From: Lachnospiraceae bacterium
Lineage (GTDB): Bacteria; Bacillota; Clostridia; Lachnospirales; Lachnospiraceae
Length of the DNA stretch: 43,106 bases
NCBI GenBank assembly: GCA_017624495.1
Contig: JAGAMY010000038.1
Span: forward strand, 1 to 43,106
Direction: 5' to 3'
This document shows positions 1-43,106 of this stretch, piece by piece (positions within the stretch are counted from its first letter, which is position 1; each line of letters starts with the position of its first letter). The notes under the pieces are model-generated. The model did not search any database. It saw nothing but the letters and a program-made list of their open reading frames with translations, and had not been told where the DNA came from. A program made the position numbers and the translations under genes.

Positions 1-1
1 A

Positions 2-166
2 AATTTCAAATCATTTAGAGAAGAGGCTACTTTGGATTTGTCTGCGGCGAAGATGACCGAGTTTTCAGACAGAGTAGTGACGGTTGGTAGCGAGAAGATT
101 TTGCCGGTTGCTGCCATTTATGGTGCAAACGCAAGCGGAAAGTCCAATATATACAAGTACCGTTGA
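2..166 (+). pseudogene. AAA-type ATPase, 5' fragment truncated just after Walker A
   Basis: An open frame runs in from the left edge and reads NFKSFREEATLDLSA, then ends in GANASGKSN followed by IYKYR and a stop. The NFKSF start and the Walker A motif GANASGKS are typical of the N-terminus of stand-alone AAA_15/AAA_21 ATPases (OLD/abortive-infection-like). Such proteins usually run on for more than 300 residues, but here the similarity stops immediately after the P-loop, so Walker B and everything downstream are missing. The true start lies left of the window. The antisense strand just after the break carries integrase-like sequence, so the truncation looks like a rearrangement point. Family is fairly secure; loss of function is inferred. 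Confidence 0.7.
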
Positions 167-265
167 AACAGTCTGCTCTTTACCCCTTAAAAAATAAGCA
201 TTTTCAATCAACATAGTAGTGTGAGCATGGCGTAGAGAATCATAGGTAAAGGCAATTTTTAATAC
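150..265 (-). pseudogene. Tyrosine recombinase (phage/ICE integrase) C-terminal remnant
   Basis: The minus strand has a short open stretch containing YDSLRHAHTTMLIEN, which matches the box-II region of tyrosine recombinases (the usual form is YHSLRHTHATMLIENG, including the catalytic HxxR-type residues). Upstream the frame is closed by a stop and downstream the similarity fades, so neither the catalytic Arg I nor the terminal Tyr is present. It abuts the break in the AAA ATPase fragment. I read it as debris of an integrated element, probably the one that delivered the neighbouring small DNA-binding genes. It is too short for certainty; the match rests on the SLRHAHTTMLIE stretch. Confidence 0.45.
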
Positions 266-456
266 ATAATGCTATGCGGTTTGTTTGGGATAATATTAAT
301 GCTATGCTCGCAGCATTTCATACAACTGATGTTACCGGAAATGCGTTGCTTAGTAGTGTTGAAGCGTTTAGCAAAAATAGCAATTACATCTCTTGTGTAC
401 TGATGTCCATTTACATTTATATAGTTTTCGATAGCCCTTCTAATTTGATAATTCAT
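259..456 (-). CDS. Small HTH-like protein, second gene of a two-gene operon
   Basis: A 65-residue protein with a basic, mostly helical N-terminus; residues about 20-42 (TRDVIAIFAKRFNTTKQRIS) fit a helix-turn-helix. The C-terminal part has two adjacent Cys and ends KPHSIMY. I do not recognise a named family. The start is well supported: its ribosome site AAGGAGG is embedded in the last codons of the upstream gene and lies 7-8 bases before the ATG, and only 3 bases separate the two genes, so translation is probably coupled. Its position after a ribbon-helix-helix gene suggests a co-regulator or an antitoxin-like partner, but no function can be assigned. The recombinase remnant lies just downstream. 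Confidence 0.6.
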   Translation of the reverse strand: MNYQIRRAIENYINVNGHQYTRDVIAIFAKRFNTTKQRISGNISCMKCCEHSINIIPNKPHSIMY

Positions 457-459
457 AAT

Positions 460-816
460 TTAATCCTCCTTCTGATAAGTATAAACAGCTCTGCGTTTAA
501 TTAAGCGGTCAGGTACAAAGCGGATACCAAGCTCTGGGTGTTCACTAATGTAATTAAAGAAATATTTTCCAAGTGCACCGGCGCCATCTTCTCTACGCAT
601 AGTCCAGTCATCACCGTAAACATCAGGAAGGGTAAACTCCATATTTTCAAAGTTACCTTCTTGAATTCTTCTTACAGCCTCATCCACTGTAAAAATTGTC
701 GTTTCATTGAAAAGTTTGAAGCGGATGTAATCTTGAACATTCATGTGAGCGTTTTGTGCGTCGTTTTCAAGTCGTGTGTAATATTCATCATTTAAAGCAA
801 ATCTTACTGTTGGCAT
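460..816 (-). CDS. Ribbon-helix-helix protein with DUF1413-like C-terminal domain
   Basis: A 118-residue protein. Residues 1-35 (PTVRFALNDEYYTRLENDAQ and following) have the strand-helix-helix pattern of CopG/Arc ribbon-helix-helix DNA-binding proteins. The rest (FTVDEAVRRIQEGNFE, then LPDVYGDDW, then GALGKYFFNYI) resembles DUF1413, a small domain that often follows such an N-terminus in Firmicutes accessory regions. An AAAGGAGG ribosome site precedes the ATG. Upstream a 14-bp inverted repeat brackets the promoter, which suggests autorepression, as is usual for this fold. It heads an operon with the 65-residue HTH-like gene. No obvious toxin is adjacent, so a toxin-antitoxin role is not claimed. 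Confidence 0.65.
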   Translation of the reverse strand: MPTVRFALNDEYYTRLENDAQNAHMNVQDYIRFKLFNETTIFTVDEAVRRIQEGNFENMEFTLPDVYGDDWTMRREDGAGALGKYFFNYISEHPELGIRFVPDRLIKRRAVYTYQKED

Positions 817-838
817 TTAGAGTCCTCCTTTTTTATAA

Positions 839-894
839 TTACATTCAATGCTCTTAATGTAATTATACTATAACATACAAAGCATTGAATGTAA
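839..894 (-). promoter_or_regulatory. 14-bp inverted repeat bracketing the promoter of the RHH operon
   Basis: TTACATTCAATGCT at 839-852 is repeated as its perfect reverse complement at 881-894, with 28 bases between. The spacer holds a minus-strand TATAAT (near 859-864), and the far arm covers the place where the -35 box would lie. A repressor on either arm would block transcription of the ribbon-helix-helix gene 23 bases away. Autoregulation by that protein is inferred. Confidence 0.65.
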
Positions 895-1044
895 ATAGAT
901 ATTTGAAATATTTGCAGGTCACATCCGTTCATTTACCACTTATCTTCATGTAATGACCACTTATCCATAATCTATAGAAAACAAAAAAACATTTGTATAT
1001 ACTAAAATCGATGCAAAAAAACATAAGAAGAGAGGATAAAGAAA

Positions 1045-2286
1045 ATGTGGAATCGTAATTTTTTAATGGTGGTAATAGGACAGATTATATCGTTATTTGG
1101 TAATGCAATTTTAAGATTTGCATTACCGTTGTATCTGTTAAGTGAAACAGGTTCAGCAGCATTATTTGGAGTTGTGAGTGCTTGTGCATTCATACCGATG
1201 ATTGTACTAAGCCCTGTGGGCGGTATACTTGCAGACCGTGTAAATAAGCGGAATATTATGGTGATACTGGATTTTTCGACAGCACTGTTAATTCTTGGAG
1301 TTATACTATTTTTAGGAAAAATGAATCTTGTTGTGCTTCTGCTTGGAACGATGTTTTTATTATATGGTATTCAGGGAGCATACCAGCCGGCAGTACAGGC
1401 AAGTATTCCGGCATTGTTAGAAGAAGTACATATCATGCAGGGAAACGCAGTAATTAATCTGGTGAGCTCCTTTTCGGGGTTAGTAGGCCCGGTTGTGGGT
1501 GGTGCTTTATTTGCTTTTTATGGTATTATGCCTATTTTATATGTAAGTGTGGTATGTTTTCTGCTGTCAGCCATTATGGAAATATGTATTGACATTCCTT
1601 ATGAGAAAAAGCAGACACAGGGAAATATTTTTGCGATAGGATTTGGAGATTTAAAGGAAAGCTTTCACTATATGCAAAAAGAGCAGCCGTTAATTATTAA
1701 ATTTTCCCTTGCAATAGCAGGCATTAATATGATTTTAAGTGCACTTGTGATTATCGGATTGCCGGTTATTGTAACACAGATATTAACATTCGATAGTGAC
1801 ACAGCAAACCGTTTATACGGATATGCCGAGGGCATTATGGCAATGGGCTCCCTTTGCGGTGGATTGGGTGCCGGAATACTTTCAGGTAAAATGAAAACAA
1901 GAAATGGCTATTTGTTAGTATTCTATGATGCATTGACATTAATTCCGATTGGGTTAGCCTTGTTGTTACCAATGTCTGCGATGACATCCTATAGTATAAT
2001 TATGGTAAGCTGCTTTATTATGATGTTTTTGGCAACGCTATTTTCCATTCAGTTGATGGCTTATCTGCAAATCATTGTTCCGGCGAATTTGATTGGAAAG
2101 GTTATTTCCTGTGCGATGTGTATTGGTATGTGTGCATCTCCTATTGGACAGGCAATATATGGTGCATTGTTTGAAGGCTTAAGGGAAAACATTTATCTGA
2201 TATTTTTTGCAGTAACCATATTGACTGCCACATTGGCATTGGCGTTAAAAAAATCATTTGCCGAGCTGGAATTGCTGAAAGCATAG
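1045..2286 (+). CDS. MFS transporter (macrolide-efflux-like DHA3 type)
   Basis: A 413-residue integral membrane protein of the usual 12-helix MFS length. It starts WNRNFLMVVIGQIISLFGN, a pattern seen in MefA-like drug:H+ antiporters, and carries the MFS loop 2-3 motif as GGILADRVNKRNIM around residues 58-71. A hydrophilic central loop (about residues 186-210) separates the two halves. A GAGAGGA ribosome site supports the start. The next gene, a GH2 glycosidase, begins 86 bases downstream on the same strand, so co-transcription is likely; the exporter could move a glycoside or aglycone rather than an antibiotic. Substrate cannot be read from sequence. An upstream TATACT at 998-1003 with a weak TAGAAA 17 bases before it is a possible promoter. 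Confidence 0.85.
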   Translation: MWNRNFLMVVIGQIISLFGNAILRFALPLYLLSETGSAALFGVVSACAFIPMIVLSPVGGILADRVNKRNIMVILDFSTALLILGVILFLGKMNLVVLLLGTMFLLYGIQGAYQPAVQASIPALLEEVHIMQGNAVINLVSSFSGLVGPVVGGALFAFYGIMPILYVSVVCFLLSAIMEICIDIPYEKKQTQGNIFAIGFGDLKESFHYMQKEQPLIIKFSLAIAGINMILSALVIIGLPVIVTQILTFDSDTANRLYGYAEGIMAMGSLCGGLGAGILSGKMKTRNGYLLVFYDALTLIPIGLALLLPMSAMTSYSIIMVSCFIMMFLATLFSIQLMAYLQIIVPANLIGKVISCAMCIGMCASPIGQAIYGALFEGLRENIYLIFFAVTILTATLALALKKSFAELELLKA

Positions 2287-2372
2287 TGTGCTGACATGTG
2301 TTTTATACTTGTTTCCCATGCAAAATTGGAGTATTATTTGCACAAAGGGGTATTTTGAAAGGAAAAACAGTC

Positions 2373-4034
2373 ATGATAAGAACATTTCAAACTCACGAAA
2401 TAAGAAAACAAAAAGAACTGACAGGCGGTTATTGGGATTTTACGCCTTGTCAGGGAGAAAATGCAGGAAAGGTTTATAGAGTGGCAACACCCTGCTGCTG
2501 GGAAAGTCACCCTGATTTTGGGAATTACAAAGGAGAAGGTGAATATACCACGACCTTTTTTGCAAAGGGGAATATTCGTCTGGAATTTAAAGGTGTCAGC
2601 CATACAGCAACGGTTTATCTGGATGGAAAAGAAATTGTAAAGCATTATAACGCCTACACTATGTTTGATGTGATTGTAAAGGATGTAAAAGAAGGAGAAC
2701 ATACATTAACTGTTCGTGCGGATAATCGTTTCAGTGAGGCAAGTGCATTACATATTCCTAATGATTATATGTCCTATGGCGGTGTGAGCCGTCCGGTGGT
2801 GTTTGAAGAGTTAGGGGATGCGTATATCCGATACATACATGTGACACCATATAGAGAAGATACTGTGTGGAAGGCAAAAGTAGAAATACTGGTTAAAAAT
2901 ATTTCTAAAAAGGACATAACGCTGGATATTCATGCAATAGCAGCAGGGAAAGACATGGTATGGGAAAATTGCAGGATAGCTGGTGAAGAAGAAGGTCTAT
3001 ACAGTACCATAGAAAGCTTTGAAAATGTATCCCCATGGATGATAGAAAATCCGAATTTATATACAATAAAAGCAGTGCTTACAGATGTGGATACAAAAGA
3101 AAACATAGACGATTATATCGACCGCTTTGGATTCAGGGAAGTAACCATTGAGGGAAAACAGATATTGATAAATGGTGAAAAAATAAAAATAAAAGGTTTA
3201 TGCCGTCATGAAGACCATCCGCAGTTTGGCTGTGCGCTGCCCTATGCGGCTATGACAGCAGATATGGAAATTATAAAGCATTTAGGTGCAAATTCCATAA
3301 GAACAGCCCATTATCCAAATGATGAGATATTTTTGGATTTGTGCGATGAACACGGCATATTGGTATGGGAAGAAAATCACGCCAGAGGCTTAAGTCTTTT
3401 GGATATGCAAAATCCGAATTTTGAACCGCAGGCAGAGCAGGTTATTCGGGAAATGATACCGGCGCATTATAATCATCCCTGCATTTATATCTGGGGAATT
3501 TTAAATGAATGTGCCAGTGACAGCGAATATGGAAAAGAATGTTATGAAAAGCAGTTTAAATTGATAAAAGAATTGGATACCTCCAGACCACATTCCTTTG
3601 CAAGCTGTAAATTTAAGACAGATATTTGCTTTGGTCTGCCGGATGTTGTATCCTACAATATCTATCCATTATGGTATCATGATACACCTGTGGATGAGTA
3701 TTTGGATGATTTATACCAGTGGGTACAAAAGGAAACCGATGGTGCAGGTAAGCCATTTTTAATTACGGAAATCGGAGCTGGGGGATTGTATGGTTATAGA
3801 AATGCATACAACTCTAAGTGGACAGAAGATTATCAGGCACAGGCATTAGAAAAACAACTGACAGCGGTACTAAATTATGAGGATTGCTGTGGGGTATATA
3901 TCTGGCAGTTTTGTGATATTCGTGTGTGTGAGGAATGGGTGGAAAAAAGACCAAGAACCATGAACAATAAAGGTGTTGTGGATGAATATCGGAGAATAAA
4001 ACTTGCCTATGATGTGGTGAAAAGAATATTTTAA
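2373..4034 (+). CDS. GH2 glycoside hydrolase, beta-glucuronidase-like
   Basis: A 553-residue soluble enzyme with the GH2 order: sugar-binding jelly roll (about 1-150), immunoglobulin-like domain, then a TIM barrel. The acid/base is E379 in WGILNECAS and the nucleophile is E466 in LITEIGAGG. Near the end, NNKG gives N531-x-K533, the NxK signature that in beta-glucuronidases contacts the sugar carboxylate. The segment after NHARG is short, so the active-site Loop 1 of E. coli-type enzymes is reduced. There is no signal peptide, so it acts in the cytoplasm. A longer frame starts at 2298, but the ATG at 2373, after GAAAGG and at the start of family similarity, is preferred. Beta-galactosidase or galacturonidase activity remains possible. 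Its stop codon lies inside a repeat shared with 33178-33223. Confidence 0.8.
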   Translation: MIRTFQTHEIRKQKELTGGYWDFTPCQGENAGKVYRVATPCCWESHPDFGNYKGEGEYTTTFFAKGNIRLEFKGVSHTATVYLDGKEIVKHYNAYTMFDVIVKDVKEGEHTLTVRADNRFSEASALHIPNDYMSYGGVSRPVVFEELGDAYIRYIHVTPYREDTVWKAKVEILVKNISKKDITLDIHAIAAGKDMVWENCRIAGEEEGLYSTIESFENVSPWMIENPNLYTIKAVLTDVDTKENIDDYIDRFGFREVTIEGKQILINGEKIKIKGLCRHEDHPQFGCALPYAAMTADMEIIKHLGANSIRTAHYPNDEIFLDLCDEHGILVWEENHARGLSLLDMQNPNFEPQAEQVIREMIPAHYNHPCIYIWGILNECASDSEYGKECYEKQFKLIKELDTSRPHSFASCKFKTDICFGLPDVVSYNIYPLWYHDTPVDEYLDDLYQWVQKETDGAGKPFLITEIGAGGLYGYRNAYNSKWTEDYQAQALEKQLTAVLNYEDCCGVYIWQFCDIRVCEEWVEKRPRTMNNKGVVDEYRRIKLAYDVVKRIF

Positions 4035-4072
4035 ATAGATTTTTGCATGTAACTGTGAAGTACTGAACAGTT
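4028..4072 (+). repeat. Partial copy of the 33094-33225 repeat element
   Basis: These 45 bases match 33178-33223 with a single one-base gap. The match begins inside the last codons of the GH2 gene, includes its stop codon, and ends in TACTGAACAGTT. The left half of the element is absent here. The same DNA supplies the left arm of the following hairpin. Confidence 0.8.
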
Positions 4073-4119
4073 CCGTATGCGGCAGACCTTATGAGGAATA
4101 CCGCATACGAAACTGTTTT
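4066..4119. terminator. Bidirectional hairpin between convergent GH2 and AraC genes
   Basis: AACAGTTCCGTATGCGG (4066-4082) pairs with CCGCATACGAAACTGTT (4101-4117), 16 of 17 Watson-Crick, followed by TTTT. The right arm encodes the last residues of the AraC protein, so this hairpin ends both convergent genes. Confidence 0.7.
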
Positions 4120-4961
4120 GGCGTAATATGATATTTTCGCTTAAACACCCGTATTAAATGACTACAGTCGGCAAATCCAGTTTCATTGCTGATATAGTTT
4201 AAATCGTAATTGGTAAACAGCAGTAAATTTTCTACTTTGCTTAAACGGACAAATTCAATATATTCTTTACAGGACTGTCCGTAAAGCTTATGAAAGGTTT
4301 TGGCAAAATAGGAATAACTCATATTGCACATTTTTGCCAGATTTTCTACACGGATATTTTCCTGTGAGTGGGTATCAATATACATCAGGACATCATGAAT
4401 GGAAAAATCTTCATTTTTTTCAACGGTATCATTTTCCTGTGAATAGCCATGCAACCGCCAGATGCGCAGCATATGTACCAGAAGTTGGGAGATGGCTGAG
4501 AAAATATAGGTATCATAGCCATACTGGCGGTCTTTCATTTCTTTTACGCATTGTTCAAAAAAATTTTCCAGTGCAAAATCAGAGAAATCCTTTTGGGAAA
4601 ATGTAATAGGGAGCTGTAAGGTTTTTGTGGTACTGCAAAAAACGGAGCTGATTTTGGGCAAATAACTGCCTAAAAGCTGTAATCGGTTTCCATCAAATTT
4701 CAGTACCACATATTTTAAGGTCTGAGGCTTTGCCCCATAGATTGCATGGACAGCCTGTGGAGGCAGAAAAATCATTTCGCCTGGATGCAGAATATAATTC
4801 TCCTGATTACAGGTGACATGGGCTGTACCCTCTATCATATACAGGATTTCAATATAATAATGCCAGTGTGCTTCCACCGGAAAAGTATGTTTGTCCGTAT
4901 CAAAAAGAAAAGCTTCTACCGGTGAATTCAAAATATCTCCATATTCAAATAAGCTGTTCAT
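4089..4961 (-). CDS. AraC-family transcriptional regulator with cupin sensor
   Basis: A 290-residue regulator. The N-terminal half (about 1-150) is an AraC-type cupin sensing domain, with EAHWHYYIEILYMIEG and LHPGEMIFLPPQ as its typical strands. The C-terminal 100 residues hold two helix-turn-helix units: VENLAKMCNMSYSYFAKTFH and YISNETGFADCSHLIRVFKR, ending in the standard TPKQFR. The start has a GGAGGAGAT ribosome site directly upstream. It converges on the GH2 glycosidase and is divergent from the MATE exporter across 134 bases. Members of this group usually activate sugar-utilisation genes, so the MFS/GH2 pair is the most plausible target; this is inference from position. Confidence 0.85.
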   Translation of the reverse strand: MNSLFEYGDILNSPVEAFLFDTDKHTFPVEAHWHYYIEILYMIEGTAHVTCNQENYILHPGEMIFLPPQAVHAIYGAKPQTLKYVVLKFDGNRLQLLGSYLPKISSVFCSTTKTLQLPITFSQKDFSDFALENFFEQCVKEMKDRQYGYDTYIFSAISQLLVHMLRIWRLHGYSQENDTVEKNEDFSIHDVLMYIDTHSQENIRVENLAKMCNMSYSYFAKTFHKLYGQSCKEYIEFVRLSKVENLLLFTNYDLNYISNETGFADCSHLIRVFKRKYHITPKQFRMRYSS

Positions 4962-5095
4962 ATCTCCTCCAGAATAGATTTATTCTATTTTTGTATATTT
5001 CTATTATAGTATATTCGGTAAAAGGTTGCTATATTGTCATAAACAAAATTGATAAAAAAAGGAGCGAATACTGGCGATAACAGGAGGAGAATGTC

Positions 5096-6448
5096 ATGAA
5101 AAAAAGCTATGTGTGTGATATGACAAAAGGAAATGAAGTAAAGCTGCTTTTGCAGTTTGCCTTACCTATGCTGGTGGGAAATATTTTTCAGCAGTTTTAT
5201 AATATGGCGGATTCCATTATTGTAGGAAAATTTGTGGGCTCGAATGCATTAGGAGCAGTGGGGTCAGTTTCTAGTTTGAATTTTTTGTTTTTTTCCTTGT
5301 GTATAGGTTTGGGTTCAGGTATCGGTATTTTAATTTCCCAGTATTTTGGAGCCGGACAGGATGATTATGTGAAAAAAATTGTAGCAAATGCCATTTATAT
5401 TACTGTGGGGGCAGGACTGGTGATGAGCCTGTGTGGGGTGTTTTTGGCAGACCCTATTTTAAAACTGATGAATACGCCACAGGTCAATTTTGCAGATGCT
5501 AAGACGTACATGCAGATTGTCTGCGGAGGAACATTGGTGGTAGCAGGATACAATACAATTTCTGCGATGTTGCGAGCGTTGGGAGATTCTACCACACCCT
5601 TGATTTTTCTGGTGGTTGCCTGTGGGATAAACATAGGACTGGATTTTCTGTTTGTATTGGGATTTGATATGGGCGTTGCCGGAGCTGCGTGGGCAACAGT
5701 CATTGCGCAGGTGCTGGCAATGGTGGGTTCTATCTGGTACGGGGTAAAGAAAAATCCGTATCTACGTCTGAAGAGGCAGCATATGGAACCGGATAAGACA
5801 ATTGTAAAAAAGAGTTTTCAGATTGGACTGCCCATTGCGGCACAAAATGCTTTGATTGCAATTTCGTGCGTTGCGCTGCAAAGTGTGGTAAACTATTATG
5901 GAGCAGTAGCCATGGCTGCCTATACGGCAACTAACCGTGTGGAGCAGTTAGTGCAGCAGCCCTTTGGTTCTTTAGGAACAGCGGTTTCTACCTTCGCCGG
6001 GCAAAATGCCGGAGCAGGTAAGTATGACCGTGTAAGTCAGGGATGCAAAAAAAGTGTATATATTGTTCTTATATTTAGTCTGCTGATGATAGGGGTTATG
6101 TTCCTGTTTAGTAATCAGATAGTGCATCTGTTTGTCAATGAACCGGAGGTTATTGAAATCGGTGCAAAGGGACTTCGAATTACAAGTCTGATGTATTTTG
6201 GTCTGGGACTGATTTATGTTATGCGTGGTATGCTCAATGGTGTAGGTGATGCGGCATTTGCCATGGTAAATGGAATAACAGAAGTTATCGGAAGGGTAGG
6301 ATTTGCCCTGATACTTATGCAGATTCCGGCAATTGGTCTATGGGGTATCTGGTATACAAACGGGCTTACATGGATGCTTACAGGACTTGTGAATGTGATT
6401 CGTGTAAAGCAGGGACGTTGGAAGAACAAAGCAATAGTAAACAAATAA
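5096..6448 (+). CDS. MATE-family multidrug/Na+ efflux protein
   Basis: A 450-residue, 12-helix membrane protein. The start MTKGNEVKLLLQFALPMLVG and the following QQFYNMADSIIVGKFVG are hallmarks of the NorM/DinF MATE clan in clostridia; the internal repeat FQIGLPIAAQNALIAISCV marks the second six-helix bundle. It exports cationic compounds against Na+ or H+. An AGGAGGAG ribosome site supports the start. It is the first gene of a tight operon: the PatB-like gene follows after 12 bases and the NUDIX gene after a further 18. The promoter probably lies in the 134-base AT-rich gap shared with the divergent AraC gene. Confidence 0.9.
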   Translation: MKKSYVCDMTKGNEVKLLLQFALPMLVGNIFQQFYNMADSIIVGKFVGSNALGAVGSVSSLNFLFFSLCIGLGSGIGILISQYFGAGQDDYVKKIVANAIYITVGAGLVMSLCGVFLADPILKLMNTPQVNFADAKTYMQIVCGGTLVVAGYNTISAMLRALGDSTTPLIFLVVACGINIGLDFLFVLGFDMGVAGAAWATVIAQVLAMVGSIWYGVKKNPYLRLKRQHMEPDKTIVKKSFQIGLPIAAQNALIAISCVALQSVVNYYGAVAMAAYTATNRVEQLVQQPFGSLGTAVSTFAGQNAGAGKYDRVSQGCKKSVYIVLIFSLLMIGVMFLFSNQIVHLFVNEPEVIEIGAKGLRITSLMYFGLGLIYVMRGMLNGVGDAAFAMVNGITEVIGRVGFALILMQIPAIGLWGIWYTNGLTWMLTGLVNVIRVKQGRWKNKAIVNK

Positions 6449-6460
6449 CAAGGAGGAAAT

Positions 6461-7642
6461 ATGAAATACGATTTTGACAAAATAACAAACCGACAGGGAA
6501 CAGGTTGTATAAAATATGATTTTCCGGAGGCGTTTGGCAGACCAAAGGATGTACTGCCTATGTGGGTTGCTGATATGGATTTTCCGACGGCACAGGGAAT
6601 TATCGACCGTCTGACTGAGAGAGTTTCACATGGTATTTTTGGGTACAGCGACAGTGATGATGCGTATTTTTCTGCGGTGTACAACTGGTATAAAAATAAC
6701 TTTGACTGGGAAGTAAAAAAGGAATGGCTGGTAAAAACTCCTGGTGTGGTGTTTGCCCTTGCGGCAGCCGTCCGTGCTTTTACAAAAGAAGGCGATGCCA
6801 TTATGATTCAGCAGCCGGTATATTACCCTTTTGCAAAGGTTATTGAAAACAATCGCAGAATACTGATAAACAATCCATTGCAGCTTGTGGATGGGCATTA
6901 TGAAATGGATTTTGCAGATATGGAAGAAAAAATTGTAAAACATCAGGTGAAATTACTTATTTTATGTAGTCCCCATAACCCGGTGGGACGTGTCTGGAAG
7001 GAATGGGAATTACAAAAGGTTGGAGAAATCTGTCAAAAATATGATGTAAAAATTGTCAGTGATGAGATTCACAGTGATTTTACCTATCCGGGACATAAGC
7101 ATCATGTATTTACTACAATCTCTAAAAATTTTGAAGATATCAGTATGGTATGTACAGCACCCAGCAAGACCTTTAATTTAGCGGGACTACAGATTTCCAA
7201 TATCTTTATTGCCAACCCGAAAATGAAGCAGGCATTTTTGCGTGCGATAGACGAAGTGGGTTATGAAGAAGTAAATGTCATGGGAATGACTGCCTGTCAG
7301 GCTGCTTATGAAGAAGGCGGTGAATGGCTGACGCAGTTAAAAGAATACTTGTGTGAAAACTTAGCGTATATCCGTACATATTTAGCAGAAAATCTACCGC
7401 AGATTAAGTTGATTGAGCCGGAAGGTACTTATCTGGTGTGGTTAGATTGTTCAGCCCTTGGCATGTCCGGTGAAGAGAGGGATAAATTTATGCTTCAGGA
7501 TGCCAAAATCTGGCTGGATACGGGTGCTATGTTTGGCGCAGACGGAGAAAATTTTGAACGTGTAAACATTACTTGTCCGAGAGCTGTTTTAAAACAGGCA
7601 TTAGAACAGTTAAAAGCAGCCTGCGATAAGTTAAATGCGTAA
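6461..7642 (+). CDS. PatB/MalY-type PLP aminotransferase (cystathionine beta-lyase-like C-S lyase)
   Basis: A 393-residue fold-type I PLP enzyme. It opens with MKYDFDKITNRQGTGCIKYD and has LPMWVADMDFP, the signature of the PatB/MalY group. The PLP-binding lysine is K236 in TAPSKTFNLAGLQ; VSDEIHSDF supplies the aspartate that contacts the pyridine nitrogen, and PHNPVGRVW is the conserved loop. Known members cleave C-S bonds of cystathionine or cysteine conjugates, releasing pyruvate, ammonia and a thiol. An AAGGAGG site precedes the ATG. Lying between MATE and NUDIX genes, it may take part in thiol-conjugate turnover, but the physiological substrate is unknown. Aminotransferase annotation of this family is usually misleading. 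Confidence 0.9.
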   Translation: MKYDFDKITNRQGTGCIKYDFPEAFGRPKDVLPMWVADMDFPTAQGIIDRLTERVSHGIFGYSDSDDAYFSAVYNWYKNNFDWEVKKEWLVKTPGVVFALAAAVRAFTKEGDAIMIQQPVYYPFAKVIENNRRILINNPLQLVDGHYEMDFADMEEKIVKHQVKLLILCSPHNPVGRVWKEWELQKVGEICQKYDVKIVSDEIHSDFTYPGHKHHVFTTISKNFEDISMVCTAPSKTFNLAGLQISNIFIANPKMKQAFLRAIDEVGYEEVNVMGMTACQAAYEEGGEWLTQLKEYLCENLAYIRTYLAENLPQIKLIEPEGTYLVWLDCSALGMSGEERDKFMLQDAKIWLDTGAMFGADGENFERVNITCPRAVLKQALEQLKAACDKLNA

Positions 7643-7660
7643 ACAGTTTTTGGAGGAAAA

Positions 7661-8137
7661 ATGAAACTTACCACGTTATGTTATATTGAAAAAGATAACT
7701 GCTATCTGATGCTTCATCGCACCAAAAAGGAAAATGATGTTAACCATGACAAATGGATTGGTGTAGGCGGCAAATTTGAACCCGGAGAAACACCGGAAGA
7801 ATGTGTGTTACGGGAAGTACAGGAAGAAACGGGACTTACATTATTAAAATACCGTTATCGTGGTCTGCTGACTTTTCATGCCGATGGTTGGGAGGATGAA
7901 TATATACACCTTTATACGGCAGATGCATTTGAAGGGGAATTGATAGAATGTGATGAAGGTACTTTAGAATGGGTGCCAAAGGACAAGATTGAAGAACTTC
8001 CACTTTGGGAAGGGGATAAGATTTTTCTTCGATTGCTGGCAGAAGAGGAGAGGATTTTTTCTTTGAAGCTTAGGTATGAAGGGGATACGTTGGTGGAGTC
8101 GAAGTTGGTCTTTCCGTCCGGTATTCATAGTGTATGA
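7661..8137 (+). CDS. NUDIX hydrolase (MutT/8-oxo-dGTP diphosphatase-like)
   Basis: A 158-residue NUDIX protein. The NUDIX box is GKFEPGETPEECVL then REVQEETGL (residues about 36-58), fitting Gx5Ex7REUxEExGU with all metal-binding glutamates present. MLHRTKKENDVNHDKWIGVGG upstream is typical of Firmicutes 8-oxo-dGTP diphosphatases, which cleanse the nucleotide pool. It is the last gene of the MATE-PatB operon, with a TGGAGG ribosome site. Oddity: the final codons (around 8107-8126, encoding VFPSG) and the stop lie within the left end of the palindromic repeat element, so the native C-terminus may have been replaced by repeat-encoded residues. Confidence 0.85.
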   Translation: MKLTTLCYIEKDNCYLMLHRTKKENDVNHDKWIGVGGKFEPGETPEECVLREVQEETGLTLLKYRYRGLLTFHADGWEDEYIHLYTADAFEGELIECDEGTLEWVPKDKIEELPLWEGDKIFLRLLAEEERIFSLKLRYEGDTLVESKLVFPSGIHSV

Positions 8138-8394
8138 AGTCCGTAAAACAGGCAGGGGGAGTATCTCTGTGGAAGTCCGTGAAAAGAGGGTTTCTATACA
8201 TTTTCATTTATATAGCGGCAACGTTCGTTACCGAATCCGCCACGGCGTCCATGCCGTGGCGGATTCTTGCGCAAACGTCCATGTTTGCGCATAACTACGT
8301 CGCTTAGAAAATGTAAGAAACACTACTTTTCACTACCAATTCCACAGAGATACTCCCCCTGCCTGTTTTACAAATGTACGTTATGAAACCGGAC
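8116..8394 (-). repeat. Palindromic element A, intact (~280 bp, three-hairpin head)
   Basis: Ends are GTCCGGT (8116-8122) and ACCGGAC (8388-8394). A perfect 32-bp inverted repeat (8143-8174 with 8340-8371) forms the main stem; an imperfect inner helix follows (about 8180-8205 with 8307-8332). The head holds three hairpins: 8217-8232, 8233-8266 (14-bp stem) and 8268-8291 (9-bp stem). The last two have different stems but the same six-base loop, GTCCAT (ATGGAC on the minus strand). The reverse complement of element B at 25643-25925 has the same plan, so I treat the minus strand as the sense. No protein is encoded. It lies between convergent NUDIX and chemoreceptor genes. Confidence 0.85.
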
Positions 8395-8477
8395 TAGGGA
8401 GAGTAGGACACTCTACAGTTGCACACCCCCGGCTCTTTCTGCCAAATCCCAATACCTTTTAAAACCGGACGGAAACC
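8395..8477 (+). repeat. Truncated element B (right end only)
   Basis: After TAGGG and a junction, about 8404-8445 matches the right long arm of element B (25861-25901: TGTTGCACA, CGGCTCTTT, TGCCA). The tail ends ACCGGACGGAAACC as at 25919-25932. The left two thirds of B are deleted here. The tail also pairs, with one bulge, with GGTCTTTCCGTCCGGT at 8107-8122, closing the whole locus. Confidence 0.75.
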
Positions 8478-8525
8478 TAGACACAATGTTCATTTGCCGC
8501 CTGTTTCAAGTGTAGCTAAATTTAC

Positions 8526-10043
8526 TTACTCCGCAGTATCATCTTCCAACTTATACTTATCCAACTCATAAGCCAACTCCATAACATCCTTCAAAATCCG
8601 TTTACTATCCGTAGAATACTCCAGATTCTGATGACTCAAGTCATTCGCCTGCTGGGCAGAAGCCGTAACTTCTTCCGTTGTTGCAGATAAATGAAGAATA
8701 TTGTCTACAATCTGATTGTTTGCCTCAGAAAGATTCGTAATCATTTCATCGATATTTCCAATATCACTGGTTAAATTATCCACATTATGAATCATAACCG
8801 TAAAGCTGTCAGCAGCCGTACCGATAAGATTTGCCTGTTCCTCCATGGCGCTTACGGACTGGCTTACTGCGGAAGAGGCATTAGAAGCCTCAATATTGAG
8901 TTCGTCTAAAATAGCAGAAATCTGTTCCGTTTCCTGACGGGTTTTTTCTGCCAGCTGGCGGATTTCGTCTGCGACAACAGCGAAACCTCGACCGGCTTCT
9001 CCGGCTCTTGCGCTTTCAATGGAAGCATTTAATGCCAGAAGATTTGTCTGGGAGGAAATTGCAAAAATCGTATCTGCAATACCCTTTACTGCTAAAGTAC
9101 GATTTTGCAGTTTTTCCATGGCAGCAGCAACATTTGCGTTGGTATGTGCTATATCCTCAGACTGGGATTTTAAATCATTCATAATTGTAAGATTTTTCGT
9201 TGTCAGTTCTTTGGTATCATTTGCTACAGTTACCATATTTTCTGAACGCTCTAAAGTCTGCTGGATGGCAGTCTGAATGTTCTGGGTCATAATTGTCTGG
9301 GTCTGAATATTTTCGGCAGTGCTTAAAGTACTTCCGGAAATATCATCAATAGCACCACTGACCGTTTCTGTAGAACTGCTTAAATCCTCTACCATATCCA
9401 TGGCATTTCGTGTACCTTTGCGGACATTGTGGGCAATATCTAAGATTTCATTGACCATTTTCTGCTGCTCTTTTTGTTTATCCATCAGGCTAAGCAGAGT
9501 ATGCTGGTTGAAACGTGCACCTACAAAGGTAGTATAAAAAGCAACAAACAAAATAAAAGCAATAACAACAGTAGCAAAAATCTGATTTAAAATATCTTCC
9601 TGTGAAAAGTCATTTATTACACATTGATAAATGGTAACAACAATATTTGCAACAATTAGACTGCTGTTTCCAATGATGGAAAACTTTACGTCATAAAACA
9701 ATATGCAGGCAACAAATGGTATCATGGTAGCTACACGCATATAGTCACTGGAAAAATTTGCACCAAGTATCAGTGTCATGCAAAGAGCACCGATAAGGAC
9801 AATGTAGCGAATGACATTACTGTATGGATTTTTGTGGTAGCAGATAATAATTGCCAGCAGAAATGCCGCCATCAGCCCGATAGAAAAAGCTGTAAAAAAG
9901 ACTGAACGGATACCGTTGATGCAGAAGGTAATGACTATCAGTGCCAGAATGGAATAAAAAATCATGGAACCGATTTCTGCAAAGTGATTCATTTTCTTTG
10001 TTTGCTCATTTTTGTCAGCATAAATATACTTGTTTTCGTTCAT
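8526..10043 (-). CDS. Methyl-accepting chemotaxis-type receptor with multi-helix membrane sensor
   Basis: A 505-residue receptor. The first ~180 residues hold about six hydrophobic segments with very short loops, so the sensor is in the membrane rather than in a periplasmic pocket. The cytoplasmic part is a long coiled coil with the conserved hairpin tip [20 protein letters not shown] followed by [19 protein letters not shown], which binds CheA and CheW. A frame six codons longer exists, but its ATG would directly follow a TATAAT; the ATG at 10043 with GGAAGGTG upstream is preferred. No che or flagellar genes are in the window. Similar orphan receptors also signal without motility, so the output is uncertain. 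Confidence 0.85.
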
Positions 10044-10115
10044 AAACCGCACCTTCCCCATTTTTTTTTCATTATAGCATTTTTCGACAAATTAATATAG
10101 TAAATATAGAAATTA

Positions 10116-10144
10116 TTGAAAAAAAATATTTCACATGGTAGAGT
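10116..10144 (+). promoter_or_regulatory. Predicted sigma-A promoter of the ABC-F gene
   Basis: TTGAAA, a 17-base spacer and TAGAGT, ending 31 bases before the ABC-F start. The spacing is ideal; the -10 is only 4/6. Confidence 0.4.
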
Positions 10145-10175
10145 AAAAGACAGTGAAAAAAGAAGGAGAAATACA

Positions 10176-11732
10176 ATGAGTATATTAAATGTAGAACATT
10201 TAACCCATGGATTTGGTGATCGTGCGATTTTTGAGGATGTTTCTTTTCGTTTGTTAAAGGGAGAGCATATTGGTTTAATCGGAGCAAACGGTGAAGGAAA
10301 ATCCACGTTTATGAATATTATTACCGGAAAACTGCAGCCGGATGAAGGAAAAATTGAGTGGGCGAAAAATGTCCGTATCGGTTATTTAGACCAGCATACG
10401 GCATTAGAGAAGGGAATGACGATTGGCAGTGTGCTAAAGTCTGCCTTTGATTTTTTATTTGAAATGGAAGCAACCATGAATGAAATCTGTGAAAAATTAG
10501 GTGAAGCAGATGAAAAAGAAATGGAAAGCTATATGGAAGAACTGGGCACGATTCAGGATTTGCTGACAATGCATGATTTTTATATGATTGATGCAAAGGT
10601 AGAAGAAGTGGCAAGAGCTTTGGGACTTTTAGATATCGGTCTGGACAAGGATGTTACAGATTTAAGTGGCGGACAGAGGACAAAGGTTCTTTTAGGCAAG
10701 CTTTTGCTGGAAAAACCGGATATTTTGCTGTTAGATGAGCCGACAAACTACTTAGATGTGGAGCATATAGAATGGCTGAAGCGTTACTTAAATGATTATG
10801 AAAATGCATTTATTCTTATTTCCCATGATATTCCGTTTTTAAACAGTGTAATAAACTTGATTTATCACATGGATAATCGTGAATTAAACCGCTATGTAGG
10901 GGATTATGATAAATTCATGGAAGTTTACGAAATGAAAAAAGCCCAGTTAGAGGCTGCATATAATAAGCAGCAGAAGGAAATTGCGGATTTGAAGGATTTC
11001 GTAGCAAGAAATAAGGCAAGGGTAGCCACCAGAAATATGGCAATGTCCCGTCAGAAGAAATTAGATAAAATGGAAAAAATCGAATTGGCAGCAGAGCGTC
11101 CAAAGCCGGAATTTGTCTTTAAAGAAGCAAGAACACCGGGCAGATATATTTTCCAGACAAAGGATTTGGTGATTGGCTATGACGAGCCTTTATCCTCTCC
11201 ATTGACCTTAGAAATGGAGCGTGGACAGAAAATCGTGCTGACAGGAGCAAACGGAATCGGAAAGACCACATTATTAAAGAGTATTTTAGGCTTAATAAAA
11301 CCATTAGAAGGTTCTGTGGAATTAGGAGATTATTTAAGTATAGGCTATTTTGAACAGGAAATGGATCAGAGCGTGCAGACCACCTGCATCGAAGAAATCT
11401 GGCAGGAATTTCCGGCATATTCACAGTATGAAGTCCGCAGTGCCTTGGCAAAATGTGGACTTACCACGAAGCATATTGAAAGCTTAGTGCGTGTGTTAAG
11501 CGGTGGAGAACAGGCAAAAGTACGTTTATGTAAACTTTTAAACCGTGAAACAAATATCCTGTTGTTAGACGAGCCGACAAACCATCTGGATGTAGATGCT
11601 AAGGACGAATTGAAACATGCGCTAAAAGCTTATAAAGGCAGTATTCTTATGGTATGCCATGAGCCGGAATTTTATGAAGGACTGGCAACAGATGTATGGG
11701 ACTGCACGAAATGGACAACAAGACTCTGGTAA
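10176..11732 (+). CDS. ABC-F family ribosome-associated ATPase
   Basis: A 518-residue protein with two ABC cassettes and no membrane segments. Cassette 1 has Walker A GANGEGKS (about 36-43), signature LSGGQ (about 162) and LLLDEPTNYLD. A basic helical linker rich in Lys/Arg (about 250-310) forms the P-site tRNA interaction motif region. Cassette 2 has GANGIGKT (about 358), LSGGE (about 442) and LLLDEPTNHLD. ABC-F proteins act in the ribosomal E site to rescue or regulate translation; some give antibiotic protection. The layout is closer to housekeeping YkpA/YbiT types than to known resistance proteins, but this is not decisive. A longer frame begins at 10116; the ATG at 10176 with AGAAGGAG is preferred. 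A strong terminator follows. Confidence 0.9.
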   Translation: MSILNVEHLTHGFGDRAIFEDVSFRLLKGEHIGLIGANGEGKSTFMNIITGKLQPDEGKIEWAKNVRIGYLDQHTALEKGMTIGSVLKSAFDFLFEMEATMNEICEKLGEADEKEMESYMEELGTIQDLLTMHDFYMIDAKVEEVARALGLLDIGLDKDVTDLSGGQRTKVLLGKLLLEKPDILLLDEPTNYLDVEHIEWLKRYLNDYENAFILISHDIPFLNSVINLIYHMDNRELNRYVGDYDKFMEVYEMKKAQLEAAYNKQQKEIADLKDFVARNKARVATRNMAMSRQKKLDKMEKIELAAERPKPEFVFKEARTPGRYIFQTKDLVIGYDEPLSSPLTLEMERGQKIVLTGANGIGKTTLLKSILGLIKPLEGSVELGDYLSIGYFEQEMDQSVQTTCIEEIWQEFPAYSQYEVRSALAKCGLTTKHIESLVRVLSGGEQAKVRLCKLLNRETNILLLDEPTNHLDVDAKDELKHALKAYKGSILMVCHEPEFYEGLATDVWDCTKWTTRLW

Positions 11733-11767
11733 TAATGATTTAAAATTGAATATTGAGAAGTTAGGAT

Positions 11768-11806
11768 AAAAAGCTTCGGAAAGGCAAGGACTTTCCGAAG
11801 CTTTTT
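11768..11806 (+). terminator. Intrinsic terminator of the ABC-F gene
   Basis: AAAAGCTTCGGAAAG pairs with CTTTCCGAAGCTTTT around a short loop; the run of T follows directly. The stem is perfect and about 15 bp long. Confidence 0.9.
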
Positions 11807-11841
11807 GCTATATACGCTATGCGCTACTGCCTAATTAGTAT

Positions 11842-11961
11842 ATGAAAATATATGAAAAACAAAGTAAAAAAATGAAAAAATATGTAAAATAAAGAAGATA
11901 AATGTAAAAATAACAAAATAAATGTTTACACATGAAAATAAATGAAATATAATGAAACGCA
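11842..11961. repeat. Twelve-unit 10-bp tandem array of A-tract repeats
   Basis: The motif ATGAAAA or a close variant recurs on an exact 10-base register at 11842, 11852, 11872, 11882, 11902, 11922, 11932, 11942 and 11952; the units at 11862, 11892 and 11912 are degenerate. The A-tracts repeat about once per helical turn, which should bend the DNA. The array includes the whole promoter of the following regulator gene and ends 13 bases before its start codon. Confidence 0.8.
11925..11953 (+). promoter_or_regulatory. Sigma-A promoter inside the 10-bp array
   Basis: TTTACA (11925-11930), a 17-base spacer and TATAAT (11948-11953). It lies just upstream of the AGGAGG site of the MerR-like gene. 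Because the -10 is at 11948, an in-frame ATG at 11942 cannot be the translation start. Confidence 0.8.
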
Positions 11962-11974
11962 GGAGGATGCCAAA

Positions 11975-12418
11975 ATGCTGGAACAGAAACTATACACCGT
12001 AGCAGATGTGGCAGAATTGACGGGTCTTACAAGTCGTACCATCCGCAATTATCTAAAAGACGGCACATTGCATGGCAGAAAAATTGGTGTCCAATGGCGT
12101 TTTACGGAGGCGGATATAAACCGGCTTTTTACCGAATCGGGGGCTGGTGTACAGAAAAAACAGCAGCCGGAGGACGTCATTTCTGGTTTTATGGAGAATA
12201 GAGCTCATCAGAAAAAGAAAGGGTGTCTGCTTGTGGACATTCCCTTTGAAAAGGAAGAAGAGCTGTCAAAATACATAGAGATTTTCAAAGAAATAGCTTT
12301 GAAAAACAAAGAGCGGGGGTCTTATGCATATGAAGTGTTGGAGGATTCCCGTGTTCTTCGCATGTCAGCAAGCGGAGATATTGAAATTTTGGAAGAATTA
12401 ACAGCGAGGATGAAGTAG
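11975..12418 (+). CDS. MerR/excisionase-like helix-turn-helix regulator
   Basis: A 147-residue protein. Residues 4-50 (LYTVADVAELTGLTSRTIRN, then YLKDGTLHGRKIGVQWRF) are a winged HTH of the MerR/HTH_17 excisionase type. The remainder (about 80-147) is a separate alpha/beta domain with LLVDIPFEKEEELSKYIEIF and SGDIEILEELTARM that I do not recognise; it could sense a ligand or dimerise. The start at 11975 follows AGGAGG by eight bases. It is the first gene of a compact run ending in the rRNA methyltransferase, and its promoter lies in a 10-bp tandem array that could be its own operator. Target and signal are unknown. Confidence 0.75.
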   Translation: MLEQKLYTVADVAELTGLTSRTIRNYLKDGTLHGRKIGVQWRFTEADINRLFTESGAGVQKKQQPEDVISGFMENRAHQKKKGCLLVDIPFEKEEELSKYIEIFKEIALKNKERGSYAYEVLEDSRVLRMSASGDIEILEELTARMK

Positions 12419-12420
12419 TT

Positions 12421-12888
12421 TTGCGTTACATGGGGAAAGATGCGGCTTTGTTTGTTGCAGAGCGTATTATAGATTATAATCATGAGAAACAACAGCAGGA
12501 ATATCTGCGGCAAAAGCAGTATATAGAACATAAAAAGCATATGCGGCATATGAAAAAAAGTGTATGGATGCTTACAATAGCAGTATCTTTGCTGATGACC
12601 TTATGCGGTACAATTGTTACCTTAGAAATGCAGGTACAGGAAAGAGAAGAGCGTATGTCTGCTCTGCGTGTGGAATTAGCAGAGATAAAAATGGAAAATT
12701 TAGAGGCAAAAAAGCGATTATCACAGAATACGGATTATCAATGGGTAAGAGAACAGGCGATAAAACTGGGAATGTCGGAAGTTACCGCAGAACGTGTAGT
12801 CTATTATTCCGTAAATGAGTCTGATTACATGGAGCAGCATAGTGATATTCCTGTGGAAGAAAATACAAATTCAGCATGGAGGAAATAA
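12421..12888 (+). CDS. Single-pass membrane coiled-coil protein (FtsL/DivIC-like shape)
   Basis: About 155 residues: a charged N-terminus, one membrane helix (about 47-68, WMLTIAVSLLMTLCGTIVTL), then a coiled coil (about 70-105) and an acidic tail. The shape resembles FtsL/DivIC division proteins, and the AIKLGMSEVTAERVVYYSV segment resembles the end of septum-initiator proteins. However, there is no other division gene nearby, so this stays a resemblance. It appears to start with TTG two bases after the upstream stop, with GAGGATG before it; an ATG three codons later has no clear ribosome site. The next gene starts immediately at its stop. Confidence 0.6.
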   Translation: MRYMGKDAALFVAERIIDYNHEKQQQEYLRQKQYIEHKKHMRHMKKSVWMLTIAVSLLMTLCGTIVTLEMQVQEREERMSALRVELAEIKMENLEAKKRLSQNTDYQWVREQAIKLGMSEVTAERVVYYSVNESDYMEQHSDIPVEENTNSAWRK

Positions 12889-13401
12889 ATGGAAGAGCTA
12901 TCCATTCTTACAATAAAGAAATTTAAGGATACGATAGAACGTATTTTGCATGTACCGGGAAACTACCGGGGCGGTATATTAGAAATGGCAGTTGTTGCAG
13001 ACAGCCGTTTACAGGTGGAAGAAATACAAAACATTTTACCACAATTGTTAAAAGCATTAAAACAAAAAGGGCAAATATTTCAAAATGTTCGTTTTAATTA
13101 TATTTTTTGGAAAAATCAGTCAATTGAAACAACGGTTTGTCCCATGATGCAGGCAATGTTAGAAAGTTTTTATCAACCCTATGAAAAGGAAGCGGATGAA
13201 AAGGATTTTGACCGTCTGACAGACCATTTGAAGCTTTTTCAGGCAAGGGCGAAAATTGTACTGGTTCTGACCAATGGTAAACCGGTATGGCAGGAAGAAG
13301 AGCAGTTAAAACATATGCAGCCATTTTTGGATAAAAAGTTACTGGTAATGCAGATAAAAGAAAATGCAGTTACAATGTATTACAGAGGCAGGGAAATATA
13401 A
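12889..13401 (+). CDS. Conserved-looking protein of unknown function
   Basis: A 170-residue soluble protein that I do not recognise. The second half, KIVLVLTNGKPVWQEEEQLK and then DKKLLVMQIKENAVTMYY, alternates hydrophobic strands and helices in a way that recalls a small Rossmann or von Willebrand A-like fold, but the metal-site DxSxS is absent. An in-frame GGAGG overlaps the end of the upstream gene, so translation looks coupled. The rRNA methyltransferase follows after 13 bases. Its constant neighbours are a membrane coiled-coil protein and a MerR-like regulator, so it may belong to the same process. Confidence 0.6.
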   Translation: MEELSILTIKKFKDTIERILHVPGNYRGGILEMAVVADSRLQVEEIQNILPQLLKALKQKGQIFQNVRFNYIFWKNQSIETTVCPMMQAMLESFYQPYEKEADEKDFDRLTDHLKLFQARAKIVLVLTNGKPVWQEEEQLKHMQPFLDKKLLVMQIKENAVTMYYRGREI

Positions 13402-13414
13402 AGGAGAGAAGGAA

Positions 13415-14896
13415 ATGTTGCCACAGGAATTTAAAGAGCGGATGAAAAATCTGTTAGGAGAAGAATATGAGACATTTTTTTGCAGTTATGAGCGAGCGCA
13501 GTATCAGGCACTTCGTTTAAATCCATTGAAGGCAGATACAGATACGTTTTTAACGCAGACCAAAGATTGGGAGCTGCGTAGGATTCCGTGGACACAAACA
13601 GGGTATTATTTGCCGGATGGAAATGATGATAAATCCATCCGTCCGGGCAAACATCCCTATCATGAAGCCGGCGTATATTATATTCAGGAGCCAAGTGCTA
13701 TGGCACCGGCAGAATATATCGATGCGAAGCCGGGAGAAAAAATTCTTGATTTATGTGCGGCACCGGGCGGTAAAAGTACGCAGATTGCCGGAAAAATGGC
13801 TGGGGAAGGTCTTTTACTCTGTAATGAAATCCATCCTGCAAGAGCAAAGATATTATCCGAAAATATTGAGCGTATGGGTATTCGAAATGCAATCGTAACC
13901 AATGAAACGCCACAGCATTTGTCGGAGGTTTTTGTAGAGTATTTTGATAAAATTATGGTAGATGCACCCTGCTCCGGTGAAGGTATGTTTCGGAAAAATG
14001 AAGCTGCCTGTGAGGAGTGGAGTATAGAAAATGTGTTGCTCTGTGCGAAAAGACAGGATGAAATCTTAGACTGCGCAGCAGGTATGCTTCGTCCGGGCGG
14101 AAGAATCGTATATTCTACCTGTACCTTTGCCCCGGAAGAAAATGAAGGCAGTATCAGCCGTTTTTTAAGCCGCTACCCGGAGTTTGAGATTTTGCATGTA
14201 GAAAAAGCAGAGGGGATGAGTGACGGCAAAAGTGAGTGGATAGAAAATGCTGCGGAAAAAATCGAAGATACGATTCGTCTGTTTCCACATAAATTAAAGG
14301 GTGAAGGGCATTATGTTGCCGTTTTACAAAAAAAAGCGGATGGCAGTGGAAGGGAATATGCTAAGGGCGGTGAAGAGAAATCCGTAAGCAAAGATGCATA
14401 CAAAGCATATCTTGCATTTGCAGCAGAAAATTTAAAAGAAATACCAAAAGGTGTTTATGTGACCTTTGGTGAACAGCTATATCTTGCACCGGAGCAGACA
14501 CCAAAATTAAAAGGATTAAAAGTACTTCGTCCGGGTCTGCATCTTGGTACGAATAAGAAAAATCGTTTTGAGCCTTCCCATGCATTGGCACTTGCGCTTT
14601 CGCCGCAGATGGTTGAGCATAACCTGAATTTGCCGGTTTATGGCTGTGAAAACGAAACAGATGCGTCAACAGCTATTCGTGCATACTTAAATGGGCAGAC
14701 CATTCCGGCAGAAGGAGAAAAGGGATGGTATTTAATTACTGTGGATGGTTACAGCATCGGCTGGGGCAAGCTGGTCGGAGGAATGATGAAAAATCATTAT
14801 CCGAAAGGGCTTAGGAAGAATTTATCTGCTTACCCCAAATGCCTTCCCACCACCGCAATAAATTCCTGCAAATCCTCCCCAACCCATTTATCCTGA
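13415..14896 (+). CDS. RsmF/NOL1-NOP2-Sun type rRNA m5C methyltransferase
   Basis: A 493-residue SAM-dependent RNA cytosine-C5 methyltransferase. It has the SAM-binding motif LDLCAAPGGKSTQIA (about 110), the PC motif DAPCSGEGMF with C186, and the TC motif YSTCTF with nucleophile C236. The C-terminal part (about 330-470), with HLGTNKKNRFEPSHALALAL, is the RsmF-specific region that helps bind 16S rRNA. A longer frame exists, but AAGGAG before 13415 and the family start decide the ATG. The last ~22 residues overlap, antisense, the end of the convergent LysR gene; similarity is expected to end near PKGLRKNL, so the tail may be a read-through extension. Confidence 0.9.
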   Translation: MLPQEFKERMKNLLGEEYETFFCSYERAQYQALRLNPLKADTDTFLTQTKDWELRRIPWTQTGYYLPDGNDDKSIRPGKHPYHEAGVYYIQEPSAMAPAEYIDAKPGEKILDLCAAPGGKSTQIAGKMAGEGLLLCNEIHPARAKILSENIERMGIRNAIVTNETPQHLSEVFVEYFDKIMVDAPCSGEGMFRKNEAACEEWSIENVLLCAKRQDEILDCAAGMLRPGGRIVYSTCTFAPEENEGSISRFLSRYPEFEILHVEKAEGMSDGKSEWIENAAEKIEDTIRLFPHKLKGEGHYVAVLQKKADGSGREYAKGGEEKSVSKDAYKAYLAFAAENLKEIPKGVYVTFGEQLYLAPEQTPKLKGLKVLRPGLHLGTNKKNRFEPSHALALALSPQMVEHNLNLPVYGCENETDASTAIRAYLNGQTIPAEGEKGWYLITVDGYSIGWGKLVGGMMKNHYPKGLRKNLSAYPKCLPTTAINSCKSSPTHLS

Positions 14897-15699
14897 TGCA
14901 TAAGCACCTGTGTATAAACAGGAATATCCATCTTATAATGAATTTTCTCAAACATATGATAAATAAGCTCCTTTTTCACGGCAAACTCCGGCAGAAGTCC
15001 GATGCCAATGCCGGAAAGGGAGCTTTCTTTTATGACAGAAGCAGAAGACGTTTCAAGGGCAATTTTTGGACGCACGCCTTCACTGTGAAGCTTCTGTTCA
15101 AAAAATTTCCGATAAGTACATTCCGGTGGTGGAAGTAACAGCGCATAATGAGAAAAATCCTCCGCATGTACATGGTTTTTATCTAAAAGTTCATGGGTAG
15201 AAGCTGCAAAAAGCAGAATATTTTCTTTTCGTTTCTGTAATACGGAAACGGATGAATTTTTCACCGGTACATCTAATACAATGGCAAGGTCAATTTCCCC
15301 ATTAGCTAACATTTCACAATAATCCTGACTGCCTAAAATTTTTAAGAAAATTTCAGTTTCCGGATACAGGGCAGAGTATTCCTTTAAAATATCTCCAAAG
15401 AGGTAGGTGGCAATGGATTCTGTTACGCCAATAGTTAATCTGCCAAAATTGCAGTATAAAGATTTGATTTCAGAAGAAAGTGTGAGCATTTTTTTTGCAT
15501 AGGGAACAAGGTGTTCGCCTTCGGCAGTGGGATGGACGGACTTTCCCATACGTTCAAAAAGCTGCACCGAAAGCTCTTCTTCTAAGAGCTTTATCTGTGT
15601 AGTTACACCGGATTGGGCGCAGTGTAAGCGCATAGCCGTTTTGGTGAAACTTTTTTCTTCATAGAGTGTTAAAAAGGTCTGTAAATGCTTTAAATTCAT
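14830..15699 (-). CDS. LysR-family transcriptional regulator
   Basis: A 289-residue LysR regulator. Residues 1-60 are the winged HTH (MNLKHLQTFLTLYEEKSFTK, then RLHCAQSGVTTQIKLLEEEL); the rest is the two-lobe effector domain with GRLTIGVTESIATYLF. A frame seven codons longer starts with TTG, but AAGGGA before the ATG at 15699 fits better. It is divergent from porGDAB across 300 bases, the classic LysR arrangement, so regulation of pyruvate oxidation is the leading inference. A near-palindrome ATACAAATATGTAT at 15879-15892 downstream of the por promoter is a possible binding site. Its 3' end overlaps the convergent RsmF gene by 67 bases. Confidence 0.85.
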   Translation of the reverse strand: MNLKHLQTFLTLYEEKSFTKTAMRLHCAQSGVTTQIKLLEEELSVQLFERMGKSVHPTAEGEHLVPYAKKMLTLSSEIKSLYCNFGRLTIGVTESIATYLFGDILKEYSALYPETEIFLKILGSQDYCEMLANGEIDLAIVLDVPVKNSSVSVLQKRKENILLFAASTHELLDKNHVHAEDFSHYALLLPPPECTYRKFFEQKLHSEGVRPKIALETSSASVIKESSLSGIGIGLLPEFAVKKELIYHMFEKIHYKMDIPVYTQVLMHQDKWVGEDLQEFIAVVGRHLG

Positions 15700-15790
15700 G
15701 TAAAATTCCCTTGTTATCAAAAAAAGTGATTAAAAATAGAAAAACAATCATAAAAGTGTATGGAAATTTTAGCATAAATTTTCTTAAACC

Positions 15791-15821
15791 GCAAGTTTTT
15801 CAAGTTTTTTCAGGTTTTTTT
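15791..15821. promoter_or_regulatory. Three phased T-tracts directly upstream of the por promoter
   Basis: CAAGTTTTT, CAAGTTTTTT and CAGGTTTTTTT follow one another in steps of about 10 bases and end just before the -35. This could act as a curved or UP-like activator of the por promoter. Confidence 0.5.
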
Positions 15822-15822
15822 C

Positions 15823-15851
15823 TTTACAGGTGAGAAAAATTTTCGTATACT
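15823..15851 (+). promoter_or_regulatory. Predicted sigma-A promoter of porGDAB
   Basis: TTTACA, a 17-base spacer and TATACT. Transcription from here would give a leader of about 140 bases ahead of porG. Confidence 0.7.
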
Positions 15852-15886
15852 CAAATCTGTTCACTGTTCGTGTGGGGCATACAAAT

Positions 15887-15970
15887 ATGTATCTCATACA
15901 GACACTTGCAGAGAAGCATAAAGCAAAATTTTCCAAACATCGTGTAATGGCAGTCACGGTGCAGGAGTAA
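15887..15970 (+). CDS. Possible 27-residue leader peptide ahead of porG
   Basis: In the leader, ATG at 15887 opens MYLIQTLAEKHKAKFSKHRV and six more residues before a stop 29 bases upstream of porG. The peptide is basic and has no low complexity. The ribosome site is poor (TGGGG). It may be chance; it is listed because it fills the otherwise empty leader. Confidence 0.25.
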   Translation: MYLIQTLAEKHKAKFSKHRVMAVTVQE

Positions 15971-15999
15971 AATAGAAAAATAGAACAAGGAGAATAGAC

Positions 16000-16572
16000 A
16001 TGAACGGATTAACCGAAATCAGATGGCATGGCCGTGGAGGTCAGGGTGCTAAAACAGCGGCACTGCTTTTAGCAGATGTGGCATTTAGTATTGGAAAATA
16101 TGTGCAGGGATTCCCGGAATATGGTCCGGAGCGAATGGGTGCACCGATTACAGCTTACGACAGAATCAGCGATACCAAAATTCGTGTACATTCAAATATT
16201 TATGAACCGGATTTTGTAGTTGTGGTGGATGATACTTTATTACATAGTGTTGACGTTACCAAGGGACTCAAAAAAGAAGGTGCAATTCTTATCAATACAG
16301 AAAAGGATAAAGAAGAACTTATTCCATTATTAAAAGGCTATGAAGGCGGTGTATATACCATTAATGCCAGAGAAGTCTGCATGAAAACACTAGGAAAATA
16401 TTTCCCGAATACACCGATGTTAGCAGCAATTGTAAACATTTCTAAGGTGATGGAAAAAGAAGTTTTCTTAAAAGAAATGGAAGAATCCTTAAAACACAAA
16501 TTTGCAAAAAAACCGGAAGTGTTAGAAGGAAATATGAAAGCATTACAGTTAGCATTTGAGGAGGTGCGCTAA
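16000..16572 (+). CDS. porG: Pyruvate:ferredoxin oxidoreductase (pyruvate synthase), gamma subunit
   Basis: A 190-residue subunit. EIRWHGRGGQGAKTAALLLA at the N-terminus is the signature of the gamma domain of 2-oxoacid:ferredoxin oxidoreductases, followed by PEYGPERMGAPI. This domain takes part in coenzyme A binding and complex assembly. It is the first of four genes in the order gamma-delta-alpha-beta. An AAGGAG site precedes the ATG; its stop overlaps the next start by one base (TAATG). The complex converts pyruvate and CoA to acetyl-CoA, CO2 and reduced ferredoxin in the cytoplasm. A branched-chain 2-oxoacid as substrate cannot be excluded from sequence. Confidence 0.9.
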   Translation: MNGLTEIRWHGRGGQGAKTAALLLADVAFSIGKYVQGFPEYGPERMGAPITAYDRISDTKIRVHSNIYEPDFVVVVDDTLLHSVDVTKGLKKEGAILINTEKDKEELIPLLKGYEGGVYTINAREVCMKTLGKYFPNTPMLAAIVNISKVMEKEVFLKEMEESLKHKFAKKPEVLEGNMKALQLAFEEVR

Positions 16573-16874
16573 TGGCATTGTCAGCAAAAGATATCAATGA
16601 TAATACAAAATGGCAGGATTTAACCGAAGGATTACAGATTTATGAGCCTGCCACATCTAAAAACTTTATGACAGGTGAATGGAGAACAAACACGCCGGTA
16701 GTAGACTGGGATAATTGTAGACATTGTCTGCTTTGTGTACCTTATTGTCCGGACAGTTCAATTCCGGTAAAGGACGGAAAACGTTTAGAATTTGATTATA
16801 ATCACTGCAAAGGCTGCGGAATCTGTGTACCTGCCTGTCCTTTCGGTGCAATTACCATGAAGGAGGGCAAATAA
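16572..16874 (+). CDS. porD: Pyruvate:ferredoxin oxidoreductase, delta (2x[4Fe-4S]) subunit
   Basis: A 100-residue ferredoxin-like subunit with two [4Fe-4S] motifs: CRHCLLCVPYCPD (about 51-63) and CKGCGICVPACPFG (about 77-90). These clusters pass electrons from the TPP site to free ferredoxin. The N-terminal 40 residues resemble the usual PorD extension. The start overlaps the porG stop by one base and the alpha gene begins one base after its stop, so the operon is tightly coupled. Confidence 0.92.
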   Translation: MALSAKDINDNTKWQDLTEGLQIYEPATSKNFMTGEWRTNTPVVDWDNCRHCLLCVPYCPDSSIPVKDGKRLEFDYNHCKGCGICVPACPFGAITMKEGK

Positions 16875-16875
16875 T

Positions 16876-18060
16876 ATGGCAATCAAAGAAAGAATGTCTG
16901 GCAATGAAGCCGTAGCATATGCAATGAAACAGATTAACCCGGATGTTATGCCGGCATTTCCGATTACTCCTTCCACAGAGTTACCGCAGTTCGTAGCTTC
17001 TTATATTGCAAATGGAGAAATGGATACAGAATTTATTCCGGTGGAAAGTGAACATAGTGCCATGAGTGCGGCAATCGGAGCTGAAGCAGCAGGTGCAAGA
17101 ACCATGACCGCAACCTCTTCTGCCGGTATGGCATTGATGTGGGAAATGCTTTATGTGGCAGCTTCAAATCGTCTGCCAATCGCACTTGCATTAGTAAACC
17201 GTGCATTATCCGGTCCTTTAAATATCAATTGTGAACATTCTGACAGTATGGGCGCAAGAGATGCAGGATGGATTCAGATTTATGCAGAAGACAATCAGGA
17301 AGCTTACGATAATTTCGTACAGGCATATCGTATTGCCGAGCACAAAGACGTTATGCTTCCGATTATGATTTGTCAGGATGGTTTTATCATCAGTCATGGA
17401 GTGGAAAATATCGAATTATTAGAAGACGAGAAAGTAAAAGCGTTTGTTGGGGAATACAATCCTGCACACTTCTTATTAAATGAAAAAGAAACTATGGCAG
17501 TAGGACCGTATGCGGTTACCAGTTATGGTATGGAATCAAAAAGAGCTCATGCACAGGCAATGATGAATGCAAAACAGGTGATTTTAGATGTTGCCGCAGA
17601 GTACGAAAAAATCTCCGGTAGAAAATATGGATTCTTTGAGGAATACTGCTTAGAGGATGCGGAATATGCCATCGTAGCCATTGGTTCTGCCTGCGGTACA
17701 GCTAAAGATGCCATTGATGCTCTTCGTGCAAAGGGTATGAAAGTTGGTTTATTAAAGGTCAGAGTATTCCGTCCGTTCCCGGGCGCAGAAATGGCAGAAG
17801 CATTGAAAAACTGCAAAGCCATCGCCATTATGGACAGATGCGAAAGCTATAGTGCAAATGGAGGACCACTTGCAGCAGAGTTATCCGCAGCCTTATTTAA
17901 AGCAAAAAGTCAGGCAGAAGTATTAAAGATTGTTTATGGCTTGAACGGAAGAGATTTTACCGTAGCCGATGCCACAAAATTATATGAAGATTTGGCAGAT
18001 ATCGCAGCAAATGGTAATCATGAAACAGAAGAATACCGTTACATCGGTTTAAGAGAGTAG
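16876..18060 (+). CDS. porA: Pyruvate:ferredoxin oxidoreductase, alpha subunit
   Basis: A 394-residue alpha subunit. ERMSGNEAVAYAMKQINPDV and PAFPITPSTELPQF mark the N-terminal pyrimidine-binding domain; ATSSAGMALMWEML and NINCEHSDSMGARDAGW are strongly conserved in pyruvate-type enzymes. The C-terminal transketolase-like domain has LLKVRVFRPFPGAEM. GGAGGG precedes the ATG. It binds TPP together with the beta subunit. Confidence 0.92.
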   Translation: MAIKERMSGNEAVAYAMKQINPDVMPAFPITPSTELPQFVASYIANGEMDTEFIPVESEHSAMSAAIGAEAAGARTMTATSSAGMALMWEMLYVAASNRLPIALALVNRALSGPLNINCEHSDSMGARDAGWIQIYAEDNQEAYDNFVQAYRIAEHKDVMLPIMICQDGFIISHGVENIELLEDEKVKAFVGEYNPAHFLLNEKETMAVGPYAVTSYGMESKRAHAQAMMNAKQVILDVAAEYEKISGRKYGFFEEYCLEDAEYAIVAIGSACGTAKDAIDALRAKGMKVGLLKVRVFRPFPGAEMAEALKNCKAIAIMDRCESYSANGGPLAAELSAALFKAKSQAEVLKIVYGLNGRDFTVADATKLYEDLADIAANGNHETEEYRYIGLRE

Positions 18061-18073
18061 GGGGGGCCAAAAC

Positions 18074-19006
18074 ATGAGTCAAAAAGGTTTTAAAGCAATA
18101 CAGGAAAGACCGGAGCGTTTAGCACCGGGACATAGAATGTGTGCCGGCTGTGGCGGAACTATCGCAGTAAGAAACGTATTAAAAGCCTTACATCCGGGAG
18201 ATAAAGCCGTTGTCGGCAATGCCACAGGATGTTTGGAGGTATCCACATTTACCTATCCGTATACTGCATACGAAGACAGCTACATTCACAATGCCTTTGA
18301 AAATGCAGGAGCAACCTTAAGTGGTGTGGAAACGGCATACCATGCATTAAAGAAAAAAGGAAAAATCAAAGACAATTATAAATTCATTACCTTCGGTGGT
18401 GATGGTGGAACATACGATATCGGTTTTCAGTCCTTATCCGGTGCGATGGAGCGTGGACATGATATGGTCTATGTCTGCTATGATAACGGTGCTTACATGA
18501 ATACCGGTATTCAACGTTCCTCTGCAACACCACAGTATGCAGATACTACCACAACCCCGGTGGGTAAAAACTCCAATGGTAAGCCACAGAGCAGAAAAGA
18601 TCTTGCAGCAATTATGGCTTCCCACAATATTCCGTATGTGGCACAGACCACATTTATCGGAAATATGATGGATTTATATCAGAAATCTGAAAAAGCCATT
18701 TATACACCGGGTCCGGCATTCTTAAATGTCATGGCTCCATGTCCAAGAGGCTGGCGTTATGATGCACCGGAAATTATTAATATCTGTAAAATGGCTGTGG
18801 AGACCTGTTACTGGCCATTATTTGAGGTTATCGAAGGAAAATGGAAATTATCCTATAAGCCAAAGAATAAATTGCCATTAGAAGAATTCTTAAAATTACA
18901 GGGCAGATTCAAACATCTTTTTAAACCGGAAAATGCGGAGCTGCTTGCTGCATTTCAGGCGGAAGTGGATAAGAGATGGGAAGAACTGCTTGAGAAGTGT
19001 GAATAG
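18074..19006 (+). CDS. porB: Pyruvate:ferredoxin oxidoreductase, beta (TPP) subunit
   Basis: A 310-residue beta subunit. GHRMCAGCGG and GNATGC carry cysteines that hold the third [4Fe-4S] cluster; FGGDGGTYDIGFQSLSGAME with VCYDNGAYMNTGIQRS is the TPP/Mg2+-binding motif, and the latter is typical of pyruvate-specific enzymes. A run of seven G forms the ribosome site. A terminator follows 17 bases after the stop, closing the operon. Lachnospiraceae usually carry a single-chain NifJ enzyme as well, so this may be a second, differently regulated pyruvate oxidoreductase; that is inference. Confidence 0.92.
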   Translation: MSQKGFKAIQERPERLAPGHRMCAGCGGTIAVRNVLKALHPGDKAVVGNATGCLEVSTFTYPYTAYEDSYIHNAFENAGATLSGVETAYHALKKKGKIKDNYKFITFGGDGGTYDIGFQSLSGAMERGHDMVYVCYDNGAYMNTGIQRSSATPQYADTTTTPVGKNSNGKPQSRKDLAAIMASHNIPYVAQTTFIGNMMDLYQKSEKAIYTPGPAFLNVMAPCPRGWRYDAPEIINICKMAVETCYWPLFEVIEGKWKLSYKPKNKLPLEEFLKLQGRFKHLFKPENAELLAAFQAEVDKRWEELLEKCE

Positions 19007-19023
19007 AAAAGTGCGTGGATGTG

Positions 19024-19063
19024 AAAAAAGGGATTAGAACAGAAGTGTTCTGATTCCTTTTTT
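19024..19063 (+). terminator. Intrinsic terminator of porGDAB
   Basis: AAAAAAGGGATTAGAACA pairs with TGTTCTGATTCCTTTTTT, all 18 positions paired with two G-T wobbles, around a four-base loop. Confidence 0.9.
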
Positions 19064-19077
19064 AAACGATTTTTTGC

Positions 19078-19106
19078 TTGTGAAAAAATGAGATTATGTG
19101 TAAAAT
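19078..19106 (+). promoter_or_regulatory. Predicted promoter of the GGDEF sensor gene
   Basis: TTGTGA, a 17-base spacer and TAAAAT, 45 bases before the start codon. Confidence 0.45.
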
Positions 19107-19150
19107 TAAGTTAATATAAATTAGGTCAAAAGTCCCAGGAGTGATTGCCA

Positions 19151-22100
19151 ATGAAAAAAGTAATAAAAAGAATGATAAGCAGCATATTTGTACTACTCAT
19201 AACTTTTAATCTATGCATAAAAAATCCAACAGACCTTTATGCAAATGCCGCAGGGGAAGCTTCAGAAGAGATTACGGTATATGCGAATATCAGTGAAGAT
19301 GTTATGCAAAAATATATAGAAGGTTTTATGCAGAAATATCCGCAGATTACGGTGAAATATACCTGTCTTTCAAACTATGAAGAGGAAATAAAGCAGAAAA
19401 TAGAAGCAGATGCATATGGCGATGTCTTAATGGTTCCGGGCTATCTCCCATCAGACGACCATAGTGAATATTTTGAGGCATTAGGAGATTACAATACTTT
19501 ATCAGAAAAATACAGGTATATAGAGAATTGTAAAGCAGAAAACGGATACATTTACAGGCTGCCGTCATTAGCCTATACCATGGGCATTATGTATAATGAG
19601 GATGTATTTTATAAGGCTGGAATCACGGAAATTCCTACAAGTATAGAAGGATTTTTATCCGCCCTAGAGGCGATAAAAGAAAGAACAGATGCGATTCCGT
19701 TTTATACTAATTATACAGATGCATGGGCATTATCACCCTGGGAAACTTTCCCTTATATTGAAATGACGGGCAATTCTGATTATCAAAAAAACTTATTTGT
19801 AGATGAAATAGAACCATTTTTGGCAGGCAGTACACATTATGAAGTATATGGACTTTTATATGAAATAGTCAATCGTGGACTTTCTGGTGATACACCGTTA
19901 GAAACAAACTGGGAAGAATCCAAAAAAATGCTGAATAATGGTGATATTGGCTGTATGGCAATTGGTTCGTGGGCATTGACACAGTTTGAAGCTGCCGGGG
20001 AAAATGGAGATGCTGTTGCATTTATGCCCTTCCCAAATGAAATAAATGGCAAACAATATATGACGATTACAACAGATTATTGTTATGGTATCAGCAAAAA
20101 CAGCCAGCATAAAGAAGCTGCAAGGGCATATATTGACTATATGTTAGACGAGTCCGGCTATGCATTAAATCAAAAGACATTATCCATAGTCAAAACGGAC
20201 CCTTTTCCGGATGCCTATGGTTCTATGGAAAATGTAGTCTTATATAGCAGTAATCCTGCCACAAATGAAAATAATGATAAGTATAACAAACTTTCTGCGG
20301 GTTTAAATTTAGAGGATACAACCGAAACGAAACGTATCATAGAAGCCGCTGCGGGGATAACCGGGGAAAGCTTCGATGATATTATGACGGACTGGAATAC
20401 TCGCTGGGAAGCAGAGAGAACATGGGAAGTAGAAGAGGGAAGAAATGCCATAACGCTTCTGGAAGAGACCATGATAGAAGATACTTACGAAGTGGAATTT
20501 TCCAAAACAGAGCAGTCATATTTGAAAGAAAAAGAAAGTTTAAAAATTGGTTATCTTAAAAATATGGCGCCGTTTCAGTTTGAAAATCACGAGGGATTTT
20601 GTGGAGTAGCTTCTTATATTTGTGATGTCATTACAGAAACCACCGGAATATCGGCTGAGTATATAGCATATGAAAATACAGGGCAGATGCTAAATGCTCT
20701 TGAAAATGGAGAGATTGAACTGGCAGCCGGAATGGAAAAAACAGCAGCATACAATGCAAAAGTGCAGTATTCTAAGGGATATGCTGACTATATGTATGTG
20801 TTAATTAAAAATGAAGCAGCCAAAGCAGATACCATTGAAAAAAATAAAATGGCAACCGTTAAAGGGGAAGAGAGCAAATGGAATACTTTAGTTCCAGCTA
20901 AAACGGTAGAAAATACATTGGCTGGCAGTATAAAAGCAGTGGAACGCCTTCAGGCAGATTTTACAGTCAGCAATTATTATAGTGCAAATTATTATGCAAG
21001 ACAGGAAAATTGCCTGCATATCATAATGATTCCATTATCAGAGGAAGGTACGCAGCACATTGGATTTGCCAAAAATGTAGACAGCAGACTGATTTCTATT
21101 GTAAACAAGTGTATTTACAGTATACCAAAAGAAAATATTCAATTGCAGTTATTAGAGTATTTAGACCCTGAAGCAGAAGAAGTAACATTAAAACGTTATA
21201 TTGAAGCGAATCCGTTTCAGGCATTAGCTGCATTAGCAATTGTTCTGCTTTTTATCTTAGCAGCAGTAGTATTTATTATGCGTGAAAAGGAAAAACGCAT
21301 AAAAGAACGTGCTTTAGATATGGAAAGATACCAGACCTTGTCTACGCTTATGGATGAGTATATTTTTGAAGGAGATTTTCAAAAAAAGATTCTTCATTTT
21401 GATAAAAAATTTTTGCAGGATTTTACTTTTGGCGGTAATATAAGCTGGGAAAGCTATCAGGGAAATGATCGGTCGCTGGCAGTATTTTTGCAGCAGATAG
21501 AACAAATCAGGGATGAAAAAAATGATATTTCATCGGAATTTCAGTTGGAGAACAGAGCTGGAGAAGTTTTGTGGTATAAGCTGATTGCATATACAGTGAA
21601 AGATTCTGCCGGAAATGCAATTCACCTGATAGGGAAAATGCTTTGTGTACAAAGTGAAGTGGAAGAAAAAATAAAAATACAGGATAAGGCAGAAAAAGAT
21701 CCATTAACAGGTATTTACAATCGTGAAGGCTTGCAGCAGAAGCTTGCAATGCTTTCTAAGCCCATGGGTACTTTGCAGGAGGTTACTTTAGCAGTAATGG
21801 ATTTGGATAATTTTAAAGGAATTAATGATACCTTAGGGCATGCTGGTGGAGATACGGTTTTACAATTACTGGGTGACACATTAAAGGACTTATACCCGGA
21901 AAAATCCATTGCTGCCCGTTATGGCGGTGATGAATTTGTATTATTTATCTGGAATACAAATGTGCAGGAAGCAGAAGAAGTTTTGAACAAACTGGTGACA
22001 TCTATGGATAGAGAAGTAGAATATCAGAACGTCAAAAAACATATATCCATAAGTCTTGGAGCAGCACATACAAAAACATATGATTCCTATCAGACATTAT

Positions 22101-22186
22101 TTGAGCAGGCAGACGAAACCTTGTATCAGGTAAAGAAAAATGGAAAAAACAGTTACAAGATGCAAGACAGTTACTGGAAATATTAA
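19151..22186 (+). CDS. Membrane diguanylate cyclase with two tandem solute-binding domains
   Basis: A 1011-residue sensor. Order: signal peptide or anchor (about 1-30); a type-1 sugar-ABC solute-binding domain (about 38-430; GIMYNEDVFYKAGI, then IGSWALTQFEAAGE); a second, type-3 amino-acid-like solute-binding domain (about 463-680; LKIGYLKNMAPFQFENHEGF); one membrane helix (about 690-710); a PAS-like region (about 730-835); and a GGDEF domain with DPLTGIYNR, DLDNFKGINDTLGHAGGD and GGDEF at 925-929. The cyclase looks active and lacks an RxxD inhibitory site before GGDEF. It should make c-di-GMP in response to an extracellular solute. A frame two codons longer begins with TTG; ATG with AGGAG nine bases upstream is preferred. 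It is transcribed alone, between two terminators. Confidence 0.88.
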   Translation: MKKVIKRMISSIFVLLITFNLCIKNPTDLYANAAGEASEEITVYANISEDVMQKYIEGFMQKYPQITVKYTCLSNYEEEIKQKIEADAYGDVLMVPGYLPSDDHSEYFEALGDYNTLSEKYRYIENCKAENGYIYRLPSLAYTMGIMYNEDVFYKAGITEIPTSIEGFLSALEAIKERTDAIPFYTNYTDAWALSPWETFPYIEMTGNSDYQKNLFVDEIEPFLAGSTHYEVYGLLYEIVNRGLSGDTPLETNWEESKKMLNNGDIGCMAIGSWALTQFEAAGENGDAVAFMPFPNEINGKQYMTITTDYCYGISKNSQHKEAARAYIDYMLDESGYALNQKTLSIVKTDPFPDAYGSMENVVLYSSNPATNENNDKYNKLSAGLNLEDTTETKRIIEAAAGITGESFDDIMTDWNTRWEAERTWEVEEGRNAITLLEETMIEDTYEVEFSKTEQSYLKEKESLKIGYLKNMAPFQFENHEGFCGVASYICDVITETTGISAEYIAYENTGQMLNALENGEIELAAGMEKTAAYNAKVQYSKGYADYMYVLIKNEAAKADTIEKNKMATVKGEESKWNTLVPAKTVENTLAGSIKAVERLQADFTVSNYYSANYYARQENCLHIIMIPLSEEGTQHIGFAKNVDSRLISIVNKCIYSIPKENIQLQLLEYLDPEAEEVTLKRYIEANPFQALAALAIVLLFILAAVVFIMREKEKRIKERALDMERYQTLSTLMDEYIFEGDFQKKILHFDKKFLQDFTFGGNISWESYQGNDRSLAVFLQQIEQIRDEKNDISSEFQLENRAGEVLWYKLIAYTVKDSAGNAIHLIGKMLCVQSEVEEKIKIQDKAEKDPLTGIYNREGLQQKLAMLSKPMGTLQEVTLAVMDLDNFKGINDTLGHAGGDTVLQLLGDTLKDLYPEKSIAARYGGDEFVLFIWNTNVQEAEEVLNKLVTSMDREVEYQNVKKHISISLGAAHTKTYDSYQTLFEQADETLYQVKKNGKNSYKMQDSYWKY

Positions 22187-22198
22187 GAATTTTTTAAG

Positions 22199-22239
22199 AA
22201 AACGGTTCACAATATGAAATTTATTGCGAACCGTTTTTT
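22199..22239 (+). terminator. Intrinsic terminator of the GGDEF gene
   Basis: AAAACGGTTC-CAAT pairs with ATTG-GAACCGTTTT around an AT-rich loop, with T6. Confidence 0.88.
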
Positions 22240-22252
22240 CTTATGCTATAGT
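22224..22252 (+). promoter_or_regulatory. Predicted promoter of the CPBP-natAB operon
   Basis: TTGCGA, a 17-base spacer and TATAGT. The -35 sits inside the right arm of the preceding terminator, a compact overlap of two signals. Confidence 0.5.
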
Positions 22253-22296
22253 AATCTACATCATTAAATTAACGGAATAAAGTGAGGAGGAAAGAA

Positions 22297-23262
22297 ATGA
22301 ATAAGTATTTAAATGAACCTACGGCGGTAAAAGAGGCAAGAGAAAGCCAGAAAGGACTGCATATTGTACTGGAAATTTTGATTTTTGTAGCTGTATTTTT
22401 GGTCTGTTCATTTGCACAGGGATTGATTATGGCGCCGGTAGAAATGATTTTTTTGTTTTCAAATGGTGATTATGTAAATGCAATGATGAGTGGAGACATG
22501 GCGGCTATTATGAATGAGTCAATGACAGCGGCTATGGACATGGCATCTTCTGACTGGTTTATGGCAGTATCATTATTTTCTACTGCTTTGATGATTATAG
22601 TGACTATGCTTTTTTGTAAGTTTGCCCAGAAAAGAAAGATGTCCTCTCTTGGTTTTGTAAAAAAAGGCGCAGGGAAAGAGTACATAAAGGGTGTTATTGC
22701 AGGATTTCTTCTGTTTTCAGCAGCAGTTCTGTTTTGTATTGTAACAGGAGCTTTAAAAATAGAAGGTTTGTCAGATACCTTTGCCATCGGTACATTTTTA
22801 TTGTATGTGTTTGGCTTTATGATTCAGGGAATGGCGGAAGAAGTGTTGTGCAGAGGTTACTTTATGGTATCCGTTGGCCGTCGGTATTCTATGCTTGTAG
22901 CAGTTATAGCAAATTCTTTAGCGTTTGCTGCGTTGCATCTGTTTAATGCCGGTATTGGTGTGCTGCCACTTATTAATCTGACACTATTTGGTATTTTTGC
23001 ATCGGTGTGTTTTATCAAAACAGATAATATCTGGCTTGTAGGTGCGATTCATTCGGTATGGAATTTAGTGCAGGGAAATGTATATGGTATCAAAGTCAGT
23101 GGTATGGATACACCGTGTACAATTTTTACATCTGCCATGACAGAAGGAAAAGATATTATCCATGGTGGTGCATTTGGCTTAGAGGGCGGTATCGCCGTAA
23201 CAATTGTACTTGTTATCGGAACGGTGATTCTGCTTATGTATAAGAAAAAAGAAAGTGTATAA
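22297..23262 (+). CDS. CPBP-family (CAAX protease/Abi) membrane metalloprotease
   Basis: A 321-residue protein with about eight membrane helices. The three CPBP motifs are present: EEVLCRGYF (EExxxR), FAALHL (FxxxH) and AIHSVWN (HxxxN/D). These glutamates and histidines form the intramembrane protease site. An AGGAGG site precedes the ATG at 22297. It is followed after 14 bases by an ABC exporter ATPase. CPBP proteins beside ABC exporters often process peptides or give self-immunity, but no peptide precursor is visible here, so the substrate is unknown. Confidence 0.85.
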   Translation: MNKYLNEPTAVKEARESQKGLHIVLEILIFVAVFLVCSFAQGLIMAPVEMIFLFSNGDYVNAMMSGDMAAIMNESMTAAMDMASSDWFMAVSLFSTALMIIVTMLFCKFAQKRKMSSLGFVKKGAGKEYIKGVIAGFLLFSAAVLFCIVTGALKIEGLSDTFAIGTFLLYVFGFMIQGMAEEVLCRGYFMVSVGRRYSMLVAVIANSLAFAALHLFNAGIGVLPLINLTLFGIFASVCFIKTDNIWLVGAIHSVWNLVQGNVYGIKVSGMDTPCTIFTSAMTEGKDIIHGGAFGLEGGIAVTIVLVIGTVILLMYKKKESV

Positions 23263-23276
23263 ATCTGGAGGTAAAA

Positions 23277-24167
23277 ATGAAACTTGAATTAAAAGACATA
23301 AAGAAAAGTTTCGGAGAAAAAGAAGTATTAAAGGGAATATCCTTTCTGGCGGAAAGTGGAAAGGCATTTGGACTTTTAGGACGAAATGGTGCAGGAAAAA
23401 CAACATCTATTCGTATTTTGATGAACGTATTTGGTGCTGACAGCGGCGAAGTTTTTATGGATGGTAAAAAAATTGATTATAAAAAAGTAAAAATTGGTTA
23501 TCTGCCGGAAGAACGTGGTTTGTATCCGAAAAAGAAGATTATTGACCAGTTGGTGTATTTTGCGGAATTAAATGGAATGAAGTATAAAGATGCCGTAAAA
23601 TCCATTGATTACTGGCTTGACCGTTTAGGAATGATGGAGCATCGCAATAAACGCTTAGATACGTTATCCAAAGGAAATCAGCAGAAGATCCAGTTGATAA
23701 CCGCATTGGCACATAATCCGGAAATTGTTATCTTAGATGAGCCATTTTCCGGTCTTGACCCTGTGAATGCAATGCTTTTAAAAGATGTGGTAAAGGAAGA
23801 GATTTCAAAAGGGAAGATTGTCCTTTTTTCCAGTCACCAGATGAATTATATTGAAGAATTCTGTGATAAAATTGCCATCTTAAATGGTGGAAATATTGTA
23901 TTACAGGGGGAGATAACAGAAATCAAGCGTAATTATGTAAGAGATAAGCTGATTGTGCGTTCCCAAGAATTAGATAAAATCAGGGAATATCTTGGCGCTG
24001 ACTGTTTTATGAATGAAGCAGGTGAGTTAGTAGTTCAGTTAAAAGCGGCAGAGGAAAAACAGAAAGTCATGAAGGATTTGACGGAAAAATATGATATTGA
24101 TGAAATAAAGGTATTTGAACCATCATTGAATGATATATTTGTTGAATATGCCGGAGAACAGAATTAA
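23277..24167 (+). CDS. ABC exporter ATP-binding protein (NatA-like)
   Basis: A 296-residue ATPase. Walker A is GRNGAGKT (about 38-45), the signature is TLSKGNQQKIQ (about 130) with the NQQK form typical of NatA/YhaQ exporters, and Walker B is VILDEPFSGLDP. A C-terminal DUF4162-like domain follows (about 220-296). TGGAGG precedes the ATG. It pairs with the permease that starts 14 bases downstream. Family members export Na+ or act in peptide/drug efflux in B. subtilis-type systems. Confidence 0.88.
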   Translation: MKLELKDIKKSFGEKEVLKGISFLAESGKAFGLLGRNGAGKTTSIRILMNVFGADSGEVFMDGKKIDYKKVKIGYLPEERGLYPKKKIIDQLVYFAELNGMKYKDAVKSIDYWLDRLGMMEHRNKRLDTLSKGNQQKIQLITALAHNPEIVILDEPFSGLDPVNAMLLKDVVKEEISKGKIVLFSSHQMNYIEEFCDKIAILNGGNIVLQGEITEIKRNYVRDKLIVRSQELDKIREYLGADCFMNEAGELVVQLKAAEEKQKVMKDLTEKYDIDEIKVFEPSLNDIFVEYAGEQN

Positions 24168-24181
24168 GGAGATAAGATAGC

Positions 24182-25429
24182 ATGAAACAGTTTGGAACAA
24201 TATTAAAGTTTGAATTAAAAAGTTATTTTAAAAATAAAGTTTTTGTGGGTCTTACGATTGCATTGGTAGCTTTGATTGCTGTTTTAATGTTTTTTCCAAA
24301 AATAATGACAGCTTTTGACAGTGATGACAGCGAAACAGAAGCAGCGGATACGGTTGCAGGAATGATATTGGTTTCTACAGAAGGCGTGGAAAATGCCGAT
24401 ATGATAGAAGAGGCATTTGCAGCAGCATTTAGTGATTATGAGGTATGTTTTACAGAGGATGAGCTTTCCGTTATAGAAGAAAAGGTTATCAATGGTGATG
24501 CTGAATGTGCGATTGTCATGAATGGACCGACATCTTATGCGTATTATGTCAATAACCTGTCCATGTACGATGGCAGAACAGCGGTTATAGATGAAGTGTT
24601 GCAGAATCTTCATCAAATGAGTACAATGTTAAGCAGTGGTTTATCCGCAGAAGAAGCAGTGGCAGCATTAAATGTGCAGATAGAGCACGAAACCGTAAGT
24701 CTTGGTAAGAATCAGGCGCAGAATTTTCTATACACTTATATCATGATTTTTGCATTGTATATGGTGATTTTGTTGTATGGACAGATGGTGGCGACAAATG
24801 TGGCAACCGAAAAAAGCTCAAGAGCCATGGAGCTGTTAATCACCAGTGCAAAACCGACAAGTATGATGTTTGGAAAGGTTGTAGCCTCCTGTCTGGCAGG
24901 GTTGATTCAGTTGCTGTTAGTGTTTGGTTCAGCCATTTTATTCTATAATGTAAATAAATCCTATTGGGAAGGAAATATGATGATTGCCTCGGTATTTGAT
25001 ATGCCGTTGAATCTGCTTATTTATATGCTGATATTCTTTGTTTTGGGATTTTTTATTTATGCTGTTTTATTTGGTGCGATTGGTTCACTGGCATCGAAAG
25101 TAGAGGATATCAATACATCCTCCATGCCGTTAATCTTGTTGTTTGTAGCAGGATTTATGGTGGTTATGTTTTCCATGACAGATGGAAATGTGGATTCTAC
25201 GCTGATGCGTGTATGCTCCTATATTCCGTTTACTTCTCCTATGGCAATGTTCACACGAATTGCCATGAGCACTGTGCCGTTTTATGAGATTTTGATTTCT
25301 ATTGTGGTGCTGATTGCATCGGTGCTAGGTGTAGGGGTGTTTTCGGCAAAGATTTATCGTGTAGGTGTGTTGTTGTATGGTACGACACCGAAGATTGGAG
25401 AGGTTTTGAAAGCGATGAAGAAGGCGTAA
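24182..25429 (+). CDS. ABC-2 exporter permease (NatB-like)
   Basis: A 415-residue permease. One N-terminal helix (about 20-40) is followed by a large extracytoplasmic domain (about 40-180) and then five to six helices. VATNVATEKSSRAMELLITS is the conserved loop of the NatB/YhaP group of ABC-2 permeases. It works with the preceding ATPase; the CPBP protease gene is in the same operon. Only about 20 bases after its stop the truncated palindromic repeat begins, and no terminator other than those hairpins is seen. Confidence 0.87.
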   Translation: MKQFGTILKFELKSYFKNKVFVGLTIALVALIAVLMFFPKIMTAFDSDDSETEAADTVAGMILVSTEGVENADMIEEAFAAAFSDYEVCFTEDELSVIEEKVINGDAECAIVMNGPTSYAYYVNNLSMYDGRTAVIDEVLQNLHQMSTMLSSGLSAEEAVAALNVQIEHETVSLGKNQAQNFLYTYIMIFALYMVILLYGQMVATNVATEKSSRAMELLITSAKPTSMMFGKVVASCLAGLIQLLLVFGSAILFYNVNKSYWEGNMMIASVFDMPLNLLIYMLIFFVLGFFIYAVLFGAIGSLASKVEDINTSSMPLILLFVAGFMVVMFSMTDGNVDSTLMRVCSYIPFTSPMAMFTRIAMSTVPFYEILISIVVLIASVLGVGVFSAKIYRVGVLLYGTTPKIGEVLKAMKKA

Positions 25430-25448
25430 ATGAAGAGCAGATGTACAT

Positions 25449-25584
25449 GGTGGATTCTTGCGCAAACGTCCGTGTTTGCGCATAACTACGTTTTTTAGAA
25501 AATGTAAGAAACACTACTTTTCACTACCAATTCCACAGAGATATTCCTCTGCCTGTTTTACAAATTTACGTTGTGATACCGGAT
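25449..25584 (-). repeat. Truncated palindromic element A'
   Basis: From GGATTCTTGCGC onward this matches 8261-8394 closely. It retains the hairpin TGCGCAAAC/GTTTGCGCA (25459-25482) with loop GTCCGT, one base different from copy 1, then the right arms and the ACCGGA-type end (25578-25584). The left half, including its long-stem partner, is missing at the natB end. Confidence 0.85.
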
Positions 25585-25662
25585 TAGGGAGTGTAGGTTG
25601 TGTCTGCCTTAATATACAAACCATGCCCGTGCCAATACCCTAGTCCGGTTTCAAAATGTAAA
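25565..25662. repeat. Junction hairpin between A' and B
   Basis: 25565-25589 pairs with 25638-25662 (21 of 25 Watson-Crick plus two wobbles). The stem is made of the facing ends of A' and B (ACCGGATTAGGG with CCCTAGTCCGGT); the loop is about 48 bases. Confidence 0.75.
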
Positions 25663-25925
25663 TCTGGCAGAAAGAGCCGGGGGCTGTGCAACAGTAGACT
25701 TGGGAGTGGACTTAGTATTTATTATTATTTTCTTTTATAAAATAGCCATGCGCCGACAGGACGTCGGCGCAAGTTTGAACCATGACATGGATGTCATGTT
25801 GAAAACGGTGGCGTCCGTTGCCATAGCTTATATGAAAATAATTAGAAATACTTAATCCACGGACACTCTACTGTTGCACAGCTCCCGGCTCTTTTTGCCA
25901 GCTCCACTACATTTTAATACCGGAC
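25643..25925 (+). repeat. Palindromic element B, intact (~283 bp, three-hairpin head)
   Basis: Ends are GTCCGGT (25643-25649) and ACCGGAC (25919-25925). A 35-bp stem (25664-25698 with 25867-25901) has 33 Watson-Crick pairs and two G-T. The inner helix continues to about 25740. The head has hairpins at 25749-25771 (9-bp stem, loop AGGAC), 25781-25798 (loop ATGGAT) and 25809-25823 (loop GTCCGTT). Its reverse complement aligns with element A through GTCCGTG, TTTCTA, ATTTTCAT and GGCAACG, while the long stems differ. The 575-base gap between natB and the next gene holds A', the junction and B and nothing else recognisable. Confidence 0.85.
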
Positions 25926-26004
25926 GGAAACCAAACCATATTTTCTTTTCACCCAAAGTATGTTAAAATGCTAACAGTTTAATATACAAAAATAGGGAGT
26001 ACAA

Positions 26005-27147
26005 ATGGAAACAATTAAAGAGAAAATAATGCAAATGTTAGATTCCGGCTGTGAACGAATGATTTTAAGCAAACCGGATAAATCCGCAGAATATAAAAAG
26101 ATAGTAGTTACCCATAAAGGAGAAAACTATCAAATAGAAAAATTCACCGAAAGACAGGCATTTCATGAAAATGTTGAAAAAGAAGCTTTAACCGAGCGAC
26201 TTATCACCTATCTGATGAAGGAATACCGTCAGTTAAATGGCTTTGGTGAAGGAATTGAGTCAATTTTTCTGGTATCCAAAAAAGGAAAGCTGACTTTTAA
26301 ACAGAAAAAGACAGCAAATGCCCCAAAGGCAGATACATCCCATAACCGGAAAAAGCAATATCTGTTAGAAGAAGGGGAAGTTATACCACCATTAGTAGAT
26401 ATGGGTGTTTTTACAGCAGAAGGTAAAATAGTAGCCTCCATGTACGATAAATTTCGTCAGATAAACCGCTTTATTGAAATCATTGATGATTATATCCGTA
26501 CACTTAATGTGGATAAATTGAATATTATTGATTTTGGTTGTGGAAAATCTTATCTGACCTTTATCTTATATTACTATTTGACTGAAAAGAAAAATCTTTC
26601 TGTGGAAATGATTGGTCTGGATTTAAAAAAAGATGTTATCGAAAAATGTAACCGGGCAGCAGAAAAATATGGTTATAAGGGTCTGCGGTTTGAGTTAGGT
26701 GATATTAACGGTTATACAGCTCCCTTTGCGGTAGATATGGTAGTAACATTGCATGCCTGTGATACAGCCACAGATTTTGCTCTGTATAATGCAATTACAT
26801 GGAATGCGAAGCTGATTTTCTCTGTGCCTTGCTGCCAGCATGAATTAAATAAGCAGATGGAAAGTGAGCAGTTTGCATTAATGACCCGCTATGGAATTAT
26901 CCAGGAGCGTTTTGCGGCACTTGCCACGGATGCCATTCGGGCGAATTTATTAGAATATCGTGGCTATAAAACACAGGTGATGGAATTTGTGGATTTGTCC
27001 CATACACCCAAAAATCTCTTAGTGCGTGGTATCAAAAAGCATAGTAATACTGCTGCACATAAAAAGAAGGTGTTAGAAGAGGTGGAACGGATGATGGAGG
27101 AATATCATTTAGAGCCTACACTATATAAGTTGCTTATAAAAAAATGA
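26005..27147 (+). CDS. SAM-dependent methyltransferase, Methyltransf_32-like
   Basis: A 380-residue protein. The C-terminal two thirds hold a class I SAM-binding fold: IIDFGCGKSYLTFILYYYL (motif I, about 172-190), MIGLDLKKDVIEKCN (motif II) and the family-specific MVVTLHACDTATDFAL and SVPCCQHELN. These match the Methyltransf_32 group, whose bacterial substrates are not firmly known. The N-terminal ~120 residues are a basic region that may bind RNA. The start follows AGGGAG. Promoter signals lie in the 30 bases after the palindromic repeat. A bidirectional terminator follows. Confidence 0.8.
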   Translation: METIKEKIMQMLDSGCERMILSKPDKSAEYKKIVVTHKGENYQIEKFTERQAFHENVEKEALTERLITYLMKEYRQLNGFGEGIESIFLVSKKGKLTFKQKKTANAPKADTSHNRKKQYLLEEGEVIPPLVDMGVFTAEGKIVASMYDKFRQINRFIEIIDDYIRTLNVDKLNIIDFGCGKSYLTFILYYYLTEKKNLSVEMIGLDLKKDVIEKCNRAAEKYGYKGLRFELGDINGYTAPFAVDMVVTLHACDTATDFALYNAITWNAKLIFSVPCCQHELNKQMESEQFALMTRYGIIQERFAALATDAIRANLLEYRGYKTQVMEFVDLSHTPKNLLVRGIKKHSNTAAHKKKVLEEVERMMEEYHLEPTLYKLLIKK

Positions 27148-27173
27148 GAATGGGAAAACCATTCTCGTTTTTT
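27146..27173. terminator. Terminator between the methyltransferase and Uma2 genes
   Basis: GAGAATGG/CCATTCTC with a GAAAA loop and T6. The T-run overlaps the stop of the convergent Uma2 gene, so it could serve both sides. Confidence 0.85.
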
Positions 27174-27717
27174 ATTTGAGTAATTCTGAAATATTGAGTA
27201 TGAAATCGTCGTAAATGCAGACTTTTATATCGTCTTCGAAGGTATATTGGTCACTACATTCGTCCGTTATCAAGTCGTAGACATTGACCGTACGAGTAAG
27301 CGGATTTACAATCCAGTACTCACGAACACCGGCATTGCGGTATTTGAATAATTTGATACCGTAGTCTATACGTTTGGTGCTTGGAGATACGATTTCAATA
27401 ATCCAGTCCGGCGCACCGTTACAACCTTTATCGTTTAGCTTATCTTTGTCGCAGATTACAGATATATCCGGTTCAACATAGTTTCGATTATCTGCATTCA
27501 GAAAAACGGCAAATGGAGCTGGGTAGACCTTGCAGTCACCATTATTTTTTTTGATGTAATCTCGTATTTCGGCAGACAAATTCATAACGAGCTCCTGATG
27601 AAGTCTATTTGGCGGTGCCATGTCATAAATAACACCGTCAATCAGTTCTGCACGCTGACCTTCCGGAAGAGAGTAAATATAATCTGTTGTATAAATATTT
27701 TCTTTTGCTAATGGCAT
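27172..27717 (-). CDS. Uma2-family (DUF820) putative PD-(D/E)XK endonuclease
   Basis: A 181-residue protein. YSLPEGQRAELIDGVIYDM, YVEPDISVICD and APDWIIEIVSPSTKRIDYG give the Uma2 core: E..D..(P)D..E-x-(V)SPS, with the acidic residues of the restriction-endonuclease-like fold. The first ATG of the frame directly abuts AAAGGAG, so the third in-frame residue ATG at 27717, nine bases after it, is preferred. Uma2 proteins are common in cyanobacteria and occur singly in Lachnospiraceae; their role is unknown. It stands alone, with its own promoter. Confidence 0.85.
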   Translation of the reverse strand: MPLAKENIYTTDYIYSLPEGQRAELIDGVIYDMAPPNRLHQELVMNLSAEIRDYIKKNNGDCKVYPAPFAVFLNADNRNYVEPDISVICDKDKLNDKGCNGAPDWIIEIVSPSTKRIDYGIKLFKYRNAGVREYWIVNPLTRTVNVYDLITDECSDQYTFEDDIKVCIYDDFILNISELLK

Positions 27718-27749
27718 AGGGGACATCTCCTTTGATTTTTTATGATTTT

Positions 27750-27778
27750 ATTATAATCTGAAAACAGGCGCAAAACAA
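27750..27778 (-). promoter_or_regulatory. Predicted promoter of the Uma2 gene
   Basis: On the minus strand TTGTTT, a 17-base spacer and TATAAT, 32 bases before the start codon. Confidence 0.65.
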
Positions 27779-27825
27779 TATCTTATTATTTCTTTTGTAA
27801 GTTTTAAGTTTTTTTTGTAAGAGTG

Positions 27826-27834
27826 TGTTATAAT
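27826..27834 (+). promoter_or_regulatory. Extended -10 promoter of plsC
   Basis: TGTTATAAT is an extended -10 (TGn-TATAAT); no good -35 is visible. It lies 44 bases before the plsC start. Confidence 0.6.
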
Positions 27835-27877
27835 ACACAAAAAGGAAATTGCAGTACATACACAGGAGGCAGCTAAG

Positions 27878-28594
27878 ATGAATAGATTAGCGTTAATGAT
27901 TATTCGGAATTTCTGGAAAGTTCCGGGAGCTTATGGAAAATTATGCCATTATGCGAAGCATACAGATAAATACCCGGAGGATGTGAAATATAACCATATC
28001 CGCTATATTTTACAGACAGCCGTAAAATCCGGAAATATTGATTTACAGATATATGGAAAAGAAAATGTTCCGGCAGAAAATGGGTATGTAATGATTGCCA
28101 ATCATCAGGGCTTATTTGATATTTTAGCTATGGTGGCAGCCATTGAAAGACCATGGGCAGCTATTTTAAAAAAGGAACTATATAACATTCCTTTTATGAA
28201 GCAGTTAGTTGACTGTACCAAATCCTATCCCATGGATCGTGAAGATATAAGACAATCCATGGAAGTTATTGTGGCAGCTACAAAAGAAGTAAAGAGTGGA
28301 CGTAATTATTTGATTTTCCCAGAAGGTACCAGAAGCAAAAAAGGGAATGATATGTTAGAATTTCATGGTGGAAGTTTTAAAATTGCGACAAAAGCAAAGG
28401 CACCGATTTTACCCATAGCATTGATTGACAGTTATAAGGTATTAGATCAAAAAGGCAGTGCTCCGGTTACGGTTCAGATACACTTTTTAGAACCTGTTAC
28501 CTATGAAGAATACAAAGATATGAATACGACAGAGATTGCCGCCATGGTGCGTGGAAGAATCGAAGAAACCATAAAAAAACAGACCAGAAATTGA
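27878..28594 (+). CDS. plsC: 1-acyl-sn-glycerol-3-phosphate acyltransferase
   Basis: A 238-residue membrane-associated acyltransferase. The catalytic motif is NHQGLFD (H76-x4-D81), and the glycerol-phosphate-binding motif is FPEGTRSKKG. It adds the sn-2 acyl chain to lysophosphatidic acid at the inner face of the membrane. AGGAGG precedes the ATG. Two tandem DegV/FakB-like genes follow on the same strand, which fits phospholipid synthesis from host- or diet-derived fatty acids (FakA/FakB, PlsX/PlsY, then PlsC). Confidence 0.9.
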   Translation: MNRLALMIIRNFWKVPGAYGKLCHYAKHTDKYPEDVKYNHIRYILQTAVKSGNIDLQIYGKENVPAENGYVMIANHQGLFDILAMVAAIERPWAAILKKELYNIPFMKQLVDCTKSYPMDREDIRQSMEVIVAATKEVKSGRNYLIFPEGTRSKKGNDMLEFHGGSFKIATKAKAPILPIALIDSYKVLDQKGSAPVTVQIHFLEPVTYEEYKDMNTTEIAAMVRGRIEETIKKQTRN

Positions 28595-28616
28595 CATTGA
28601 CCAAAGAAAAAGGCGT

Positions 28617-28650
28617 AAGGCAGTTTTTCCGGAAAGGATAAAACTGTCTT
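28617..28650 (+). other. Hairpin between plsC and the first degV gene
   Basis: AAGGCAGTTTT pairs with AAAACTGTCTT, with a further inner TCC/GGA pairing. A proper T-run is missing, so it may be an attenuator or a processing site rather than a terminator. Confidence 0.4.
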
Positions 28651-28699
28651 GTTGATTTTTACAGACAGTTTCATGAGAGAACAAAATGGAGGCACAGTT

Positions 28700-29572
28700 A
28701 TGTGGAAATTTGAGATTTTTACAGATTCCTCCTGTGATTTGCCACAGGAGATGATTGAACAGTACAATTTACAGGTTATGCAGTTAGAAGTGAATATGGA
28801 CAATCAGCCACCGGTGCTTAACCGGGATATAGATATTAAGTCTTTTTATGCACAGCTTCGCAATGGTGTGAATGCCAAAACATCCGCTGTCACACCGGGA
28901 TTTTTTGAAGAACATATGAAAAAATGTGTACTGGATGGAAAAGACATTTTGTACATAGGATTTTCTTCAGGCTTATCGACTACTTACAATAACGGTGTGA
29001 TGATTATGAAGGAATTGCGGGAGGAATTTCCCGAAAGAAAGCTTTTGGATATCGATACGCTGTGTGCATCCGTAGGTCAGGGCTTACTGGTATATTATGC
29101 AGCTCTTTTACGGGAATCCGGTGCGGATATAGAAGAAGTGCGAGATAAAATTGAAGCGATTAAAAATCATATCCACCACCAGATAACCGTGGATGATTTA
29201 TTCTTTTTAAAAAGAGGCGGCAGAATCAGTGCAGCCACCGCAATTGCAGGTTCTGTGTTGAAAATTAAACCGATTATACATGTGGATAAAGAGGGACGTT
29301 TACAGAACATAGGAAATGTCAGAGGAAGAAAAGCAGCTATTAAGGAGTTGTTTGCTAAGTTAAAGAGCAATGAAAACCTGCAGCAGTTGAACTATGTATT
29401 TATATCCCATAGTGATTGCTTAGAGGATGTAAATATACTGGCTGCGATGATAAAAAGTGAATATGCAGATGTGGAGGTTGTGATTAGTGATATTGGACCT
29501 GTCATTGGTGCACATACCGGTCCGGGCGCAATTGCCATGTGTTATCTGGGAAAAACGGTGAAAGGAGAATAA
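28700..29572 (+). CDS. DegV family fatty-acid-binding protein (FakB-like), copy 1
   Basis: A 290-residue DegV protein. IFTDSSCDLP at the N-terminus, SAVTPGFFEEHMKK, FSSGLSTTYNN and HTGPGAIAMC near the end are the fatty-acid-pocket and acyl-carboxylate-binding elements of the family. FakB proteins present a fatty acid to the kinase FakA. The ATG at 28700 after TGGAGG is preferred over a frame 17 codons longer. The next degV gene begins two bases after its stop. No fakA gene is in the window. Confidence 0.88.
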   Translation: MWKFEIFTDSSCDLPQEMIEQYNLQVMQLEVNMDNQPPVLNRDIDIKSFYAQLRNGVNAKTSAVTPGFFEEHMKKCVLDGKDILYIGFSSGLSTTYNNGVMIMKELREEFPERKLLDIDTLCASVGQGLLVYYAALLRESGADIEEVRDKIEAIKNHIHHQITVDDLFFLKRGGRISAATAIAGSVLKIKPIIHVDKEGRLQNIGNVRGRKAAIKELFAKLKSNENLQQLNYVFISHSDCLEDVNILAAMIKSEYADVEVVISDIGPVIGAHTGPGAIAMCYLGKTVKGE

Positions 29573-29574
29573 CG

Positions 29575-30456
29575 ATGAAATCAGTAGGAATAGTAACAGA
29601 CAGTCACGGCGGGATTTCTCAGGAAGAGGCAGCAAAACTGGGGATAAGTGTCGTTCCTGTGCCGTTTTTCTTTGGTGAAGAATGTTTTTATGAAGGTGTG
29701 TCCATAACAAGAGCAGAATTTTTTGAAAGACTGCGGGCAGGAGAAAATGTATCTACATCCCAGCCGTCACCGGAATCTGTGATGAATGTCTGGAGAGAAA
29801 GTCTGAAGCAATTTGAAAAAATTCTCTATATGCCATTGAGCAGTGGTTTGAGTGGCTCCTGTAATACAGCCAGAATGTTAGCTGGTGAGGATGAATTTGA
29901 GGGTAAAGTTTTTGTAGTGGATAATGGACGTATATCCACGCCAATGCACCGGGCAATTTTGGATGCTTTGGAATTAATAAAAGAGGGCTATGATGCAGAA
30001 GAAATCCAGAGGATTTTAGAAAAAGCAGGAGCAGAAATGTCTATTTATATCGCTGTGGAGACACTGGAATATTTGAAAAAGGGTGGACGCATTACAGCAG
30101 CAACAGCAGCACTTGGTACAATTTTAAATATTAAACCGATTCTAAAATTAAATGTAGGCTTGCTGGAAACCCATAAAAAATGCCGGGGAATGAAAAAAGC
30201 ACGAAAAGAAATGCTTGAAGCCATGAAACAGGACTTAGAAACAAAATTTAAAGAATATTACGAGAGAAATGAAATCTATATGATGGCGGCATCCAGCGCA
30301 GATGAGCAGACTACCCGCGAATGGGTAGAAGAAATAAAGGCGTATTTTCCGGGCATGGAAGTACTTTGCGATGATTTATCTTTGGGAATTTCCTGTCATA
30401 CGGGAGAAGGGGCTTTAGGTGTAGGATGTTCATGTAAGCCAAAACGAAAAAAATAG
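29575..30456 (+). CDS. DegV family fatty-acid-binding protein (FakB-like), copy 2
   Basis: A 293-residue paralogue of the preceding gene. GIVTDSHGGISQEEAAKLGI, VSTSQPSPESVMNV, LSSGLSGSCNTARM, LKKGGRITAATAALGTILNI and CHTGEGALGVGC match the family at each conserved block. The two copies differ clearly in sequence, so they may prefer different acyl chains, as FakB1 and FakB2 do in S. aureus. AAAGGAG lies in the end of copy 1. The -35 box of the feoA promoter overlaps its stop codon region. Confidence 0.88.
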   Translation: MKSVGIVTDSHGGISQEEAAKLGISVVPVPFFFGEECFYEGVSITRAEFFERLRAGENVSTSQPSPESVMNVWRESLKQFEKILYMPLSSGLSGSCNTARMLAGEDEFEGKVFVVDNGRISTPMHRAILDALELIKEGYDAEEIQRILEKAGAEMSIYIAVETLEYLKKGGRITAATAALGTILNIKPILKLNVGLLETHKKCRGMKKARKEMLEAMKQDLETKFKEYYERNEIYMMAASSADEQTTREWVEEIKAYFPGMEVLCDDLSLGISCHTGEGALGVGCSCKPKRKK

Positions 30457-30485
30457 TTGACAATGACGGCATTTTATATTAAACT
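30457..30485 (+). promoter_or_regulatory. Predicted promoter of feoA
   Basis: A perfect TTGACA directly follows the degV stop; 17 bases later is TAAACT (4/6). The operator at 30494-30511 would cover the transcription start. Confidence 0.65.
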
Positions 30486-30493
30486 CTTTTTTG

Positions 30494-30511
30494 GGTTAGG
30501 AAAATCTAACC
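30494..30511. promoter_or_regulatory. Inverted-repeat operator upstream of feoA
   Basis: GGTTAG-N6-CTAACC, a perfect 6-bp inverted repeat. The GTTAG-N6-CTAAC form recurs at 30815-30830. The TTAG...CTAA half-sites resemble those of DtxR/IdeR-type iron repressors. Confidence 0.65.
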
Positions 30512-30564
30512 AAAAGTAGCAAGTTTTAACAAGTGTGAGTTGCCTATGACATAAGGAGGAAGAA

Positions 30565-30777
30565 ATGACATTACTAGAAGCAGCAGAAGGTGTTGAGTAT
30601 ATTGTCAAAGATATTGTAACAAATGATGAGGAATTGAATGCATTTCTTTTTTCTTTGGGATGTTACAGTGGCGAGCCGATAACGGTTATTGCACACAAGA
30701 GGGGCAGTTGTGTTGTTTCAATCAAAGATGCCCGTTATAACATTGATAAAGATTTGGCGGAAGCTATTTCCGTATAA
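30565..30777 (+). CDS. feoA: Ferrous iron transport protein A (FeoA)
   Basis: A 70-residue SH3-like cytoplasmic protein. LGCYSGEPITVIAHKRGSCV and KDARYNIDKDLAEAISV fit FeoA (usual length 70-85). It assists the FeoB transporter. AAGGAGGA precedes the ATG. The N-terminus VEYIVKDIVTNDEELNAFLF is slightly divergent from enteric FeoA but typical of clostridia. A short palindromic terminator separates it from feoB. Confidence 0.88.
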   Translation: MTLLEAAEGVEYIVKDIVTNDEELNAFLFSLGCYSGEPITVIAHKRGSCVVSIKDARYNIDKDLAEAISV

Positions 30778-30806
30778 AATAGTGATTTTAAATCACTATT
30801 TTTTAT
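30776..30806. terminator. Palindromic terminator after feoA
   Basis: AAATAGTGATTT directly followed by AAATCACTATTT, a perfect 24-bp palindrome, then extra T. It may attenuate read-through into feoB. Confidence 0.75.
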
Positions 30807-30814
30807 CAAAAACA

Positions 30815-30830
30815 GTTAGCTATCCCTAAC
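30815..30830. promoter_or_regulatory. Inverted-repeat operator upstream of feoB
   Basis: GTTAG-CTATCC-CTAAC, same arms and spacing as the site before feoA. It lies just ahead of a TATACT at 30838-30843 and would cover its -35 region. Confidence 0.65.
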
Positions 30831-30879
30831 ATATGTTTATACTGACGAAACATAGTTAGAGAGGAAAATAGGAGGATTT

Positions 30880-32885
30880 ATGATGAGAATTGCATTGACA
30901 GGAAATCCAAACAGTGGAAAGACTACAATGTACAATGCCCTTACCGGCAGAAATGAACGTGTCGGAAACTGGGCTGGTGTTACCGTAGAAAAGAAAGAAA
31001 GTCCGATAAAAAAGGCTTTCTACAGTGGAAACGAGGAATTAATTGCCGTTGACTTACCGGGTGCTTATTCCATGTCTCCATTCACATCCGAGGAGAGCAT
31101 TACCAGTGCTTATGTAAAAAATGAAAACCCGGATGCAATTATTAATATCGTAGATGCGACAAATTTAAGCCGTAGTTTATTCTTTACTACACAGTTATTA
31201 GAATTAGGTATTCCGGTAGTTGTGGCATTAAATAAGAGCGATATTAATGAAAAGAAAAGTACCAAAATTAATGTTGCGTTACTAGCGGAGCAGTTAGGTT
31301 GTCCTGTGGTAGAAACGGTATCTACATCAGCCGGCGGTAATGGTTTGAAAGCTGTAGTAGACAAAGCTGTATCCTTAAAAGGCAAGAGCCAGAAAGCGCC
31401 TTATGTACAGGGTAATATAATTTACAGGATAAAGCAGCGGTTGAAGCGGCAGATAGAAAACGTTTCGATTTTGTAAATAAGATTGTAAAAGAAGTTGAAG
31501 AGCGTAAAGTACAGACAAATGAGAGAAATAAGCAGGATAAGATAGATAATATTTTAACACTTCCATTTATTGGAATCCCTCTGTTTGCTGTTATAATGTT
31601 TTTAGTATTCTACATATCCCAGTCCACTGTAGGTACATGGATTGCAGACTGGTTAGTAGGCTGGATAGAAGTATTTCAGGGATTTGTTGCAGGATTGGTA
31701 GAAGGTGCAAACCCATTCTTACAGTCACTTTTAGTAGATGGTATTATCGGTGGTGTTGGTGCCGTAGTCGGATTCTTACCATTAGTAATGGTAATGTACT
31801 TCCTTATCGCATTATTGGAAGATTGTGGTTATATGGCTCGTGCAACCGTTGTGTTAGATCCTATTTTTAAACGTGTAGGTCTTTCTGGTAAATCCGTTAT
31901 TCCTATGGTTATCGGTACAGGTTGTGCAATCCCCGGTGTTATGGCATGCCGTACAATTCGTAATGAAAGAGAACGCAGAGCCACAGCAATGCTGACACCA
32001 TTTATGCCTTGTGGAGCGAAATTACCTGTGATTGCTTTATTTGCAGGTGCGTTCTTTGCAGATGCAAAATGGGTTGGACCGTTAATGTATTTAGTAGGTA
32101 TTGTACTTATTTTGTTAGGTGCTGTATTGGTAAATAAAATTACAGGATATAAATTTAGAAAATCTTTCTTTATTATTGAGCTTCCGGAATACAAAATTCC
32201 AAGCTTAAAGAGAGCAGCTCTTTCCATGTTATCCCGTGGTAAAGCGTATATTATCAAAGCAGGTACAATAATTCTTGTTTGTAACACGATAGTACAGATT
32301 ATGCAGACATTTAACTGGAGTCTTCAGGTTGTGGAAGAAGGAATGGAAAATACATCTATTCTTGCAAGCATTGCATCTCCGATTGCAGTCGTATTAGTAC
32401 CAATCGTAGGTGTTGCGGCATGGCAGCTTGCAGCAGCAGCAGTTACAGGATTTATTGCAAAAGAAAACGTTGTTGGTACACTGGCTGTTTGTTATGCATT
32501 GACAAACTTCATTGACACAGAAGAACTTGCCTTAACAGGTGGCTCTAACGAAGTAATGGCAGCAATGGGGATTACAAAGGTTGCAGCTTTAGCTTACTTA
32601 ATGTTTAACCTGTATACACCGCCTTGTTTTGCAGCATTAGGTGCTATGAACTCCGAAATGCAGAGTAAGAAATGGTTGTGGGGCGGCATTGCATTGCAGT
32701 TTGCAACAGGTTATGTGCTCTCCTTCCTTGTATACCAGATTGGTACATTGATTACAACAGGAAGTGTTGGAGCAGGATTTGTACCGGGCTTAATTGTTGT
32801 GCTTGCAATTGTAGCAGTTGTAATTGGATTGATTCAAAAAACAAATAAAGCGTTTAGTTCTGAGTATGGATTAAATCGTGCATAA
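30880..32885 (+). pseudogene. feoB: Ferrous iron transporter FeoB, split by a one-base frameshift
   Basis: The N-terminal frame (30880-31476) is the FeoB G domain: G1 GNPNSGKT (8-15), NWAGVTVEKKE, G3 DLPGAYS, G4 NKSD. The C-terminal frame (readable from 31425, with an internal ATG at 31596, to 32885) is the membrane part: GTGCAIPGVMACRTIRN, LTPFMPCGAKLPV, FIAKENVVGTLAV and YTPPCFAALGAM. The frames meet at 31411-31425. Adding one A to GGTAATATAATTTACAG restores G-K-Y-N-L-Q-D-K-A-A-V-E-A-A-D, the usual sequence. So a single A has been lost from a short A run, by mutation or by sequencing error. Everything else looks intact. AGGAGGA precedes the ATG; the Cys-rich partner follows after 14 bases. 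Confidence 0.88.
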
Positions 32886-32899
32886 AAAGGAGTGTTTGT

Positions 32900-33094
32900 A
32901 TGGCAGATATTATCATCATAGCAGTGGTAGCAGTACTCGTTGGTACAGCAGGTATGTATATAAGAAAACAAAAAAAGCGTGGTGTACGCTGTGTGGGCTG
33001 TTCCGCTGGCGGTCAGTGCTCCTGTATGAGTGAGGGAGGTTCATCAGGGGATTGCGGATGCAATTGTCATACGGATACAAATGAAGAAAGTTAG
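32900..33094 (+). CDS. FeoB-associated Cys-rich membrane protein
   Basis: A 64-residue protein with one N-terminal membrane helix (about 3-20, IIIIAVVAVLVGTAGMYI), a basic stretch, and seven Cys in the second half (CVGCSAGGQCSC, then CGCNC). This is the pattern of the small Cys-rich proteins encoded after feoB in many anaerobes. They are thought to bind iron or Fe-S clusters at the transporter. AAAAGGAG precedes the ATG. Its last codons overlap the start of the repeat element by one base. Confidence 0.88.
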   Translation: MADIIIIAVVAVLVGTAGMYIRKQKKRGVRCVGCSAGGQCSCMSEGGSSGDCGCNCHTDTNEES

Positions 33095-33225
33095 TAACTA
33101 TTCAGTAGGTCTGCGCATTTACTGCGCTGACCGTAAGAAAATGATTCAGGTGTGCAAAAATCTCATCGCTGAAAGCGATTTTAAATAGATTTTTGCATGT
33201 AACTGTGAAGGTACTGAACAGTTAC
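33094..33225. repeat. 132-bp inverted-repeat element with three-way-junction fold
   Basis: GTAACTATTCAGTA (33094-33107) pairs with TACTGAACAGTTAC (33212-33225), 13 of 14 Watson-Crick plus a wobble. Inside are hairpin 33108-33132 (GGTC, GCGC and partners) and a long arm TGCAAAAATCT/AGATTTTTGCA (33153-33163 with 33187-33197) capped by ATCGCT-GAA-AGCGAT. The right third recurs at 4028-4072. No coding potential. It could be a MITE or a structured RNA. Confidence 0.75.
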
Positions 33226-33388
33226 GATGGTTAAAAGATTTAGAGTCTGTGCGAATATCAAAAACACAGGCTCTTTTTTACCATAAGAAAGGTATAGAGA
33301 TTGGCAAAATCAGACAGAATTATCATAGGAATTTACTGTTGGGTATGTTAAAATGAAAAAAAGACTAAAGAGAAGGGGGATTTACATC

Positions 33389-33733
33389 ATGGAGGTTATT
33401 TTAGAAAGTATGGAATTATGGCTGACGTATATAGTAGAGGCTTGTACGATACTATTAGAAATGTTTGGTGTGATAGTGCTGATTTATACAGCGGTAAAAT
33501 GTTTTATCCAATGGATAAAACGTGCAGCCGGATTAAGGTTGGAATTGGCACAGGGCATAGCATTGTCTTTGGAATTTAAAATGGGCAGCGAGGTGCTTCG
33601 TACTGTAGTAGTGCGTGAATGGTCAGAGCTTGGAATTTTGGGTGCAGTGATTCTGCTGCGTGGGCTTTTGACATTTTTGATTCATTGGGAGATTAAGCAT
33701 GAAGAAGAAGCGTTAAAGGAAGAGAAAAAGTGA
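33389..33733 (+). CDS. DUF1622 family membrane protein
   Basis: A 114-residue protein with two membrane segments: about 15-37 (ACTILLEMFGVIVLIYTAVK) and about 85-105 (ELGILGAVILLRGLLTFLIH). RLELAQGIALSLEFKMGSEV with RTVVVREWSEL is the conserved centre of DUF1622. Function unknown. The ATG at 33389, nine bases after AAGGGGG, is preferred over a frame 12 codons longer. It has no operon partner. Confidence 0.85.
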   Translation: MEVILESMELWLTYIVEACTILLEMFGVIVLIYTAVKCFIQWIKRAAGLRLELAQGIALSLEFKMGSEVLRTVVVREWSELGILGAVILLRGLLTFLIHWEIKHEEEALKEEKK

Positions 33734-33793
33734 AATTAGTATCTGGAATTGTATGGATGAAAGTAAAAAGGCGAATAAGGAAGAGGATGAAAT

Positions 33794-33824
33794 GGTAGAG
33801 CAGAAATGTTCTGCCGTTTTTTTT
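33794..33824 (+). terminator. Terminator after the DUF1622 gene
   Basis: GGTAGAGCA/TGTTCTGCC with a GAAA loop, one to two wobbles, then G and T8. Confidence 0.8.
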
Positions 33825-34023
33825 CTATTGGAAAAAGAATGGAAAACAAAGGAGCAGTATTATGTTTATACTAGAGGGAAAGTTGATATTTATCAACGTT
33901 GTGTTGCGCATCAGGTATTAGGTGGTGTCAAAATTGGTGTCAGAGTTTAGAAAAATTTAATGTTATATCACATTGTAAAAATCAGATAAGATGCTATAAT
34001 TTAATCAAGAGAAGGAGTTTTAC

Positions 34024-34872
34024 ATGAAAGATACGAAAATACAATGGCATCCCGGTTTTGTGGCAGCTATGAATTTAGAGTTTGCTAAGAACCGAGAGCA
34101 GTTAATATTTGAAAAAGAATATAATCTGAATACCAAGCCTTTAGAAATCGATTTATTAGTTGTGAAAAAGGAAGCTTCAGTGCAGATTATGAATGAAATC
34201 GGAAGTTTTTTTAGAGGACATAATATCATGGAGTATAAGTCTCCAGAAGATCACTTGGATATAGATGCCTTTTATAAAGCAGGAGCGTATGCCAGTCTAT
34301 ATAAATCCTATGGAAAAACAACGGATGCAATAAAAGCAGATGATATTACGGTATCTATGATAAGAGAAGCAAAGCCGGAAGGATTGTTTCAATATTTTAA
34401 AGAGCATGGGTATCAAGTATTGAATCCGCATAAAGGAATATACTACATAGAAAACAATGTATTATTTCCAACACAGGTTATTGTTACAAAAGAGCTGAAT
34501 AGAGCAGAACATATCTGGCTTGGTGCATTATCGGCAAAGTTAGAAAAGAAAGATATGCAGGAATTGGTGGAGAATATCCGAAAACTGACCGAAAAAGAAG
34601 ATAAGGAATTGGCAGATTCTGTTTTACAGGTAAGCATTGAAGCCAATAGACAGATAGTAGATGAGATGATGGGAGATGATCATATGTGTGAAGCATTGAT
34701 GGAAATTATGGAACCGATTGTGGAAAAAAGAGAAAAAGCAATGTATCGAGAAGGCAAGATTCTTGGTGCTGTAGAGGCAATGAGAGAATTAGGTCAATCT
34801 GATTATGAGATAAGCACAATGATTATTAGAAAGTATGGTTTATCTGAAGAAGAGGCTGAAAAGTATTTGTAA
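34024..34872 (+). CDS. Rpn-like PD-(D/E)XK nuclease-fold protein
   Basis: A 282-residue protein of a kind frequent in Lachnospiraceae. KPLEIDLLVVKK and, 25 residues later, NIMEYKSPEDHLDIDAFYKA give the D...ExK pattern of the PD-(D/E)XK fold near residues 41 and 70-72. The C-terminal third is helical and acidic and ends with a small helical unit, GQSDYEISTMIIRKYGLSEE, like that of Rpn recombination-promoting nucleases. Database names such as isopropylmalate dehydrogenase for relatives are misleading. GAAGGAG precedes the ATG. Biological role unknown; it stands alone with its own terminator. Confidence 0.65.
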   Translation: MKDTKIQWHPGFVAAMNLEFAKNREQLIFEKEYNLNTKPLEIDLLVVKKEASVQIMNEIGSFFRGHNIMEYKSPEDHLDIDAFYKAGAYASLYKSYGKTTDAIKADDITVSMIREAKPEGLFQYFKEHGYQVLNPHKGIYYIENNVLFPTQVIVTKELNRAEHIWLGALSAKLEKKDMQELVENIRKLTEKEDKELADSVLQVSIEANRQIVDEMMGDDHMCEALMEIMEPIVEKREKAMYREGKILGAVEAMRELGQSDYEISTMIIRKYGLSEEEAEKYL

Positions 34873-34883
34873 TGAAAGTGGAG

Positions 34884-34913
34884 CGGTAGAACTGAGAGGT
34901 TCTACCGTTTTTT
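34884..34913 (+). terminator. Terminator after the Rpn-like gene
   Basis: CGGTAGAAC/GTTCTACCG, perfect 9-bp stem, six-base loop, T6. Confidence 0.88.
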
Positions 34914-34994
34914 GATAGTATGAAATGATATGATATTAAATAGGAAACGTCGGGAGAATACAAATGATAGATTTTAGTACAGATGCAGAAAAAA

Positions 34995-35021
34995 TTAGCA
35001 CTCACCTCTTTACAGTGCTAA
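34995..35021. promoter_or_regulatory. CIRCE element (HrcA operator) upstream of clpB
   Basis: TTAGCACTC, a nine-base spacer and CAGTGCTAA. The consensus is TTAGCACTC-N9-GAGTGCTAA, so only one base deviates and the spacer length is exact. It lies 111 bases before the clpB start, implying repression by HrcA until heat shock. Confidence 0.9.
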
Positions 35022-35132
35022 CAATTAGTGTTATATTTTATTTAACCAAATGTACGCATACTCTGTGATATGAAAAGGCAGAATATGTAAGAGCATTAGT
35101 AACTGTTTAGTTTATCAGGAGGTGTTACCAGC

Positions 35133-37748
35133 ATGAACATACAGAAATTCACACAAAAGTCAATCGAAGCCATCAACGACTGTGAAAAACTCACATACGA
35201 ATATGGCAATCAGGAAATCGAGCAGGAGCACTTGTTAGTAGCGCTTATGCGCCAACAGGACGGTTTAATCCAGAAAATGATTGAAAAAATGGAAATCAAC
35301 AAAGAGCATTTTATGGATAACGCCATCCGACATTTAGAAAAACGTGTAAAAGTCTCTGGTGGACAGATTTACATGGGACAGGCATTAAATAAAGTACTTA
35401 TCAGTGCTGAAGACGAAGCCAAGCAGATGGGAGATGAATATGTATCTGTAGAGCATCTGTTTTTATCCCTGTTAAAATATCCTAACCCAGCCTTAAAGGA
35501 GATTTTTAAGGAATACGGTATTACCAGAGACCGTTTTTTACAGGCACTTTCCACGGTGAGAGGTAATCAGCGTGTAACCTCTGACAACCCGGAAGCTACT
35601 TACGATACATTAGAAAAATATGCCATCGATTTAGTGGCGAGGGCAAAAGCCCAGAAGTTAGACCCGGTTATCGGCAGAGACAGTGAAATCCGAAATGTGG
35701 TTCGTATTTTATCCAGAAAGACCAAAAACAATCCGGTGCTTATCGGTGAGCCGGGCGTAGGAAAAACGGCTGTTGTAGAAGGATTAGCCCAGCGAATTGT
35801 ACGGGGAGATGTACCGGAAGGGTTAAAGGATAAAAAACTCTTTTCCTTAGATATGGGGGCATTAGTAGCCGGAGCAAAATACCGGGGCGAATTTGAAGAA
35901 CGTTTAAAAGCTGTACTAGATGAAGTAAAACAGTCCGATGGACAGATTATTTTATTCATTGATGAGCTGCACATCATTGTAGGTGCCGGCAAAACCGACG
36001 GTGCCATGGATGCCGGAAATATGTTAAAACCGATGCTTGCCAGAGGAGAATTGCATTGTATCGGTGCTACAACCTTAGACGAATATCGTCAGTATATTGA
36101 AAAGGATGCAGCTTTAGAACGTCGTTTCCAGCCGGTTATGGTGGATGAACCAACGGTGGAAGATACCATATCCATTTTGCGAGGCTTAAAAGAGCGTTAC
36201 GAAGTATTTCACGGTGTAAAAATTGCAGATGCGGCATTAGTATCTGCAGCAGTGCTTTCTAACCGTTATATTTCTGACCGTTTTCTGCCGGATAAAGCTA
36301 TCGACTTGGTGGATGAAGCATGTGCATTGATTAAAACCGAGTTAGATTCCATGCCGACAGAATTAGACGAATTAAACCGTCGTGTCATGCAGTTAGAAAT
36401 TGAAGAAACGTCATTGAAAAAAGAAACAGACCGTTTAAGTCAGGAGCGTTTAGCTGCATTGCAAAAAGAGCTTGCAGAGCTTCGGGATGAATTTACGAAT
36501 AAAAAAGCCCGGTGGGATAATGAAAAGAAGTCCGTAGAAACTGTGCAGAAGCTAAGAGAAGACTTGGAAAATCTCAAAAATGAAATCAAACAGGCACAGC
36601 AGAATTATGATTTGGAAAAAGCCGCAGAATTGCAATATGGAAGACTTCCGCAGGTACAAAAACAGTTAGAAATCGAAGAAGCAAAGGTGAAAAACGAAGA
36701 TTTGTCTTTAGTGCATGAAAATGTCAGTGAAGAAGAAATTGCAAAAATCATTTCCCGTTGGAGCGGTATTCCTGTGGCAAAACTAACAGAAAGTGAGCGA
36801 AATAAGACACTGCATTTAGACGAAGAACTCCATAAACGTGTTATCGGACAGGATGATGGTGTTACCAAGGTGACAGAGGCAATTATCCGTTCAAAAGCCG
36901 GTATCAAAGACCCTACAAAGCCGATTGGTTCATTCCTGTTTTTAGGACCAACCGGTGTGGGAAAAACAGAACTGGCAAAAGCATTAGCGGAGAGCCTTTT
37001 CGATGATGAAAGCAATATGGTACGATTAGATATGTCTGAATACATGGAGAAATATTCCGTTTCCCGTCTGATTGGAGCACCTCCGGGATATGTGGGATAT
37101 GATGAGGGCGGTCAGTTGACAGAAGCTGTCCGTAGAAAACCCTATTCTGTTGTCCTCTTTGATGAGGTGGAAAAAGCCCATCCGGATGTATTTAACGTGC
37201 TGCTTCAGGTGTTGGATGATGGACGAATTACCGATTCTCAGGGCAGAACAGTGGACTTTAAAAATACCATTATTATTATGACATCTAATTTAGGTTCTTC
37301 TTATCTGTTAGAAGGAATTAAAGAAGACGGAAGTATCAAACCAGAAGCAGAAAAGGCAGTAATGCAGGAGCTTCGTGGCAGTTTCCGACCGGAATTTTTA
37401 AACCGTTTAGACGAAATCATTCTGTTTAAGCCGCTGACAAAGGATAATATCGGCAATATTATTCATTTGTTAATCGAAGAACTAAATGAAAGACTAAAAG
37501 ACAGAGAAATCAAAGTTGCACTTTCAGATGCTGCAGAAGCGTATATCACCGAACATGGCTACGACCCGATGTATGGCGCAAGACCATTAAAACGTTTCTT
37601 ACAAAAGCATGTGGAAACATTGTCTGCAAAGCTGATTTTAGCAGATAGAGTAAAGAGTGGCGATACCATATGGATAGATGTAAATGAAAATGGACTTGTG
37701 GCGGAAACACGAACAGAGAATGAAAATAGTGTTTTTGGCATAAAATAG
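35133..37748 (+). CDS. clpB: ATP-dependent disaggregase ClpB
   Basis: An 871-residue Hsp100 chaperone of full length. Order: Clp_N repeat domain (1-145); NBD1 with Walker A GEPGVGKT (about 207) and LFIDELH; the coiled-coil middle domain (about 400-530) that separates ClpB from ClpA/ClpC; NBD2 with GPTGVGKT (about 606) and [11 protein letters not shown]; and the C-terminal D2-small domain. There is no ClpP-docking IGF-type loop. It rescues aggregated proteins with DnaK. AGGAGGTG precedes the ATG. A CIRCE site upstream predicts HrcA control. The deacetylase gene follows after 26 bases. Confidence 0.96.
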
Positions 37749-37774
37749 AAAAAAAGTCCGGTGTATATGCCAAA

Positions 37775-38443
37775 ATGAAAAAAAGAACAGGAATTTTATT
37801 AGGATTGGATATTCTGCTATTGTGTGTATTTGCAGAAGCCATGGTTGAAAAATATAACACAAAGGCGGTTTTTAATACAATGCAGGAATCTAAAAAAATT
37901 GCATTGACCTTTGATGATGGTCCAAATGCAGAATATACAGAAATGTTGTTAAAAGGTTTAGAAGAACGTGGTGTTCCCGCCACGTTTTTTCTGTTGGGAA
38001 AAGAAGTGGAAAAATATCCGGATATTGTAGAGCTGATTCATCAAAAAGGACATTTAATCGGAACACATTCCTATGAGCATGTAAATCTGAAAAATCTAAG
38101 TGATGAGGCTGCCATAGAGCAGGTGGATAAGACTAATGCCGCCATTCATAACATTATCGGGGAATATCCGGAATTTATCCGCCCACCCTTTGGCAGTTGG
38201 AAAAGTAACTTAGATTATGAAACCAATATGATAGAAGTGCTGTGGGATATTGACCCTCTAGACTGGAAAACAAATAATGCCGGGGTAGTAACCAAAAGAG
38301 TTGTGGATAAAGCAAAGGAGGATGATATTATCCTTATGCATGATGCTTCAGAATCATCGGTGGAAGCGGCACTTGAAATAGTGGATGAGTTAAAGGAAGA
38401 GGGATACATCTTTGTAACGGTGGATGAGATTATCTTTGAATAG
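37775..38443 (+). CDS. Polysaccharide deacetylase (CE4, PdaA/NodB-like)
   Basis: A 222-residue protein with an N-terminal membrane anchor or signal (about 5-22, GILLGLDILLLCVFAEAM) and a NodB domain. Catalytic motifs: LTFDDGP (base and metal Asp), HSYEHVNL (metal His), RPPFGSW, DWKTNN and ILMHD. It should deacetylate peptidoglycan N-acetylglucosamine/muramic acid or a chitin-like polymer outside the membrane. The ribosome site is weak, so coupling to clpB by read-through is uncertain. The length fits a minimal CE4 enzyme. Confidence 0.88.
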   Translation: MKKRTGILLGLDILLLCVFAEAMVEKYNTKAVFNTMQESKKIALTFDDGPNAEYTEMLLKGLEERGVPATFFLLGKEVEKYPDIVELIHQKGHLIGTHSYEHVNLKNLSDEAAIEQVDKTNAAIHNIIGEYPEFIRPPFGSWKSNLDYETNMIEVLWDIDPLDWKTNNAGVVTKRVVDKAKEDDIILMHDASESSVEAALEIVDELKEEGYIFVTVDEIIFE

Positions 38444-38444
38444 C

Positions 38445-38473
38445 TTGTGAAAAAAGTACTAAAATGTTATACT
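38445..38473 (+). promoter_or_regulatory. Predicted promoter of the GH42 gene
   Basis: TTGTGA, a 17-base spacer and TATACT, 52 bases before the start codon. Confidence 0.6.
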
Positions 38474-38525
38474 TTTACCAAAGCACCTACCTACGAAATG
38501 GTAAGTTAAAGGAGAGGAGAAAGCT

Positions 38526-40523
38526 ATGGGAGATATATTTTTTGGTGTAGATTACTACCCGGAGCATTGGGAAAGAGCACGTTGGGACGTAGATGCAAAA
38601 CTTATGCAGGAAATGGGAATTCAGGCAGTTCGTATGGCGGAATTTTCATGGCACAAATTAGAGCCACAGGAAGGCTGTTACGATTTTGCATGGTTAGATG
38701 AAGCGATAGAATTGCTGGCTGGATACGGCATAAAAACCATTCTTGGTACGCCAAGTGCAGCCCCTCCGGCATGGATGATAAATAAACACCCGGATATTTT
38801 ACCGATGGACAGAGAAGGCAGAGTTCGTGGCTTTGGCGGCAGACATCATGATTGCCAGTCCAATCCTACATATCGGGAATATATCCGCAAAATGGTTACG
38901 CATTTAGCAGAGCATTACGGCGAAAATCCAAATGTCATCGGCTGGCAGCCGGACAACGAATTAGGCAACAGCCATTTTGATTTATGTACCTGCGATAATT
39001 GTCGACGCAGTTTCCAGACATGGTTAAAAAACAAATATCAGACCACAGATAAGTTAAATGCGTCATGGGGAACTGCATTCTGGAGTCAGGAATACAATGA
39101 TTTTTCGGAAGTATTTACCCCAAGAATCACCGTAACCGGAGAAAATCCATCTGCCATGTTGGATTGGAAACGTTTCTGCTCCGATTTGATTATAGACTTT
39201 ACCAAAGAGCAGACCGACATTATCCGTAAATATGCTAGAAATCAGTTCATTACCCATAACTACATGGGATTTGCAGATAAAGTAGATTATTATAAATTGG
39301 GAGAACTTTTTGATTTTGTGTCCCATGACCAGTATCCGGGCGGATATTTTCTGCCGGAAACAGCAACACCACACGAAAAAAATCATGTGCTCGCAGCCAC
39401 ATTAGATGTTATCCGCGGGTATAAAAATCAGCCGTTCTGGATGATGGAGCAGCAGTCCGGCATCACCGGATGGGAAACCATGGGAAGAGCTCCTGCACCG
39501 GGGCAGTTGTCAGCGTGGGCGTTGCAGTCCGTAGCCCATGGTGCAGATGCCATCGTTTTTTTCCGCTGGAGAACCTGCGCAGTGGGTACAGAACAGTACT
39601 GGCACGGAATATTGCCTCATAGCGGAAATCCGGGACGAAGATATCATGAGTTGAAAAACACCATGCAGGAAATGCTTCCAATCATGAAAAAAATGCAGGG
39701 AAGCATGCCAAAAACAGAAGTCGGTATGGTATTTTCCTTTGCACAGGACTATGCCTTCCAGATACAGCCGCATCACAAGGATTTAGACTATATCGGTCAG
39801 GTGCAAAAGTATTATAAAGCCTTATATGACCGGAATATTCCTGTGGATTTTATACCGGATACGGGAGATTTTTCCAAATATAAATTAGTAGTTGCACCAT
39901 TACAGTATCTGATGAACCCGGAATTAGAAGATAAATATATGTCCTATGTTAAAAATGGCGGACATTTAATTCTGACTATGCGTACAGGCGTAAAGGATGA
40001 TAACAATCTTTGCATGATTGACAGAGAGCTTCCGGGGCGTTTAAGTGAAGTAACGGGAATGGAAGTTTTAGACTACGACTGTCTGCGTAATGCCCATGTT
40101 AATGTAAATTATCAGGGCAGGGAATATCAGGCAAATATCTGGAGTGACCTGATGCGATTAGCACCGGAAACAGAAGTTCTTGCATCTTATGCAAGTGAAT
40201 TTTATGCCGGAGAGCCATGTATCACGAAACATGCATATGGTAAGGGCTGTTGTTATTATATTGGTACAGAGCCGGGCGAAGAGCTTATGCAGAAAGTCAT
40301 GGAAAGTATTTGTGATACAGCACAGATTCAGTCACTGGCAGAATCGACAGAAGAAGTAGAATATATGACAAGGGAAGATGATAAAAACCGCTGGCTGTTT
40401 ATTATCAACCATGCAGGAGAAACGAAAAAAATCCCTGAAATTTCCGGTTATACGATGATGAAAGGAAAGAACACCGGGGTTTTAGAAGGTTATGAAGTGC
40501 AGATTTATGAAAAAAGTCTGTAA
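38526..40523 (+). CDS. GH42 beta-galactosidase
   Basis: A 665-residue cytoplasmic enzyme of normal GH42 length. The catalytic acid is E145 in QPDNELGN and the nucleophile is E308 in WMMEQQSG. DYYPEHW and RMAEFSWHKLEP open the TIM barrel; HHDCQSN with CTCDNC supplies the four Cys of the structural zinc site. The trimerisation domain (about 390-600) and a small C-terminal beta domain follow. It cleaves beta-galactosides such as lactose or galacto-oligosaccharides. GGAGAGGAG precedes the ATG. It is a single-gene unit with promoter and terminator; no sugar transporter is adjacent. Confidence 0.93.
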   Translation: MGDIFFGVDYYPEHWERARWDVDAKLMQEMGIQAVRMAEFSWHKLEPQEGCYDFAWLDEAIELLAGYGIKTILGTPSAAPPAWMINKHPDILPMDREGRVRGFGGRHHDCQSNPTYREYIRKMVTHLAEHYGENPNVIGWQPDNELGNSHFDLCTCDNCRRSFQTWLKNKYQTTDKLNASWGTAFWSQEYNDFSEVFTPRITVTGENPSAMLDWKRFCSDLIIDFTKEQTDIIRKYARNQFITHNYMGFADKVDYYKLGELFDFVSHDQYPGGYFLPETATPHEKNHVLAATLDVIRGYKNQPFWMMEQQSGITGWETMGRAPAPGQLSAWALQSVAHGADAIVFFRWRTCAVGTEQYWHGILPHSGNPGRRYHELKNTMQEMLPIMKKMQGSMPKTEVGMVFSFAQDYAFQIQPHHKDLDYIGQVQKYYKALYDRNIPVDFIPDTGDFSKYKLVVAPLQYLMNPELEDKYMSYVKNGGHLILTMRTGVKDDNNLCMIDRELPGRLSEVTGMEVLDYDCLRNAHVNVNYQGREYQANIWSDLMRLAPETEVLASYASEFYAGEPCITKHAYGKGCCYYIGTEPGEELMQKVMESICDTAQIQSLAESTEEVEYMTREDDKNRWLFIINHAGETKKIPEISGYTMMKGKNTGVLEGYEVQIYEKSL

Positions 40524-40540
40524 TATACTTAGGTAAATAA

Positions 40541-40587
40541 AATAGTCGGTATGGATTCATGCTTAAAATCTATACCGACTATTTTTT
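40541..40587. terminator. Terminator of the GH42 gene
   Basis: AATAGTCGGTATGGAT pairs with ATCTATACCGACTATT (15 of 16), then T6. The mirror A-run also suits the convergent DUF975 gene. Confidence 0.9.
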
Positions 40588-40622
40588 ATTAGGACGATTC
40601 AGAGAACGATTTAGAAAATCGT

Positions 40623-41336
40623 TTACTCAATTTCTCCGATAACATTCCGATAAAATTCTACTGTTGTCTGGTTCATGTATGGTCCCACCCAAAGCAAACC
40701 AATGCCCAAAGATAAAATGGATAAAAGACTCATACCAAAAAAACTAAGTCCGATGTAAAAAGCCCGCCATTTATTTCCCTTCATTAAACGTGCACTTTCT
40801 GCATATACCTGTGAAACCTTCATATCCGGCTGGTCAATCAGTAAAAAGTAAATCAGATGTATGGCATAGGAAAATGGAATCAAAAGTATGAGTGTAAAAA
40901 TCCATACAACTGCCATAGCTATAAACCATGCCGAATCATCCGCAATAATCGCAAAAACAGTAAGCACCGTTGCCGGAAGCATAAGCAGAAAAACTATGCC
41001 GACAAGTAACAGTGTAGAAAGAATAAAGCGGTCCGGTCTATGACTGAAAAAATAGAATAAATCTGCAAATTTTACTTCCTGTTTTCTTGCCAGTCCCAAG
41101 TGAATATACAAAAGACCACTGCTTAAAACAACAGACAGTAGTGAAATGATTAGGGAGGCAAGCATGGATATCATAAGCTGTGTGTTGTTTGGGTTTAACT
41201 GTGCAGAAAGATTAAAAGGCATATTCACTGCCATAATAATCAACTCCGTCACAAGAAATGCACCCATAGGCAAACCATAATTTCCGGTCAGATTCTCACG
41301 CGCCTGACGTTTGAGTTCCTTAGATGTCAATTTCAT
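40623..41336 (-). CDS. DUF975 family membrane protein
   Basis: A 237-residue protein with five to six membrane helices. The cytoplasmic start KLTSKELKRQARENLTGNYG and the later SARLMKGNKWRAFYIGLSFF are the DUF975 signature. Function unknown; relatives are common and often multicopy in Firmicutes. AAAGGAG precedes the ATG. The metalloprotease-like gene lies 27 bases upstream on the same strand, so the two may be co-transcribed. Confidence 0.88.
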   Translation of the reverse strand: MKLTSKELKRQARENLTGNYGLPMGAFLVTELIIMAVNMPFNLSAQLNPNNTQLMISMLASLIISLLSVVLSSGLLYIHLGLARKQEVKFADLFYFFSHRPDRFILSTLLLVGIVFLLMLPATVLTVFAIIADDSAWFIAMAVVWIFTLILLIPFSYAIHLIYFLLIDQPDMKVSQVYAESARLMKGNKWRAFYIGLSFFGMSLLSILSLGIGLLWVGPYMNQTTVEFYRNVIGEIE

Positions 41337-41363
41337 AAGAAAAAATACTCCTTTGCTAAGTGC

Positions 41364-41804
41364 TTATGCTACACAATCAATATTTGAACCGATATACTTT
41401 GCAGCATCTAATGATTTTTGATTCTGCTGGTATGGATTGGATTCATTTGGATACTTTATAATCGTTTTCGTCAGCCCACCGGAAGAATATGTACGTCCAC
41501 ATTCCGGGCATCTTTCAGTAAAAACAGTAACACTGGCAGAGATTACTTTGCCATTTTTTTCAGATGCTTTGGCATAGGCATTTGCCACATGCTCACCTTC
41601 ATGGGCTCTCACTCTTGCAGCAGAGGCTTCCGGGGAAATGTGGGCAGCGGATTTAAAAGAAACACTTTCATTAGAACCGTCCTGATATTTGCGGTTTTTA
41701 CAGGTCTCGCATTCATTGGGAGCGGACTGACCGTTGATTGTTTTATCTGGATTAGTATAAGGATTGTAATAAGCTGAATTATAGCCAATACCACCAATAT
41801 TCAT
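41364..41804 (-). CDS. SprA-like small putative zinc metalloprotease
   Basis: A 146-residue protein. RAHEGEHVANAYAKA contains HExxH at residues 68-72, the zinc-protease motif of the SprA-related family, preceded by the usual ISPEASAARV. Two CxxC pairs, C32/C35 and C99/C102 (CPECGRTY), probably bind a structural metal. The N-terminus, NIGGIGYNSAYYNPYTNP, is Asn/Tyr-rich. There is no signal peptide, so it may stay in the cytoplasm. AAGGGGG nine bases before the ATG at 41804 decides the start against a frame 25 codons longer. Proteolysis has not been shown for the family as far as I know. Confidence 0.75.
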   Translation of the reverse strand: MNIGGIGYNSAYYNPYTNPDKTINGQSAPNECETCKNRKYQDGSNESVSFKSAAHISPEASAARVRAHEGEHVANAYAKASEKNGKVISASVTVFTERCPECGRTYSSGGLTKTIIKYPNESNPYQQNQKSLDAAKYIGSNIDCVA

Positions 41805-41895
41805 AGAAAATACCCCCTTGTATAATTTCTTCAAAAACGTTATAGTTATCTTTATTATAGCAGAAATAGGAAAAAACACAAGAGAGGAACAAACG

Positions 41896-42348
41896 GTGAA
41901 TATAGAACAGCAGAAAAAATTAGAACAGAATATGTATATTGTAGGGCTTTGTATTCCAGTTGTACTAATGGTGGGCTGGGGACTTATAAAAATGCTGCCA
42001 GACTTTTTTGGGATACTTTATGTACCCTGTTTATTCCAGAAAATGCTCGGCTTATATTGTCCGGGATGCGGTGGAACAAGGGCAGTACTTTCTTTATTTA
42101 AAGGGAAAGTTTTGTTGTCTTTTTTATACCATCCACTGGTTTTATATACGACGGTTGTATATGTATGGTATATGATATCCCACACAGTAGAAAAAATCAG
42201 CCGGGGGAAGTTGCAAATTGGCATGCGTTACCGGGATAGTTATTTGTGGATAGCACTGATAATTCTTGTTATAAATATAGCCGTCAAAGACATTGCTTTA
42301 ACGGCATTTGATACAGATATTTTAAAATTATTAGATACGTTTGTTTAG
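41896..42348 (+). CDS. DUF2752 family membrane protein
   Basis: About 150 residues with three to four membrane helices. LYCPGCGGTRAVLSLFKGKV is the DUF2752 hallmark (CPxCGxTR). The start is probably GTG at 41896, after AGAGGAAC; an ATG-initiated frame 26 codons longer would overlap the promoter of the divergent metalloprotease gene. Function unknown. The next gene on the opposite strand ends two bases away, and its product is another small membrane protein, a pairing often seen with DUF2752. Confidence 0.85.
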   Translation: MNIEQQKKLEQNMYIVGLCIPVVLMVGWGLIKMLPDFFGILYVPCLFQKMLGLYCPGCGGTRAVLSLFKGKVLLSFLYHPLVLYTTVVYVWYMISHTVEKISRGKLQIGMRYRDSYLWIALIILVINIAVKDIALTAFDTDILKLLDTFV

Positions 42349-42349
42349 T

Positions 42350-42730
42350 CTAGTACATGCCCATAGTCTGGTAAAGTTCTTCCATGGACTCCACACCAAG
42401 GATGTTCATGTACTCCTGCATAAGTCCATCTATTCCACCATAGGTATTTAGTAAAAATACCAGCATAACCACATAAAAGGCAATCGAAAGAAACAGTCCG
42501 GCACTGCTAAGAAGCAGTCCTGTTTTTCCATAAATATTTAACTTCATTTCTCCGCCTCTTGAAAGTAGGGCGAGAATCATACCCAGTGCTCCACAGACCA
42601 TGGCAGAATAAATACAACTACAGGTCAAAAGTGCCACAAGTCCAAGCACAAAAGAGGCTGTTGCCATACTGTCGGAGCGTTTGTTTTTATATGGAGTGTT
42701 CTGTTGCATCATATCCGGTTGAAAATCCAT
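42350..42730 (-). CDS. DUF4190-like small membrane protein
   Basis: A 126-residue protein with a polar N-terminus (about 1-22), two to three membrane helices (about 24-56 and 70-95) and a short extracytoplasmic tail. SMATASFVLGLVALLTC followed by ALGMILALLSRG resembles the DUF4190 pattern. AGGAGG precedes the ATG. It converges on the DUF2752 gene with only one base between stops and no visible terminator there. Function unknown. Confidence 0.7.
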   Translation of the reverse strand: MDFQPDMMQQNTPYKNKRSDSMATASFVLGLVALLTCSCIYSAMVCGALGMILALLSRGGEMKLNIYGKTGLLLSSAGLFLSIAFYVVMLVFLLNTYGGIDGLMQEYMNILGVESMEELYQTMGMY

Positions 42731-42846
42731 AAAGTTAATCCTCCTAAGAGTTTAATTTGTATTTGTGAATAGTATCAGTTTAGCACTAAAAATGTGCAAA
42801 TACAAGTCGGTGAGAAAGAAAAAGTAAATACATGTGCTGATTGAAT

Positions 42847-42899
42847 GATGTGCAGAAAAATGTCGATTTTGGTGTAAATTTTTCTGCACATCTTTTTTT
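42847..42899 (+). terminator. Strong orphan hairpin with T-run
   Basis: GATGTGCAGAAAAAT (42847-42861) pairs perfectly with ATTTTTCTGCACATC (42878-42892), then T7. No gene on the plus strand ends nearby: the last one stops at 42348. It may end a small RNA starting in 42740-42840. The 376 bases after the DUF4190 gene hold only this and the tiny frame that follows. Confidence 0.75.
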
Positions 42900-42969
42900 G
42901 GTGAAAAATTTATGTAAAAGTAAAAGAACACATATGCATAGAAAAGATTAAGAAAAGGAGAGACCAAGT

Positions 42970-43020
42970 TTGAAACAAAGAAGTAGAGGTTACCCAAGAA
43001 CAAAAGGGCATAACAAGTAA
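42970..43020 (+). CDS. Possible 16-residue basic peptide
   Basis: A TTG start seven bases after AAGGAGAG opens (M)KQRSRGYPRTKGHNK and a stop. The ribosome site is good and the peptide is strongly basic, but it is very short and may be chance or the start of a leader for a gene beyond the window. Confidence 0.25.
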   Translation: MKQRSRGYPRTKGHNK

Positions 43021-43106
43021 ACCATCGTAAGAGGTGGTTTTGAAAAGTAAATATAGACACAACACCTAATCAGACAACAGAAACTTCGTCATCTTTGATG
43101 ACATAT

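Follow-up and report, generated by a model that had tools for sequence, protein, structure and literature searches.

The TwoAYGGAY family (RF01731) has been described as a probable RNA (PMC2864571), and the passages dealing with it in that literature make no mention of dimers, end arms, a high copy number or a placement at stop codons. Covariation in this family has so far been taken as evidence of a structured RNA and has been used for function prediction. The GGA motif is carried in the hairpin loops of the decoy RNAs of the Csr type (CsrB, RsmZ). Decoys of the CsrB/RsmZ type are named in passages of PMC4333381, where binding of CsrA was proposed from matches to loop motifs, as a testable hypothesis. 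REPs are located near the 3' ends of the flanking open reading frames in opposite-oriented dimers according to the passages on their placement in PMC3733652, a paper whose main text contains neither of the words Firmicutes and Clostridi. In the open-licence papers searched, no title or abstract opening describes the repeat that is analysed here.

The window analysed in this study is a contig of 43,106 nucleotides from a Lachnospiraceae bacterium, in which two loci carry palindromic modules (A and B) whose cores match TwoAYGGAY. On balance, both loci are probably decayed copies of a dispersed repeat of non-coding DNA, an oversized REP/BIME-like palindrome with a putative mobiliser acting in trans, and this is the reading that we favour, with modest confidence.

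Modules at the two loci

An Rfam scan of the whole window gave two matches above the gathering threshold, both of them to RF01731 TwoAYGGAY, and the alignments to the cores of A and B span the model from position 1 to 168. The features annotated at the two loci are as follows.

8110-8115, plus strand: CTTTCC, leftover of the left end arm at locus 1 (by-eye comparison with the related genome G009)
8116-8394, minus strand: the complete module A of locus 1 (279 bp), with the edges GTCCGGT and ACCGGAC (read in the sequence)
8174-8338, minus strand: TwoAYGGAY core inside A (RF01731, 108.4 bits, gathering score 43), with ATGGAC in the loops of both hairpins (core alignment)
8395-8477, plus strand: TAGGG and a remnant of a B module without its core, terminating in ACCGGACGGAAACC (read in the sequence)
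25448-25584, minus strand: what is left of the A module at locus 2, which lacks one half (91% identity to A)
25585-25642, no strand: TAGGG and a short linker joining the modules of locus 2 (read in the sequence; the palindromic linkers of other copies are longer)
25643-25925, plus strand: the complete B module of locus 2 (283 bp; read in the sequence)
25699-25867, plus strand: TwoAYGGAY core inside B (RF01731, 116.3 bits, gathering score 43), with ATGGAT in loop 2 and a shortened AGGAC in loop 1 (core alignment)
25926-25932, plus strand: GGAAACC, the first bases of the right end arm, the remainder being absent (read in the sequence)

An earlier note on this DNA had given the coordinates of these modules, their lengths of 279 and 283 bp, the GTCCGGT and ACCGGAC edges and the order A, TAGGG, B, ACCGGACGGAAACC, all of which agree with the sequence, as does its account of the losses (A whole and most of B gone at locus 1, B whole and half of A gone at locus 2). 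A and B, which it had treated as distinct elements, are both real but represent two orientations of a single module type; they are inverted relatives, as RF01731 is matched on the minus strand in A and on the plus strand in B. The order in which TAGGG is followed by B was also observed at locus 2, but with a spacer of 53 bp (25590-25642) intervening. The elements had been said to lie only between genes, and this is nearly the case, except that A covers the last 22 bp of a NUDIX reading frame, which stops at 8137. On the other hand, the statement that no named repeat has these features does not hold, as A and B both match TwoAYGGAY, a match in Rfam being one of the outcomes that had been named beforehand as counting against it. 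The RF01731 entry, however, explains neither the dimeric build with its end arms nor the number of copies and their position at stop codons.

Whole A and whole B, when folded as RNA, both form a long stem with hairpins on top, with energies of -162.7 kcal/mol for A (z -17.25) and -146.5 kcal/mol for B (z -17.15) in comparison with 200 dinucleotide shuffles. The AYGGAY motif of the two terminal loops is fully present in A and only in part in B, where loop 1 reads AGGAC. The closest other copy of module A in the genome is 93% identical across 299 bp, and the B remnant of locus 1 is 86% identical across 72 bp to the end of the B module of locus 2. The A remnant of locus 2 gives a weak and partial match of the RF01731 type.

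A and B are the two halves of one nested-palindrome dimer, and both copies in the window are decayed: locus 1 is without the core of B and retains little of its left arm, and half of A is missing at locus 2. The rest of the left arm at locus 1 was probably lost by a deletion whose ends lay at two TTTCCG words, one within the NUDIX gene and the other in the arm; in G009, the NUDIX orthologue was observed by eye to have retained arm sequence immediately 3' of its TGA.

Architecture of the full repeat

Other copies in the genome have the unit order end arm, minus-orientation module, palindromic linker, plus-orientation module and end arm. The bounds that had been proposed for the elements are present, but the repeat extends further, as the fuller copies carry inverted end arms of approximately 75-80 bp that open with TT(A/C)CGGTTTGGCGATG. 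The ends of the repeat are sharp, with many copies starting at the identical base and the inverse sequence standing at the opposite end. A unit measures 724 bp in a copy without one core and 750 bp in an insertion in genome G006, and the upper value is estimated at about 0.95 kb. Long coding capacity is absent from the repeat and no transposase was seen within the dimer in the linkers read, while a third module type, which also scores above the RF01731 threshold, was found in three of the copies read.

A core model made from 28 cores gave 147 matches in 100 loci, corresponding to 115 distinct modules when echoes and repeats are subtracted; as these loci were picked for carrying the module, they inform on arrangement and not on frequency. 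Among the 22 neighbouring module pairs within 800 nt, 21 are of the (-,+) type, that is, outward-pointing, and one is of the (-,-) type, and outward-pointing dimers occur in several genera. The foot of the palindrome is asymmetric. Of 89 modules, 47 carry the word [GC][TC]AGTC at the 5' foot against two with it on the wrong side, and 49 carry GACG[GT] at the 3' foot against 17, whereas plain GTAG is less one-sided (35 against 23 on the wrong side in the same 89 modules). This asymmetry seems to recall the GTAG/CGTC tags of REPs without proving kinship.

In one copy in the genome, two A modules about 2.6 kb apart flank two open reading frames, one PLD-like and the other a C-terminal fragment of MmeI, which we read as cargo.

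Copy number and spread among genomes

The palindromes of about 280 bp had been presented as a dispersed family in an A-B arrangement, and this is right: besides the z of about -17 for each module, similar DNA was found at no fewer than 36 places on 29 of the 51 contigs of the 54.67%-complete source genome (merged similarity matches of A and B), one of the places being on a probable stray contig (C14). The flanks of the 36 places are unrelated. The elements break assemblies, as at least 20 of the 36 places are at contig ends, with the far ends of some contigs such that they could not be judged.

By DNA similarity, only two of 61 genomes match, namely the source genome and G009. A search with the RF01731 model finds the family in 18 of 98 relatives at E <= 0.001, 17 of these being above the cut-off; the earlier note had said that an absence of further copies from every related genome would count against its reading, and this is not the case. 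More than ten matches were found in 10 of the 18 carriers, the copy numbers being lower bounds, as at most 25 candidates were scored in each genome, and the end arms are less widely shared than the inner modules. A sister subfamily, searched by a DNA pattern, gave 27 stretches in genomes with the titles uncultured Roseburia sp., uncultured Lachnospiraceae bacterium, Eubacterium sp. ABMPRH_322_1 and Lachnospiraceae bacterium MGB1. In viral contigs, no stretch was found with one exact sister-subfamily pattern, a single query with module A gave no match in plasmids and a single query with one G006 dimer gave none in phages. An origin from a phage, plasmid or virus was set aside on these results, which weigh lightly as each query represents one subfamily.

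Placement at stop codons

Of the 24 distinct outer ends of the repeat seen in this genome, 15 lie 1-6 nt 3' of a stop codon that closes a reading frame of 100 codons or more (14 of 23 when the probable stray contig is left out). We counted positions from -3 to 8 nt from such a stop, which are reached by 280 of the 8784 intergenic position-directions in the window (3.2%; binomial P 4e-17). When only positions no more than 300 nt away from such a stop are compared, the background is 8.0% against 15 of 20 ends. In other species, the element frequently begins right after TAA, TAG or TGA in a chosen set inspected by eye, and some elements stand between convergent genes. We considered that this placement might be a by-product of a TAR-A word, and rejected it: the word alone would not yield 15 of 24, as true stops make up only 14 of the 173 intergenic TAR-A words in the window. 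A preference for A/T-rich sequence may contribute, since TAA or TAG was seen by eye within the 14 inspected bases of each of the 24 flanks. Tight placement at 3' ends has a precedent in REPs, most of which, when between convergent genes, are separated by under 20 bp from either 3' end (passages on placement in PMC3733652).

Gene stops were also counted relative to the orientation of the module. In the 72 modules that had enough sequence to either side, a gene stop was present only 3' of the module in 31, only 5' of it in 8, at both sides in 10 and at neither in 23, while the corresponding numbers for unpaired modules are 12, 6, 9 and 8. A module with the stop on its 3' side only is antisense to that gene.

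Upkeep of the helices

Double changes were found in 35 of the 39 consensus pairs, so that pairing is kept as the sequence changes. Helices of RNA tolerate G-U far better than A-C. The TwoAYGGAY stems have 18 G-U and 19 A-C pairs, whereas 57 and 2 were counted in a control made from the TPP riboswitch of relatives (Fisher P 4e-8, kinship ignored), with 28 sequences on each side and the same method; this control replaced one of tRNAs, for which there were too few genes. In the long arms of 97 modules, aligned as plain DNA and counted on the Rfam strand, there are 178 G-T and 234 A-C (kinship ignored). The stems therefore look maintained as DNA and not as a one-strand RNA, as A-C is as frequent as G-U, unlike in the riboswitch, and in our reading the helices are apparently kept about equally for both strands. 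The missing G-U excess in the comparison with the riboswitch would set the modules apart from TwoAYGGAY as described, a probable RNA, although their cores score above its gathering threshold. The alignment fitted to the model, with 101 rows, has 64 G-U and 36 A-C (kinship ignored) by a method that rewards G-U, and leans the opposite way, as an RNA would.

Template switching is reported to homogenise the arms of inverted repeats (passages in PMC7202029, PMC8604942 and PMC3820800), and it could produce such covariation without selection on an RNA. However, the GGA in the hairpin loops is conserved across genera while the stems vary, which speaks against a pure DNA reading and calls for a factor able to read the strand in its folded form.

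Empty site and gene-order breaks

The junction between dxs and tlyA is one clean empty site. A tlyA match was present in 13 genomes of the same genus; in 11 of them the gap measures -4 to 35 nt, one other had no room to judge, and in G006 it measures 750 nt and a dimer lies inside it. By eye, the G006 sequence on the far flank is similar to the end of dxs in the relatives, as a long duplication would be; the blind test gave z 1.9 and this candidate was not used. A comparison of 72 gene ends with the far flank revealed no consistent target duplication (one z of 5.2, one of 3.0 and the others lower); it covered long duplications of the gene end, and a single copy was inspected by eye for very short ones.

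The source genome and its close relative G009 have 95% protein identity at two genes, and five gene ends could be compared between them by inspection. The element is present in both genomes at the ends of the NUDIX, ABC-2 permease and HflX genes, and only in the source genome at those of the malic enzyme and MCP genes, where G009 has a plain hairpin and a T-run. Thus, some copies predate the split from G009 and others were gained, lost or rearranged. Both copies in the window coincide with breaks in gene order, as the genes flanking each of them are not adjacent in G009, an outcome to be expected from recombination between inverted copies.

Mobilisation by RAYT/Y1, which the inverted dimers and GTAG-like feet suggested, was rejected as there is no Y1 transposase (RAYT) gene in the 54.67%-complete source genome and Y1 transposases are rarer in carriers (6 of 18) than in non-carriers (50 of 80).

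Comparison of the possible explanations

As with REPs, the elements form opposite-oriented dimers, are intergenic, stand a few bases from the 3' ends of genes and have asymmetric feet that resemble tags. We place them apart from REPs proper on account of size and transposase: REPs have 20-40 bp while the module has about 280 bp, approximately ten times as many, and GTAG REPs accompany RAYT transposases (passages in PMC3733652) while the carriers here mostly lack Y1. Under the favoured reading of a REP/BIME-like repeat, copies would spread via a folded single strand on which a putative recombinase acts in trans, and would settle right after stops through target preference, harmlessness or both. 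The arms would stay complementary at the DNA level through palindrome correction by template switching or through selection for a DNA hairpin, and any terminator or RNA role at a given gene would be secondary. A search for a mobiliser, covering the Y1 transposase family, found none. Not all copies are recent, as some are at the same gene in G009 (NUDIX, permease, HflX).

The conserved loops bear on a different reading, in which each module would give an outward transcript of the Rfam strand, antisense to the end of the neighbouring gene, and its GGA loops would sequester CsrA, the repeat forming a distributed sponge gene. Its likeness to Csr decoys lies in the GGA of the hairpin loops, found across genera, and agrees with the binding proposed from loop motifs in passages of PMC4333381, with the G-U lean of the model-fitted alignment and, weakly, with csrA being above the cut-off in 16 of 18 carriers against 48 of 80 others (P 0.027). 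We nevertheless regard such a decoy as unlikely, given the missing G-U excess relative to the TPP riboswitch and the slight G-U deficit in the long arms. The numbers of promoter-like sites do not exceed those in shuffles at locus 1 (1 against 1.3) and locus 2 (2 against 2.3), with 4 against 1.9 in an intact copy, and csrA was not found in the source genome (54.67% complete) or in G004 (85%). The arrangement also differs from that of Csr decoys in having two to three loops per module, at dozens of places and antisense to gene ends. A divergent CsrA paralogue was considered as a partner gene and dropped; it sits beside flagellin, with an element 1.2 kb away in one genome.

The position right after stops, also between convergent genes, and the several positions common to G009 would suit a two-way terminator or 3'-UTR stabiliser, a dimer that ends the transcripts of convergent neighbours or protects 3' ends and is kept for that. 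This is very unlikely in our view, as terminator-like sites number 0 at locus 1, 2 at locus 2 and 0 in the intact copy against 0.7, 0.8 and 0.9 in shuffles, with no excess over chance of stems followed by a T-run. Moreover, the G006 dimer parts dxs from tlyA, an unlikely spot for a favoured terminator with the two genes so close in 11 relatives, and the malic enzyme and MCP genes of G009 have an ordinary hairpin with a T-run instead. We give equally little credence to an ordinary MITE of a TIR transposon, in which the arms would be the transposon ends, the transposase would act in trans and the folded modules would be passengers. The elements resemble MITEs in being non-coding, with inverted ends, sharp boundaries, many copies and an empty site between dxs and tlyA. 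They differ in the lack of a general target duplication, in their fixed interior of two folded modules and in the wider sharing of these modules than of the arms; no parent element was seen in a transposase search of the Y1 family, and plasmids, phages and viral contigs gave no match (one query each, of different subfamilies).

A broader possibility, which we hold to be decidedly unlikely, combines a mobile palindrome copied right after stops with outward hairpin heads as putative CsrA decoys. The copy number of a selfish element would then set the Csr set point, and TwoAYGGAY would be a transposable DNA hairpin with covariation that is largely the upkeep of a DNA palindrome.

The name TwoAYGGAY was already known, while the architecture, the placement at stops and the absent G-U excess are new here. 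The elements give a REP-like system with stop-adjacent placement in genomes of the Lachnospiraceae type. If the helices are maintained as DNA, the count of G-U against A-C would offer a simple check for other orphan RNA families.

Rearrangement at the elements

Gene order relative to the close relative G009 is broken at each of the two elements in the window, within 8137-8526 and 25430-26005, which suggests that inverted copies have recombined with each other.

Two other contigs of the window's own genome (G000) are probably stray in the assembled bin, since C14 (locus L044) is 100% identical to a G009 contig over 1755 bp and C10 (locus L127) is 94% identical to another G009 contig over 630 bp, whereas the remaining genes compared between the two genomes share 77-90% identity.

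Genes near the modules and beside flagellin

At locus L126 (G000:C4:95000-99800), an outward-pointing pair of A modules at 867-3828, approximately 2.6 kb apart, encloses two ORFs:

588 aa, PLD-like domain
148 aa, match to the end of MmeI

These ORFs can be read either as cargo or as the remains of a restriction system within an element. In locus L019 (G000:C47, approximately 1500-1660), an ORF that we take to be similar to mannose-6-phosphate isomerase reads into a truncated A module, and its final residues are thus encoded by the element.

In genome G013 (locus L076, contig C3, 1501-1870), a TwoAYGGAY module shares its strand with the S10-Clostridia ribosomal leader (RF03136) that follows 123 nt downstream.

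A flagellin gene is adjoined by a divergent CsrA-like ORF at loci L106-L113 and L124 (genomes G080, G006, G009, G002, G075, G008, G022 and G003), and in most of these a small integrase-family gene (approximately 190-200 aa) is found next to the CsrA-like ORF. For the G009 copy, both the Pfam CsrA and Phage_integrase domains were confirmed by a domain search.
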